Both the position numbers and the translations under genes were made by a program. A model generated the notes under the pieces. The model had not been told where the DNA came from and did no database searches. It worked only from the letters and a program-made list of their open reading frames with translations. This document shows positions 1-64,000 of a stretch of DNA of 64,000 bases, piece by piece. Source of the DNA: Auricularia sp. M13 (lineage: Eukaryota > Basidiomycota > Agaricomycetes > Auriculariales > Auriculariaceae). The stretch covers positions 3,658,001 through 3,722,000 of the forward strand of contig CM073198.1 in the NCBI GenBank assembly GCA_037042915.1, read 5' to 3'. Within the stretch, counting starts at the first letter, position 1. The number at the start of each line of letters is the position of its first letter.

Positions 1-1
1 A

Positions 2-3000
2 CCGGACTCAACGGCCTGGCTGGAGAAAGCGAGCGTTGTCGTCAAGAAAGGCGAGGTCAACGCGGAGCAAATGCGAGTTCGGGACCGAGAAGAAAAGCTA
101 CGGCGCAGCGCCCAAGACCGCATTGCTTTCATGAAGCCGTGCGAGACGCCGCTCAGCAGTGAACATGTCGTACTGTGGCACGTCCTCCCGCGCGAAGCGT
201 ACCGACGCGATCCGCTCGCACTGCCGAAATTGCGAGATTTCTTCTATAACTCGTATACGCTCTTCCCCGCTCCTGAGCCTAATCAACACAGAAATCTCGT
301 GTACATTCGCACCAACGTCGACTACATTCCGCCACTGCCGCCTACATCGCTCCCCGTCCGGCGTACGGACGGCCGTTACGGCGCAGGCGAATTGTCGCGA
401 TATGCGCAATGGCATGAGATCGGCATGTGGTATCGCGCTTTCATTCCCCAGGGGCGCTCAGATGGCCGGCCGCACCGCAACGAGCATCAAGCTCTCGACC
501 AAGACATCGCGTGGTACGTGCCCGACTTTCCTGGCCATTTCACCTCCTGTGGCCGGAACATGTACATGTGTGGCGAGCAGCTCAGGCGGAAGATGCACAC
601 GTATTGGAAGATTGACTACGACAAGTTGCTGGACAACATGATTCGCCACCCCCGCCTTGTCGGCCAGCCCTATTCCATCGTCAACAGCGGTCTCCTCGCG
701 CTCGACCTGCTCACCCACCACCAAGTGACGAAGCGCGAGGCAGTGGAATCGATGGCGAGCTTCCAGCGGGCTCTGCTGGAGATGCGCGGCTGGAATGAAT
801 ATGTGCGCTGTCGAGTCTGGCTTCGCCAGTTGTCGGACCGCCATCCAGGCGCGCCGATGCTTCCCACCGCGAACGCAATGGATCGACGGACGCGACGTTG
901 GTCGCGCGGCGTCTTCACTCACGATCATGAGATCGCGGAGCGCTACGGGCAGTACGGCATCCCCGTTTTCATGGTCGAAGTGGTGTCCAGGGATTTTGTG
1001 CCGAATGTGGACCAGTACGCACCCGGCAGCATGGTCTTCATCAACGACCTGCTGCAGCTGCATCACGCGCGATGCGCCTGGAACGACTCGCGCGCTGTGT
1101 CCCACGTCGGAGCGTATCAGGAGGATCAGCATCTGCAATGGGGCCAACCTCCACCGCCTGCGACCGACGAATTCCGGCAAGACGACGATACCATTATGAA
1201 CGACGATGGGCCGGTGCCGCCACCGCCGCCCGCGCTGCCAGTCGCCGCGCTCCAAGTCGCCGCGCTGCCACTCCCCGTGTCGACAGTCCCCGCGCCGCAA
1301 CTCGCCGCGCCACAACTCGCCGTGCCGCCAGTCGCCGCGCTGCCACTCCCCGTGTCGACAGTCCCCGCGCCGCAACTCGCCGCGCCGCCAGTCCCCGCGA
1401 CCCAAGTCGCCGCGCTACAACTCGCCGCGCCACAACTCGCCGTGCCGCCAGTCGCCGCGCCGCAAGTCCCCGCGCCCAAAGTGTTGCCGGCGCCGCCGCC
1501 CGTTCCAGCGACGGTACCGCCAGGGCAACATCCACAAGCTTTGCCGTCGGCACAGACAGGATGGGCTAGCAGTTCGATGCTGACAGGTGCGTACCGGCGT
1601 TCAATTGTGCTACGCAGCAATTGATCTTGACTAAGTAGTTATTCCCTACGACGACGACCCCGGTCTCAACGACGTGCGCGGCGGCGTCGAGGACGCGATG
1701 GAGGTGGATATCCAGCAGGCAGTCCGTGGCCAGAAGCGTAAAGCCAAAGGTATGCTACATAGGACCTTGCGGCGTGAGGGTTAATGAGATGTATCAGGTC
1801 AACCCGGGCAGCAAAAGAAACCCCGCAGGGAAGAGCAGGCGCGTGGTGCGCAGAAGAAACAAGAGCGCGCAGCGAAGGCCGCGGACAAGGTGCGATGGCC
1901 GTACAGCAAGCGTCGTGCCGACAAGCCTCCGTATCCCGCCTGGTGGCCGCAGGACTGGCCCGTGGCAGAAGACGCCGTCGCAAAGACTTTGGGGCGATCC
2001 CAAGAGCGCGTCAAGATGCTGTCTTCTGCGCCCGACTTCCCGGTCGATGAAAAAGCAAATCCCGGGCGCCTGTTGCTAGTACCTGTCATGGAGCATCTCG
2101 TGGGCTTTCGCGGCGAGGACAAGGAGACGAAGCGTTCGCTCATGCTGGCCGCGTGGATGAGGATTCGACCGCAACGGATGCGCAGCCTGGCGACGCAGCC
2201 TATCCGAGAAGTTTCCAAGTTCGACCGGGAGGATTGGCGCGCCATCCTGCGCGCCGTCATCCCTGCAACTCGCGATGTGGAATGGACGAGAGCACTCGGA
2301 TTACATATCGAGCCCGAGCCCGAATCGATCCAGGTCGAGATGGATGTCGCACCGTCGCAGCTGCACATACCGTCTTTCGAGGCGTCATCCTCGATCTCGT
2401 CCTCGTCGTCTGCCGCATCGACTTACGCTTCCGAGCCTCCATCGACAGCACCCACTACGCGAGTGGCGAGCCCCGTCGAGGGTGCAGGCGGGCAGGGTTA
2501 CGACGCGGACGACGACGTCGACATGACGCGCGTCAACCCCGACGGCACTCGCATCGAGGTCGAGAGCCGGTACTTCGAGAATGCAGTGGGTGGGCAGCGC
2601 ACTTCGGACGGACGACTTTTGGCGCGCGAGGACGATCGTTACCTCCACGAGCCGTCGGGTTGGCGCTGGACAAAGAAGGGGAACAAACGAGCGCTCAAGG
2701 ACTTCGAGCACTTTGGCGAGGAAGGTGAAGGTGACGATGGCTATCTGGAGTTCAAGCTCTTCGGTCTCAAGGGCAACAATCGGGCCGATTACGAGGACTG
2801 TTTCCAGTGGTGGGATTACGAGAACGGCAGGGTGCTGTACTACCTCATGGACGACGGGATCTGCGAAGGCGGCGCTCTGGCAGGAGAGCGCTTGACGAAG
2901 CCGCTGCGGTTGTATAGCGGGAACACGCCCAAGTACCTGTATGGGACGAAGGACAAGCCGGTTCAGCTGCGCCTCTGGCCAGCGCAGTCCTTAGACGCTC

Positions 3001-4010
3001 CGTGAGTGCGCGACATCGCTGTGAGGACAAGATCACTAATTGCAACCTGCGCTACTAGCTTGCAGGTTCCCATGGACGCGCTCGGGGCGGTCGGCTCGCG
3101 CACGCGCAGCCGGAGATTCGCATTGGCAGTCAGCGAGTACGCCAAGCTCTACCCGAACGCGCCGCTGCCAGGAAGCCTTCCTCCAGCTGCACCTGCAGCT
3201 CCAGCCGGACCTGGACCCGAGCATCGCTCTTCCGGGCCGCAAGCTGCCTCCCCCTCAACATCCTTTGCGTCGTCCGCGCTGCAACCTTCATCCTCGCTCA
3301 CATCGTCTGCGCCGCAACTCACGGCAACATCACCGACGTCGTCGGCGCCGCAAGGTGCAGTCGCCTCCACCTCTACCGTCGCGTCGTCGGCGCCGCAGCC
3401 CACCGCAACGTCCTCGACGTCAGTCGCGCCCTCAGAAACGGGGCCGTTAATCGGCCCGACACCGCGTCAGCGCCTGCACGATGTGCTGCAGCCCGAGGAA
3501 GGCCCGTTGTTCTACAACAATCATATGCTGCCTGCGTTCGCATGTGCCCCGGGCGACTTGAAATACGTCTGGCCGTCCGCGGAATGGAGGACGATGATTA
3601 TCTGGGACATGGCCGAGCTCACGTTTCGCACTGCGCTATTCCAGCTCGATGACCATCTGCGTCGCGCGTACCCGTCGTGCGAGGCGCTGAACACGGAGTC
3701 GGTGCTCGAGCGTACGCGCATGATAACAGAGATCTGGGGCGACACAACGTTCGTGCCGAAAGGGCCGAGTCCTCTGACCGCTGCGGACTGGCGCCAGCGG
3801 CAAGCTTCAATACGGGCATTCCACCGCGTCGCGTCTACTTGGCCGCGCGCAGCTCTCCCCGCAATGCCCGATGCATTCGACGACGAGTCGCGTTTCGTCT
3901 CATTCGAGCAACACGTCTGGCGCGCCTATGCCCAGACGTATTCAGATTACTTCCTGCGCGAGCCGCCAGTTCCGATGTTGTACCCGACCGTTGTGCCGTG
4001 GTCCGAGTAG
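2..4010 (+). CDS. Large uncharacterised proline-rich protein, 5' end outside the window
   Basis: I do not recognise the family. The frame is open from base 2, so the true start probably lies upstream. Four exons join in frame: 2-1586, 1639-1749, 1798-3001 and 3059-4010, about 1280 residues in view. The introns are 52, 48 and 57 bp with donors GTGCGT, GTATGC and GTGAGT and acceptors TAG, CAG and TAG. The first 400 residues look globular (many W, Y and H). A low-complexity Pro/Ala/Val segment follows (1230-1490), then a basic linker (QKRKAK), a second globular part, a Ser/Ala/Pro-rich linker (3180-3450) and a globular C-terminus ending in a TAG. No signal peptide or catalytic motif is visible. 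The phase continuity of all three introns is the main support for one gene rather than three. Confidence 0.7.
1230..1490 (+). repeat. Intragenic Pro/Ala/Val tandem repeats
   Basis: A short GC-rich unit coding for variations of PxxAAxQxAAP is repeated. Inside it, a block of about 54 bp containing CCCGTGTCGACAGTCCCCGC occurs twice (near 1276 and 1357). The repeats keep the reading frame of the surrounding gene and probably form a flexible linker that varies in length between strains. Confidence 0.75.
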
Positions 4011-4289
4011 ATACGTGTCTCGTCTAATTTTTTGTGCCTCTCAATGTCAGTGAGGAAAATTGACTACGCAAATGCCTGTTCCCAGACAGTTGGCAAGTGT
4101 TGATTTTAGTGAATCTTCGACGATGACTCCGATAGTGACCGCTCGACGGGGGATCACTCGAGGAAAGCAGTGGTGCGTGTTCATTTATTTCAGCTCGAGA
4201 ACAATTCTGAGTTGACGTTGACAAGAAAAAACCGATTTATTTGGTGAAGAAAAATCAAGGAAGATCAACGGATGGGACGGTGAGCAGCA
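4011..4289. other. Intergenic, convergent gene ends
   Basis: This holds the 3' flanks of the plus-strand gene before it and the minus-strand gene after it. I see no open frame or repeat of note. Confidence 0.5.
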
Positions 4290-5332
4290 TCAAACAATCA
4301 TTGTGTGAGTGGGAGGGGATAACTTTACGCAGGCATAGGCGAAGACGACGCAATAGAAGGTCGCCAGGGCAGACCCAGAGCTAGCGACGAAATTGATCAA
4401 GACGGCGCGGTCGGGGTAGCGCGCAAGAAGAAACACTGCGGCTGCGAAGATGAGGGCAAGGCTCGCGCACGCCATCACCGTCAGCAGACAGAACGGTGGG
4501 AAGCGTGGTCGTTCATGGGCGAGCGTCTGCCAGAAGTACGCAAGCACAATGCCTATGGCCTAAGTGATACGCGTGTGAGTGCATAAAATGGCGAACTAAG
4601 ATGCGAAGCGAACAAACCTGCAAGCGTCCATAGTGAGTCGGCAGTTCTTCGATATGCAGCGCGTCTGCATTTTGGGCCGCATTCTCGACAGTCTCGGAGA
4701 AGGTGAGGTTCACAATAATAAATCACTCATTGAAGGCTTACCTGCGGCGTTGACCAAGCAGGCGGCGTGGCCATATCACGACCGTGCGCGCCAGCAACGA
4801 GCTGGCCGTCCATGTCGGAGACTGTGTCGTCCTCCGTCCCCTGGATGTTGTCGAGCAGCGACCCCTGCTGGTCGTCACGACGCGCGTGTACGACGTCGCG
4901 CAGTTCGAACGCAACGTCGAGCCGCGGCGCCATATCAACGCTGGCCGCGAGATTGCGAAGCGCGCGGTCACGGACGACGCGGCTCTGGGTCGGCAGAGGA
5001 CGCGACGTCAGCGGTGGGGGCACGGTCTCGCAAACGCCACGCACCAATTCCTCGACGGCGTCAGCGCCGGCTGAGTGCACGTCGCGCCCCTGTCGGTGCA
5101 AAATATCCTCAGTCAGAGCGGCGGTACGGCGTTGGGCATCGCGCTCGAGCGAGCTCCAACGGCCAAGTGCCACTGGCGACACATTGGGATGGCACAGTGC
5201 CATGTATCCATGTGCGCTCGCAGGCTCGGCCAGCAGAGTGTTTAGCGCCAGCTGGGAGGCGGGCGTCGCGTCCCAGAGCTCCTGCTCAGCGCATTGCTCG
5301 CAGTCGCGCAACGGGTTGGCGGCGCCGTACAT
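4290..5332 (-). CDS. Uncharacterised protein with a C-terminal membrane hairpin
   Basis: Three exons in phase 0 on the minus strand: 5332-4742, 4692-4618 and 4559-4290. Introns are 49 and 58 bp with donors GTAAGC and GTTTGT. The product is about 311 residues. The start is the first in-frame ATG (MYGAANPL); the frame upstream is open into GC-rich sequence but has only a GTG. The first 220 residues are polar, with an Arg-rich middle. The last exon encodes two hydrophobic stretches (around LLTVMACASLALIFAAAVFLL and VASSGSALATFYCVVFAYA) separated by a short charged loop, consistent with two membrane spans. The exon structure resembles small membrane proteins common in Agaricomycetes, but I cannot assign a named domain or function. 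Confidence 0.6.
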
Positions 5333-5389
5333 CGAGCGAGAGCAAGGGCGGCGCTGTCCGGCTTGACAGCTTGGAATTGCTCCCACCGC

Positions 5390-6030
5390 CCCTCGTCTCT
5401 GCCCGCCTTCGCCGAGCGCCTGCTTATCTTCCCGCCCTGCGCGTTCACCACGCCCGCTCGTCTACCCGCTGCGCGACCCCTCGCCGTCGCCCCCCCGTGC
5501 TCGTCTGCGCGCCGCGCCCGCCTCGCCGCTCGTCTTCCCGCCGCCGCCGTCCGCCTACCCGTCTTCCCGCGCGCCCGCCTGTTCGCCTTTGCCCCGTACG
5601 AGCAGGCGCGCAGACGCGCACAGGCGAACATCCGGACGCCTGCGCGCCCGTTCACCCGCCCGCTGTCGCGTCGCCGCCGCCCACCCGCCGCTCGTTTTCC
5701 CGCCGCCGCCGTCCGTCTGCCCGTCTTCCCGCGTGCCCGCGCGCTCGCGCGCTCGCCCGCGCAGACGGGCAAGGGCGCGCGCGGCCGCTCATCTGCGCGC
5801 CGTCGCCGACGTCTCGCCCCGCCGCCCGCAGTCGTCCGCGCGCGCTCATATATCCGCCGCGCCCACCCGCCGCCTGCTCGCCACGTGCCCATCCCCCCGC
5901 GCGCCCGCGCGCTCGTGCCTTGTCGCCGTCTCGCGCACGCGCTGATACGCAGACGCGCTAAGGCAGTCTGCCCGCCATTGTCACCGTCCCGTCCCGCTAC
6001 TCTCCCCGCCTGCTCGTCTGCCTGACAAGA
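5390..6030. repeat. GC-rich C-biased repeat region upstream of the membrane-protein gene
   Basis: The plus strand is strongly C-biased (CCCGC, CGCCCG). A segment containing TTCCCGCCGCCGCCGTCCG occurs twice, near 5535 and 5697, with similar flanks, so at least one duplication of about 160 bp is present. Long open frames here on both strands are low-complexity Arg/Ala/Pro and are composition artefacts. Confidence 0.6.
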
Positions 6031-6306
6031 CTGTACATCCGCAATGTATAATTCATCCAACATTTTCATACTCTCTTGTTTCACGCCCGCTCTCATGCCA
6101 TGAATATAAAGAAATAAAAGAGAACTTGACTTGCAGCCTGAATGACTGCTTGACATCCTTGAATCATTCGGTAATGCCCACTGACTTTGCATCGTTCGCT
6201 CATGATGGCTACTGACTTAGCAGCTGAGACCGCCTCAACTGACCGGTGGTTTCAGCGCCGGTCAGTCGAGGGTCTCAGCAGACACACCCATACTATGTAT
6301 ATTACT
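6031..6306. other. AT-richer intergenic region
   Basis: It contains AATAAA-like words (around 6110) and no credible coding frame. It precedes the TATA box of the GRF gene. Confidence 0.4.
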
Positions 6307-6314
6307 TATAAAAG
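6307..6314 (+). promoter_or_regulatory. TATA box upstream of the GRF zinc-finger gene
   Basis: TATAAAAG lies about 250 bp before an ATG in a strong context (CCACCATGGC, ATG at 6566). It is followed by short GGGGTACCCC-like and GGGGCACC inverted motifs. Assignment to this gene rests on orientation and spacing. Confidence 0.4.
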
Positions 6315-6565
6315 GGGGCATGCAGCCCACAATCCGGGGTACCCCAACCCCAGCTCATATGTGGGGCACCGCATATCCGGGGCAATTATCCCAGAAAGAG
6401 GCCGCTTCGGATATCCGCTACTCTGACGTAGTGTACAATAGCCTCGAGTCCGGTAGAGTTGACTGTAACGGGTGACGCCTAGGATATTTGTGACCGGCGC
6501 CAATGGATTGAACTCCGTGAAGGATCCGATTTGACTCCGGACCTCTTGCTCGTTCGCAACCCACC

Positions 6566-6819
6566 ATGGCAGCCAGCCGCCCCCGAGCTTACTCGCTCCT
6601 TGGATTGGAACCTCTACCATGGCCGCATCTGTATACCGCGCCGACGCCGTCGACGGCCTCCAAGATCGTCTGCCCAGTCGGGACTACAAGCAGGAGGCCC
6701 CCTTTTGAGTTTTCGTCGCTTTGCAGGACTGGCTGAGGGAGGAGGGCAACCACAATCTGCTCGGGTACAACACCGGCAGCAGTGTGCGCTCATTTCCTTA
6801 GTATGTTGTTGTTTTATCT

Positions 6820-6859
<40 letters not shown>

Positions 6860-9800
6860 GTGGAGCACTAGGAGGACTTGGCACACATAGTGATTCAGTC
6901 TCCTCCCTACCCCGCGCGGAGCGCGGGGAGCTGGGTTGGCGGGCGGAACGCCCGCCATGGTACAATTGAAGCTCTTCTCGGAGAAATTCCTTTAGCACGC
7001 CCTGGGCGGGCAGTGTGGGGCTCGGACCAGGCGGTTTATCCTATACCGCGTGCATGTTGTGCAGGTCCCATACCCACTAAAACTCCGGGAAGGGGCGAAA
7101 GTCCGGTGCGGACGTCTGTACCGCGGGGTCTTAGGTCCCCCCAAGGAAGGTGGCTCCTGTCGTCAAGGAGATTCTTCCACGTGTCCTGGACGAGGAACTT
7201 GTCCAGGGCCTTTGCCCGGAACCTGTACTTATTCGTCAGCGCGAAATCGGAACTTTTGCGGAGGTTAATGACTTGTCGCCATCGGGCCTCCACCTCGGCA
7301 TCCGTCAGGGCCCAGTCCTGGTTGTCTGAGTGCTGTATACGCTTTTCACACCTGATTTTCCAGATCAGGAACACAGATTCTGACACCACAATGCGGAAGG
7401 CCTGCTCGCTTGCTTTGTTCCTGTCGCTTATCCCCCCGGGCAGGAGGGCGTTCGCACAGCCCCATATGAGGCCAATGTCAATAGCTACGTGTATTCTTTT
7501 CTCCACTAAGAAAGATTGCACCAGTTGCCAAATCACTTCTCTGCCCGTATCCGGGCACTGGAAGAGGATGTGCTCTAGGCTCTCCACAGTGTTGCACGAC
7601 GGGCAACGTTCATAGTCCTTCCAGGGCATCGGCATCTTGCTGAAATATGGTCCAATCTTGTGGGCCCCATGGATCCCCTTCCAGAGGAACGCACGTACAT
7701 TCCTGGAGAAATCGCGGCTCTGCAGGCCCGTCCAGATTTGCTTATCGGAGGGGGACGCCTCGCTGACCTGCATGACCGAGTCGCGCACTCTCTGCAGGTT
7801 TGCCGTCGTCTGGCGACGGTGCGACCTGTTCTGTTTCTTGCTGGCCCTGATTGCCCGGAGGGCGTCCCGCTGGCATATATTCTGCAAGCTTATGCCTGGT
7901 GCATCGAAAGGGGACAGCCACGCAAGATCTGGCTCATATGGCCCGCCCGCGTCTGCAGCGAGCTGGGCGCGCCTGTAAGTGACTGTGCCCCCCAATTCCA
8001 GGTGGATTCCAGGTGGAAAAATGCAACTATGCAAAAAAAGTGTCAGAATGTCAAATGCATCATATTTTGATGGTATACCCCTCAGGTGGAATTTGGGTGG
8101 AATTCCACTGGACCGTTGGATCGGATGGGCCAGAATGGCCGAATTCCAGTGGAATTCCACTGGAAACAATGTGGAAATTCATCAAAAACTGTGATTAAGT
8201 GTTAGGTTAGGTTAAGTTAGGTTAGGTTAGGTTAGGAGTTAGGTTAGGTTAGGTTAGGTTAGGGGTTAGGTTAGGTTAGGTTAGGTTAGGTTACTAGAAC
8301 GTTTTCATGTTTCCTGAGGCGGCTGTGCATCTCTGAACCTTATTTGTGATGTCTAACATAATTTTTCACCCCTTAGAAAATATTTTGTCTGGAGCAGGTT
8401 TTCCACCGGAATTCCACCTGGAATCCTCCTGGAACCAGGGGGCAGTGTCAGGTTCTCGGGCGCGGACGCGGGTTTGTTTCACTTCTGGCCAGTCCTTTAG
8501 GCGCTTCTTATCAACGTACGTTAGCGTCGTGGGTCCTGTACGAGCTCGCAGGGCTGCAGCGGCAGCTCGGAATTCATCCGTCGCTGAGGGGACGTCCAGC
8601 CAGCCGGCTGCGACGTGCTCCTGGAGACGTGTGGTGAGCGCGCTGACTACGATCTTGCAGGTAGTGACTATGTGCAGAGTGCAGTTCCGATTCGTGCGTT
8701 CCACGGCGGCGTACAGGCCTATGGCCGAGCTTCTGATGAACGAGTGTTCGAGGCCTACACAGCCTGCATCTAAATCCAGGTCGGGGTCATCTGGGAAATG
8801 CAGTGAGAAGCCCCCTCTAGCTTGGGCGGTGTTCGACCTCGCCATTCCGCCGCAGACCACGACGTGGATCACGTGGTCTGTCGCTGCCACGTGATCTTTG
8901 TGGCCCACTGGGCGGAGCATATTCTCGGTCGCCGACATTCGCACTATGGCCAGGGAGTCCACGCAAATCCTGTAGAGGTCGTGGATCGATTGGTCGTCCG
9001 TCGATTCGTCAAAGACTAGGGCTTCGCCGTCGTTCAATGCCGTCGCTCTGGTGTCTGCTAGGCTGTCCCAGAGATCTCGGCTGACTTCCGCATATTGCGT
9101 GGACGTATTCCATTTCTCGGATATGTTGCTAAGGATGTCAGCGGCCAAATCCTGGCACTTGTAGGGGTGACGGCAGCCTTCTAATCTGTCTTCGATGCAG
9201 TTGGCGCAGATACACTCGTCCGATTGCTCATGGTCCAGTTCGTCCAGTTCTGCAATCTCCTCCAGGTGTTCTAAGGTCCTCACCGCGTGTTGGGATTTCA
9301 GGCATTGCAGCGCCGTTTGCGTGCCTCTCGGGACTGGCATCACCAGGAGGGCCTTGTGGCCCCATGCTGGCATACAGTCGCGGACATGTTGGCTGATGGA
9401 CGGTGCGTCAAGTGCCAGGTGGTACTTTCGTGCAACAGTGATCATCTGTTTCAGGATCGGGGGGAGTTTCCTCATGTTCGGGCGCCAATTCTGCACGAAA
9501 GGGTCCACGCGCGCGCCGAGCGGAATTCTAGATTTATCTTTCCCAATTATGGCCTTGCGGAAAATTTCGTCGGCTAGAAATGCCCAGGCTGGGCGCTGGT
9601 CAGTCGGGGTGAGGTAGGCGCTGATCCAGACCATGCACTGGGCTTCGTTACGCTCGGCGACGTGAAGCAGGTTCAGTCCGCCCTCGGATCTGGGCATTCG
9701 TAGGGTCTCCATATTAATTGGATGCCTGTAGGAAAAATCCCACATGAAGTCGAGTATTACTTTATCCAGTTGCTTCTCAATGCACTTCGGCATCCCCTGG

Positions 9801-12800
9801 GCCGCAGTCAGGTATTGAGTGTATCCACCAACAATCGATTGGACAAGCATGCTCTTGCCGTTCAAGGTCGGGTTTAGGCCCTGCCAGCGGCCTAGACTTT
9901 CAATAATTCGGTCCTCTATGGACGACCATGCTGCAGCGACCTGGACACCGTTACCAGGCCAGGCCCCTAGGATTCTCGTGACCTCACCGTCACGGGCGAT
10001 TCGCACGTGGTCCGGGATACGGGACGCTGCGGGGGACGCTCTCCTGGTCGCCAGGAGGCTTGTTCTATAGTCCTTGGTTCCGAGTGGGATAATCTCGGTC
10101 TTCTTGGTGTTGAACTTCGCGCCTGACGCTCTGCACCAGGGTTTCAGGATTTCCAACAGATCATCGTATGAGTCGTTTTCGCTGAGATAGACGGTCGTGT
10201 CGTCCGCATAGAGAGTCGCTATGATCTTCTCTTCTATCCCGCCGATTCTGTATCCATAGAGAGCAGATTTTCGTAGCATTTCCGCCAGAGGCTCGATTGC
10301 TAGGTTAAAGAGGAGGCAAGAGAGCGGGTCCCCTTGTCGGACTCCTCTTGTCACTTTGAACTTTTCGCTCAGTTTGCCATTGATCATCACGGCAGTGTAT
10401 GCGTTCGCATACAGGGCTTCTGTTGTTTTGACGAAACGTTCGGGGAGTCCGAAACGTCTCAGGACTATGAGTAGATAGTCGTGGCAGATCTTGTCGTATG
10501 CTTTTTCCTGGTCAAGGGCTACAACCATGCCATTTTGTTCGGTCGCTTCAGCGAAACTTAGCATTAGGGTGACGAGTTTAGTCTGATCCGTGATGCTCCG
10601 GCCTCTCACAAACCCGGCCTGTGCGCGGTGGATGATTTCAGGGGCCGCCTTGGCCAGTCTGGTGGCCAGAGACTTTGTGAACAACTTATAATCTGTGTTG
10701 AGGAGGGTGATCGGTCTATAGTTCACTATATCCGAGCGGTCGCCTTTTTTGTACAGAGGGCACATCCAGCCTTCTGCAAAGGAGGAGCCCTCTATGATTC
10801 CATAATCTTCGATGTCGTTGAAAACGGCCATAAGGACTAGTGCGATGTCGAAAGATTCCGTCGCCTGTGACGCAGTGCTATGCTTTCTCTGAAGAGCTTT
10901 CCATAATTCGTACGTGAAGCCGTCGATTCCGGCAGCCTTCTCATCCGGCGCTGCAAGAATTGTCGATACTATTTCGTCATAGGTGGTTTTGCGGTCCAGT
11001 TCGCGTTTGTGTTCCGGTTGAACGAGGCGAACAATATGGTCGAGGACTTGAGTGGTGGCATTCTCCCTGAGGGCGAGATTTGCTTCGATGTCATCTGCTT
11101 GTAAATCTTCGTGGTAATTCCGTGCAAGGCTGGCCATGTCAGCCGTTTTTGTAGCATATACCCCCTGGGGGTCGTTAGGGCGCCTGAGGGAGAGGATGGT
11201 GTCCCGAGGTCTGGCGGAGCGGGTCCACCCGAACCAAGACTTGCTCATAGTTTCGCCCGTAGCCCATGCTCTGACCCGTCTTGATTCAAAAGTTTTGGCC
11301 GAGATCTCGTCCTTATGATCAAATAGATCTAGTTCGGCTTTCCTGACACGTTCTGACCCTCTTGCGAGTGACTGGGGGGATCTGGCCTGCCGCAGCTGTC
11401 TGATTGCAGCATCCCGCTCCAGTTGCCGTTTCTTGAGTTTGGATTTCTTGGCGCATTCAATTTCACGTGATCGACGTAGAGCTATCGCGCGGATGGAGCG
11501 TTTGAAATTGGCCCATAATGTCTGAGGATTGCAGGTGGCATCCCGCGGTTGCTCGCGTTGGAATATAATTTGTTTTTGGGTGACCAGGCCCACAGAGATG
11601 ATTTCAGTCATAAACTCCTTGTCACGCACGAGGTCAGCACGCATAGACCAGCGGCCAGGGCCAACTTCCGGCATATTCGGGTTGACGAACTCTGCCGATA
11701 TCCTGCTGTGGTCGTCAGCGTTGAGATTAGAGGCCGTGATCGACCAGCATCGACTTGCCAGCATGAGTGCTCTCGAGACGTAGATGCGATCTATACGAGA
11801 CATTGATGTTCTGGCCGCGTTCCTCCAGGACCATTCTACCGCTCCAGGGTATGTGTGCCGCCAACCGTCTGAGACGCGGAGGAAATGTTTTAGACTGGTA
11901 AAGAACTCTGGTGCGTCTATCCTAGAAAGTTTTGCTGGGAAACGATCGATTCCGTCCTCCACGAAATTGAAGTCGCCGATGAGAATGTCCGGCTTGGGGA
12001 GATGGCCTTGTTGTGCTCGTAGCGCAGCCTCGATCTCGTTCCAGAAAGAGAAATTGTCGTTTCTATCCGTCGGTGCGTACACAGCAAGTACGGAGATCTT
12101 GTCCTCTCGCTGCCATGTCATCGTCACCTGGACAGCGCGTCCTGGAACAATGACTTGGTGGCTGAGGTCCTGCGTATTAGTCAGGAGTTTGTTGAAAACC
12201 AGGGCGACGCCACCAGCCCCAGTCTCGTTCCCGGGAAGAGCAGTATTTACCACGTGAAGGTGTTTATAGAATTCGTGGATGTCCTCGACGTGTTCTGCAT
12301 TTAGATGGGTTTCTTGGATTGCCATAACGCCTATTTTCTCTCTGCGAATATCATCCGCAAGACGGCGCCATTTAGAACTCCCTGCAATACCTGTAGCTCC
12401 CCTTCCGCGCATATTTTCGGAGGCAACGAGCAGGCGGGCTTTGGTTTTCTTGCGTGACCTCGTGTCGCCATCGTCCTGATGGGGCTGCGCCCTCGGGCGC
12501 ACTGGTGCATGATGAGGGTGGTCTCCAGCACGTGCTGGTGTGACCGGAACTGCGAGTATTGTTGCTCGACTTGGTGGCCGGGCCTGAAGGGGCTCCGGGT
12601 GGGTAGGAGAGCTACCCTGCCTGCTTGCTGTGACCTCGACACCATCATCTGCGACCTGACGGGCAGGCGGCCGTAGTGACGCTCCGGCGTGAGAGGACGA
12701 AGAACCAGACCAGTCGACGGATCCTGTGGGTGATGTAGTATGATTGTTAGGTTGTGCTGCATTTTCGTATACCTGGGCCAGCTTACCCTGGGTTACTAGC

Positions 12801-15800
12801 CAACACCGGTTGGCACGGGGGGCCCTGCGCGCCCTTGCAGGAGCGACGGCGCTCTTGAGCGCTAGCTCGCGGTGGCCCCAAGTCTAAATAGACTTCCGCG
12901 GAAGTTTCCCGGGCTTCCCTGTCCCGCGGACGGTCAGTAAATTTGGGCCCGGGGGTATGACGTAGCGTCGTCAGGACGCCACATTTCTGGCTCCTTCCAA
13001 AAAACCAGAGATGTCTTGATGGTCGAGAAAGTGCCTCCAAAGGGCGGGATGACTGTGCGTAAAGATCGCATTTATTGCAGGGCGCTACGTATGGAGCGGA
13101 GATGATGTCAAGCGCGTGTGTGAGTTCTAGATTCGCAGCATGGACGAGTAGCGATGCAGAGGGGGAGCAAGATGTGGGGGCGGGGCACGGTACTACAAGA
13201 AAGGTGAGTTCGAGGGGGTCAGGTCGCGTTGCGGGTCTATGCGCCGGGAATTCTTCAAAGGTCGTCGTGGCTGCGGTTGCGGCGGCGGCGTTGGCGGTCG
13301 TCGGTGCGTGCATTGTCCTTGCCGCGCCTTCCGCGGTTGTCGTCGCGCCTGGGGCTGCGTGCGCCTCGTTCCTGTTGCCTGTTCGCCTGCTGGCTGCGTC
13401 CGCGGGAAGGGCCGGCTGCGGATTGCGCCCTGGAGCCGCCCTGGTTGCGGGTGCTGCCCGTGCTGTGGCGCGATGCGGTGTTCGCGGCTGGGAGGGGGGG
13501 CGGCGGTGGGAGAGGTAGTGGTGGGGGAAGGGGAGGGAGCGGGGGTTGCGCGTGCACCTGGGCCTCCGCGCCCTGCGCGGCTTGGTCGGCCGTTGGGGCC
13601 ACTGTCGCCGTGAGGAGTTTCGACCCGCATAGGTCGGTTGGGTGTGCCTCGCTTGTGCAGCGGTGGCAGTCCCATGGTATGAACTCCTCTGTCGACCCCC
13701 TGCCGCAAGCGGGGTGGTGGATTACAAGGGTTCGGAGCGCTGTGATGAGCCTGTCTAGGTACGGAATGGGGAGGTCGAACGTGTCGGTGTACACGTGAAC
13801 GTGGGTCGACATTCCTCCACTCCAGTTCACGTCCATGACGGACGTCGTGATCGAAGTCAGGAAACGGTCGACAGGTTTCATCTCGGTCGCGGTCGCCAGT
13901 CTCGAGTATGCGCCGGAGATCTCCGCTACGTATGGTAGTTTCGCCGCTTGGATGCGAACTGCATTACCCAGGGCGAGGGCGTGGAGGTCCTTGGGTACGC
14001 GAAGGTTCGGTATCGTGTAGAGGAACGGCGAGCGAGCGATGTTGAGCGCCATGACGGCGTACTCGAGTCTGCCGAGGCGCCAGAAGCGCATCGTCCCGTA
14101 TTGCAGGAACAGGCGCGTTGTAAGCCCGTAGGCGATGAGGACGCAGTCCGGCAGTTTGTTGTCCGGGTCATTTTGCGGGGGGTACGCTTCGACGAAAAAA
14201 ATGGCGTCCTCGGGGTGCGCCAGGTCGCTGTTCCTCTCGAACTTGTTGAGGATGTAATTCTTCTTGTTCACGAAGTCCGCGCGCTTCAAGTTGCCGTCGA
14301 TACTGATGGGGTAGAAGATGAGGACGTGTTCGTGCATGCCTTCGATGTACGCCAGCTGAGCCGGGTCGATGTGGCGCGCGAAGCCGCGCTCGCGCATCCC
14401 TGCGATGAGCTCGTGGTCGCCCACCGCGTTGACCGCGATAGTCGCGTCCTTGAAGATGTTCGAGATCTTCGTATTCGCCTCGCGCTCTTCGGCTGTCGCT
14501 GGCGGGTTGTCGCTGGGGAAACCGGGGTGGCGTGGGGAGCGGCGAGGGCCATGGGGGACGAGGATGTCAGGCTTCTCAGCCTCATTTGCTGGCTGCTGGG
14601 CGGCGGCTGCCGGGTCTTGTGCGATGTGCTGTTGGCCAGCGCCCTGTGGCTGAGCAGCAGCGGGCTGCTGGCCAGCGGCAGGCACGCCGTCGGCGGGTTG
14701 AGGAGCGCCGGCGTGCTGATGAGCAGCTTCGTGTTGCTGGGCTGCGGCAGGCTGCTGGGTGTGCTGGCGGCTGCTGGTGGGGGGGTGGTGTACCGCGGCC
14801 GTGGGCGCACCGCTCGGCATCCGGCCAATGTCCTGCGTGATGTCCATGGCGTCCTCTGGTAGAGACGGCGCCAGGGACGGATCCCGTGCGGGTTCCTGGG
14901 CGGGGCCCGCTTGGGCGGGGGACGACGCGTATTCGAGTTCATCGTCGTCTTCTTCCGTCGCAAAGCGACGGGCTTCTTGGGCTGCCGGCTGAGGTGACGG
15001 GCTCCATGGGATGGGGCGACCGTTGTCCATCGAGCGGTGCGCGAGGGGAGAGTCCTCGTCCGAGGGTTCCTGCGCAGCTCGGGCCTTGAAGTTCTCGACA
15101 GATTCCGTCTTGATGGAGATTTTGTCCGGGGCGTGGGTTTGCGGCTGGGAAGGCAGCGCGGCGCTTTCGTCGAGGAAGACATCGCGTGCGGTGACTGGGA
15201 GGGCGTAGCGCCCGAGGCCAGAGCTGTCGTTGCGCGAAGGCCGGTCCTGGCGAGAGCCGGGTGGGGCAGTCGTCTGTCATGTGTAAGGGGCGTGGGTGCG
15301 CAGCTACGGAGCGCGTACCGAGCTGACCGCCGCGGCATTTTGAGGGTCGAGCCTATTCGCGATAGGTTTGTCGAGGGCGCTCAGGCGCGGCAGCTTGATG
15401 ACGCGCCTGGTTGCTGGCTCGCTGCTGGCGCTCGTTGTCATCATCGACGGTTGCCCGGGGCCGCCGATCCCTGTTGCGAGGAGGCCTTGCAAATTCGAGC
15501 TGGGCAGGGCCGGCCAGTCTTCGAGCCTGGCAGTGGTCTCGTCGAGCGTGCCGGTGCCTGGGAACTGGCGGGGGCGAGTCGATGCCCAGGCATTTACACT
15601 GGCGTGTTTCTTTTTCTGGTGCCGCCCCGATGGCGTGTTGTGGGCGCTGGGTGCGTCGCCATGCTTGGTGCCAGGGTGCGCGGGCGAGATTGGCGGCAGA
15701 GGGACTACGGTGGCCAGTGGTGCTACTGGGGATGGTGGGGACTGTAGTTCGAGCTCTACGCGTGTCGTCGTTTGTAGGGCCAGCGAGGAGTCTTCATTGT

Positions 15801-18800
15801 CTGGGGGAAGCGGGACCGCAAGCGCCGGGGAGAGGCCCTCTTGGAAAGCCGCCCACTCTTCAGCTGAGAGCACGATGCTTTGAGCGTCCTCGAGTTCGTC
15901 CATCAGAGCGGCGGCAGGGTTGAGGGTTACGGCAAATGGGAATGGGGGAGGTGAGAGAGGGGCGCGTGCACGGGCAGTTCGTCGTTGTGAATAAAAGCGA
16001 TTCTTGTATGTGTGATGAACGTCCAATGGCGATCTGCGACCATAGGGCGGTTGTGGCGCAGTGAGCGTAGATGCCTGTCGACATTGTCCCGCGGCCGCCA
16101 TTGCCTTAACGGGCAGGTTGGGCCCGCCAGCGGCTACGCGGGGTCCTGAGGTCGCTGTCGGCGATCCAGGTTCAATACATTCCCGATTTGAGGCCAGATC
16201 GAGGGGGCTACTGACCAGTATGGCCACAGGAAACTGGGCCGGACAGCGCTGGCGCGCTTGGCCGGACGGCGCACGATGGCTGCACGGCGGTGACCTCAGG
16301 GGGAAGTGGGGGTTGCGGCCGAGGCTCGGCTGCTGAGTTTTAAAAAAAGTCGTACCATCTTTCGGCTCAATTGCAGATGGATAAAATGAAAATATTTCAG
16401 ATTCGAGCGTAAATGCTTGAAAGGATAATTACACTGGTTTCCATTCGATGAAAACGCCTCCGCTATCGCGAGATCTGACTCTTCGCGTTGCAAGATACTG
16501 TTTTCCTTCCTTTGAGCCAGCGATGGCCATGGCGTGGCGCTCCTCACAGCGCGGATTGGCCTTCCAGTGCTTGATTCTGCCGCTGGAGTCAGCGTAGGAC
16601 TTCCGGCAGCCTCCTTGGCACGACTTGGGGCGTCTGCGCGTGATGTTTTGTGGTTTGACAGGTTCTATGCTCTCCACGTGCTCCAGGCGCTTCGCTGTTG
16701 CGGGCGCGGGATTATGCGGCTCCGTGGGCGTGGGGGACGGCGGCTCCAGACTTGGCGCGATAGTTGGGTTTGTCGTGTCCCTACTTGCGTAGTGGTCAAG
16801 GGTGAGGACTGGCAGAGGTGTGGCCGGCGTGAGGACGATCTCGGGTGGGGTCCACGCGTTCATGAACACATTTGGCATGGCCGCAGGTTCAGAAGGCGGT
16901 CCCAGGCTTTTGTAGTCGTCTGGCGGAGGCCATAGAGCGCTGTTTAGACTTTCCGGAGTTGGCAGTCTTGAGTATCTGATTGGGAACCTGGCTGAGGCGC
17001 TGCGGCGCAGCAACAAGATGTCCTCGTCCGATAGCTATAAATGAGATATGGCTCATAAAGCTGGGGGGCCTCTCACCATCTGGATGGGATGCGACGGTGG
17101 GGGACGGCAGGATGGGGTTTTGGCAGGTTTGCCAGGCGGCTGGTCTTATGGCTGCGGGCTGGGTCCCGCCTCCAGAGAGCTTCGCAGGTTCTATTTGACT
17201 TCTTATGTCAGTGCCATGCTAAGCGCTCTGGCTCAGCGTCTCATAGGGCTGGGATGTTGGCGCCGTGATCGACGACCAGGATAGTGTTGATTGACGCCCA
17301 GGATCATGCTTCTATAGCGGGGCGCTCTAGCAGGGGGTTTGTCATGGCACTGATAAAAGGTTCAAGTAGGGCTGGAGTACTGTGGAGCATGTACGAAAAT
17401 TGCATGGAGTGTCTACATTTATTTACTGGGAGAACGAGCGGGATGGGGTGATCGGACTCCGATCGGAGGTTGCCGATGGTTGGCCGACGTGTTGGGCACC
17501 GGGAAGTGGCCTGTGCTCGTTCTATTTCTATCTTACGAGCGAGTGCTGTAGTCGACGACGTGTCTAGATTTACGGGAGCACGAGGCCTTGCATGCTGACT
17601 ATCGAGTGGACTCGAGTTCAACAGCGAGACATGCTGACTGCGACGAGACGCGCTGTCTGCATCGAGCAGCTGGTTTGCATTGCGAGGACTGGCTTGGTCT
17701 GGCCGTCATATTGGAGGTCATCCTAAGCCCTGAAGGGCATCCCGAGGCCGTGGGCGACGGCACAAGGGGTTGCGAGTGCGCGTTTTTCCGGCACATGGCG
17801 GTTCGGGGGCAAGAGCCCTCTTGTTGTTTTATCTTCTGCTTCATGTCGCTGACTATCCAGTCCAACCCACGATGACGGAAAGCGACTCGCGCCTCAAGAG
17901 GTTTTCTATTTATTTAAGAACCCGCCGCTTGCCGTTGCAGCCCAGCTGCCGCACTGCTATTGTGTGGTATTGCAAGATGATAGCCCGGTCTTGGTGCGGA
18001 GCTTCGCCGTGCGCAAGGAGGACTCCCCACGCTTTGGCGAATATGGCTTGACTTGCGCCAGTCGCCGCAATCGCTGTGGATATTTTGGTATGTTTCCGAG
18101 GGTTCTTTTGCCGCAATCGCAGCGTGTACTAATGTTATCCCGAATAGCCTGGCTAAGCGATTGCAATGCGGCAGCAGAGCTCGACGTCGCGCCCGCAAGC
18201 CCTGCCATGTTGGAGCACATCCGCAAAGCGCAGCGTGCTGACAAGCGGAAGACTCAGAACTGTACACCGACCCGCAGAATCGCACTGGGTGTTGCTGATG
18301 TCGCGTCGGTAGTTGCAGCAAAAAAACGCGCCGTCCGGGCGTCGTCGTTCATGTATTCTGAGAGCGGATACAGTGTGTGTAATCCAGGCGTGCATGTTGT
18401 GTGCAGCCCTGCTGATTCATTTGTAGGCTCTGGCGCAGCGGGGCCCTCTGAGGGCTGCGTATTCGAGCGAACCCGATGACAGCACAGACGCGCAGACAGG
18501 CGCACCCTCCGAGGCCGTGCCAGGAAACTCGAACGGGCTGCTCGGACTGCATGGAACGCCCTCGACGCATACTGTAAGCTAGGACAATTTTCTGCTTCAG
18601 CGTGCATTGATCAATTTTCAGAATAACAAGCGCGCCGCTACAGCCCACTCCGCCGAATTGCAGGGCCCCGCCGCAAAGAGGCTGCGCTCTCTCGGACCAG
18701 AGCGGGGCCCATCTACAGGCCAGGTCGTCGTGGCGCTGCCAGCGACAGTCCTGCTACCACCAGCCGCTGATGCGGAGCACCCAGGCTCAGCATTCGTGTG

Positions 18801-19152
18801 GGCGATAACAGAGCAGGGTGCGGACGAGACAGCGTGGGACCGCGCAGCGCGCCGACTGGCGTTCTGCTGCGGCCGCGTCTGGGAGCAGTTCGCCATTGCC
18901 AAGCATCGCTGTGACGACCTCAACGTTGCTTCTCGAGGCTGATCTTTGTGCATGCAGGGCTCACAGGTCGACGATCCCGATGCTGGTGCGGATCTGGTCG
19001 CACTGCAGCTCTTCGATCCGCCGGGCGTCGTCATCGAGGACTGGAGCGCTGTCGCGGCGTCCATGAGGCGCTGCTGGGGCCGCATCTGGGCGCCGCGCGT
19101 ATTCAATCGTGTACACAACCCGTGTCCCAATGCCGTATTGATCGATGATTAG
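6566..19152 (+). CDS. GRF-type zinc-finger protein gene, carrying an 11-kb LINE in one intron
   Basis: Proposed exons: 6566-6667 (donor uncertain), 6727-6800, 17861-18087, 18148-18374, 18427-18573, 18622-18924 and 18958-19152. The exon at 6727-6800 ends at a GTATGT donor (6801). Its natural acceptor is CTGACTATCCAG at 17860, now 11 kb away because a LINE sits between; without it the intron would be about 44 bp. The phase is preserved across this junction and the following ones. The third exon encodes a GRF zinc finger: CYC, then a lone Cys about 32 residues later, then CGYFAW with the last part supplied by the next exon. GRF fingers bind nucleic acid, and in basidiomycetes they occur in expanded, often transposon-related families. 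The C-terminal part is Ala-rich with a basic KRAA/AAKRLR segment. The first exon could instead start at 6619, but that frame meets a TGA at 6706. The last intron, 33 bp, is unusually short. Confidence 0.65.
6806..6821. repeat. LINE target-site duplication, copy next to the poly(A)
   Basis: TTGTTGTTTTATCTTC is repeated exactly at 17821-17836. It abuts the poly(T) run, as expected for the 3' side of a minus-strand LINE. Confidence 0.85.
7036..7982 (-). CDS. LINE ORF2, C-terminal part: zinc-binding (zf-RVT) domain
   Basis: This is the continuation of ORF2 beyond the MITE insertion. The typical motif RAFLWKGIHGAHKIG is followed by CPSCNTVESLEHILFQC, that is Cx2C...Hx4C, the zinc-binding domain found at the C-terminus of many plant and fungal LINE reverse transcriptases. 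The frame is open to a stop at 7036 and ends in a basic tail. The first 40 or so codons of the computed open frame come from the inserted MITE and not from the LINE. Confidence 0.85.
7983..8447. mobile_element. MITE-like insertion inside LINE ORF2, with internal TTAGG array
   Basis: The left end (7983-8018) and the reverse complement of the right end (8412-8447) align over 36 nt with about 7 mismatches, sharing GGATTCCAGGTGGAA. Subterminal AATTCCA/TGGAATTCC words recur inside. There is no coding capacity. A target duplication is not clear; GTGAC (7979-7983) and GTGTC (8445-8449) are a possible imperfect 5-bp pair. It separates the RNase H-like and zinc-binding parts of ORF2, so this LINE copy can no longer make full ORF2. 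Confidence 0.7.
8202..8294 (+). repeat. (TTAGG)n pentamer array
   Basis: About 17 copies of TTAGG with a few interruptions (TTAAG, GGAG, GGGG) form the core of the MITE-like insertion. The unit is a pentamer, not the TTAGGG hexamer usual at fungal telomeres. Confidence 0.9.
8448..12502 (-). CDS. LINE ORF2: APE endonuclease, reverse transcriptase and RNase H-like domain
   Basis: Numbering from 12502, residues about 29-260 form an exonuclease/endonuclease/phosphatase domain (MRGRGA, QETHL, GDFNFVEDG) that would nick the target. Residues about 570-800 form the reverse transcriptase (NYRPITLLN, GVRQGDPLS, LYADDTTVYL with the catalytic Asp pair near residue 765). Residues about 1205-1340 align with the RNase H domain of related elements (HIVTTCKIV in place of HIVTDSxYV) but lack the catalytic acids. 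The start used is a GTG; the frame continues open upstream to beyond 12800 without an obvious ATG, so ORF2 may be translated by reinitiation or frameshifting after ORF1. Confidence 0.9.
13255..15273 (-). CDS. LINE ORF1, second part: gag-like protein with CCHC knuckle
   Basis: The frame is open from 15273. The first ATG is at 15030 (MDNGRPIP), but the upstream codons also look coding. The N-terminal half is Gln/Ala/Pro-rich low complexity. A globular middle (around KNYILNKFERNSDLAHPEDA) follows. Near 13640 there is CHRCTSEAHPTDLC, an exact Cx2Cx4Hx4C zinc knuckle as in retroelement nucleic-acid chaperones. The C-terminus is Arg-rich. The role inferred from Tad1-type ORF1 proteins is RNA binding in the retrotransposition particle. 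Confidence 0.75.
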   Translation of the reverse strand, partial: TTAPPGSRQDRPSRNDSSGLGRYALPVTARDVFLDESAALPSQPQTHAPDKISIKTESVENFKARAAQEPSDEDSPLAHRSMDNGRPIPWSPSPQPAAQEARRFATEEDDDELEYASSPAQAGPAQEPARDPSLAPSLPEDAMDITQDIGRMPSGAPTAAVHHPPTSSRQHTQQPAAAQQHEAAHQHAGAPQPADGVPAAGQQPAAAQPQGAGQQHIAQDPAAAAQQPANEAEKPDILVPHGPRRSPRHPGFPSDNPPATAEEREANTKISNIFKDATIAVNAVGDHELIAGMRERGFARHIDPAQLAYIEGMHEHVLIFYPISIDGNLKRADFVNKKNYILNKFERNSDLAHPEDAIFFVEAYPPQNDPDNKLPDCVLIAYGLTTRLFLQYGTMRFWRLGRLEYAVMALNIARSPFLYTIPNLRVPKDLHALALGNAVRIQAAKLPYVAEISGAYSRLATATEMKPVDRFLTSITTSVMDVNWSGGMSTHVHVYTDTFDLPIPYLDRLITALRTLVIHHPACGRGSTEEFIPWDCHRCTSEAHPTDLCGSKLLTATVAPTADQAAQGAEAQVHAQPPLPPLPPPLPLPPPPPLPAANTASRHSTGSTRNQGGSRAQSAAGPSRGRSQQANRQQERGARSPRRDDNRGRRGKDNARTDDRQRRRRNRSHDDL
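15304..15903 (-). CDS. LINE ORF1, first part
   Basis: About 199 residues starting MDELEDAQSIVLSAEEW, acidic at first and then Pro/Ser-rich. It ends 30 bp before the next ORF1 frame opens. The two parts are probably one ancestral ORF1 disrupted by a frameshift or joined by a short intron; I could not find a convincing splice pair. Confidence 0.5.
   Translation of the reverse strand: MDELEDAQSIVLSAEEWAAFQEGLSPALAVPLPPDNEDSSLALQTTTRVELELQSPPSPVAPLATVVPLPPISPAHPGTKHGDAPSAHNTPSGRHQKKKHASVNAWASTRPRQFPGTGTLDETTARLEDWPALPSSNLQGLLATGIGGPGQPSMMTTSASSEPATRRVIKLPRLSALDKPIANRLDPQNAAAVSSVRAP
16429..17034 (-). CDS. ORF in the LINE 5' region, possible captured exon
   Basis: An open frame of about 200 codons begins after a possible acceptor (CTCATTTATAG, minus strand) and reads LSDEDILLLRRSASARFP. 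It is Pro-rich in the middle and ends in a Cys/His cluster, CQGGCRKSYADS...KANPRCEERH, resembling a C2H2-like finger. It lies inside the LINE boundaries set by the TSD but is unlike any LINE protein I know. It could be an ORF0, a transduced host exon, or chance. Confidence 0.35.
   Translation of the reverse strand, partial: LSDEDILLLRRSASARFPIRYSRLPTPESLNSALWPPPDDYKSLGPPSEPAAMPNVFMNAWTPPEIVLTPATPLPVLTLDHYASRDTTNPTIAPSLEPPSPTPTEPHNPAPATAKRLEHVESIEPVKPQNITRRRPKSCQGGCRKSYADSSGRIKHWKANPRCEERHAMAIAGSKEGKQYLATRRVRSRDSGGVFIEWKPV
17041..17820 (-). other. LINE 5' terminal region
   Basis: This is the distal 5' end of the element up to the TSD. It contains a weak 105-codon frame (17621-17304) that I do not regard as established. 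It presumably holds the internal promoter of the LINE. Confidence 0.4.
17821..17836. repeat. LINE target-site duplication, 5' side copy
   Basis: TTGTTGTTTTATCTTC, identical to 6806-6821. It sits between the GTATGT donor sequence and the CTGAC branch point of the interrupted intron. Confidence 0.85.
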
Positions 19153-19617
19153 TTCGTTTGCATTGTATGTACTGTGTCCCTGCCGTGTATTCGCTCCGAA
19201 ACCTCCTGTATAGGTGTTGTATCTGCCGCTGTGCGGTCTCCTTTGTAGTGCTTTCGTCTCTGTGTGCAATACAATATCAGTTAGTGTCATTCAAGCTCGT
19301 CCTCTGGCAAGGGAATCATCCAACCTTAAAGCAGGCTCTTTCTATACTGCCTCTCTATCCAGATGAATCCTGTGCCTTCGTTGTCGCGGGGCGCCACGAG
19401 CGCAGAGGCCCTGCAACTTCCGCCGCCTCCAGGTGGACTGCAAGAGTTCACTGCACAGGAGCTCAGCACCGAACCCAACCGTCCATGCTCATTGGCGTAC
19501 ATCAATCGCAAGCTCAGCATATCGCAGTTTGCTGTGCATCCTGTTGGTGCAGCTGTCGAATATCCAACCTGCGGTCGCGACAGCAAGGACAAAGTCAGGC
19601 ACTTCTTCAACGTCGAT

Positions 19618-19713
19618 CCTCAAAGTGAACAGTTTGTTCATCCGGCTGTGAATGTGCAATATTCTCCTCAAAGTGAACAGTTTGTTCATCCGGCTGTGAA
19701 TGTGCAATATTCG
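19618..19713 (+). repeat. Exact in-frame 48-bp tandem duplication
   Basis: Two copies (19618-19665 and 19666-19713) differ at no more than one base. Each encodes PQSEQFVHPAVNVQYS within the first exon of the MULE-like gene. Confidence 0.9.
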
Positions 19714-20650
19714 TTCAGCGCCAACGCGTCTCACAAGGAGGGGATCTCTGGTTCTCTTTTGGGTACTGAGATGATGCTTGATCGAAAATCGTATGGCTGT
19801 AAGTCTGGTCGTCGATCCAAGTGCTTATTACTGATGAATGCTCATTCATACAAAGGTCGAGGAATCAAGACCTGCGAGAAAACTCCCTCGAGCTTATACA
19901 TGCATTCCCACAGCTCTGCCTCACTGGTTGAGCTTGCTTCCGCATCAGCAGCGGCTCGCGGTGCAACTGCGCTCGCACCAGCTGACTGCGCCGATTGTGA
20001 CCTTTTGGAGAAAACAGTCGCATTCTACCATAGCCTCACGGTGCTTGGCTGCGCCTATGGCACGAAGGGTGATAATGGCTCCACAGCCAACAACGAGGAC
20101 GCCGAGATCGACGATATTGACGACCCAGGTCCTGTTGAGGAGGGATTGGTTGTGTCGAGCCGGTCAACTCGACGTCGCCAGAGCCACGGCCGCATCCTAC
20201 TCGAGCGCGCTCACGATACACAGTCCCCATTCATTCGCTGCGAGCATAGGAGGCCTGGAAATACCGGCCATCTTTTCTCTAGCAACATCGGTTCCTACGA
20301 TCTTGTGTATCTCGATGCGCTGCTCCGGAATGATCGCGGGACCATCCGCAACATCGAGCAAGCTGCTCTCACTCGAGGATATGGACCGCTGGCTCCCTGC
20401 TCTTTTATAGCTTCGTCCCGAAGCACACACAGCCTGTGCCGTGCGTCCAATCCCATACCGTGTGCATCTCACGACTAACAACCCGTTAAGCACATGTGCA
20501 TCGTGACGACGATGGTAATCTCAACTACGGAGTCATTGTCGAGCATGATTGCGGGGTAAAGGCAGATTGGTTCGTACCGTGCGATCTCAAGCATCATCCG
20601 ACGATCTGCCTCGTTCTTCATGGCTACCACAATCACGTCGCACCCATGCC

Positions 20651-20658
20651 ATCTCACA
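20651..20658. repeat. Foldback element target-site duplication, left
   Basis: ATCTCACA, repeated exactly at 25311-25318. An 8-bp duplication is typical of hAT, P and some other DNA transposons. Confidence 0.85.
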
Positions 20659-21009
20659 CACCCCAGGCAGTCACCACGGAACTTAAAAATACATCCGAAG
20701 GGGGGTTTCCCAGTATCAGAACAACCCCCCTTAAATTTGTCCGGCGGCCAGGCTGCGTCGGCCGCTGGCGACGTTGGCCGGCGGTGCCGTCGTTTAAGCG
20801 GCCACCGCCGCGCGCTCGTCGGCCGCCGCCCTCCGCTCATCGGCCATCACAGCCTGCTCACTGGCGGCCGCCCCCTGCTCGACGGCGGCCACCAGCGCTT
20901 CCGGCAACTCCCGGAGCTGGCGCTACTGGCCTCGGGACCGGTCGGAAAGATCCGAAAATTGATCGTCGGGCTGTCCAATGCTTCGTCGGCCATCATGACC
21001 ACCGGCGCT

Positions 21010-21405
21010 TAATTTATTGTTCGCCGGCCAGCCTGGGAACTGGCGCTTCCTTGGCTTCGCCGGCGGCTGGTCGGAAATGGCCGATACTGGTCGGCGAACA
21101 TTTTCCTCGTTCGGTGGCGAGCGTGCACACCGGCGCTTAATTTCTGTTCGTCGGCTGGCCTGGGGACCGGCGCTTCCTCGGCTTCGCCAGCGGCTGGTCG
21201 GAAATGGCCGATACTGGTCGGCGAACATTTTCCTCGTTCGGTGGCGAGCATGCACACCGGCGCTTAATTTCTGTTCGTCGGCTGGCCCGGGGACCGGCGC
21301 TTCCTCGGCTTCACCGGCAGCTGGTCGGAAATGGCCGATACTGGTCGGCGAACATTCTTCTCCTTCAGTGGCGAGCGTGCACACCGGCGCTTAATTTCTG
21401 TTCGT
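21010..21405 (+). repeat. About 120-bp tandem repeats in the left foldback arm
   Basis: Roughly three to four copies of a unit containing CTGGTCGGAAATGGCCGATA and CACACCGGCGCTTAATTTCT. The mirror copy lies at about 24564-24959. Further degenerate units continue inward to about 21900, all rich in CGCCGGC and TTCGCCGGC words that may be transposase binding sites. Confidence 0.85.
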
Positions 21406-24400
21406 CGGCAGGATGCTCACCAGCACTTCATCAGTTTAGCCAGCAGCTGGTCATCAATGGGCAATGGCCTCAATCCTTCAGCATTAGCTGTGCATATCAG
21501 TGTTTAATTTATTTTTGTTGGTGGAATGGTCATTGGCATTCAATTGGCTTTGCCAGCAGCAGCTCAGAAATGGCTGCTGATCTTTTCAAGCCATTGTCAG
21601 ATGCCATGCAAACTCGCCCTTAACGAATCAATCAATGATGAAGCAGGAAATGGCACTTAAGGCAATACTTGGCCACCAGCAAAGGAATGCTTGGCCGCTG
21701 GCGAAGTAGGCCGGCGAAAGAGTATTTGGCAGCTACACCACTTTTTCCAGCTGTCCAATGCAACAGAAAAGCCCTCAAAGTGTCTATCAGCATAGTTTTC
21801 AGTGCCTGGCAAAGGAACACTCAGCTGCTGGCGAAGAAAGGCTTGGCTGCTGACGAACGCACATACCTCTGCCGGCGAACAAATATGTGGCCGCCGGCGA
21901 AGTGTTCAGTGGCGGATGATGGCCAGATATCACTGAAATGAATCTCTTTGAAACTTCGACTGTATGAACCCATATATATTCACATTGTCCCAGCGAATTA
22001 TCAGCCTCCAAGATGGTCCTAATAGAGAGCTATTCATGCATGAAGTGAGGAATCAGAACAGGTCAACCATTGCTCCAATCGTCAAGCTCAAATGGTAAAA
22101 GTGTGCTGGTTGACATCTCTGAAGATGGTCCAGGCTGTGAATTGTGAGTAAATGCATTGGTCGGTGCTCGGTGCAAATGGCCACTTTTTGCTCAACAATG
22201 ATCAGTTCGCCCAGAGAGGGTTTGTTAATTATATCCTTAGCAAATCTCGCTGCGGGTTGAAGGACAACATAAAAGATTTTCGAGATATTGTGCAGGTCTG
22301 TATATTTTGAAATGATGGTGCAGTGCACATTTTTCGCCGGCCGGCCTTCCAAGGCCAATAGACCTCAGACTTTGAGGTCAGACATTGCTCCACACATGCT
22401 GATCTATTTGAATGTGTCCATAACATTCAATCCTAGAGTTTGGCTGCAGGGGATGCGGAATTGGTGGAGGAATTGCATTCGCAAATCCGATCCTCAGTTT
22501 CTGTCCAGAAGTACCTTCACCCAGAGTGCATTTGTTAATTATATTCTTAGCAACTTAGGGTGCATATGCCAGAACATCATACAAGATTTTGGAAATAGTT
22601 TTCAGGGCTGTATATTTTGAGGCTATGGTGGGGTGAGCGGTTTATCGCTCCAAGCCTTCCCACCCTCCTAGACCTCAGTACCCGACCTTATAACATGCTC
22701 TAAGCCCATGGGACTATTGTATAGTATGCCTACATGAGCCTCCTGAAGTTTGAATGCAATTGATTAAGAACTGGTGGAGAAATGACATGCGCATGTGGTG
22801 GAACTGAGTTGCAGCCAAGTTCACCATGAATTGCACATGCAACCTACCCCACCTTCCAGGTCAAGTGTCTCAGCGCCCATATAACACGTTATCTCAAGGA
22901 TGGCATTGGGTACACTAGTTTTATGAGGTCTCAGTCCCTGAGAAGCATGGACTGGAGTGTGGAGTAGGTTCCAACTGCTTATCCTGGTGAACAGACTGCA
23001 ACTCACACCACACTCCAGTCCATGCTACTCAGGGACTGAGACCTCATAAAACTAGTGTACCCAATGCCATCCTTGAGATAACGTGTTATATGGGCGCTGA
23101 GACACTTGACCTGGAAGGTGGGGTAGGTTGCATGTGCAATTCATGGTGAACTTGGCTGCAACTCAGTTCCACCACATGCGCATGTCATTTCTCCACCAGT
23201 TCTTAATCAATTGCATTCAAACTTCAGGAGGCTCATGTAGGCATACTATACAATAGTCCCATGGGCTTAGAGCATGTTATAAGGTCGGGTACTGAGGTCT
23301 AGGAGGGTGGGAAGGCTTGGAGCGATAAACCGCTCACCCCACCATAGCCTCAAAATATACAGCCCTGAAAACTATTTCCAAAATCTTGTATGATGTTCTG
23401 GCATATGCACCCTAAGTTGCTAAGAATATAATTAACAAATGCACTCTGGGTGAAGGTACTTCTGGACAGAAACTGAGGATCGGATTTGCGAATGCAATTC
23501 CTCCACCAATTCCGCATCCCCTGCAGCCAAACTCTAGGATTGAATGTTATGGACACATTCAAATAGATCAGCATGTGTGGAGCAATGTCTGACCTCAAAG
23601 TCTGAGGTCTATTGGCCTTGGAAGGCCGGCCGGCGAAAATGTGCACTGCACCATCATTTCAAAATATACAGACCTGCACAATATCTCGAAAATCTTTTAT
23701 GTTGTCCTTCAACCCGCAGCGAGATTTGCTAAGGATATAATTAACAAACCCTCTCTGGGCGAACTGATCATTGTTGAGCAAAAAGTGGCCATTTGCACCG
23801 AGCACCGACCAATGCATTTACTCACAATTCACAGCCTGGACCATCTTCAGAGATGTCAACCAGCACACTTTTACCATTTGAGCTTGACGATTGGAGCAAT
23901 GGTTGACCTGTTCTGATTCCTCACTTCATGCATGAATAGCTCTCTATTAGGACCATCTTGGAGGCTGATAATTCGCTGGGACAATGTGAATATATATGGG
24001 TTCATACAGTCGAAGTTTCAAAGAGATTCATTTCAGTGATATCTGGCCATCATCCGCCACTGAACACTTCGCCGGCGGCCACATATTTGTTCGCCGGCAG
24101 AGGTATGTGCGTTCGTCAGCAGCCAAGCCTTTCTTCGCCAGCAGCTGAGTGTTCCTTTGCCAGGCACTGAAAACTATGCTGATAGACACTTTGAGGGCTT
24201 TTCTGTTGCATTGGACAGCTGGAAAAAGTGGTGTAGCTGCCAAATACTCTTTCGCCGGCCTACTTCGCCAGCGGCCAAGCATTCCTTTGCTGGTGGCCAA
24301 GTATTGCCTTAAGTGCCATTTCCTGCTTCATCATTGATTGATTCGTTAAGGGCGAGTTTGCATGGCATCTGACAATGGCTTGAAAAGATCAGCAGCCATT

Positions 24401-24563
24401 TCTGAGCTGCTGCTGGCAAAGCCAATTGAATGCCAATGACCATTCCACCAACAAAAATAAATTAAACACTGATATGCACAGCTAATGCTGAAGGATTGAG
24501 GCCATTGCCCATTGATGACCAGCTGCTGGCTAAACTGATGAAGTGCTGGTGAGCATCCTGCCG

Positions 24564-24959
24564 ACGAACAGAAATTAAGCGCCGGTGTGCACGCTCGCCA
24601 CTGAAGGAGAAGAATGTTCGCCGACCAGTATCGGCCATTTCCGACCAGCTGCCGGTGAAGCCGAGGAAGCGCCGGTCCCCGGGCCAGCCGACGAACAGAA
24701 ATTAAGCGCCGGTGTGCATGCTCGCCACCGAACGAGGAAAATGTTCGCCGACCAGTATCGGCCATTTCCGACCAGCCGCTGGCGAAGCCGAGGAAGCGCC
24801 GGTCCCCAGGCCAGCCGACGAACAGAAATTAAGCGCCGGTGTGCACGCTCGCCACCGAACGAGGAAAATGTTCGCCGACCAGTATCGGCCATTTCCGACC
24901 AGCCGCCGGCGAAGCCAAGGAAGCGCCAGTTCCCAGGCTGGCCGGCGAACAATAAATTA
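24564..24959 (-). repeat. About 120-bp tandem repeats in the right foldback arm
   Basis: Reverse-complement counterpart of 21010-21405, with the same number of units. Confidence 0.85.
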
Positions 24960-25310
24960 AGCGCCGGTGGTCATGATGGCCGACGAAGCATTGGACAGCC
25001 CGACGATCAATTTTCGGATCTTTCCGACCGGTCCCGAGGCCAGTAGCGCCAGCTCCGGGAGTTGCCGGAAGCGCTGGTGGCCGCCGTCGAGCAGGGGGCG
25101 GCCGCCAGTGAGCAGGCTGTGATGGCCGATGAGCGGAGGGCGGCGGCCGACGAGCGCGCGGCGGTGGCCGCTTAAACGACGGCACCGCCGGCCAACGTCG
25201 CCAGCGGCCGACGCAGCCTGGCCGCCGGACAAATTTAAGGGGGGTTGTTCTGATACTGGGAAACCCCCCTTCGGATGTATTTTTAAGTTCCGTGGTGACT
25301 GCCTGGGGTG

Positions 25311-25318
25311 ATCTCACA
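25311..25318. repeat. Foldback element target-site duplication, right
   Basis: ATCTCACA, identical to 20651-20658. Collapsing the two copies restores the host reading frame. Confidence 0.85.
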
Positions 25319-27679
25319 CCCCAACTCCCTATCTGCGCATTGTGCACTGGCTTCTGTCACTCATGGAGCACCATGTGGCGATTGCCTCTCCACGGACGCT
25401 TCTTCGCGATGAAGCAGTCCGGGCAGGTGTCAAGCGCATCCTGCACACCCCTTTCGGCATTGCTCCTTGCCTCACAGAGCTGCATCCTTCGTTGGACAAC
25501 TACGAGCATCTGGATGGAATCATCAAGAGCTATCGAACCAGGGTGTTTCCATTCGGTACCGACTGGGCGGGTGGGTTCTTTGATCTACTCATTCGCGCTG
25601 CTATTCCCCTGCTGACGCGCAAAACAGGGGTACAGGACTTGTGTAAGCAGCATCAGACTTTCCCTCCCGAGTACCGGTACATCCGCCGTGTCGAAGAGAT
25701 CTCTTTGGACGTGGGAGGTGGTGAAGTTGTTCGTGTGCGCTTCATCGTGTGCATGCTCGCCGCCATGTCTCGCCACTTCCTTTGCACCGCGTTTTGGAGC
25801 TTGATACCTCACACAAGCGCATCAGGAATTGGCTTGAGCTCACCTTGGGCGAGTGGAGAAATGATATCAATCGGAGTAAGATCGTGTCTTCTGTCCCCCT
25901 TCAAGTTTGTTTTTTATGTGGCTAATGTGAATTGGCAGGTATAACACTTGCCCGAGTCTTCTGGAACTCACAGAGTGCAGTTGCACATTGCCATGCCCTT
26001 GAGCTGATCTTGGACGTCATCCGCGAAGACTGTGGTACCGTTCCCCTGTTTCGACACCTCTGCACTGCCGAAGAACACGCCCTGCTCTGCCGCCTCGAGC
26101 TTGTGCTCGTTGATGACCATAAAGGCCAATCCCTCGGTGCGTCTCAAAATTCAGAATCGATTCTCAAGGCCTAAACACATTTGTAGAAGTTGGATTATTC
26201 ATTGCCAAGCTCACATCGAGGCTAGGCGACCGGCTTGACCTGTTCGAGACGCACCGCAGGCTTGCCGACCTGGACCCCTATGACCACTTGTGTCGTATTC
26301 TGTGTTTATGCCTTATGCACTATGTGCGTCACGTCCGGCCATTCAAAGGCAAGGAGACCGACGCTGTGTACTTCGCAATGCTGAGCCTGGCATCTGCTGA
26401 CCCACTGCCGAACTTTGAGGGACTGGTTTCCCTGATAAAACTCACGGGTTCAAAGGATGCAAAAAGTACGTTTGGGAGCCTTGAAAGTGCCTACATACTC
26501 CTGACAGTGCAGCAGACTGGCTTGCTGAAAAGGAGATCTCCAATCGCAGCGGCTTGCGTGCGCTCTATCAGCCCCTCAGTTTCATTCCGGCACACATATG
26601 GAAATCTGCGCCGTCAAGCACCAACGCGCGAGAGTCAGCGCAGGGTCGCGATATTCTGTCCGGAAAAGGTCTGAACCTCGTCGGCGGTGTTCTCACCACC
26701 TGGTTCGACGATCGCGACGAAATGCAGAGCCTAAATTCGCACCTCAATTATGGGATCTCTCGCCACTATGTTGAACCAACGGTTGGGTATTGCGCAATGC
26801 GCTCTCTGGTGCGCAACGGTACGAATCACTGTTCCTTGTAACGGATAGTCTACTCATCCCTCCGCTTCCCCAGCCAAGCAGGGGAAACGCACCGCTGATG
26901 AGGCCGATGTCAACATCACCATTGCTGTGGGAAACATTGCTGTGTTGCAGGGTCAGCTGCAAGCTTCGAGGGCGGCCATCGACACCGCGCCAACCGCAGC
27001 TGCTCAGGCGAAACGGCAGCGTTTGCACGAGGCTACCCTGCAGACTCTGGCGGAGGAAACTCGCCGCCTTCCTTCCCTACTTTCCAAGGGCTCAGGCCGC
27101 TTATCAGTCGACCTTGAAGTCGCCCAAGCCGGCCAGGGAAGCGTGAGCCTCGTTGATTCATTCAAAACACGCGATCAACTTGAACAGCACTTGTATGCTG
27201 CTCATACGGTATCATGGGTTAAGTCTCCACTGAATGCCTTTCAGATTGTGCCAGAGGAACGACATGCTGAAGGTCCTGTGCAAACATGAAAATCTGAAGG
27301 TAACGGGCCGCAAGCAAGCACTCATCGATCGTCTACTGGATAAGTATTTTCCGTGTATCTCAGGGTATTTGAAAAGTTTATTACGGTCTCTGGATATGTT
27401 ACTGATGCTCCTTTCAGTCAAGATATGAGCCAGCAAGTCGCCTCGAGCAGCGCGGTGCACGGGAGCGGATCTGCCATCGCAGCAAATGTCGAACACCAGC
27501 ATCCCGATGCTCGATCCAGTGCAGCGCAGTATGCGGTCCTCTTCGACGTAAATACGTACGAAGGAAGTACCGACCAAGATGCACTGGAGCCGGACGATGC
27601 GATGACCGGTTTTGTCCCCGACAGTGATGCGTCTGCCGGACCGTACTTTAGCTACCTGGACATGCTCTTGAAGGATTGA

Positions 27680-28690
27680 AACCTATTCTTGACATCCTGT
27701 TAATTAATTCATATCATATCTTTCCCTATCACATCTTTCTTCAATTAGCGTACTCAAGAGTCCAGATTGTTTGTGATACTGTTATTACTGTACAGGTCGA
27801 TCCAAGTGACCGGACATGCTCAAAGATGGGCAATAAATGCGAATCAATGTATTGTCGACGATGGATGTGTTGCTGGTTCTTACAATTGGATGCCTGCCTA
27901 CGATTTCCTATGAACGACTGTATTTACGGCAATCATGCGCGTATCTCCGTGGGGCCGAGCCGGCGCTTCAAGTAACACATGTCACGGAGTGACATGTCGA
28001 ACATCCACCTGCACGTCGAACATCTCCTGCACTGTGATCGGGCTGCCTGAGCTTACTAGAAAGTGATCGAAAGAGCTGGGTCTACCGGTCACTGCTGATG
28101 CTGGCATGCCTTCTGCTTGCGTGCGCAAACAGACTCAGACTGCTTCCCAATCTCTTGACTTTGACTGACGGACTCGAATGCTTCATCTTGGCCTCGGCAG
28201 TGCGGTTAAGTACGGTGGGCGGGTCCGACTCTACAGCCCGACGACGTCGCTGCCCACCGCCCAGACCCATCGCTGTGTGAGTCCGCGAACTGAAACTGTG
28301 CTTTCCGATCGGACCTTTGTGTATTTGGAATTGCGCACGCGAGGCTCTGCCTATGCAGGATTTCGGTTGCTTGTTGTCGATTCGACTTCCCGTGCAGCCT
28401 CAGTATCAACCCTCCCAGCCACAAAAATAACTCTCAGACAGCTCTCTCAGGCTGTAAGTACCTTCAAGTTGAAGTTCTGCCGCTTACTCGACATGACAAT
28501 GTGAGCACCAGCTTCATTTTCGTAGCTCCCAAACGGCAGAACCAGCGCAGAAAAGCGTACACTTCGGTCATGCGAACGTTACAGTAATGGTACAGTACAG
28601 GGCGGATAAACGAAGAATGGGACTCGGGAGGCGCGGGCCCGCAAGAACTGACACCAAGAGCCGCAGTCGCCTCCAGTCTTTTGCGCGTAT
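27680..28690. other. Intergenic region with a perfect short palindrome
   Basis: No convincing gene. ACATGTCAC-GGA-GTGACATGT (27977-27997) is a perfect inverted repeat with a 3-bp centre, possibly a dimeric regulator site or a hairpin near the 3' end of the MULE-like gene. The remainder has only short shadow frames. Confidence 0.4.
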
Positions 28691-28791
28691 TCAAAGGTTT
28701 CGCTCGGTCTCCCCGAGTCGGTCGGGCGATACCCACTCCATAGCCATACCCTCCTCCTCCATCGCAGTCGCAGGGGCCTTCGCAGCAGACC
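28691..28791 (-). pseudogene. 3' end of the gene split by the giant element
   Basis: Read on the minus strand from the 11-bp repeat, the frame continues AAKAPATAMEEEGMAMEW and runs to a TGA at 28691. It is in phase with the ORF at 54206-53616 when one copy of the repeat is removed. The ATG-rich acidic stretch is unremarkable; the evidence is the exact phase and the shared 11 bp. Confidence 0.7.
28781..28791. repeat. Putative target-site duplication of the giant element, left
   Basis: CGCAGCAGACC, repeated at 53616-53626 directly outside the inverted terminal arrays. Confidence 0.7.
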
Positions 28792-28804
28792 GGGGGTAGA
28801 GAAA

Positions 28805-29027
28805 GTGACGCGCAGAGACGCGCAGAGACGCGCAGAGCATATCTCCCTCAAATCTTTACATAATCACACGATCCTTACCTCAATAGATAGCCAATATTTT
28901 TCCAAATATTATAGTGATTTTAGCTGAATTTTAAAGGCCCTAAATCCGGCAATGTTCGTTAATATGTCTAAATGTGCGCGTCACTCTTGCGCGTCACCGC
29001 GCATCTCCCTGCGCGTCATGCGCGTCT
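28805..29027 (+). repeat. Left terminal GCGCGTC/GACGCGC arrays
   Basis: Outer cluster 28805-28837 has three to four units of GAGACGCGCA after GTGACGCGC. An inner cluster at 28974-29027 has four units of GCGCGTCAC/GCGCGTCATGC in the other orientation. The spacing of about 150 bp is similar to that of the right end clusters. Confidence 0.8.
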
Positions 29028-29489
29028 GCCCCTGGGAGGTATGTAACTACATGAAATCATATTATAAGCCTGTAAGATGGCTTACTACACCAGAATTGCC
29101 TCTTGGACAGTCACTGTCACACGTGAGTTGAATGCAAATGCACAATCTCAACTTCGAGCTCAGACCTTCTGGCTAACCTGCATCCAGACGCATACAATGA
29201 GCTATGAAGGATGAGTTCCTAAGTGAGGCTTGTCATGCATTGGGAGGGAAGTGGTCTTGCAGTGTTTCTGTCCTATGAATGGCTGACCTTGAATCTGAGT
29301 ATAATTTCGAAGTCAGCTGTTTGCTCCTTGTCTTCCTACCACCACCATCGCTTCCCTGCTTCCACTCTACCTCAAACTTGTCACCCCTCAGGGTAAAATC
29401 ACTTCGTGTGGTTTATCCTTAGTTGCTCTCATTTGAGAACGATTAAAAATCTTACTGTTCTCATTTGAGAGCGGTTAATCCTACACCTT

Positions 29490-30660
29490 GTGGACCGGCT
29501 TCTGATTCGTGGCGCTCTGTGCTCATCCCAGATTTTGGTGATAGAGTACTATATTCCTGCTCCTGACTTTGCCTGTGTCTCTGTGCTGGGGACAGGTGGT
29601 AACCTTTGCAGCGCCTTGTTTAGGATACTACTGCGTATACTGGCAACAATCCTTGTCTGCACTCTCTGTTGGGCTCTGGTCTTGTGTCTCTGCTCTGTTA
29701 GCTTCTGTGTCTAGTATCTGGATACTGCTGTCTTTACTTTGTGGTTATGCTCGCTCCAGGAACCTGCTAATCGCTTTATTGATTCTGGTAATTATCTCCC
29801 TGTGGAGGTATCTATTAATCTGACCATATTATAGGTTCTGTGATGTTTCTCTTCCAAAAGTTCTTCCCAAAAGCCAGATCTGAGCCACGTGGTAAGTAAA
29901 ATCATGGACCCTTTGCTTTATATCTCAAACTTTTCCAGCTCCCATCACACCGGCGCCCAATCACTACGTCAACATAATTGATTCTGTTGGTAAGAGGTGG
30001 TCACCACCTTCTGAAATATATCATTCTTACACAAACAAGGGTCCTTAATTGCACAGCTTCCAGAGCAACAAGGTACGGAAATCGTGACATTTTCCCCAAG
30101 GTTATCTAAAGAGTCTCTAGTTATTCAGTTCCTCAAAACCAAAAGCCACTCCTTTACAGGCCTCTCATCTTGTAGGCTACATCAATGCCATTCTTACAGA
30201 TGTATTAATGCTTGCATAACAGCTATAGCAACCTACCCATCAGGTGGATTTGTGATGTGTGTCAATGCACTGGGTATGCCTCATTACTTCCTTTCAGACT
30301 CTTATTCATCTGTATCTTTGCAGGGCACTCCTTGGCTGTTCTCCCTCTCCTCGATGGTATATTTCATTAAGTTTTGAGTTGACTTTCGATTCACTTATGT
30401 GTATAATGTAGTGGATCCGCTGCGTTCCCATGTACTCTCCCAATCCAAGAGCAAGGCACCCTCTGTATTATCTGGAAATCATCATGGGTCCCATAGTAAG
30501 ATAGAATCCACTAGCATGTCTAATTCTAATGTCTACTTCCAGACTCCAAAGTGCCAATATCCAACAACATCTCCATTGTAGTTGGCCATCCACCGGCGCA
30601 AACACAAACTTTGGTTGCACCTTCACACGTCCATCCTGGTGCACCATTACCAGGCAAGAG
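29490..30660 (+). CDS. Possible intron-rich small-exon gene in the left arm, unknown
   Basis: Exact exons cannot be fixed. There is a hydrophobic stretch (29569-29823, VGLWSCVSALLASVSSIWIL and LLIALLILVIISLW) suggesting two membrane spans. After it, several 40-90 bp blocks are bounded by donor/acceptor-like sequences (GTAAGT near 29892, GTAAGA near 29990, and TTTCCAG, TTACAG, TTTGCAG, TTCCAG acceptors). The composition is AT-rich, as in the gene at 50029-52767. No domain recognised. Confidence 0.3.
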
Positions 30661-31211
30661 GATTAATAATAGATGATAATATGGCACACATGCGCTCAAT
30701 CAGACCAGGTTAAGGAGTGTATATAGTTCTGTTCAAGTTCTTGTATAGTGCCACTGTGATTGAAAATTTTCCCTGCGATTGATCATACACACTCTGTGTT
30801 TACAATCATGCAGTCAGCTACCTACGTATCGCTGTGATCAATGGGCACTGCAAGCATAAAGTACTGACCAGAAACTTCAAAGTCTCAGTGATTAATGAAT
30901 AATCACTGCGTCTGGCATGGACTATCCACTGTGAACGGATGTCTGATTGAATACCTCACTCCAGAATAATCAGAGACCTTCAATGATCAATCTTCACCAA
31001 AATAAATCATAGGATGGGAAAGTTCGAGCGTCAATGATTGATGCTGACGTCATGACTGATCACAGCTTAGAGCATGGACTATCCACTATGAATACGCATT
31101 GATTGAAACACGGTCTCCAAATTAATCACAGTGGTATTATTAATCATGACTATACAGAGCAAAGTACAAAACCACCACCAAAAGGATCAAACACAAACAA
31201 CAAACACTAAG
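30661..31211. other. AT-rich inner end of the left arm with TGATCA/TGATTAAT words
   Basis: Scattered TGATCA and related words (for example near 30778, 30834, 30983 and 31057) and a repeated phrase GCATGGACTATCCACT (near 30916 and 31072). No gene is supported. Confidence 0.5.
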
Positions 31212-33420
31212 CTACACGCGGACCCTTCTTGGTCTTCTTCGAATCAAACACGACTGGCGTTCGTGTTGCACGCCCCCGAGTACGCGTGCTTGGCGCATCA
31301 CCAGCGTCGACAACAGTCTTGGCTCTCTTTGCAGCAGGCGCCGTGCTCACATTGTTGTCAGGTTTCCTTGGAAGAGAATGTCATTAGAATATTGGTACTC
31401 AAGGATGACATGCAACTTACTTGCGCTTGGTCCCCGCCTTCGCGACTGCCGCCACCGTTGCTCCGGATTGAGGCGCAGCGTCAGCATTAGAGTCTGCAGC
31501 CGACAGTGACTGCGCCGCCAGACCAGCCTGTTTTGCACCACGTCCGGAGCGCTGTGCCTGGGCTCTACCATGACCACGACCACGACCACGACCTGCAGGC
31601 TGGCCACGGTCCGGTGCATCGTCGTCAGCTTCCTGCGCCGCTGCTCCGTCCATCGGTGGCTCAGGGGTTGCAACACTAGGAACAGGCGTCATCGCCTTTG
31701 CAGCTGCGGCGTCTTTGGCAGCATCATCGCTCCGCTCAAGAGCAGGCTGCGATGGAGCTGGGGTAGGTACTGGAACGGTCTGTTGAGGTGGCTGGCCACC
31801 ACCAGCGGCTGCGTCACCCGTGCCCTCCACGGTCTGTGATCCGCTGGTGGACTGGTGGGCTGCAGTGGCCCCGGCCTTCTGTGCCGCTTTCCTACGTCAC
31901 TGGGTCAATCACCGCTCCGGTTTTTTTATTTTAATGAAGGACGCACTGGGCCTCGCGCTTGCGCAGTTTCTTCTGAAACCTGTTGGCTCGGAAGGTGTCC
32001 ATCGTGCGCGTAATGGCCGCTTGATGGTACCCAAATCGCAAGGGCTCCTCGACCTTGCTCCTGTGCAGCTGGCACTTGCGAAGGTGCTCGTATAAGGCCA
32101 AGAATTGCTGCTCTGGCATTTCCTCTGGGTTGCGCAGCACAACACCCTCGGGAACACGGGAAGGCGTCACGAACTCGTTTGGATTTTGCGAAAGCTCGTC
32201 CCAGAATGCCTTCGGGTCGTCCAGGGGCACATCGGTTGAAACTGTTGACTGTCAATTCAAGGAAGTACAGATAATCAGAGTTTGACGTACGAAAGAACAT
32301 GACCTCAAGATGCTTCTTCAGCGCCTGCCGCAACTTGAGCAACTCAGGTCCCGCCGGGCTGTCCGATATCGGCGGCAGTGGTAAGCAGAAATTTTCTGCG
32401 AAGGGGTTAAGCAAATGAATGCATGAAGATGCCCAGGCGGCATACCAGCGACGGTGTCGTCTTCATACGTTGACCAGATCTTCGCAACAGAAGTTTTATA
32501 CTCGTCAATGTCGTACCAACGTTGGATGTCGGGGTGTGAGGCCCAGAAATTCCTACTCAAATGAGTAAGAGTCACACAGAGTAAAACCCGCCATACCTAA
32601 AGCGATGCACGGCCTTGTCCTCCTCGCCAACGTAAAAGCCCTGCACAATGCACACAAACGTTTTTCCAAGGCCTCGTTCCTTAATCTTATCCTCGACGCG
32701 CTCCTGGAACCAGCCCGCAAAGCCCCTCTGCCGACTGCAGGCAAAGTCAGAAGAACACCGGCAGCATGAGCCAAACGCACTCTTGTACGACAGATGCAAG
32801 CGCAGTACGCTCCTCCTCCTCCTCCTTCCGGATCTTAGCCAATTTCTCCCACTTGGTGCGCTCGGCCTCTGGGATAGACTCGAAGAGACGCTTCAGCGTG
32901 CGCTTCCTCTCGCCGATATATTCAGGCGGAAGCTTCTTCGGAGCACCACTGACGCCGAGTGCAGCAAGAGTTTCACGGTGGAGGTGCTTCTTGTTCTCGA
33001 CAACCGCGGCCCAAAGCTCTGACGGCGTAGTCGACCGGAGAGGACTATCATCACTAGCCCCGCCGCGCTCCTCGAACTTGGCCAGCACAGCAAGTTTCTT
33101 CCCGTCCGTGTGGTTTCGCAACCATCGCTCCGACGCCTGAATACAGTCAGCTCAGAGTAAGAAGTTTGCTGTCTACTTGCCTTGAGCAGCTCATCAAAAG
33201 TCCACAGTGATCCATCCTCGTTGCGCGGGTTGCCATCATAGTCAGGCTGGGAGAAGGGCTGGAGCTTATAGTCCTCCATATAGTCCCTCAGCAGTCGGAA
33301 GAACTCCCCCTCGCGGCGGACACCTTTCTGCCTGTCTATAGCGTGAGCGTCGACCAGCGGCCTAAGCTTCGGTTCGGCCCATTCGACAAACGCCTGCGTA
33401 AGCTGTAGAGTGCGGCCCAT
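31212..33420 (-). CDS. Basidiomycete-expanded protein with HMG-like segment
   Basis: A multi-exon minus-strand gene starting at ATG 33420 and ending at TAG 31212. Verified junctions include GTGCGT...ACGTAG near 31950-31890 and GTAAGT...TTCCAAG near 31415-31365, both keeping phase. The N-terminal part has WAEPKLRPLVDAHAID. A central segment, PSELWAAVVENKKHLHRETL followed by GERKRTLKRLFESIPEAERT, has the spacing of an HMG-box-like helical module. The C-terminus is Ala/Pro/Gln-rich with an RGRGRGHGR patch and ends in a basic tail (KKTKKGPRVA) suited to nuclear localisation or DNA binding. I know this type only as an uncharacterised family expanded in Agaricomycetes. It is cargo of the giant element; function unknown. 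Confidence 0.6.
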
Positions 33421-33473
33421 GGTTAGCGAGAAAGAGAGGGAAAGACGTGAACCACGTACTGCTGCAGCCGCCT

Positions 33474-33480
33474 CTTATAG
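33474..33480 (-). promoter_or_regulatory. TATA box of the HMG-like gene
   Basis: CTATAAG on the minus strand, about 55 bp before the ATG at 33420. Confidence 0.5.
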
Positions 33481-33654
33481 TGGTGGGTGACCACGGCTTG
33501 TTCGCCACTGACCACCGGTCAATGCGAGACCACGCCCGCGCGCACCACCGGCCTTAGCCGCCAATAAGCTCATCCCATGAAGCTCCCATTTCGCAAGAAA
33601 GGCGCGGCGCGAAGGCGCAAGGAGAGGAGAGAGCGATATTTGAGGCATGTAGGA

Positions 33655-34306
33655 TCTTTTCTGCGATGCGCACTCTGACACTGTTCGAAGAGATCACGAC
33701 GCGAACACCGCGCGGCAGCGAGAATACGCACGGGTTAAGCGGTCACAGCATGATGACAACCGCGGCGACGCCCCGCTTGTTTTCGACAGCAAGGCGGCAG
33801 ACTACATCGAGCGGGCTCAGAGGCTAGGAAGTCTGTACGAGAGCTGGCAGGAGCTGTCGCTCGACGAGCGCATGCTCATTGCGGTGTTCTACATATCGGT
33901 CAGACGAGCTGCATTTGGTTTGCTTGGCCGGGGAATTGAACTCACTGTGCACCCCGACCACATGCGCAACCCGCCTCGACCACTCGTATATCAAGTATAT
34001 CGGACAATCATGACTGCAAGAGCGCCGACCATCAGCGTGTTTCAAGAATCAACAATTGACACATTACTGACCGATCTTTTGGAGGCGGGATGGATAACCC
34101 AGACCAACAGCGGGTCTGCATACCTCGAAGATGGTTCGTATGGTCCAACGGGCGACGCAGAGTTTCTCCAACTTGCTCTTCCATGGACCGACGCTCGCGA
34201 CCTTCTTCTGAGCGGCGCTGGAGTTTTGGGGGATGTAGTTAGAGCGGTCACCAACGCAGAACGGCCAGGCGCACCATGGACGGTGGTAGATGCGCGCAAC
34301 ACGTAG
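33655..34306 (+). CDS. Uncharacterised gene divergent to the HMG-like gene
   Basis: An open frame runs from just after a TAG at about 33652 to a TAG at 34306. It has no ATG before 33872, so either that ATG is the start (145 residues) or an upstream exon splices in after CATGTAG. The sequence looks coding: SKAADYIERAQRLGSLYESW, then LSLDERMLIAVFYISVRRAA, then TISVFQESTIDTLLTDLL and WTDARDLLLSGAGVLGDVV. No known domain recognised. Confidence 0.5.
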
Positions 34307-36501
34307 CTGGACGCAGAGACTTGCATCACGCTGTATATATTAGCAGCTGCCTCGTAATTAGACACCCAACGTTGCTCGCAGAGAAATGAAGACGAACTGA
34401 CCTTGAGAAATCATGCTGTGGAGCAAGTGTGTTGGCGGCATCATGGCAATCGATGCGGAGGCCTGCTGTCGTGGGGAAGAGAGAGAGCATCGGGCCAACT
34501 CCGCACATCACACCCGTCTTCAGTGGGCCGTGTGCAACGCCTTTGCTCAGATGCGCTCTCTACCGTGAGGTCCTGCGAAGTGGGAATTGGTCTTTGCGAA
34601 TTTATCTGGCCTTCCTGGCCGTCAGACGCGAGCACGAAGAGCACTGCAGTCTGTTCGTTGGATCCAGCCAGCCTGGCACATGATCGCGACTGCAAGCACC
34701 CTTTGTGGCCGCGCCTATGAGAACGAGGCCTGTCATTGGCGGCGAACGCCTTGCTTGGCACCTGCTGTGAGTGCGACCTCAGAGAAAGAGTCTGTGTCGG
34801 AGTCGACATGCTGCTGCCCGACCCGCTGTTTGCTCCACTCCTCCGCTCGAAGACGACGGTGGATATGCCCAACTAGGCCTGGGAAACGGGCCAAGGGTCC
34901 GGCTGAAGACACCGACGTAGCTTAAATGGAGGCCCTTGCATCATTGAGGCAAAAATGAGAATGCCTCACTAGGCTTGATTGTATGGGTAACATGAATAAA
35001 ATGAATCAATTTGATAGTCAAATGGCACGCGCATACTGGCAATGGACATCAACAATAGCACACAGCGTGTCAAGCTTTTCTCGGCGGCACGTCCATCGCC
35101 GTGCGTGCGGAGCTCGTCGACGCAGTCGGCCTGCAGCTTCGCACGCACTGGGAAGTGCCTTGTCATCTACATCAACGGGTACGATTCATCCTCCCCGAGG
35201 CATGCCTCGTTGCGCGCCACGTACTCCTGCGCCCAGGCCACGAGCAGGGTTTGGTCGCCCGAAGGGCATTATGACGAACTGCGATCTGGCGTGTGCGGCT
35301 CACATCGCGATTCAGTCGCACGCGCGTGTCAGACTACGTGTAAAATGCACAGCAGAACGCGCACCGCGAGCCTGCAAGCGTGCGTGAGTCGAGCTCAGCC
35401 ATGGTGCCAACCAGCCGCGGACGCACCTCGCATCCTGCGCACTCCCCGTGTTTCTGTGCGCGCGTGGGTGTTGCGCCCAACGTCGCAGGGTGCGATCCTG
35501 TGCGCGGAATCGGGGATCGATGAGCCGTTGGTCGTGCGTGCCGTTGGATGCCCTCCGAGTGCACATATCGACTCTGCGCCTTGCGCGTCGATAGGGCGCC
35601 GTTGCTGCGCGTGGGCAGCGGACGCGGGACCCATGACCGTGCTGAATTCGCCCGCGCAAGCTGCGATTCCCGTTGGGGCCGTCTGCGCCAGGTCGGCCGT
35701 CTCGAGCAGTCGCGCCCTCGATCTTCGGCACTTCACATCCGGCTTGGGACGTTTGCGGGTGATTGGAATAAGGTCTCTGAGCGTAAATATTAGCTTGAAA
35801 TAGCGGGATGCGCAGCCGAACAAGAGAGATGTTCGTTTCGCTCCCCACGGCACACACACCGAGTCGGCGGCCTCGGCGCCTACTCGGGGCACATTTACAC
35901 GCCGGGAGGTGGTGCAAGAACCCCCGGCGTACTCACCGTGCAAGTTATGGCGCGGGTTTACGCCGTTTGCGCGAAACGAGCGCCGATTTCGGACTGGGGG
36001 TGGACCGGTCGACTGACCAGAGCTGGCAACCGCAGAGCGCCACTCGGGCGCGCCGTAAAACGCATTTGGTGGCATCCTTTAAATGTATACATCGCCCTCC
36101 AACCGAGTCTGCGCAGCACGGAGGTGTTGTTGGGCCGATTGCGAGTCCGTGGTAGTGACGGCATGCAAGGCAGCCGCACTCGATCCGCGTCTTGCTCCCT
36201 CATTTCGACGATGGGAGGTACTTGGAATGCGTACCGTACACCTCTACCAGTCGTGACTTTGCATGGCGGGACGTGGCCGTCGAGATCGCGAGCAATCTTT
36301 TGGTGAAGCCGAAAACAAGCTGCTGATAGCGTCAGATGCTTTGCGCACACGATTGAACGGGTGGAGGCATAGCACACGCACCCGATTGTTGCCCTCGAAT
36401 ATAATTTTAGCGTTAGCGCTGCCTGTGAGTGCCAGCGCGAGCATCGTCCGAATTGGTCTGACCAGAATGAAGCATAAGCAAACGACGCAGGTAGGACAAC
36501 G
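34307..36501. other. 2.2 kb without a supported gene
   Basis: Both strands have GC-rich overlapping open frames (for example 35312-35917 minus and 35042-35803 plus), but none shows motifs, splice structure or protein-like composition that would favour one frame. Confidence 0.4.
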
Positions 36502-38197
36502 TTACAATGCATACAATTCGATGGCCTTGATGTTGTCAGGGATGCCGGGCATGTTCTGCACAGAGCCGCCGTTGGCGATGATGAGGTTCTTCATGTGGTC
36601 GTCACTCAGCCGGCGGTCGACAAGCTCGCGCAGCAGCCATGGGCACACCACCTGGAACTCGCCCGCCAGCAGCGGTGCGTGCATTTGTTGCTCGTGTACG
36701 GCTCGAAGCACTAGTTGAAGCCCAGGATCTGGCTCGTCGACACCGTCGGCATCGGCGCCAACAACAGCGAATTGTGCAGGCCCGTGCGGGCGATCTGCTC
36801 CTTCAGGCTCGCCCAGTCCCAGAGGTCGGTCGGCATGACGCCCCAGAGGTCGTACTGCAGCCTGCCCTGCGCGGGCGAGCCGGCCCGCGTCTCGTACGGG
36901 CCCTCGCGCTCAGCGAGCTCGACGCCTTGAGCGCGGCGCGGTAGATGGTCTCGAAGATCTGGAGGTTGAGCTTGCGCGCCTCGGGGCTGTCGAACGGCAG
37001 GCGCAGGATCATGAACGCGTCCGCGAGACCCTGCACGCCGATGCCGATGGGCCGGTGGCGCATGTTGCTGCGGCGCGCCTCGGGCACGGGGTAGTAGTTC
37101 ACGTCGATGATCTTGTTCAGGTTGCGCGCGACGACCTTGGCGACGTCGTGCAGCTTCTGGAAGTCGTACGATTTCTTGTCGGCCGTCACGAACGACGGCA
37201 GCGCGATCGATGCCAAGTTGCACACCGCGACCTCGTCCGGCGCAGAGTAGTCAACGATCTCGGTGCACAGGTTCGACGACTTGATCGTGCCGAGGTTCTG
37301 CTGGTTGGACTTGGCTGCGCAGAGCGTCAGTATGAGAGATATGGGAAGGGAAAGGACTGACCGTTGCACGCATCCTTGTACAACATGAACGGCCCGCCAG
37401 TCTCGATCTGCGCCTCCAGGATGGTGTACCACAGCTTCTGCGCAGGGATAGTCTTGCGCGCGCGGCCTTCCTTCTCGTAGCGTTCATACAGCGCCTCGAA
37501 CTCGGCGCTGTGAACCTCGTGAAGACCGGGCGCCTCGTTCGGGCAGAACAGCGACCATTCGCCGTTTGCCTCGACACGCTTCATGCTAAACGACACGTCA
37601 GGGAAAGTCGACGCAAGCAAGCGGAAGAAGCACGCACAAAATATCGGGAATCCAGAGCGCATAGAAGAGGTCGCGCGGGCGGACCTCTTCCTTACCGTGG
37701 TTCATGCGCAGGTCGAGGAAGTCGAACACGTCCGCATGCCACGGCTCGATGTAAATCGCGAACGCGCCGGGGCGCTTGTTACCGCAACGCGCCGTCGAGT
37801 CGTACGCACGCAGCATGGGCACGATACCATTGCTGTGGCCGTTCGTGCCCGCGATGTACGAGCCCTTCGCGCGAATGCAGTGGATGTTGAGGCCGATGCC
37901 GCCGGCCGTCTTGCTAATCATCGCGCAAGTCTTGAGCGCGTCGTAGATGCCCTCGATCGAGTCCTCCTTCATCGTGACGAGGAAGCAGCTGCTGAGCTGC
38001 GGATGCGGCGTGCCGGCGTTGAAGAGCGTCGGCGAGGCGTGCGTGAAGTAGCGCTCCGAAGGTTGTACGTCTCGATCGCGCGCTCGACGTCCGCGCCGTG
38101 GATGCCCACCGCGACGTGCATGAGCATGTGCTGCGGCCGCTCGGCGATGCGGCCGTTTATGCGCAGGAGATACGAGCGCTCAAGCGTCTTGAAGCCT
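36502..38197 (-). pseudogene. Ribonucleotide reductase large subunit (RNR1) gene fragment, decayed
   Basis: The minus strand encodes clear class I RNR large-subunit motifs in order: [116 protein letters not shown], and [10 protein letters not shown]. The functional protein is about 800-900 residues; this copy lacks the N-terminal ATP cone and the C-terminal tail. It has a 2-nt deletion near 38057, a 4-nt deletion near 36925, an in-frame TAG just after ILGFN at 36711, and further scrambling. Two ordinary introns remain (about 37610-37660 and 37320-37365), so it was copied from genomic DNA and not from mRNA. It was probably captured by the giant element. Confidence 0.9.
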
Positions 38198-38939
38198 GGC
38201 CATCACCGGTGCACGCATCCTTGTACAACATTCCAGGCTGGACGTCAGACCGCCCATCGCGACACGTGCATGGCAAACCCTTGACTTCGCGCGCTGGACT
38301 GTGGTCGGCCTGTGCCTCTGCGCGTCGGCGGCCGATGCACATTGCAGCGCTGCGCGTTGATATGTACAGTGAGCACATCAATTATGCGCGCTGCGACGAC
38401 GCACTCACCATGACTTTGTCTGGCAGTGACTTTGCGCTGCACCCCGCGAACACCGCGCCTTGCCTCGGGGCTGCGCGTGCAGGCCGTTCGGTCGGTTCGT
38501 GCGAATGAATCGACGTATGGTGCAGCAGTATCTAGTGGTAAATTCAGTCATTGCGAAACTTTGCGCTGGATGAGGACTGACTGCAGTTGCCCAGAGCTGC
38601 GCTGCGGCCAGGCGGTTACTGCAGGAGCAGGCTTCCACGCTAAGGGCAAGCGTGAGCCGGGCAGTCTCGGCGCTGGAGAGTATGGGTTCCGGGACAAGCT
38701 GCGGCCGAAGCCGCTGCTCTCTCTCATGTTTGCTACACCTCCACGTAGGCTCTGGCCATTTTATCACCTATCCCGAAGGTAGACTCAGCAGTTCAATATA
38801 ATGGCTAGCATCTAACGTTCTCCGTTTGGTATTTTATAGCTTTATATCGACAGATGAACGACTTCGCAAAAGCGACGTGCGGGCTGCAATTCCGGGATGA
38901 CGACCCGCAAGTACTTGCACAACGAGGCCGCCAATATGT

Positions 38940-39160
38940 GCGCAAGTGCGCCGCCCAGATTCGCACGAGGAGGCTGCACACATTCGTGTGACTAGACCGC
39001 CAGCATTCGCACGACGACGACACCAGATTTCGCACGACACCCTCTGCATTCGCACGATGATGCAGCCTGCTTTCCGCGCGGCTCGGTTGCCTTCATTCGC
39101 GCGGCTTGGCCGCCAGTCATTGCGCGTGACCGCACTGTCCGCCTTCGCGTGCGCCAAGGT
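38940..39160 (+). repeat. Degenerate minisatellite with ATTCGCACGA core
   Basis: About seven units of 22-33 bp start with ATTCGCACGA or variants (ATTCGTGTGA, ATTTCGCACGA, ATTCGCGCGG). They lie just beyond the 3' end of the KDZ gene and may be subterminal repeats of a KDZ element. Confidence 0.6.
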
Positions 39161-39333
39161 CATCGCTTGTTACCCAGTCGTCGCGTACAGTAAGAAATGG
39201 AGTACGTTGCACAATTTCTTTTTATCTCGCGTGTTACCCTAACGTTTTGAACAGCAAGTATAGATACAAAGCCCCGGACTAGAAGTACGACCACTCGAAC
39301 TCAATACCAGCATCTAAGGTTGTTAGCTTCGTA

Positions 39334-42300
39334 TCAACTGTCACGATCGCGCTCACCTTCTTGCTCCTTCACCGCACCTGCAATATTCCGCTTCTTTCCA
39401 ACAACTTGCCGAGCTATCAGCATCTGGGCCTGCTTTACGCATTCCTCGGCCTGCAGCGCGCGCTGTCCGTGGATTGCAGCCTGCTCAAGAGCATATGCTC
39501 GTCGTCCGCACTTAACGCTCGAAGGTTGCCCATCTGGTAGGTCGTGGCTCTCTTCGATTGAAGCAACCTCTTGCCAAATGACACCCAGTCGCCTGAAGGA
39601 CGCGGCTGTGCGCTCAAGTTCGGCCTCAAGAATTTCAACCTCTTCACGGCAGCGATCGCGGTGTGCGCGAGCTCTGAACCAGCGCACTCGTTGTTCTTGA
39701 TGAAGGTCAACACTCAATCCCATTAGATACGCTTGCTTACCCTCTTGTGATAGCTCATCCAGCGACGTCTTGTTTTTAGGAACATCTGCGTCGCGGTCGC
39801 CCGCCCAGAACCATGCCTGTGGTAATTGACTTTCACCGAGCTGAGCTGACTGTGTGGCGCTGATATGGAGATGTTTCAAGTCATCGTCCGTGAGCGGCTG
39901 ATACCTGCTGGACTCGTCTTTCGGAATGCCGAGCGACTTCATGGCGAGATAATGGCGACGATACGCGGCTGCGTGCTTATGGATTTTTTTGAAGTTGCTT
40001 TGGACGGACTCTTCGGCTCGGGTGGTTGGACCATACCCTCGAACGTTCCTCTGCTTGAAGGTCAGAGCGCTGTTTGCGGCTTGGATGGCTATCTTCATAT
40101 TGGCCAGAGCTTTGTCCGCTGCTGATCGCCTGAGCAGATACTCGCGCTCGCCAAGCTCGAAAAACCCGAGGCGCTTCCTATCTTCGGCACTCGCCCAGTC
40201 CGACGGCAACGACAGAGGTTCGTCTTCCGGGCATCCGAAATCTTCGTCAACGTGCGCAGAGAAATCGTCAGAGCCTGGCGCAGAACCAAGAACGGGCATG
40301 TGAATCGCTTGGAGCAGGTGGAAGCTGGTGATGTCGTCGCGCAGCTGTGAGCGTTTCAGACACAGTTGCATCTGTTGGTCCCTCGATGACGGCTTTGGCA
40401 ACGATGCTTTGAACTCCCGTAACTGCGACCTAATGACATTAGCTTCGAGCTCTTTTAAGGAATGCAAATTGCGCACTGTTTGGTCTCAATATTAATGGCG
40501 GTGTCAATGAATGTTGTGCTGCAGAATGACTTCTCGAAGTCCAGATTCCCTAACGCTCGCGCTTCCGCCTCTTCCTGTCGCGTAAGGGCCGCGACAAGTT
40601 CAGCGCGCTTTGGAACTGCGGGCCTCAGACGTAATTCATCACTAGGAAAGGACAGCTAACCTTTGGCTTGGTCGGCCCTATATACGCTGCGCCAAACACC
40701 ATTCTCGAGCCAAGCTTCGGTGGGCAAGTTCTCCCAAGCAGCAATGAGCTCGGGCTTGATGCCAGAGTTTATGACGTCGAAATTCATCTCGGCGTCCTCT
40801 TTCTTCTCGATTTCTTCGCGTAGTTTGCCTACCAGCGACGTTGCTAGTAGATATCCAATTAATGCACTGAAAACAGAGGACTAGCTGCGTACCCATTGAA
40901 ATAACTTTCCGATAATTCCAATCGCCGTTTGTGTCGTCAAACGTGTCTTTACGATGACCAGGGTTCTGGTCCTTCGTGATCTTCGCCGTCTCGTTGCTGT
41001 GTGCCCAGGGCCGCTCCACTCCTTCGCCATCCGTGCGTCCGCATGCCACTGTGTACTGGGGAGAAAACCGAAAGCGGCAGTCTTCCTTGTGACCCTGCAA
41101 ATGCATCTTGTTGACAAGCACGGTCATATTCTCGACGATGGGAGCAAGCTCGGGAAAACTGTTTGAAAAGCGTTCGTGCAAGCGGACGGAGTATTGGCAC
41201 CCTTTATCGCACAGAAGAAACCGAGGAAGTGCTGCCTCGGGAGACTGTCCCAATGCGCCTGCAAGGGCAAAGTCATTAAGACAAAATCTGTGGCAAGTAA
41301 GCACAAGAATAATCGTGTCAGCAAGAGATGGAGTCACGACGACTTACTTTTCGCCGAGTTTCATATCCACGATGGAGTTGGGCCGGTACAAGGAGTGGCG
41401 GACACACACGACAGCTATAATGCCCGTTACCACGATGCCTCGTCGCTTCGTGTATGAGTTCATGCTTCGAAGGTTGGAGCAGGTGGAGTTGTGCTGCCGA
41501 ATGCCAGTCAGCAAGGATCATCCGACTGGAATTACGTGCATACCTCGTTTGGATCATCCTCAGCATTTTCTTCATAAGATGCGTTCTGTATTGAATTGGT
41601 GAAGTATCCACGGCCGTCGAGTAAGGGAATATCATCTTCATCGTGAGGCTTTTGAACGACGACAGCTCGAAAGTTGCCGTCCATTCCCAGGTACAGAGCA
41701 TTCCGATGCCTGTAGATATGTTAGAGATGCGCAAGTAAATCACTGGCACAAACACGCACACATTAGACGGTGAAAGTTTCTGCTCCCAGTCGGCGGGCAT
41801 ATTAAGACCAGGTTGCGGGCAAGCAGGGCAGAGGATCGCGACACTGGTGCTCTCATTTGGTAGAAACTTCGAGATATTCAAGGCCTGGCCACTCTGTTTC
41901 AGGCGCATTAAGTAGCGCCATTCACGGGAAACTCGGAGCAGCTCTTCGTAACGATCCTGAATGTGCATGAGCCACTGAGTCGCGCGCATAAGGCTGAGCT
42001 TACTGGGAGAACGCCCTCAGCACGCGTATTGTCTGTTAGTCGGCGTAGCAATGCCCAGTAGTCGTAGGCTGGCTTCCGAGACTGCAAACTGTCCAGGCGA
42101 TAATGCTTCAAGACGCGGATGGTGAAAGCGGTCCTCGGCGAGTCCCAGGTGGCAGGGTAAAGTGAGGAGAGCAGGAGTTGGTAAGCCTCGGGCTTTGCGC
42201 CCGCACATCGACAATAAACAATCTGTAGTCGGTGGATGCCGTTTGTATCGATGAGAATGAGCGTAGGATGGGAATCTGCAGCACAGGGGCACCGTGCGCC

Positions 42301-42913
42301 GTCATGGCCGAGGCAAAGCTGAAGACCACATTTGCGCAAGCTCCACCGTCGGAAGTACTGGCCGTTCCATTTCTCTACGCGATGAAACGGTGTGTGCGTG
42401 TGTGAATGACGCATGCAGGCATCACACAGAGGTGATTGTAGGCTGCAATCCGTACAGCGCGTCGTCCGAAGCTGGCCCTCTTGGCCACACCCGCACGGCG
42501 TTTCCACTAGGAAATTAACTTCTAGACTGAATAGCGCGTCGAGAATGTGGGGCGAGCGTTCCGTAAACTCCTTCATAGCCTGTGATGTCTTCTGTGGAGG
42601 CGTCAGCAACACGGTCCAGCATGGTGAACTATGAACACACCTTCCACCGTGAGGACTGCCCAGGTCCTTGATCCTGCGGTGCGGACGGCTCTTCAAGCAC
42701 GGGTTCAGGATGTGGAGTTGGCTTGGATGAACTAGCAGTTTGTTTCCTTTTCGACGACTGCACTGGAGCAACGGGCACGAAGGAGGTGGGAACACGACAT
42801 CCGCCTTCGTAATTAGCCTCTACACCTGGGCTACACTCAGTATCTGAGTCTAGCTCCAGCGTGCTGATATGCGTCTTCCGTCGGCTAGTCTTGCCGCGCT
42901 TTCGAGGAGGCAT
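39334..42913 (-). CDS. KDZ-type transposase with CxC2 cysteine cluster
   Basis: The start is MPPRKRGKTSRRK at 42913. Exons include 42913-42641, 42591-42004 and 41956 to about 41760, and more downstream; introns are 46-60 bp. After a basic N-terminus comes a CxC2-type Cys/His region: CGCGQEG, CTDCSLQSPLCDACMRHSHT, HRVEKWNG, DTNGIHRLQIVYC. The core has CPACPQPGLNMPADWE, LYLGMDGNFRA, GIIAVVCVRHS, then CDKGCQYS, MHLQGHKEDC, GRTDGEGVERPWA and GDWNYRK, which match the KDZ superfamily (Kyakuja, Dileera, Zisupton) and probably contain the catalytic acids. The C-terminal third is charged and helical (FFELGEREYLLRRSAADKAL, then WFWAGDRDAD). The exon order looks intact. One junction near 40900 would need a 26-nt intron and deserves checking. 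It is the likely mobiliser of the 24.8-kb segment. Confidence 0.85.
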
Positions 42914-43251
42914 GGTGTGGCAAAGGTTCAAGTCTTTCTGAAGTCCGATGCCGGCGCCGCACCGAGTCCCGGGATTGTTACGCTTCACGGCCCAAACAAG
43001 CAAAGGCAAAATGCGCATCGTACAGCGTCTAACCACGTGGTTTATTGCTGTGTCATGGAGGTCTCTTGCAATCCCACGGCGTCTCAAGTGCGTTTATCCC
43101 AGCGCTGTTTGCGTCGCAGCTGTTGGGCTGCAATTTGCGAGGTCCCTCGGAGTGCGGTAAAGCCGTGGTCCAAGCCACGAGACCTCTTATTGTCGGACAC
43201 AGCTTTGTGGCCGAAGCACCGTGGTCTGTGGTTCGCCGCTTCACCCATGAG

Positions 43252-43260
43252 AATAAAAGG
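43252..43260 (+). promoter_or_regulatory. TATA-like box of the cysteine-cluster gene
   Basis: AATAAAAGG lies 54 bp before the ATG at 43314, in the divergent region shared with the KDZ gene. Confidence 0.4.
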
Positions 43261-43313
43261 CGGAACTTTGGCGCAGCAAAGAGTGACCATTGCCCTCGAG
43301 CACCATCTCAGTC

Positions 43314-44669
43314 ATGTACCCTGGATTTCGTGGGCTATACCAGGCACCGGCACGCCGTATCCATCCTTACATTCCTTCTGTCCGCTGCCCGACCTGTCGC
43401 GCAGAGCTCTGGCCGCAGGCTCGCGCTCACGGTGACCCTGAATATATTGCACGTTTTTTGCCTGAACGATCCAGCCTTGAGACTTACGCTTTCGCAGTGC
43501 GAACTTGGTGGACATGGCCACGTTGCCGTCTTTCACAACGGTCGGGTAGAGTGGACTGGGGCAAGCACGGACATCATCGCCCACTGCGTGCATCCTGGCT
43601 GCACCGTCAAGACCTCTGGTGACTGCGACCTTAATCTCTGCAGGACGCACTGCCTGGAGCTGCCGATTCTTTGTGGCTGCTCATCGCATGACACGACTCG
43701 GCGCCGGCGCCGTGGCGAGGACAACGTTCGAGACCTCCAGGAAATGGATATTCTCGTTGACCAATATCCCGAGGTCTTGAAGAAAGTTGCTCTGAGTCTG
43801 GAGTTCACAGATAGGGTGAGTACGACTCTCAACCAGTATCAGAGGTTTGGCTGACACAAAGAGCACAGAACGTGATCTTCGAAGCTACGGCACCTTGCGT
43901 CTACAACACAGTTAGGCTCAGCACGCTTCCTGCTGATGTCCAGCACGCCCTCCATATCTACGAGGTCTACCCCAACTCATACACAGTTAAGAACCGTGCG
44001 GCGAGCTGGGTGCCCTACAATGACAGCAAGGCCGTGCGCATTCCACCGAACCATCGTCGCCTTGAGTTCCGTGCCCTCAGCGTCGAGGGGGCAACCAAGC
44101 CGTTCCCACTAGGCTTCTATGTGGACATGAGCAACGGCCTGGAGAACTATCAGAGCTTCAGGGAGGATGGCGCTTCCAGGAAAGCTGCTTGGCGCGACGC
44201 CTTCCCCGACTGCGACGAAGACGATTTCGACGAGACCGCAATCGACTTGGTGCGGCAAGCCTGGCTGAAGGCACCCCAAGAACTGCACCACCGCTTCCTC
44301 GAGTATGGCAGGACCGACAAAGGACGCTGGGCCGAATTTGCGATGCAGGTCCAGTCGCTGCCAGAGGGTCCGTTCGACTACTTCGACGACGACGACTACA
44401 TTGCGCAGCCCAAGAACGTTGAAGGCTCCTCGTCACCAGCTGCAGAAGCAGCACGTCGTCGCGCTGCAGGCAAACGTCGTCGTGCTAGCCCATCGGAGGC
44501 GGTGGAGGCACAGCGCTCAGTCAAGAAGCGCAAGGTTGATGCGGTTGCGCCTGCAACGGTCCCGCGGCGACGCTGGCTGACCGGTCCTGCCGCCGAAGAA
44601 GCAGGCCCATCTCGTGCACGCAGCGCTCCTGCAGGTCGTATTCAGGGCAACAGCGACGAAGATGAGTAG
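43314..44669 (+). CDS. Cysteine-cluster nuclear protein divergent from the KDZ gene
   Basis: The second exon, 43869-44669, is certain (intron 43816-43868, donor GTGAGT, branch CTGAC). The 5' structure is not: the TATA-like box favours ATG 43314 (MYPGFRGLY, then VRCPTCRAE), but a clean splice into the downstream frame was not found. The first part has VFHNGRVEWTG and a compact Cys/His cluster HPGCTVKTSGDCDLNLCRTH followed by CGCSSH, plausibly zinc-binding. The C-terminal part is a globular region (AAWRDAFPDCDEDDFDETAI), an acidic patch and strong nuclear localisation signals (GKRRRASPSE, KKRKVD). Similar Cys-cluster proteins occur beside KDZ transposases. Function unknown. Confidence 0.6.
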
Positions 44670-44816
44670 GATATTGATGATGATTTGAGTACGGACTGCG
44701 AAGTATCGAATATGGTAGCAGAAACGATCTAATATATTGGATGATATTTAATGAATCTGCAGCGCGCAAATGTTAGTATGGAGCAAGGATGACAGAGCGG
44801 GACAATGACAAACCAA
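44670..44816. other. Convergent gene ends
   Basis: Short AT-rich 3' flanks of the cysteine-cluster gene and the dioxygenase gene. Confidence 0.4.
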
Positions 44817-46932
44817 TCACAGCAACACGTCGTCAAGCCCTTCGCTATCGATAACAACCGGGAAGTATTCGTCAACCCGAGCTGCATGTGTCCTCCCATC
44901 GCGTCCTTCCGTCGTCATCGAGTACATGGTGGCTTGCGAAAACCACACCACGCTGCCGCGGCCGCCCGGTCTGGACAGCGGGATCTCCTTGGAATTCTCC
45001 TTCGTCGGGCGCTGGCCCTTCTTGCACTTCACAATGCGGATGTTGAAGTGTAGTAGCAGCGCTGACGGATACAGAACAAAGGCGCCTCTCGGACACTGCA
45101 AGATGATGCCCAGCTCCCAAAGCACGATCCAGGACCATTCGTCCTCTCCTACAAGCCCTGCACCTTCTATCAGTGATCTGTATCCAGGAGCGCCACAGCA
45201 AGGTAAGCGCACCATCCTCCCAGTAAGCCAAGAGCGCGCAGAACAGTGCTGCGACGTTTCGCGAGTCAGAATGTGGTGCAGTCACGCAGCGTTCGACGCC
45301 GTCTCCAGGTGATGGAACGTTGACACAGCAGTTCCAGAATAGCCCAAAGTGAGGCTTGAGGGGAACCACGCCCGGCGAAGATCTTGCCTGATGCCATGCG
45401 GCGTTTTCTTTCATGCGCTTGGCCATGTTTGGGAAGCGATGCTCCACGATGTTCGTAAGAACAGACATGAAGCTGCATCAGCAACAAGGATATCTCAGTG
45501 ATACGCAAGACAGCGTACGTGTAACGTGCCAGTGGACCGTCGCTGCGCAGAAGCCAATCGACGTTCTTGCGGTACTTGCGATGGAAAGCTGTTTCAAACG
45601 GTTCCTAGATGTGCTTGAGTGTTAAATGGTCAAGCACGGCAAATTACGCACAGCGCTGTACTGCCGGTGCACGCCCATGCATCCAAAGAAATGGTCTCCA
45701 CGAAGATTAGCAACACGGTCCCTTGCGGGGATGGGGCAGTGTTGAGCAAAAAGTTGTAGGTCGACGGCGAGCTTGTGAATGAGGCGCTCGCCAGGCTTGA
45801 TGTCCGCGACAACGGTTGAGCGAAACGCAACACATCGGCCGGCACGGTCACAGATGGCGATGTCGGCATCGTTGTCGGCATCATGGGGCACGATGAGAAA
45901 ATTAGCTAGCATATCGATGAGTCCAGGAGTGCCGTAAACAGCGCGGACTGCGTCCCGTTTCCAGCGAGGGACACTACCGCAGTTGGCTGATTTCGCGACG
46001 TTGAGATGTTGCAAATCCGGGAGGGCACGGACGGCAGCAGGCGAATTGGGCCGTGGTGTCGGCGTAAGCACAACAGTCTGCCGTTGCGCATTCCGCTTGG
46101 CCGTCCTGGCAGCGTCGATGGGGCGCGGATTGCGGTGCTTCCGGACGGTGTTGGGCTCTGGAAGAGGATGAAGCTGTATTCTCGGCGCAGCAGCGGCTTT
46201 GGCTGCGTCGTATGTGAGAGAGGAGCGAGTGAAGTGCACCGGGAAGAAGTCGAAGTCATCCAATACAGACCGTGGCTGGGCGAGCCGCAGCGCAGCGCCT
46301 TTGCGGTCGACAGTGCGCTGCTCGTAGACGATATGTGGCGGACAGAGCTCGGCGACGCGGTTCCATCGTGAAGTGCGAGCACCATCATGAGCCGTAGACT
46401 TTGCGCGTTTTGTATCGGATTCCACCCTTTCAGACTGGGAAAGGTATTTGCGCTTCACTCCGGCCACCTGTAGCCCATTGTGGGACGATCTCTGAGCCAT
46501 ACTGGTCGAGGTTGGCCCTTGCTGAGCTGCACGAGCGCACGAACGGGTGTAGTAGCGGCGTAACACGCGATTAGGCACTGAGAGCAGGGGATCGGGGTTC
46601 AGGTCGTTGTCGTTCACGCTCAGGCCGGTCCGAGTGATCAGATCGACGATGCATAGGTCAGGCAGCGTGATTAAGACGTCGTCCGCGCGAGACGCGAAGA
46701 CCGGTATGCTGAAGCAATTTTAGCGCACATCTGAGGGCGCAAATGCGCAGCCTTACGTTTCAGAAACCAGCTGCTCTGCAGAGTGCCAGGCAGCAGCGTA
46801 TTCCTCAGGCGACGCGTCCAAGTCCTGACTGACAGACGTGGCCGAAGAAACCGCGGCACTCGTCACGTTAGGAGCCAGCAAGCCTAGCACATGCTCAGGA
46901 GCACGCGCAGGGTCGACTTCCATGACTGCCAT
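44817..46932 (-). CDS. TET/JBP-like 2-oxoglutarate/Fe(II) dioxygenase
   Basis: Five exons in phase: 46932-46757, 46708-45652, 45604-45519, 45472-45213 and 45163-44817, with introns of 46-49 bp and GTAAGG, GTGCGT, GTACGC and GTGCGC donors. The N-terminal half is a variable basic region (GVKRKYLSQSE, DTKRAKS). The catalytic half shows a double-stranded beta-helix signature: NVPSPGD, then TAPHSDSRNVAAL with the HxD iron ligands, then WIVLWELGIILQCPRGAF and VLYPSALLLHFN with the distal His. This matches fungal TET/JBP-type proteins, which oxidise 5-methylcytosine or related bases and which are known to have expanded with KDZ transposons. Substrate specificity cannot be read from the sequence. Its neighbour is the KDZ gene and both lie in the giant element, which suggests a role in modifying transposon or target DNA. 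Confidence 0.7.
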
Positions 46933-47401
46933 CCAGGACCGGGATGTTACTGGCCAGCAGGTGGCCAGAGCACGGTGGCGGTCGAATGACGGCTGAGGCT
47001 GCCGAGTCCGAGTCGGACTTCTAACGCGCTGCAGCACGTTGCTCCGCTCTCCCACTCCCGCTCGACGCATCCTTTTCCTGCGCAGCCAGCAACCTCTCGC
47101 GCAGCATCGCGCGGCGCTATTAAAGGTCTGCGCCCAACGCGGCGCGGTCGACACTCTACGCATCCACGGCCACCACGTGCATAACAGCAGCCACCGAGTC
47201 CGGCGACCAACATGGGTCCGTGACGACGTGTATGTTAACCAGCCGCTGCCGACGACCGAATTGGATTACCCTGGAGACCCTACTGCTTGTCCGCGCAACA
47301 AAATTTGAAGAACCAGTGCGCAGTGCTGTTTTGCAAACGCGTGCCGACGAGCTGACTAGACTGATTACCTTCAGCGTACACCACACTGACCAGTATGGCA
47401 G
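46933..47401. other. Divergent intergenic region
   Basis: Between the dioxygenase gene and the next plus-strand frame; no motif recognised. Confidence 0.35.
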
Positions 47402-48644
47402 TATGGCCATCAAGGTCACTATCGAGGAGTTGCGGCGTGTGGTGTCTCGCGAGGAGCTCAACGTCGCGGCGGTCATCAAGCTCGCCGACTCATGGCGCAA
47501 CGCCAACCAGCTGCGCGACCCGCGCTCGTGCTTGAGCGATTTTCCGGTCTTCCAAGCCCGGAAAGAAGGGTTTTGCCCAGCAGCATGCGAAAGCTGCGCA
47601 AGAAGAATGATGACGGGGTCTTCATGCCGCTCGCACGACCCGGTTATGTGCTAGAAGACACGCTCAGCTGCTCCACCGTCATGAGCATCGAGACGGTGAT
47701 ACTCATGCCCCTGCCCAACGAGAGCAGCTCCCCGCTCGTGCTTCCTTCCCCGCACAGACACTACCGATCCAGCACCCGCAGCGCTGCAAGGGCACCGACT
47801 CAGTCATCTACGCGTGATTCGCGACCAAACACGACGCCGCGCGACATGGAGCCGTTTGCCAACAGCGGGCTGCGGTCGCGAGCAGGGTTTGGTACGCTGG
47901 GCTGCCTGCCGGCGTGCCAAGCAGCGCCTCGATTCGGTTCTCGTGCTCTACGACGGCAGACGCACGTAGCACAGTCCGCCCACAGACTGTCGCTGCAGCT
48001 CGCGGACGAGGGCCGCTCGCAAAGGCCATACATAATCGCGTTTCTCCGCGCCCTCACGCTGTGCCCACACCATGCTCCTCGACGCAGTCAAGATGCCGCG
48101 GCTCGAGATGCTGTTACCTGACTTCAACGTGGCCGCGGTACCATCCATCCGCAGCTGCAACTCGACGGCGTCCGAGGGCTCAGTGCGCACCGAACGCGAC
48201 AACCACGCTGTCCCGATCATCCACGCGCCGGCGGCGGCAAGATGGCGCGGCCTGACGACGGGCAGCATGAGCCCGTTGATAATCGGCACGGGCAGCGAGT
48301 TTCTCGAGGCCGTCAAGCAGCTCGTGCCGCAGCTCCCCAGACCCCCGAGCGTCATGCGCGCAAAGACGCTGCCGTTTATCGTCGAGACGCCCGCGCCCGT
48401 GACAGGCGAGTCTACGGATGATCTGCAGCGCAAGCTCTCGAAGTGCAAACTCGCGCTGCTGCCCCTTGCCCGCAACGCTGCAGCAGGCGTTGCCGCCTCA
48501 ACAGCTACAGCCGCCCGTGACAACACGGGCTACGTCTTCGTCATACCGCTGCCTGAGCGGTGTGTTGCGCCAGACGTCCATGCGCTCGTCCATCATGCGC
48601 CACACCCGCGCCGACTGAACAGTCACGCTCCTCTCGCTTACTGA
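47402..48644 (+). CDS. Uncharacterised gene in several frames, possibly decayed
   Basis: Protein-like stretches lie in three plus-strand frames: MAIKVTIEELRRVVSREELN from 47402, then RKLRKKNDDGVFMPLARPGY (about 47590-47650), then SMSPLIIGTGSEFLEAVKQL and LPRPPSVMRAKTLPFIVETP (48270-48390), ending at 48644. I could not find splice pairs that keep phase throughout, so it is either an intron-containing gene with unusual junctions or a frameshifted relic. Confidence 0.35.
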
Positions 48645-48878
48645 GCACAAGGCCGACACTCGGCCGCCTCGCACGCCGCGCGTGCGACTGCTTAACAGCG
48701 TGTGGCGGGACGTGGCCGTTTGACCGCCCATTGGCACATTCTTCGTCATTGCTCGTTTTGCAAGCCCCACGCCTTGTATATTCCTGTAGAGATTGCCTGG
48801 ATGCGGCACACTTTACGAGTTTTGTCATCATATCGCCAAGGAAAGAGCGCTTTATTATAATATTGCCGAGGAAGCGCG

Positions 48879-48886
48879 CATAAAAG
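48879..48886 (+). promoter_or_regulatory. TATA-like box of a truncated small gene
   Basis: CATAAAAG lies 16 bp before ATG 48895. The spacing is short for a fungal start, so the real start may be later. Confidence 0.3.
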
Positions 48887-48894
48887 GGAGAGCT

Positions 48895-49200
48895 ATGACC
48901 ACGGTGTTCGTGTGCAACCACGAGAGCGGACTTCAAACCGCTTCTTGCCCTTCCCCTTACCCCCGCTCGCAAGTCAACCTTCCAAAGACGCTCACAGCCG
49001 CTCTGCTCTACCATTGCACAGAAGATGTCTTGGGCTGCCCGCAAGGAACACTCGAGCTCGTAATGTCGCTTTGCCCAACCCTTCTGCCGGCGGTGGTACG
49101 TACGCCCTTTCAAATCTTGGTAGCCTGTGCTCACTGCTAGCTTCTGACGCATGACACCCATAGTGCCTTTTCCCTACATTTTCCGAAGTTGAAGACGATG
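48895..49200 (+). CDS. 5' fragment of a small gene at the GC/AT junction
   Basis: ATG 48895 opens MTTVFVCNHESGLQTASCPS and continues to a GTACGT donor at 49096. An acceptor CCCATAG at 49163 would add a few codons (VPFPYIF) before a stop. Composition turns AT-rich just after it, so the gene may have lost its 3' part there. No domain recognised. Confidence 0.35.
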
Positions 49201-49234
49201 ACTGTCGGGACAGACCCGAAATTGTCAGTTGGTG

Positions 49235-49900
49235 TTGGTCTCTGATCAACGACAAGTGTGCATTCAAATCACAGCCTCTGCAGCCGTTCATTATCCAGGA
49301 AGGGCGTCTCTGATCAGTAGCCCTTGTAACTTGCGACGTACGGTGCGCTCAATTAGCTCTGATCAGTTGTCTCTCGCTGGATTAATCTTCGGTCAGCCAA
49401 GGACGTCGATTCAGCGCTCTGATCAGTAGTTCTCAGGCCTTTGATCACAGCCATCTTCATTGTGAGTGATATTGTTTGATCAATTCGAGTGCAAACCTCT
49501 GATCAGACAGTTTCGTAGAGGCTATAGGCTCTCAAAATTCACCGCGGCGCTCTGTGATAAATCCCCCGTCTGCTATTAATCATTAGATACACATCCCGGC
49601 ATTGTAAGTGGTATGATTATCGCGACAGCGGCTCTCTGATCAGACCTGGTTTCATAGGCTATAGTCTCTGAATTTACTCTCGATGCTTCTGGGATCAATG
49701 CCGTTCTCAGGAATCAATCACACGTGCAACACACAGGCAAGTAATTATGAATTGTGTAATTCATCTGGCCGTAGCAATAGCATGAGATATGATTTATTCG
49801 GACGCGTTGCGATTGAGCGGAATAGCCTACTATCAATCAGACGTCACCAGAGCTTGTATATACGACCGCTTGTACGCCTTAACTAGCTCTGATCAATCGT
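49235..49900. repeat. Cluster of CTCTGATCA motifs
   Basis: At least nine TGATCA sites, most within CTCTGATCAG, lie about 20-250 bp apart upstream of the gene at 50029. The motif is self-complementary, and similar TGATCA words occur at the inner end of the left arm (30.7-31.1 kb). Confidence 0.75.
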
Positions 49901-50028
49901 ATATGTACACTTTTGTCTGCTGTTATTAATCCTCTCTCCTGGTACGGGTGCCTGGTGCCAAATGGTCGGCCAACTCCTGCTGGCTGGACTCGTCCTCACA
50001 TCTCCTATATTATGCGTGTCTGCGTGAC

Positions 50029-52767
50029 ATGGACTACCTCTCACCACTCCTTGCGCTTTCTCCACCTGAGAGTCCCCTCTCAGTGCTTTTGAAGCTCTTC
50101 CAACTGCGCTCTGAAGTTCTTCAGAGTCCACTTCTGCCTTTATTACTCGCCAGCGTGATGGCCTTAGGCAAACACTTGTTGAGCATTCCACTGGTCAGGC
50201 TATCAAAGACAGAGCTCCAGGTGGCATGGACAGTCCATGGGTATGTTGAGTAATCTATTTTCCTTTAGGAGGTACTCATTATTTTGTAGTCATGGCTTTA
50301 CGATCTAGCAAACTACGAGCGTGCCAAGTTTCCTAAGACGTCAGGTCTAGCTGCATACTTTACAGTACAATCCCTGGTCTTTGCGCTTTGCGGTGACATT
50401 GTCAATCTCAGTGGTCTTACCTACAAGTCCTCTTATCGGTTTCAAAACGATGTGGACGGCTTCTTTACTCGCTTCCAAGGCAACATCACCAGCTGGTTCC
50501 ATGAGGCCCTTACCTGGAATTCACCTTCATCCTGCGCAGTCAATCAACATCCATTCCCAGAACGCTGTTCTACAACCCATCGCATCATCGTTGAACTGCC
50601 ACATATACTTATTCTGGATCTCGAAGAGCCAAACACAAAGCATGTTTGGTACTTCAGTACTCAAATCTACCCTTTGGGAGAGGATGTTGGTGTCTCCCAT
50701 GGGCTTGTCTACGACTTGATTGGATATCTTTCGGGTTCTGGTGACTCTGCAGCTCTCCACTATACTGCGACCTTTTCTTCACCTTCTGGTTCGGCCTATT
50801 ACTATGACAGCATGAGGAATAATGGGGATTCTGTTATCCTCAGCTCCATTCTAGATGACAACCACCTCTTGCATGCCTCAGAAGATCACAGAATTTGGTC
50901 AGCAGTATATCACCTTCGAGGTGGCAAATCAGCCAGAGACTATTTCGCCGACCACCAGTCACAGTATGTCTTGCGCGAATTTGGCATACATCTTTCTCGC
51001 TCAGATGCATCATCTCATACTGCTACGCTGGACCCCGACATCTGGAATCAGCCTTTACATGATCCCCAGTTGGATTGCGTTTATGGACATCGAAAGGTTG
51101 AACAAACCTCGATTACTGTTCGTAGCAGCGCGCTACCCACAAAGCATGTTCACTTCGACGACTTGCACTGTCGCTGTGGAGCTCGTCAAACTTTGGCGAA
51201 GGATGGCCCCTTGGTTCACTGCATTACATGCAAGCGTCCCTCTCACTTGGCTTGTCAACTCGGTGGATATGTTACGATCCTTGGGAAGGAGCAGGAGTTC
51301 AGATGCCACAAGTGCCTCAGTACTACTCACCGCCATACAGAAAGTTTGGCCAAGTGAGTGTCTTTACTGAATCATGAAATCCATCTGACTATAATGATCA
51401 GAGAACTCAAGAAGGCTATTCCATTGATGAAGGACTTGCCACTCATTCAGCGTCTTCAGTATGTGTTATAGTATTTCATTTTCTAAGTACTAAGCATATG
51501 ATAGCCCAGGAATGGCCATCCTTGCAGCATATACAGTAGAAAGCGGGCTCAGCAAATACCACTATCCTGCTCGCCTGATATCCAAGGGAAAAGATGCAGC
51601 ACATCGCTCAATATGGCATGTTGTATGGTACCCATCCTCCAGATTTGAACCTCCTGGGTTCTTCCCCCCCTCGATTGTCCTAGAAGATCACATTGTGGAC
51701 TGCCTATTTGGAAGACAGGCTGAGAGACGTCAGATTCGCGTGAGTAAATATTTTCTATACTATTTCTCCACTAACAAGAATTGCCATAGCTTGGTCGATG
51801 GCTCCCTGCCAGCGAGGTGGAGGAAAGCAAACCTGATCAGAATTACCTTCGTCACCCACCCTCTCAGGAGATCAAGGATCTTCTGGAGCCCCACAGCGCT
51901 ATTTTGCATGCTCTGTGCCATGGTGCATCTCAGGCTGAGAAATCGCTTCTCAAGTCTGCTCTACCTCCAGTGGCTTCATATCAGGCCAAGCACCGTGGCA
52001 AGCTTCCAGACTATCCCTCTTATGGCACTTTGACTTCTATGGATGCGGCCCAGATCATGCATTGGCTGCGGCTCAATGTGTCTGACAATCCTGCTATCTT
52101 CATGAAGGCGCCACTCTTCCACGCGATTAATCTGGTGCTTGCTTCACGCAATAGTCTATCAGTGGATGAGGCCTGGGACTCATATCAGATCCACGACAAA
52201 GGATTGGGGCGGCAGCAGAGTATTGATCTCGACGTGTTTGCTTTGGCTATTCTTGAACATCTAATGCTGGACCAGACAGCAGAACTTGGACTGTTTGCTT
52301 GTTCTCAGTGGGGGCGCGATGCTGGACATCACCAGCATCACTGGAACCCATATCTCTATGGTCCAACTGAGGGTAGAGAAGAAGAGGCTGGCTGGGATAG
52401 CCTGTCAACAGAGTATGAGCTCGCTATGACAGTAGGTCTGAATAACTGCGATGAGTGGTAAATCTGATTTATTTTATAATTTAGAATGGGCCAAATTACA
52501 AGGAGGACTCTCCAAAATGTGATATGACTCCTGACATAACCCCTTTGGAACGCCAAATAACTCTCAAACGAAAGCAGTAAGTCATAATCACTCAAATGAC
52601 ACAACAAGGAACTAAATCATCAAAGGGAGTTCGATGCAGAGATGGAAGAGGAAGATCGGATGCAGGAGGCAAAGGCAAACATGGATGAGGCAAAGGAACC
52701 AGTCAAGAAGATGCCTAGAGTTTCTAGCATCCAAACACGTGCTACTAGAAGGAAATCTCGCAAATGA
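50029..52767 (+). CDS. Protein with USP-like His box, PHD finger and basic tail
   Basis: Exons: 50029-50240, 50290-51353, then short exons and 51793 to about 52461, ending near 52767. Introns of 45-60 bp have GTATGT or GTGAGT donors. The second exon has QIYPLGEDVGVSHGLVYDLI and then ALHYTATFSSPSGSAYYYDS, resembling the His box of ubiquitin-specific proteases; the Cys box is not visible in the part I can reconstruct, so activity is doubtful. A C4HC3 PHD finger follows: CRCGARQ, CITCKRPSHLAC, FRCHKC. The rest is helical (GLGRQQSIDLDVFALAILEH) with an acidic coiled coil (FDAEMEEEDRMQEAKANMD) and a basic C-terminus (RATRRKSRK). It suggests a chromatin-binding, ubiquitin-related protein carried by the element. 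I do not know this exact architecture. Confidence 0.6.
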
Positions 52768-53400
52768 TGCATCCCCTGCTGGCTCTAGACACTATTTCCA
52801 TTTCAGATTCCACCTCCAAACACTAGTACATATCACCAGTTGATGAGTTAAATCTCCGTCTGATATTTATACATTTAATAGTTTTAACTCATATACGCGT
52901 CTCTTGCGCGTCACTGCGCGTCACTCTGAGCGACTTGGTCAGAGTGACGCGCAACAGACGCGTCTGCACAAATGCAACCCGTTCTGCTCAGAATCTCAAG
53001 GAATCAACAAAATGTGTGTAGAAACAACTTGAAATGCCATATGGAAGAGTATAGACATAATGATATCGCCAGGGTGGTGGTAACTGTATTTACGACTGAC
53101 TTTGAGATTTTGGACTGAGTCTCTAGGTGAATTCACCCTCTCACAAACTAGGGTAATTGTGCCAAATATGTGTACTGTGTAAATGGATTGTCACATGTGG
53201 ATAGATTGACCCAGTAGTGACTGGTGGCAGTGTGTAGAAAGCTATTATTTACGAGTGTCACATATTGAGTATGCATTGTTTATTTGAGCAATAATTTCAA
53301 TCGAAATAACACGAAAAAGAGTATAGACTATGTCTTACCTTCCTTACACATGGCATTTGCTCCAAATGTCTGTATTTATTACAATCTGCAATGACATGCA
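52768..53400. other. AT-rich right arm without a gene
   Basis: Downstream of the PHD gene. It contains the inner GCGCGTC cluster (52895-52966, both orientations around a CAGAGTGACGCG palindromic section) and otherwise AT-rich unannotated sequence. Confidence 0.5.
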
Positions 53401-53401
53401 G

Positions 53402-53607
53402 GGGACGCGCAAGAGACGCGCAAGCCTTTTGGTACTATTACAACTTTGCCTGGTTAACTAAGACCCTGGGCTGATGGCACCTGCCCAATTGTTTTGGAGG
53501 CCTCAGTGGATATGGTCCATGTTATCAGACCTCACAAGGGTTAGTATTGGGTACAAAATGGTGCTGCGCGTCTCGCGCGTCACTGCGCGTCACTTGCGCG
53601 TCACTTT
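53402..53607 (-). repeat. Right terminal GACGCGC arrays
   Basis: Clusters at 53402-53426 and 53563-53604. On the minus strand the end reads AAAGTGACGCGCA followed by AGTGACGCGC and GAGACGCGC units, the inverse of the left end. Confidence 0.8.
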
Positions 53608-54206
53608 ATATAGACCGCAGCAGACCCACGCAGGCCAGTGTCCGAGTCAAGCGCCGGGTCAGACGTCGCGCTCGCCGTCTCCGTCTCCTCAGGCAGCTCC
53701 AGGTCAACGCTCGACCCTCCCAGTGAGTCCAGCGCAGCAAACGTCCGGCGGGCGACAGGGGCCGGCGACCCGCGCACGCTCTGCGACGACCACATGGAGC
53801 CTTCGACGTCCGAGTCCATCTCCGCGTCCGCGCAGTCCGCGGCCTTGCGCTCCGCCGCGCGCAGGTGGCGCATGTACTCCGTCAAGTTGTCGAACCGGTC
53901 CGGGTTCAAGTTGGCAGGCTGAGACTGCGACTGCGACGACTTGGTGCGCGCGCGGTTGAGCTTCGCGTTCGCGTCCGCCACGGTCGGCGTGCGGCCCGCA
54001 GAGTCCAAGGGGTCAGCGGCATCGACAGACGGAGGCGTAGCGGGCGGCGTGTTGTAGGCAGGCGGGGACGCAGGCACCGGCGGCGTCGCGCTCGACACCA
54101 CGACGTTCGGCGCGCCATTAAAGTTGGCACTGGCAGACATCACCGAGCCGCCGTCCAGCATGGCTCGCCACTCCGCGTCGGGCGCGCGCTGCTCGTCGCG
54201 TGACAT
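53601..54206 (-). pseudogene. 5' part of the gene split by the giant element
   Basis: The frame from ATG 54206 (MSRDEQRAPDAEWRAMLDG) runs through Pro/Ser/Thr-rich and acidic segments, including RFDNLTEYMRHLRAAERKAA, to GLRGSAA at the 11-bp repeat. The last four codons (VYIK) and the TGA stop are element sequence: the TGA is part of the terminal GTGACGCGC motif. The original frame continues at 28791-28691. The loss is only the last 20-30 residues, so the truncated protein could still function. No domain recognised; no promoter assigned. Confidence 0.7.
53616..53626. repeat. Putative target-site duplication of the giant element, right
   Basis: CGCAGCAGACC, identical to 28781-28791. Confidence 0.7.
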
Positions 54207-54798
54207 TGGCCGCGCAGAAATAGGAGGCTGTAAGGGCTAGAAGGAAGACAACGGCACTCCGCTAGCCGCGCCAAAACAACGAATATCGCGGAACCAATTG
54301 AATCTCACCGCGGAGTGGACTGATGGCCATGCATGCGCAATGGCGACTTTCATATATAATCCATCTTCATTTCCTGCTAAGTATCATGCGCAAACTACCA
54401 TCGCAGCAAAAACGCGAAAGGCGAAAAGAGGGAGGAGGAGGAGGAGGTAGGATGACGGCGACGGCAAACTAAAAATGCAAGAGGGAGAGAATGAGGTAAG
54501 AGAGAGGAATAAAGTACGGTAACGACCACAACAACAAGAAAGCGTTGCAATGTATGTAGGTAGGGTGATTGGTCTGTATGAGCGTCCCAGTTTCCGTCCG
54601 TTTTGAGCTATACTGTTGTCCGAGGAGAAGGTGGAGGGGGATGAGGATAAGGAGGGAAGGGAGTGAGGAGTGTCGAAAGTACAAGCTGGCGGATGGGGCG
54701 GCGGATGGGGGGCGTAGCGCGGCGTGACGAATATCGTGAACAAGAGAAGACTACGCGCGGGATCGCAAGCAACAGACGTCAGACGGCAAGAGCGAGGA
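54207..54798. other. Intergenic, 3' flank of the mucin-like gene and 5' flank of the split gene
   Basis: Contains purine-rich GGAGGAGGAGG tracts near 54430 and 54625; no gene supported. Confidence 0.4.
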
Positions 54799-57402
54799 CT
54801 ATCTGTCCTCGCCGCCGTCCCGCGCGTCGCTGTACACGCTCTCCGCGCTCCGCGCCGACGTCTGCGTGTCGCGCCGGATGGTGTGGTACTGCGGCGGGAG
54901 CTCCGCGGGCATCCGCATCTCGGCCTCCTGCCCGGGGCTGAGGTCGACGAGCGTGCCCACCGCGTGCCCGTGCGCGGACAGCGAGAGCCCGTGGTGCGAC
55001 GACGAGCCCGCCTCGTACGCCTTCGCGCTCGGCCCCGCCGTCTCGGGCGTGACGAGCGCCAGCCGGCTCCCGCGCGCCGACCCGATGCTGCTGAACCGCG
55101 GGTGCGGCGCGCCGAGCAGCGGCGCATGCACCGAGCTCGACCCCGTCGCCGAGCTGTTGCGCGCGTGGCCCGCGCTGAGCGGCGAGTCGTACGCAGGCGA
55201 CGTCGCGCGCGGCTCGTACTCGTCCGCGAACGGATTCTCCATCGACATCGAATCGCTCCCGCCGCGCAGCCGGTGCGCGCCCACGGCCGACGACCGCGGC
55301 GAGCCCATCACGTCGTCGACGATGCCGCCCAGCTCGACCTCGCTCGCGCTCAGCAGCGGGTCCTGCAGGCGCGACCCGGCGCCGGGCGGCGGCCAGATGC
55401 CCGTCTCGTGGAAGATGGACCCCGTGCCCTGCCCGCGCGGCCGCATGAGCATCTGCGGCGGGCCCGGCGGCGCGTCGAACATCAGCTCGTCGTGGTACGC
55501 GTCGTCCTCCGCCCGCCGTCCCGCGCCGCCGCGGGGGCCAACCAGGTCGAAGTCGTCGTCGCGCGTCGACATCGAAGGCGCGCCCGCCAGTCGTCTGTGC
55601 GCCGTCGCCGCGCGCCGTCGCTGGTGCCGCCAGAAGCAGAAGCCCAGGAGCGCAAGCAACAGCAGTGCCGCAACACCCCCGACAGCGCCGCCGATGATCG
55701 TTTTCGCGCGCGCGGAGTTGTCCGTACTGCGCGCGCTGTCCGGTGCGGCGTGCACGCCGATCTGTATCGTGCTCGTCGTCGTAACAATTTCGCCGTTGAT
55801 CGTGGTCACAATCGTGGTCACAACGTAGGTCGTGATCTGGTTGCCGTGCACGACGATGTTGGTCGTCCCAGGCGGCATGGCGGTCACCGACGCTGACGGC
55901 GACGCCGTCGTGCCGTTGATCAGCGTGATGGTCTCTGAGCCCGAGACAGTCACGGAAGTACTCGCCGCGAGCGGGGCCGAGGTCGTCGAAGCCTGGTCGC
56001 CGTCGCTACCTGTCAAGGTCTCTGAGCCAGAAACCGTCAACGTAGTCGTGCCCGAGACGACTTCTGTGGCATCCGGATCGCCCGATCCCGAGAAAGTCAA
56101 GGTCTCCGAGCCGCTGACCGACAGCGATATGCCAGGCGTGATTGTAGGGCCAGTAGTGGACTGTGTGTCCGTGGTACTGTCGTCGGAGGCTGCATGGTAC
56201 ACCTGAGCCCTTTCATTCATACGCGAAAAACGCGCGGAAAACACACCTTGAGTTGTCGTCGAGCCGCTGTCGTCAGTGGTCTTTGTTGCACCGCCGCTAG
56301 TAGATCCTGTCCTGGAGACACTGACTTCGGTCGTCGTCGAAGAGGGCTGCCCACCGCCCCCGTTGGACGTGGACGTGGGAGCAGCGTCCGATGACGACCC
56401 GCCTCCGCGAGTGGTCGTCGTCCCGACGTTATTGCCGCCTCCTGACGTTGTCGAGCTGGAGTTACCACCAGCATTCGATGAGCCGTTGCCGCCGCTACCG
56501 CCCGAAGTTGTGCTGGAGCCAGAGCCACCAGCAGACGTCGTATCGTTGTCAGGAGGTGGCGTCGTCGTGGGTGAGCTGGCCGGCTTGGTAGCGCCACCAC
56601 CTGAAGATGAGGCTGAAGACATGTCGGTAGCAGTTGGATCCGCCGGCTGCACCTGGGCGGAGGTCTTGGGCGGAGTGGTGGAAGTGGAAGAGGGCTTGGG
56701 CGAGTTATTGGAGCCAGAGCTGGACGGTTTGTCGCTTGTAGAAGTCGGGTCCGAGGCAGGCTTTGAAGTATTCGACGTGGGCTTGGAAGATTCCTCCGCC
56801 GGAGGCTTGGTCGTTGGTGTGGGATTATCAGATGTAGGTTTCGGAGTCGACGTCGGTTTGTCAGAGGTCGGCTTGTCAGACGTCGGTTTCGGAGTGGACG
56901 TGGGCTTCGGCGTCGACGTTGGCTTGTCGGACGTTGGTTTCGGCGTCGATGTCGGCTGGTCAGACGTTGGCTTGTCAGACGTTGGCTTTGGCGTAGATGT
57001 CGGGTCGTCAGACGTTGGTTTCGGCGTCGAGCTCGGCTTGGGCGTTGAGCTCGGCTCTGGCGTTGACGAAGGCTTAGGCGTCGATGAAGGCTTTGGCGTT
57101 GACGATGGTTTGGGCGTTGTCGACGGTTTGGGAGTAGAAGAGGGCTTGGGAGTGGATGATGTCGTTGAAGTCGGTTTGGGAGTAGAATTAGAGGGCTTGG
57201 GCGTCGAGGAGGTCGTAGTCGAGGGGTCAGGGGTGGATGTATGCGGCGTGGAGGTCGTCGAAGCGCGCGTCGACGAGCGGGTGGGGGACGCGGAGCGGGA
57301 GGAAGAAGAGGAGGATTGGGTTTCGGAAGCGGGCGCTGATGACGTCGTGGCGCTACCGCCGGTTCCCGCGCCGCTGCTTTCCTCTTGGCGCCGTCTGAGC
57401 AT
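54799..57402 (-). CDS. Mucin-like single-pass membrane protein, possible wall-stress sensor
   Basis: About 867 residues from ATG 57402. A Ser/Thr tract with more than 20 units of STPKPSS/PTSDKPTS (57250-56800) leads into Thr/Ser/Gly-rich sequence with SVSGSETLTFSGS-type repeats. A single membrane span, GGAVGGVAALLLLALLGFCFW, lies near 55680, followed by a RRRAA stop-transfer and a cytoplasmic tail of about 270 residues. This layout is that of heavily O-glycosylated fungal wall sensors or mucins (Mid2/Wsc-like in design, not in clear homology). No signal peptide is seen at this ATG, so the true start may lie in an upstream exon. A 45-nt block (about 56206-56250) with GTGTGT...CTCAG ends is in frame and may be an intron. 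Confidence 0.65.
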   Translation of the reverse strand: MLRRRQEESSGAGTGGSATTSSAPASETQSSSSSSRSASPTRSSTRASTTSTPHTSTPDPSTTTSSTPKPSNSTPKPTSTTSSTPKPSSTPKPSTTPKPSSTPKPSSTPKPSSTPEPSSTPKPSSTPKPTSDDPTSTPKPTSDKPTSDQPTSTPKPTSDKPTSTPKPTSTPKPTSDKPTSDKPTSTPKPTSDNPTPTTKPPAEESSKPTSNTSKPASDPTSTSDKPSSSGSNNSPKPSSTSTTPPKTSAQVQPADPTATDMSSASSSGGGATKPASSPTTTPPPDNDTTSAGGSGSSTTSGGSGGNGSSNAGGNSSSTTSGGGNNVGTTTTRGGGSSSDAAPTSTSNGGGGQPSSTTTEVSVSRTGSTSGGATKTTDDSGSTTTQGVFSARFSRMNERAQVYHAASDDSTTDTQSTTGPTITPGISLSVSGSETLTFSGSGDPDATEVVSGTTTLTVSGSETLTGSDGDQASTTSAPLAASTSVTVSGSETITLINGTTASPSASVTAMPPGTTNIVVHGNQITTYVVTTIVTTINGEIVTTTSTIQIGVHAAPDSARSTDNSARAKTIIGGAVGGVAALLLLALLGFCFWRHQRRRAATAHRRLAGAPSMSTRDDDFDLVGPRGGAGRRAEDDAYHDELMFDAPPGPPQMLMRPRGQGTGSIFHETGIWPPPGAGSRLQDPLLSASEVELGGIVDDVMGSPRSSAVGAHRLRGGSDSMSMENPFADEYEPRATSPAYDSPLSAGHARNSSATGSSSVHAPLLGAPHPRFSSIGSARGSRLALVTPETAGPSAKAYEAGSSSHHGLSLSAHGHAVGTLVDLSPGQEAEMRMPAELPPQYHTIRRDTQTSARSAESVYSDARDGGEDR

Positions 57403-60168
57403 CGTGCGCGAATTACTGAGCTCAAAGACACGCAGACGTCGTACGGGCGATTACAAGCTTAGGCTACGGTGTCACTGTCCCAGCAGCGCAAATCCGGAGT
57501 CAAATTGGGCTTGGGAAACAGCTGCGCACGCACAGCCTGAACTTTTCAACGGCGGACTTGAAAACTGTCGCAGCAAGGCCAACGCGAGGCGCACAGAGGG
57601 TATTGTAGAGGTGAGCGTAACGGGGGGTGAGAGCGAGAGGAGGGAGGAGGAGGAAGAGAGGATTGGATATGATGAGCGGAGTCGCGGTGACGCATGAGCG
57701 CGTCTTCATCCTGATGCTCGCTGCGAGCCCCACCCAATCTCGCATAAAACTCAGAAAACAGCCATCTTGGTAACCGGCATCCCGGCCCCAACGCTCGCCA
57801 TCCTCAGCGCTGCCTTCCTGCACTCTCTCTGCGTTGAGGCGAGCCTCGGGATGTAAATTTAATGCAGCCCTGGACCCCCTCCGCTGTGCTGGCCAGGCGG
57901 CAGGCGCGAGACGGCTTTCCGGCATGAACATGCCGTCATTAACACGCAGATCCTAAAACAGTCAGCCAAGCATGCGTACATCCACAAACTTTGACATTGT
58001 TTCCGCAACTGTATTGTATCTGTACAACGGGCAGGACACCAGTATTCGACTGGAGCCTCCTGCGGCCGCCAAAGAATACACATCAAGAGAATATTGACTC
58101 TCATAACACCTCGGCGGCGATCGATTCCGCGGTCACGGTTCCACATAAGAACGTCTAAACATCGTGGCAAAAGCTTCGCTTGGTCTGGGAGGGTGCTGCT
58201 TACATCAAGAGCGGCCTGTCTGTGCCTTATTGAGCTGCCGCGGACTATTCTCAGTCAACTGGCTCAGTCATGAGGAGGACGGAGGACGAGGAGGGCGCCG
58301 ACCAGGCAGTGTGCAATGTGGGGGGCCCTGGAAGGTCCTCGCAGCGTCTCAGCGTTTATTCACAGCGCATTTTGACATGGTAACGCAATAAATAGATTAT
58401 GAGTGCGAACCGCGAGGTGGGAATCCTGGTCACTTGGGGCACCAGTGCTTTCGAAGTTTGCGGCAACAAGCATGCGATCGTCGCGCTCACTGTGCCCGAC
58501 TCAGTACTTTTCCTTCCTGTCTGCGCTCTGTGCTGTACGGCTTGATACCAGACGCGGTTCCCATACGTGTGCGCGGTCCCACGGCGGCCTCGCGAGCTGC
58601 GCTGGCCTCGTCGCACTGAGGCAGAGGTCGTTGTCTGGGCCTGTTGTCGCGAGCTACAGCACGGCTTGTTTATGATATAGGCAGAGAACCAGCGCGTAAG
58701 CCTGTGCGACGAAGAAATAGATGGGCCAGAATTGGACTGAGGACTCGGGAAGGTGGGCAGAGCCAGGTTGCAACTGGGTGAATCGGCGCGGCGCTACCAA
58801 TTTCAAGTCCAACTTAAACGTCTACAGGCCCTGTCCGTGAGTATTAGATATCTTCCCGTAGGCAATAGCGAGCTAGAGTCACCTAATTACGCGTGTGTGC
58901 GCCCAGACACGCGCGAATCGAGTCTGTATGCAATGTGCATGGGGCAACCAGTGTGCGCGTGTTCGGCAGTGGGCCAACAGAACTTGTCATGCAGAAAAGC
59001 GCCTAGGCAGCGGTCGTTTCATACCCCTTCACTGCAGCGTCGATATTGCAGGAGTCGAGCAGCAAGAGGACTAAAGAGCGGGAGGTTGAGCCAAAATGCC
59101 GCACACGGACCGGAAATTTGCCGTCGGCGAAAATCGCGCATCCCGCCTGTATAAAGGCTCTCAAGACGCAATGTGGCTGTGATCTACGCCTTTTCCCCAG
59201 TTTTCGTCGCTGTACATTCTGCCTCCCGCTTCACAATTGCCTACCGCGCGTGCGTTGCCCCATGCTAGGATCCAGCTGGCGGGCACTCAGCCGTCCTTAC
59301 CACCCGCCACCAGTTCGCCTTGACTCGTTGAGTGCAAGCATGCACTTCGAACTCTCGCATCCCATCCGTACAACGTTTCCCCGTCCTTTTTTCGTGAAAA
59401 TCGGAGGCTTCCTGCGCGCGCCTAATGGCTCACCGACTCGTTGGCCACCTCTCGTAGCCTTCCTCGTGACTGTGGCTGACATTCGCCTCCGCTGGACGAC
59501 TTCCTTCTGCTGACGTTGCTTTTCTTCGCCGCGTCGTCCGAGCCTGCCGCCAAGTCCGCTTGCGATACACGCCACGTAGGCTTGCCGACTTGCGCCGCCG
59601 TCAAGGAGACGTTCAGTCAGGCTGGCCTTCACATGTCTGCACACGTGCTCTCGGAATATGGCATCGGGCCACCTGTGCTGTCCCAATTTGCCCACGTCGC
59701 GCGTCTTGGTTGGTGCCCTGGCTGCGTTACCATCGTTTGGGGGCTCCTGTGGTGGATCAGACCGGTTGCTCCATGGTGCTCCAGACCTACCGAAGTCGAT
59801 GTTCGTCTCCGTGTCGATCCGGTCCTGCCTGCACCACCCTACAATCCGCCCATACCTTTTGCTCCAAGCAGCCAGCGTGAACTCTGGATAATTACCGCCA
59901 TATATCATTGTCACGGTGCTCTGGGCGCTCTGATCGTGTAGAACACCCTGCGGGCCAGGGGGTCGCTTTGCTGGAGCGCGACTAGATACGATCTTAAGCT
60001 CGGATCAGGTCTCGAGGGGGCGCCGAGGCTACGCCATGTGCATTTAGATCATCTTGGCCGGTCAGAATTTGCCCTTCAAACGGAGTTTGAACTGCCAGGG
60101 CCCCTTCAAAAACGGTCAGCGCCCCCTGCTAGGTTCCTTGTCACATTCCCATCCCTCAGCCGCTGCAC
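57403..60168. other. 2.8 kb with little recognisable content
   Basis: No gene with a recognised domain. A TATAAAG (59152) is followed by ATG 59262 and an 83-codon frame (MLGSSWRALS), which is weak evidence for a small gene. A pyrimidine-rich stretch follows to 60160. Confidence 0.35.
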
Positions 60169-60867
60169 ATGGACCACTCCAGCATGGACATGGGCTCTAA
60201 CAGCACCTCTACCGATGACTCTATGGGCGGCATGGACATGTCCTGCAAGATTTCCATGCTCTGGAACTGGTTTGTGCTCTGCCGTTCGCGCGCTGCTCAA
60301 CCTTAGTGCCAATCGACCAACGCAGGAACACTGTCGGCGCATGCTTCATCTCTGACCAGTGGCGCATCTCCTCGAAAGGCGCGTTCGCGGGCACCATCAT
60401 CGGCATCTTCCTTCTGGTCATCGCCGTCGAGCTCGTGCGCCGCGCCGCCAGGGAGTACGACCGCCACATCGCCAAACAGCACGCCGCGCGCCTCGAGCAG
60501 CCTTCATCTTCCGACAAGCTGGCGGCTCTGCCTTCGGGGTCGTCCGTGCTGTCCAGTCAGATCAGGTCCGTCAGCGATAGCTGCGGTCGTGTCGCCGGCT
60601 TTGCTGACCGCCGTCGGCAGGCCAACGGTCGGGCAGCAGGCCATTCGCAGCACGCTCTACATGATCCAGTTAGGCGCGGGATATATGTTGATGTTGCTTG
60701 CTATGTACTACAACGGCTACATTCTTATCTTCGGCATATTCGTAAGTACACTCGAGTACACAACCGTCGCCCGCTTTTTATTGATTCCTGGTTAGCTTGG
60801 CGCCTGGGCTGGTCATTTCTTGACTGCTGTTAGTCCTTCTACGTACGCGCCCTCTTTATGTTGCTGA
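60169..60867 (+). CDS. Ctr-family copper transporter
   Basis: Four exons in phase: 60169-60269, 60326-60565, 60621-60741 and 60796-60867, giving 177 residues. Donors are GTTTGT, GTCCGT (unusual) and GTAAGT. The N-terminus is Met/His-rich (MDHSSMDMGS, MGGMDMS), typical for extracellular copper capture. CKISMLWNWNTVGACFIS precedes the first span (GTIIGIFLLVIAVELV). After a hydrophilic loop, the last exons carry the second span with the MxxxM-like signature (LYMIQLGAGYMLMLLAMYYN) and the third with GxxxG-like LGAWAGHF. High-affinity Cu(I) uptake or vacuolar copper export is expected from the family. The length fits a fungal Ctr protein. It is probably a normal host gene. Confidence 0.85.
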
Positions 60868-61228
60868 CATTCGCAGTGGGACACTGTTGGCCACGGGGAG
60901 GCGGTGGCCAAGGACTGTTGCTGCTGAACGCCTGAATACTTGCTCGTCTCTTCTCAAGTAGCTAATGTCTGTATATGCTTACGACCCAATAAACGCGCTC
61001 TCCTACCTCCGCTGCGTTTGAAGATTGGCTCGATTGTGCGACATCGACAGGTATTTTCGATAGCTAGCGCTTACTCATGCCTGCTTTAGTTTATCATCCA
61101 ATCGCTCTGCAGCACTCAACGAGTACAGGCAATTGTCGGTTACTTATTGCAAGATTTTGGGACTCAAGCTTCGAAACTGCCGAGCTTGCTTACAAATCTG
61201 TCTGCTCACTAAGCAGACTAGCCCTTGC

Positions 61229-61235
61229 TATAAAA
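61229..61235 (+). promoter_or_regulatory. TATA box of the first Rossmann gene
   Basis: TATAAAA, about 60 bp before ATG 61295. Confidence 0.5.
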
Positions 61236-61294
61236 CCCGTCCGAAATAAAACCCGACTCTTGCATCCCAACCACCTCCTTAAACAACAACCAGA

Positions 61295-62653
61295 TGGCGC
61301 AGGAAAGCTTCACAGTATTCATCCTCGGTGTTACAGGATATATCGGAGGTGGCTACTCTAGATCTTCGAGACTCGCAGGACAGCACTGACCGCCTGAACA
61401 GGGTCGCTCCTTCCTCGTCTCGTCAAGCAATACCCGAATGCTCGCTTCGTAGGCTTTGTGCGGTCCGAGTCGATGATACCCGCCATCCGCGGTGCGGGCT
61501 GTCAAGAGATTGTGCAAGGCACGAACACGGATTTCGAGGTACTTTCTCCGTCATAGTGATAGACTTCCGTCTCAGGCTGAGCGCTAACGCCTTCCATAGA
61601 AGATTCGCAGTGCTGCGAGCAAGGCCGACTTGATTCTCAACATGGCCGACTGTGACGACGTCGGTTTGACTGAAGCGGTTCTCGAGGGCGCCAAGCTGCG
61701 GTTCCAGGAGACGGGCAAGCGCCCTGTGCTCATTCATACGAGCGGCACGGGCGTTCTTATGGACTGGTCCCACGGCGTGTTGGATCCGAAGGTGGCTGCT
61801 GCTCCGTTCGACGTGCGTTTGTTTGCATTCCCACAAACCGTGGCCCCTTCAAAAGCTGAAGGCATGCTTCAGGACGCCGTGGAGGAGGACATCAAGACGC
61901 GCATCAAGCCTGAGAACATCCATCGTAACGTTGACACTAGGTACTGCAGGCTATACGAGATGCTAGCTCGGCGGCTGACGCAGTTTCTCAGGATCTTCAA
62001 CGCGGACGAAGAGGGATACGTTGACGCGTACATCGTGGCGCCGCCGACGATTTACGGCCCGTCAAGCGGACCCATCGAGCGGGAGTCGCGTCAGATTCCC
62101 ATCCTCATCGATATGGCGCTCGCAGCCAAGCAAGGAGTCAAGGTTGGAGACGGTACTGCCACCTGGGATAACGTGCGCATCGCGCGGGTCGCATCCTCGG
62201 GCGTCTCTAACCGCTGCATTCTCAGATTCATCTCGACGATCTCCTCGACTTCTACGAATTGCTCATCAAGAAGGCGCTGAGCCCAGAGTCGCGTGCCGCA
62301 AAGCCCTCGCCGTACTCCAAGTTCTACATCGTCGTCAGCGACAAGCACCAGTGGGGCGAGCTGGCCGAGCTCCTTGCCAAAGCCCTGTACGAGAGGGGTT
62401 ACTTATCTACGCCAGAGGTCAAATCTATCACCCTGGAGGAAGCCAACAAACTCGATCGATTTGCTTAGTGAGTGACGAATCTATTTCAAGTGCTGGAGCT
62501 GAGACTTTCTTAAGTGGCGTCTGCACGAATTCGTTCGGCATTTCAACGAGGGCGAAGGAGCTGGGATGGAAGCCGAAGCATCTGAACTGGAGGGAGGATG
62601 CCATCGCCGACCTCGACATTCACCTCAAGCTGAAGAAACTTAGCAAGCCTTAA
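61295..62653 (+). CDS. NAD(P)-binding Rossmann-fold protein (NmrA/epimerase-like), first of a tandem pair
   Basis: It starts MAQESFTVFILGVTGYIGG, a GxxGxxG dinucleotide-binding loop cut by an intron (GTGGCT...CTGAACAG). The following exons read ARFVGFVRSESMIPAIRGAG, KADLILNMADCDDVGLTEA and RPVLIHTSGTGVL, then DEEGYVDAYIVAPPTIYGPS (active-site-like Y region of extended SDRs) and a C-terminal half with HLDDLLDFYELLIKKAL. Introns of about 50-60 bp lie near 61345, 61540, 61815, 61945, 62175 and 62470. The end is TAA at 62653. Substrate unknown. It is a close paralogue of the next gene, in the same orientation, so the two arose by tandem duplication. Confidence 0.75.
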
Positions 62654-62837
62654 AGCAACCTGTACCGATCTCGAATGTACCATTTACTTCGAAATACACG
62701 TCCATGCAGATACTGTATCATGTCCGATCATCGGGAGTAGCATAAATCACGTGATTCACGTTATATGGTACGGTGCTCACTCAGCAATGCACAGAGGGAG
62801 CCCAGCACTCTTGCCTTTATCCTGAACCAGGCGGAAA

Positions 62838-64000
62838 ATGGCCCAAGTGAACTTTACAGTGTTCATTCTTGGTGTTACGGGCTACGTTGGAGGTAGGTCA
62901 TGTGCGCAAACCACAAGGCTGCACGAAAGCTGACCGTGTCTTCCTCATTCGCAGGGTCGCTCTTGACGCGTCTAGTAGAGCAGTATCCGAGTGCCCGATT
63001 CATAGGTTTCGTACGATCAGAGTCCACGATCCCAGCCATCCGTGCTGCGGGATGTCAAATGGTAATTCACGGCACCAACACGCATTTCGAGGTGCTCTTT
63101 CCAGATCGATGAGTGCTGTCATCCGAGTGCTGAGAATCTTGGTTAGAAAATCAGAGACGCGGCGGGTGACGCAGACTTGGTCCTGAACCTTGCCGACTGC
63201 GACGACGTAGGGTTGACTAAGGCTACCTTGGAGGGCTTGAAGCTTCGATACCAGGCAACCGGCAGGCGCCCCGTGCTCATTCACACCAGTGGGACAGCTT
63301 TGGTGATGGACATGAAGGCTCAGGGACAATTCGACCCAGACTTCGCAGCCCATCCGTACGACGTAAATACCTCTCCTTTCATCGCTATGTGGTCCGTCTC
63401 AGCTTATAGTTGCTTTAGGATGGTGTCGAGGAGCATATCAAGACTCGAATTGCACCTGAGAGCCCGCATCGTAATGTGGACAGCCTGTAGGGGGTATGCG
63501 AAAACCATCAACGCGTTTACCTATTCAGTCTTCAGGGTTTTTGCCGCGGACGAGGAGGGCTACATCGACGGGCACATCGTCGCGCCTGCTGTCATTTACG
63601 GTCCCTCAAGCGGTCCACTCGTGCGCGAGTCTCGCGGGGCAATCCCGAGGCTCGTCGACATGGCGCTCGCAGCCAACCAAGGTATCAAAGTCGGCGAAGG
63701 GACTGCCACTTGGTACAATGTATGTATTTGTACTGCTGCCTCGCCCGAAGAAATCTCACGCGGTCGTCGAAGATTCATATCGACGATCTTCTTGACTTCT
63801 ACGAGTTGCTCATCAAGAAAGTGCTGAACCCAGAGATCGCGGTCACTAAGTCCTCACCATATTCGAAGTTCTACTTCATGATCAGTGAGGAATTCCAATG
63901 GGGCGAGCTGGCGGAGGTCATCGCGAAAGCACTCCATGAGCGGGGCGCGCTACCAACGCCGGAGGTGAGGTCTCTCTCCGTGGAGGAAGCCAAGAAGTTC
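62838..64000 (+). CDS. Second NAD(P)-binding Rossmann-fold paralogue, cut by the window end
   Basis: MAQVNFTVFILGVTGYVGG starts the same fold with the intron at the same place (GTAGGT). The exon order follows the upstream copy: ARFIGFVRSESTIPAIRAAG, ADLVLNLADCDDVGLTKATL, RPVLIHTSGTALVMD, DEEGYIDGHIVAPAVIYGPS, then SPYSKFYFMISEEFQWGELA to the end of the window. The 3' end is missing. Only 184 bp separate the two genes. Confidence 0.75.

Follow-up and report, generated by a model that had tools for sequence, protein, structure and literature searches.

What occupies positions 28,792-53,617 of this window (the whole stretch of DNA analysed, 64,000 nucleotides), where a fungal reading frame is interrupted between two copies of a short direct repeat? 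A sequence-only reading had taken the interval for one 24.8-kb cargo-carrying transposon. It correctly saw an insertion in a host frame, marked by a duplicated target and inverted arrays at the ends, but the single unit that it proposed is not supported. Two DNA transposons make up the interval, one nested in the other, with the outer in two parts (28792-30641 and 49951-53617) and the inner between them (30642-49950). A 19-kb Kyakuja-type element lies inside a shorter, unrelated transposon, and it is the latter which breaks the reading frame. We hold with high confidence that these are two nested cut-and-paste transposons, the inner one carrying host-gene fragments as passengers. The terminal inverted repeats (TIRs), target-site duplications (TSDs) and KDZ transposase indicate a class other than the Starship-type giant elements, and the tempting giant-transposon reading is corrected to an ordinary nest.

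A member of the outer family has inserted into a host reading frame. When the flanks are fused through one copy of the repeat, an open frame of 236 codons runs through GSAAKAPATAMEEEG, as had been proposed. An uninterrupted site with one repeat copy and the same frame exists at C6:3641342-3641842, about 45 kb from the window insertion; the expected empty site was found to this extent, but it is paralogous, not allelic. The repeat itself, CGCAGCAGACC, occurs on the plus strand exactly twice (28781 and 53616) and is absent from the minus strand. It is present at both flanks as an 11-bp sequence, but only 9 bp of it, CAGCAGACC, were duplicated on insertion (left copy 28783..28791, right copy 53618..53626). 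The repeat comprises this TSD and two chance bases: the additional CG in the right-hand copy belongs to the 3' terminus of the element itself (...TATATAGACCG), and the repeat is longer than the TSD because that terminus matches the left flank by chance. A 9-bp TSD flanks all six outer copies that have both ends, with other 9-bp sequences at the five copies outside the window.

The terminal arrays were correctly recognised, AAAGTGACGCGCA being present in one copy per end, inverted. GTGACGCGC matches the window at nine places, where 1.32 +/- 1.04 would be expected (0 of 100 shuffles reach nine). Every one of them is close to an end, at most about 210 bp from the left or 715 bp from the right; a pattern search for two directly joined GTGACGCGC units gave no matches. 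The left part of the outer element (28792..30641, plus strand) starts GGGGGTAGAG..., bears inverted subterminal repeats of the GTGACGCGC type and has a copy of the inner TSD as its right edge. It matches the copies on C5, C9 and C7 at 98-100%. The right part (49951..53617, plus strand) ends ...CACTTTATATAGACCG and carries the 3' portion of the outer element's gene.

Outer copies without the inner 19.3 kb are found on C5 (5,508 bp), C9 (7,794 bp) and C7 (7,785 bp), and full-length copies on C4, C7 and C9. The window copy is a 5.5-kb deletion derivative of this 7.8-kb family: 2,266 bp containing the transposase core, present in the C9 and C7 copies, have been deleted from it. The C5 copy has the same deletion and differs from the window copy by 4 mismatches in 5,506 aligned bases and 4 short gaps; it is free of the inner insertion and has one CCTGGTG at the junction. 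Since the deletion is common to the window and C5 copies, the derivative must have transposed one or more times since the deletion arose, and would have done so with transposase supplied in trans from full-length copies such as those on C4, C7 or C9.

Within the outer element sits a Kyakuja-type KDZ element that has separate ends and a separate 7-bp TSD (30642..49950; 19,309 bp, CACCATTACC...GGTACGGGTG). The TSD, CCTGGTG, is found at 30635..30641 and 49951..49957, and occurs once at the C5 empty site; an 8-bp parse is possible in the window too because the inner element begins with C. An imperfect terminal inverted repeat of 77 bp (73%) has its left arm at 30642..30718 and its right arm at 49874..49950. 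Relatives are located at C9:48422-65176 (TSD AAGCCGG) and C4:2921156-2976504 (TSD CCAAATA), and exact 7-bp TSDs and 5'-CA..TG-3' termini characterise all three members of the family examined. The start of the inner TSD is 1 bp from the junction of the 2,266-bp deletion in the outer element, an odd coincidence which simple sequential insertion does not explain.

The founding paper on KDZ elements is reportedly that of Iyer et al. in 2014. The presence of a KDZ transposase in the segment, already noted in the sequence-only reading, is borne out by Pfam matches to KDZ (PF18758, 1.5e-26) and CxC2 (PF18803, 6.4e-34) in a predicted multi-exon gene with a CxC2 cysteine cluster (39334..43018, minus strand). 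On the basis of these domains, the CA..TG ends and the 7-bp TSD, the element is assigned, as probable, to the Kyakuja type. Core gene A (31417..33474, minus strand; predicted, multi-exon) is kept in the C9 and C4 relatives and gave no match in a Pfam search. Core gene B (43203..44666, plus strand; predicted) has a C-terminal region of 266 residues that is 75% identical in the C9 relative. Gene C (44820..46719, minus strand; predicted), which has six loci in the genome, is putatively 2OG-Fe(II) dioxygenase-like, judging by eye only from an HxD...H pattern; it found no match in Pfam (Tet_JBP included) or PDB, and a profile comparison with the genome's Tet_JBP proteins revealed no similarity. A TET/JBP gene in the inner element was considered but gained no support, as none of the genome's 19 matches to PF12851 (Tet_JBP) falls in the window and gene C has no Pfam, PDB or profile support. 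The transposase and genes A, B and C would be the element's own core genes, with the gene fragments as passengers of which no function is expected.

Published Kyakuja families of the KDZ superfamily, such as Kyakuja-1_LB and Kyakuja-2_LB, are described in the available part of Kojima (2025, PMC12730594) as having 5'-CA..TG-3' termini and a 7-bp TSD, and the inner element shares both features along with a KDZ transposase. It differs in its imperfect 77-bp TIR, the same part of that paper reporting no TIRs for the two published L. bicolor families. The presence of a TIR is read as variation, not as exclusion from Kyakuja; the no-TIR statement describes two families. An AG-type TET/JBP gene is reported there for TET+ Kyakuja families, whereas the inner element is without a Pfam Tet_JBP match and has another dioxygenase-like gene, so named by motif only. 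Host-gene fragments aboard the element are a further difference from published Kyakuja, as far as the available text of PMC12730594 extends. Like the inner element, KDZ1-KDZ3 of Cryptococcus are fungal KDZ transposons; the available part of PMC12810828 describes them as active, about 9-11 kb long and equipped with CxC1-type transposases, TIRs of 139-241 bp and a TSD that measures 8 bp in KDZ1 and 4-8 bp in KDZ2 and KDZ3. The inner element differs from these in TIR and TSD lengths, and host-gene fragments go unmentioned for Cryptococcus in that part of the paper.

Between its conserved core genes the inner element holds partial, frame-broken copies of host genes together with repeat scraps. An internal fragment of RNR1 (36520..38196, minus strand; 1.68 kb) has its source in the host gene at C3:1862691-1864391, which extends past the captured fragment at both sides. 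Introns are retained, neither predicted intron being gapped in an alignment with 77 mismatches in 1,677 aligned bases; five deletions are present, three of them frame-shifting. Adjoining the fragment is a 27-bp filler copied from within RNR1 (38205..38231, minus strand), which matches at 25 of 27 bases, the best among 34 control scans reaching 19. Dispersed-repeat scraps lie on both sides, the fragment bordering repeat-derived sequence at 36519/36520 and 38232; the diverged repeat at 35249..36519, which adjoins it directly, is about 66-78% identical to several dispersed loci. Pieces of a P4-type ATPase gene with its source on C7 are found at 47192..48093 on the plus strand (47192-47390, 47399-47784, 47832-47879 and 47997-48093), with the order of the last two scrambled, and pieces of an unnamed gene (source C6 4111654-4112369; 75-80%) at 48073..48686, also on the plus strand. 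The C9 sister element has a different host-gene fragment, from a myosin motor domain, in a comparable region.

From this arrangement we infer that a fungal Kyakuja probably captured genes as Pack-type elements do: there are partial gene copies within transposon ends, and the parent gene is elsewhere and longer. Capture would have taken place at the DNA level, most likely through template switching while breaks or excision gaps within the element were being repaired, a mechanism suggested because the junctions are sharp, the 27-bp filler is templated and the P4-ATPase pieces are scrambled. It seems unlikely that RNR1 and the other fragments instead came inside a further nested element or segmental insertion, perhaps with flanking repeats. 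Given the repeat-derived sequence at both RNR1 borders, the captor may have been another mobile sequence; however, no direct repeat of at least 10 bp joins the two sides of the RNR1 block, a weak inverted pair at 35193/38470 is not common to related repeats, a second Kyakuja has a gene fragment in the comparable region, and a repair-linked origin agrees with the templated filler and the scrambled pieces. A direct search for a third nested element around RNR1 found neither a TSD nor a shared terminal repeat.

Helitrons are rolling-circle elements that are not known to have TSD-flanked cut-and-paste ends, whereas the inner element has TSDs and a KDZ transposase. The likeness to the gene-capturing Helitrons of Pleurotus and other fungi, as presented in the available part of PMC4289320, is that of a fungal DNA transposon with captured gene fragments. 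Plant Pack-TYPE and Pack-MULE elements are described in the available part of PMC8903248 as non-autonomous DNA transposons bearing host-gene fragments; the inner element likewise has such fragments in a DNA transposon, here from several sources and with introns. In contrast to these plant elements, it has a fungal host and still encodes a KDZ transposase (a predicted product), and so falls outside Pack-TYPE in respect of non-autonomy. No Pack-type gene capture by KDZ elements was found in the open PMC literature searched.

Our judgement is evenly divided on a joint reading in which the Kyakuja here is an autonomous Pack-type gene shuffler and the outer element may be an undescribed DDE lineage. 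As a shuffler, it would have variable stretches between fixed core genes (gene A to the transposase, and gene C to the right end), where intron-containing housekeeping fragments (RNR1, P4-ATPase, myosin) would be picked up repeatedly by template-switching repair, each Kyakuja member having a different chimeric load. The outer lineage would have a DDE transposase fused to a deubiquitinase-like and PHD-like region. The wider interest lies in a fungal KDZ element which still encodes its transposase and has several host-gene fragments in the Pack-type manner. If this is general, mushrooms would have in Kyakuja elements a route to exon shuffling. The 27-bp filler and the scrambled order of the pieces offer a direct handle on gene pick-up by DNA transposons.

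The two independent empty sites make the insertion history readable. The inner element would have inserted, with the transposase that it encodes, once the outer copies of C5 and the window had separated, and the C5 copy could in principle be a precise-excision product instead of a pre-insertion site. It is very improbable that the Kyakuja entered an outer copy elsewhere and that the composite then moved here as a 24.8-kb unit by means of its outer ends and a trans-acting transposase. In favour of this are the perfect outer TSD and the three near-identical full-length copies (C4, C7, C9) that could provide transposase, but neither a second composite nor a donor was found among the best candidates listed from DNA searches, and the simpler order needs no 24.8-kb move. 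A single mobile unit made up of the outer ends and all inner genes is hardly tenable. The outer ends and their perfect 9-bp TSD do surround the whole interval; yet identical ends on C5, C9 and C7 bound a family of 5.5-7.8 kb without the inner genes. The KDZ transposase and cargo are parts of a second element, which has separate ends and a separate TSD, and its relatives elsewhere are bounded by TSDs of their own. Other copies of the KDZ part thus end elsewhere, which the sequence-only reading had itself named as a refuting observation. Among the best candidates listed from DNA searches, the composite is seen in the window only, and the separate copies of outer and inner parts rule out one 24.8-kb element. 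An assembly artefact or chimera is scarcely credible, for although the structure is known here from assembled sequence alone, misassembly would not be expected to yield perfect TSDs of 9 bp and 7 bp just where the boundaries were predicted, with independent recurrence in other copies.

The outer gene is represented in the window by its 3' part (predicted exons at about 49944-52431, in the right part, plus strand), which has a weak PHD-like finger. Its predicted C-terminal region contains putative USP-like motifs; a phmmer comparison of this region with PDB returned unrelated weak matches only (best E 0.11). A MULE identity was considered for the outer transposase but gained no support from domain searches. 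MULE TSDs range from 8 to 11 bp, which includes the 9 bp found here, and the spacing of acidic residues and of C..H is similar by eye, but a MULE transposase domain is without Pfam support. No Pfam family matched the outer transposase, the Pfam MULE models did not match at E up to 10, and a GCM-type zinc finger matched weakly (E 0.72); a PF10551 search of the genome found six other places, the outer copies not among them. An hhalign comparison with MULE gave no match and is underpowered, since the positive control failed, two MULE groups of the same genome being likewise unmatched to each other. The C4, C7 and C9 outer copies have 179 identical residues in common. The family may be active at the present day, having both near-identical full-length copies and a deletion derivative that has transposed.

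The interval 28792-53615, which the sequence-only reading took for a single 24.8-kb transposon, consists of one transposon inserted in another: two sets of ends, two target-site duplications (TSDs) and one empty site for each are present. Such nesting is ordinary; what appears new here is a Kyakuja-type KDZ transposon carrying host-gene fragments. The host genome (52.1 Mb on 14 contigs, the window being C6:3658001-3722000) was searched with the DNA of 28500-43000 and 43000-53900, which recovered the two ends of the interval together, without the middle, on contigs C5, C9 and C7. At C5 the left 1.85 kb joins the right 3.67 kb directly (5,508 bp in total), whilst the outer element measures 7,794 bp on C9 and 7,785 bp on C7; a further copy, on C4, lacks the left 500 bp. 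The middle has ends and a TSD of its own. Thus the single-transposon claim falls, and the proposed search for the termini in other flanks did find the outer ends with other TSDs, albeit without the middle segment.

The outer element (28792-30641 and 49951-53617) starts with GGGGGTAGAG and ends with TATATAGACCG. A 9-bp TSD accompanies all six copies that retain both ends: CAGCAGACC in the window, CAGTCAGCG on C5, CGTCCTCCG on C9, ATCCGCGGC on C7, and GGCGAGGAA and AGCAAACGC at older, shorter copies at C9:110.7-115.0 kb and on C3, respectively. The 11-bp repeat noticed earlier, CGCAGCAGACC, does occur twice on the plus strand (28781 and 53616), but since the TSD is 9 bp throughout, the remaining two bases are the element's terminal CG, matching the left flank by chance. 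The inverted matching sequence at the ends is likewise present: each end has a single AAAGTGACGCGCA, the two copies being inverted relative to one another. GTGACGCGC is found nine times in the window, where shuffled sequence averages 1.32 and none of 100 shuffles gave as many. As claimed, joining the flanks via one repeat copy restores a frame through GSAAKAPATAMEEEG; it is 236 codons long. A site about 45 kb away on the same contig, C6:3641342-3641842, carries one repeat copy and is read through in the same frame; it is 95.6% identical to the joined flanks over 2,042 columns, with left-side similarity of only about 250 bp. This is an empty site, although a paralogous and not an allelic one.

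The window and C5 outer copies differ by four mismatches in 5,506 aligned bases and four short gaps, and both lack a 2,266-bp segment of the C9 and C7 copies, to which the window copy is 99.1% and 99.0% identical. They therefore represent a shared, mobile deletion derivative, which moved after the deletion. The missing segment carries most of the predicted transposase core. Over a 179-residue stretch of this core the C4, C7 and C9 copies do not differ at all; three other places (C8, C11, C2) show 39% identity to it, and a place on C6, which accounts for two of the eight matches, shows weak similarity. Pfam assigned the predicted outer protein to no family beyond weak zinc-finger matches (best E 0.13 and 0.96); one outer frame has a weak GCM match (E 0.72). 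The 9-bp TSD fits a MULE, whereas the Pfam MULE model gives no match, and membership is not established; in a profile comparison with MULE the positive control did not match either. The downstream exons contain what we take, from motifs, to be a deubiquitinase-like Cys box (NSCWLD) with an HYT motif, and a PHD-like finger. One frame has a PHD match in Pfam (E 0.045); a PDB search gave nothing in support of either assignment. A stretch of about 340 bp, 29280-29617, is 84-90% identical at further places on C8, C2, C11, C4, C7 and C3. On C2 and C11 it is close to outer-like transposases whose protein identity is just 39%, and the stretch is therefore far better conserved than the transposase.

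The inner element (30642-49950; 19,309 bp) starts with CACCATTACC, ends with GGTACGGGTG and has a 77-bp imperfect inverted repeat. CCTGGTG flanks it on both sides as a 7-bp TSD and is single at C5. Its transposase has KDZ and CxC2 domains (Pfam), so the KDZ transposase reported for the interval is present but belongs to the inner element; KDZ pieces give 149 matches in the host genome, several per locus. A relative at C9:48422-65176 (16,755 bp, TSD AAGCCGG) shares the transposase and predicted genes A and B. Another, C4:2921156-2976504 (TSD CCAAATA), spans about 55.3 kb between matching ends; its interior, read in parts, encloses another KDZ transposase match and is probably a case of further nesting. 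All three members have CA..TG ends and 7-bp TSDs, as described for Kyakuja in PMC12730594, which reports no terminal inverted repeats, in contrast to the 77-bp repeat here.

One host-gene fragment, 36520-38196, is an internal 1.68-kb piece of the RNR1 gene on C3; that gene extends past the piece in either direction and contains the two RNR domains. There are 77 mismatches in 1,677 aligned bases and five deletions (4, 12, 4, 3 and 1 bp), but both predicted introns are free of deletions; the copy is therefore DNA-level and frame-broken. A second RNR1-like locus (C3:1815358-1817000, L007), about 47 kb from the gene, is 78% identical to the fragment. Eight base pairs from the fragment is a 27-bp piece (38205-38231) of which 25 bases agree with sequence internal to RNR1, against a maximum of 19 in 34 control scans; it may be read as templated filler. 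A simple reading is countered by the scraps of dispersed repeats that adjoin the fragment on both sides: it may have been brought in by some other mobile sequence. A search around the RNR1 block for the TSD or terminal repeats of a third element of this kind found none. The adjacent 195 bp (38232-38426) is a 77% relative of a dispersed sequence, two copies of which, at C10:2885516-2888709 (L029) and C1:8873383-8876576 (L030), share 99% identity along more than 3 kb.

Further pieces derive apparently from a P4-type ATPase gene on C7 (47192-48093; 74-88%, two out of order) and an unnamed C6 gene (48073-48686; 75-80%). The C7 gene has a Cation_ATPase match above the Pfam cut-off (1.3e-6), with E1-E2_ATPase (8.8e-5) and PhoLip_ATPase_N (0.008) below theirs. 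The C9 relative was sampled too, by comparing two 1.5-kb pieces of its interior outside the core with the host genome. The first resembles a C2 myosin motor gene (84%; Myosin_head 5.2e-21) and a place on C8 (81%). The second matches C4:684689 (71%) and C9:2005309-2006156 (78-85%), a locus without a Pfam name that window 47922-47999 also matches at 73%. Copying from host gene to element is best supported for RNR1 and presumed for the other fragments. Within the open literature, to which the search was confined, the passages covered (including PMC12730594, PMC12810828, PMC6431247, PMC4289320, PMC8903248 and PMC6710886) do not describe KDZ elements capturing fragments of host genes, TET/JBP acquisition aside.

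Gene C (44820-46719) recurs in the C4 relative as well as at four other places, giving a six-locus family that includes L046, L050, L051 and L085. A dioxygenase-like HxD...H pattern was read by eye. Assignment to TET/JBP found no support: gene C matches nothing in Pfam or PDB, has no profile similarity to the host genome's Tet_JBP proteins, and none of the 19 Tet_JBP matches in the genome falls in the window. Across the family the motifs PHxD..N and EWSWLVIWELGII.QCPRGSF.YPSALLFHFN are strongly conserved; with no Pfam match, it is a candidate for an unnamed dioxygenase-like family.

As to history, the outer derivative would have moved with transposase from full-length copies, and the Kyakuja would have inserted into it later by its own transposase. 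The gene fragments in the inner element have sharp edges; they may have entered through repair with template switching. The inner target site (30634-30642; C5 junction, L001 at about 3342) starts just 1 bp away from the junction of the 2,266-bp deletion, an odd coincidence in which a fragile point shared by the two, or else a precise excision at C5, could have played a part.
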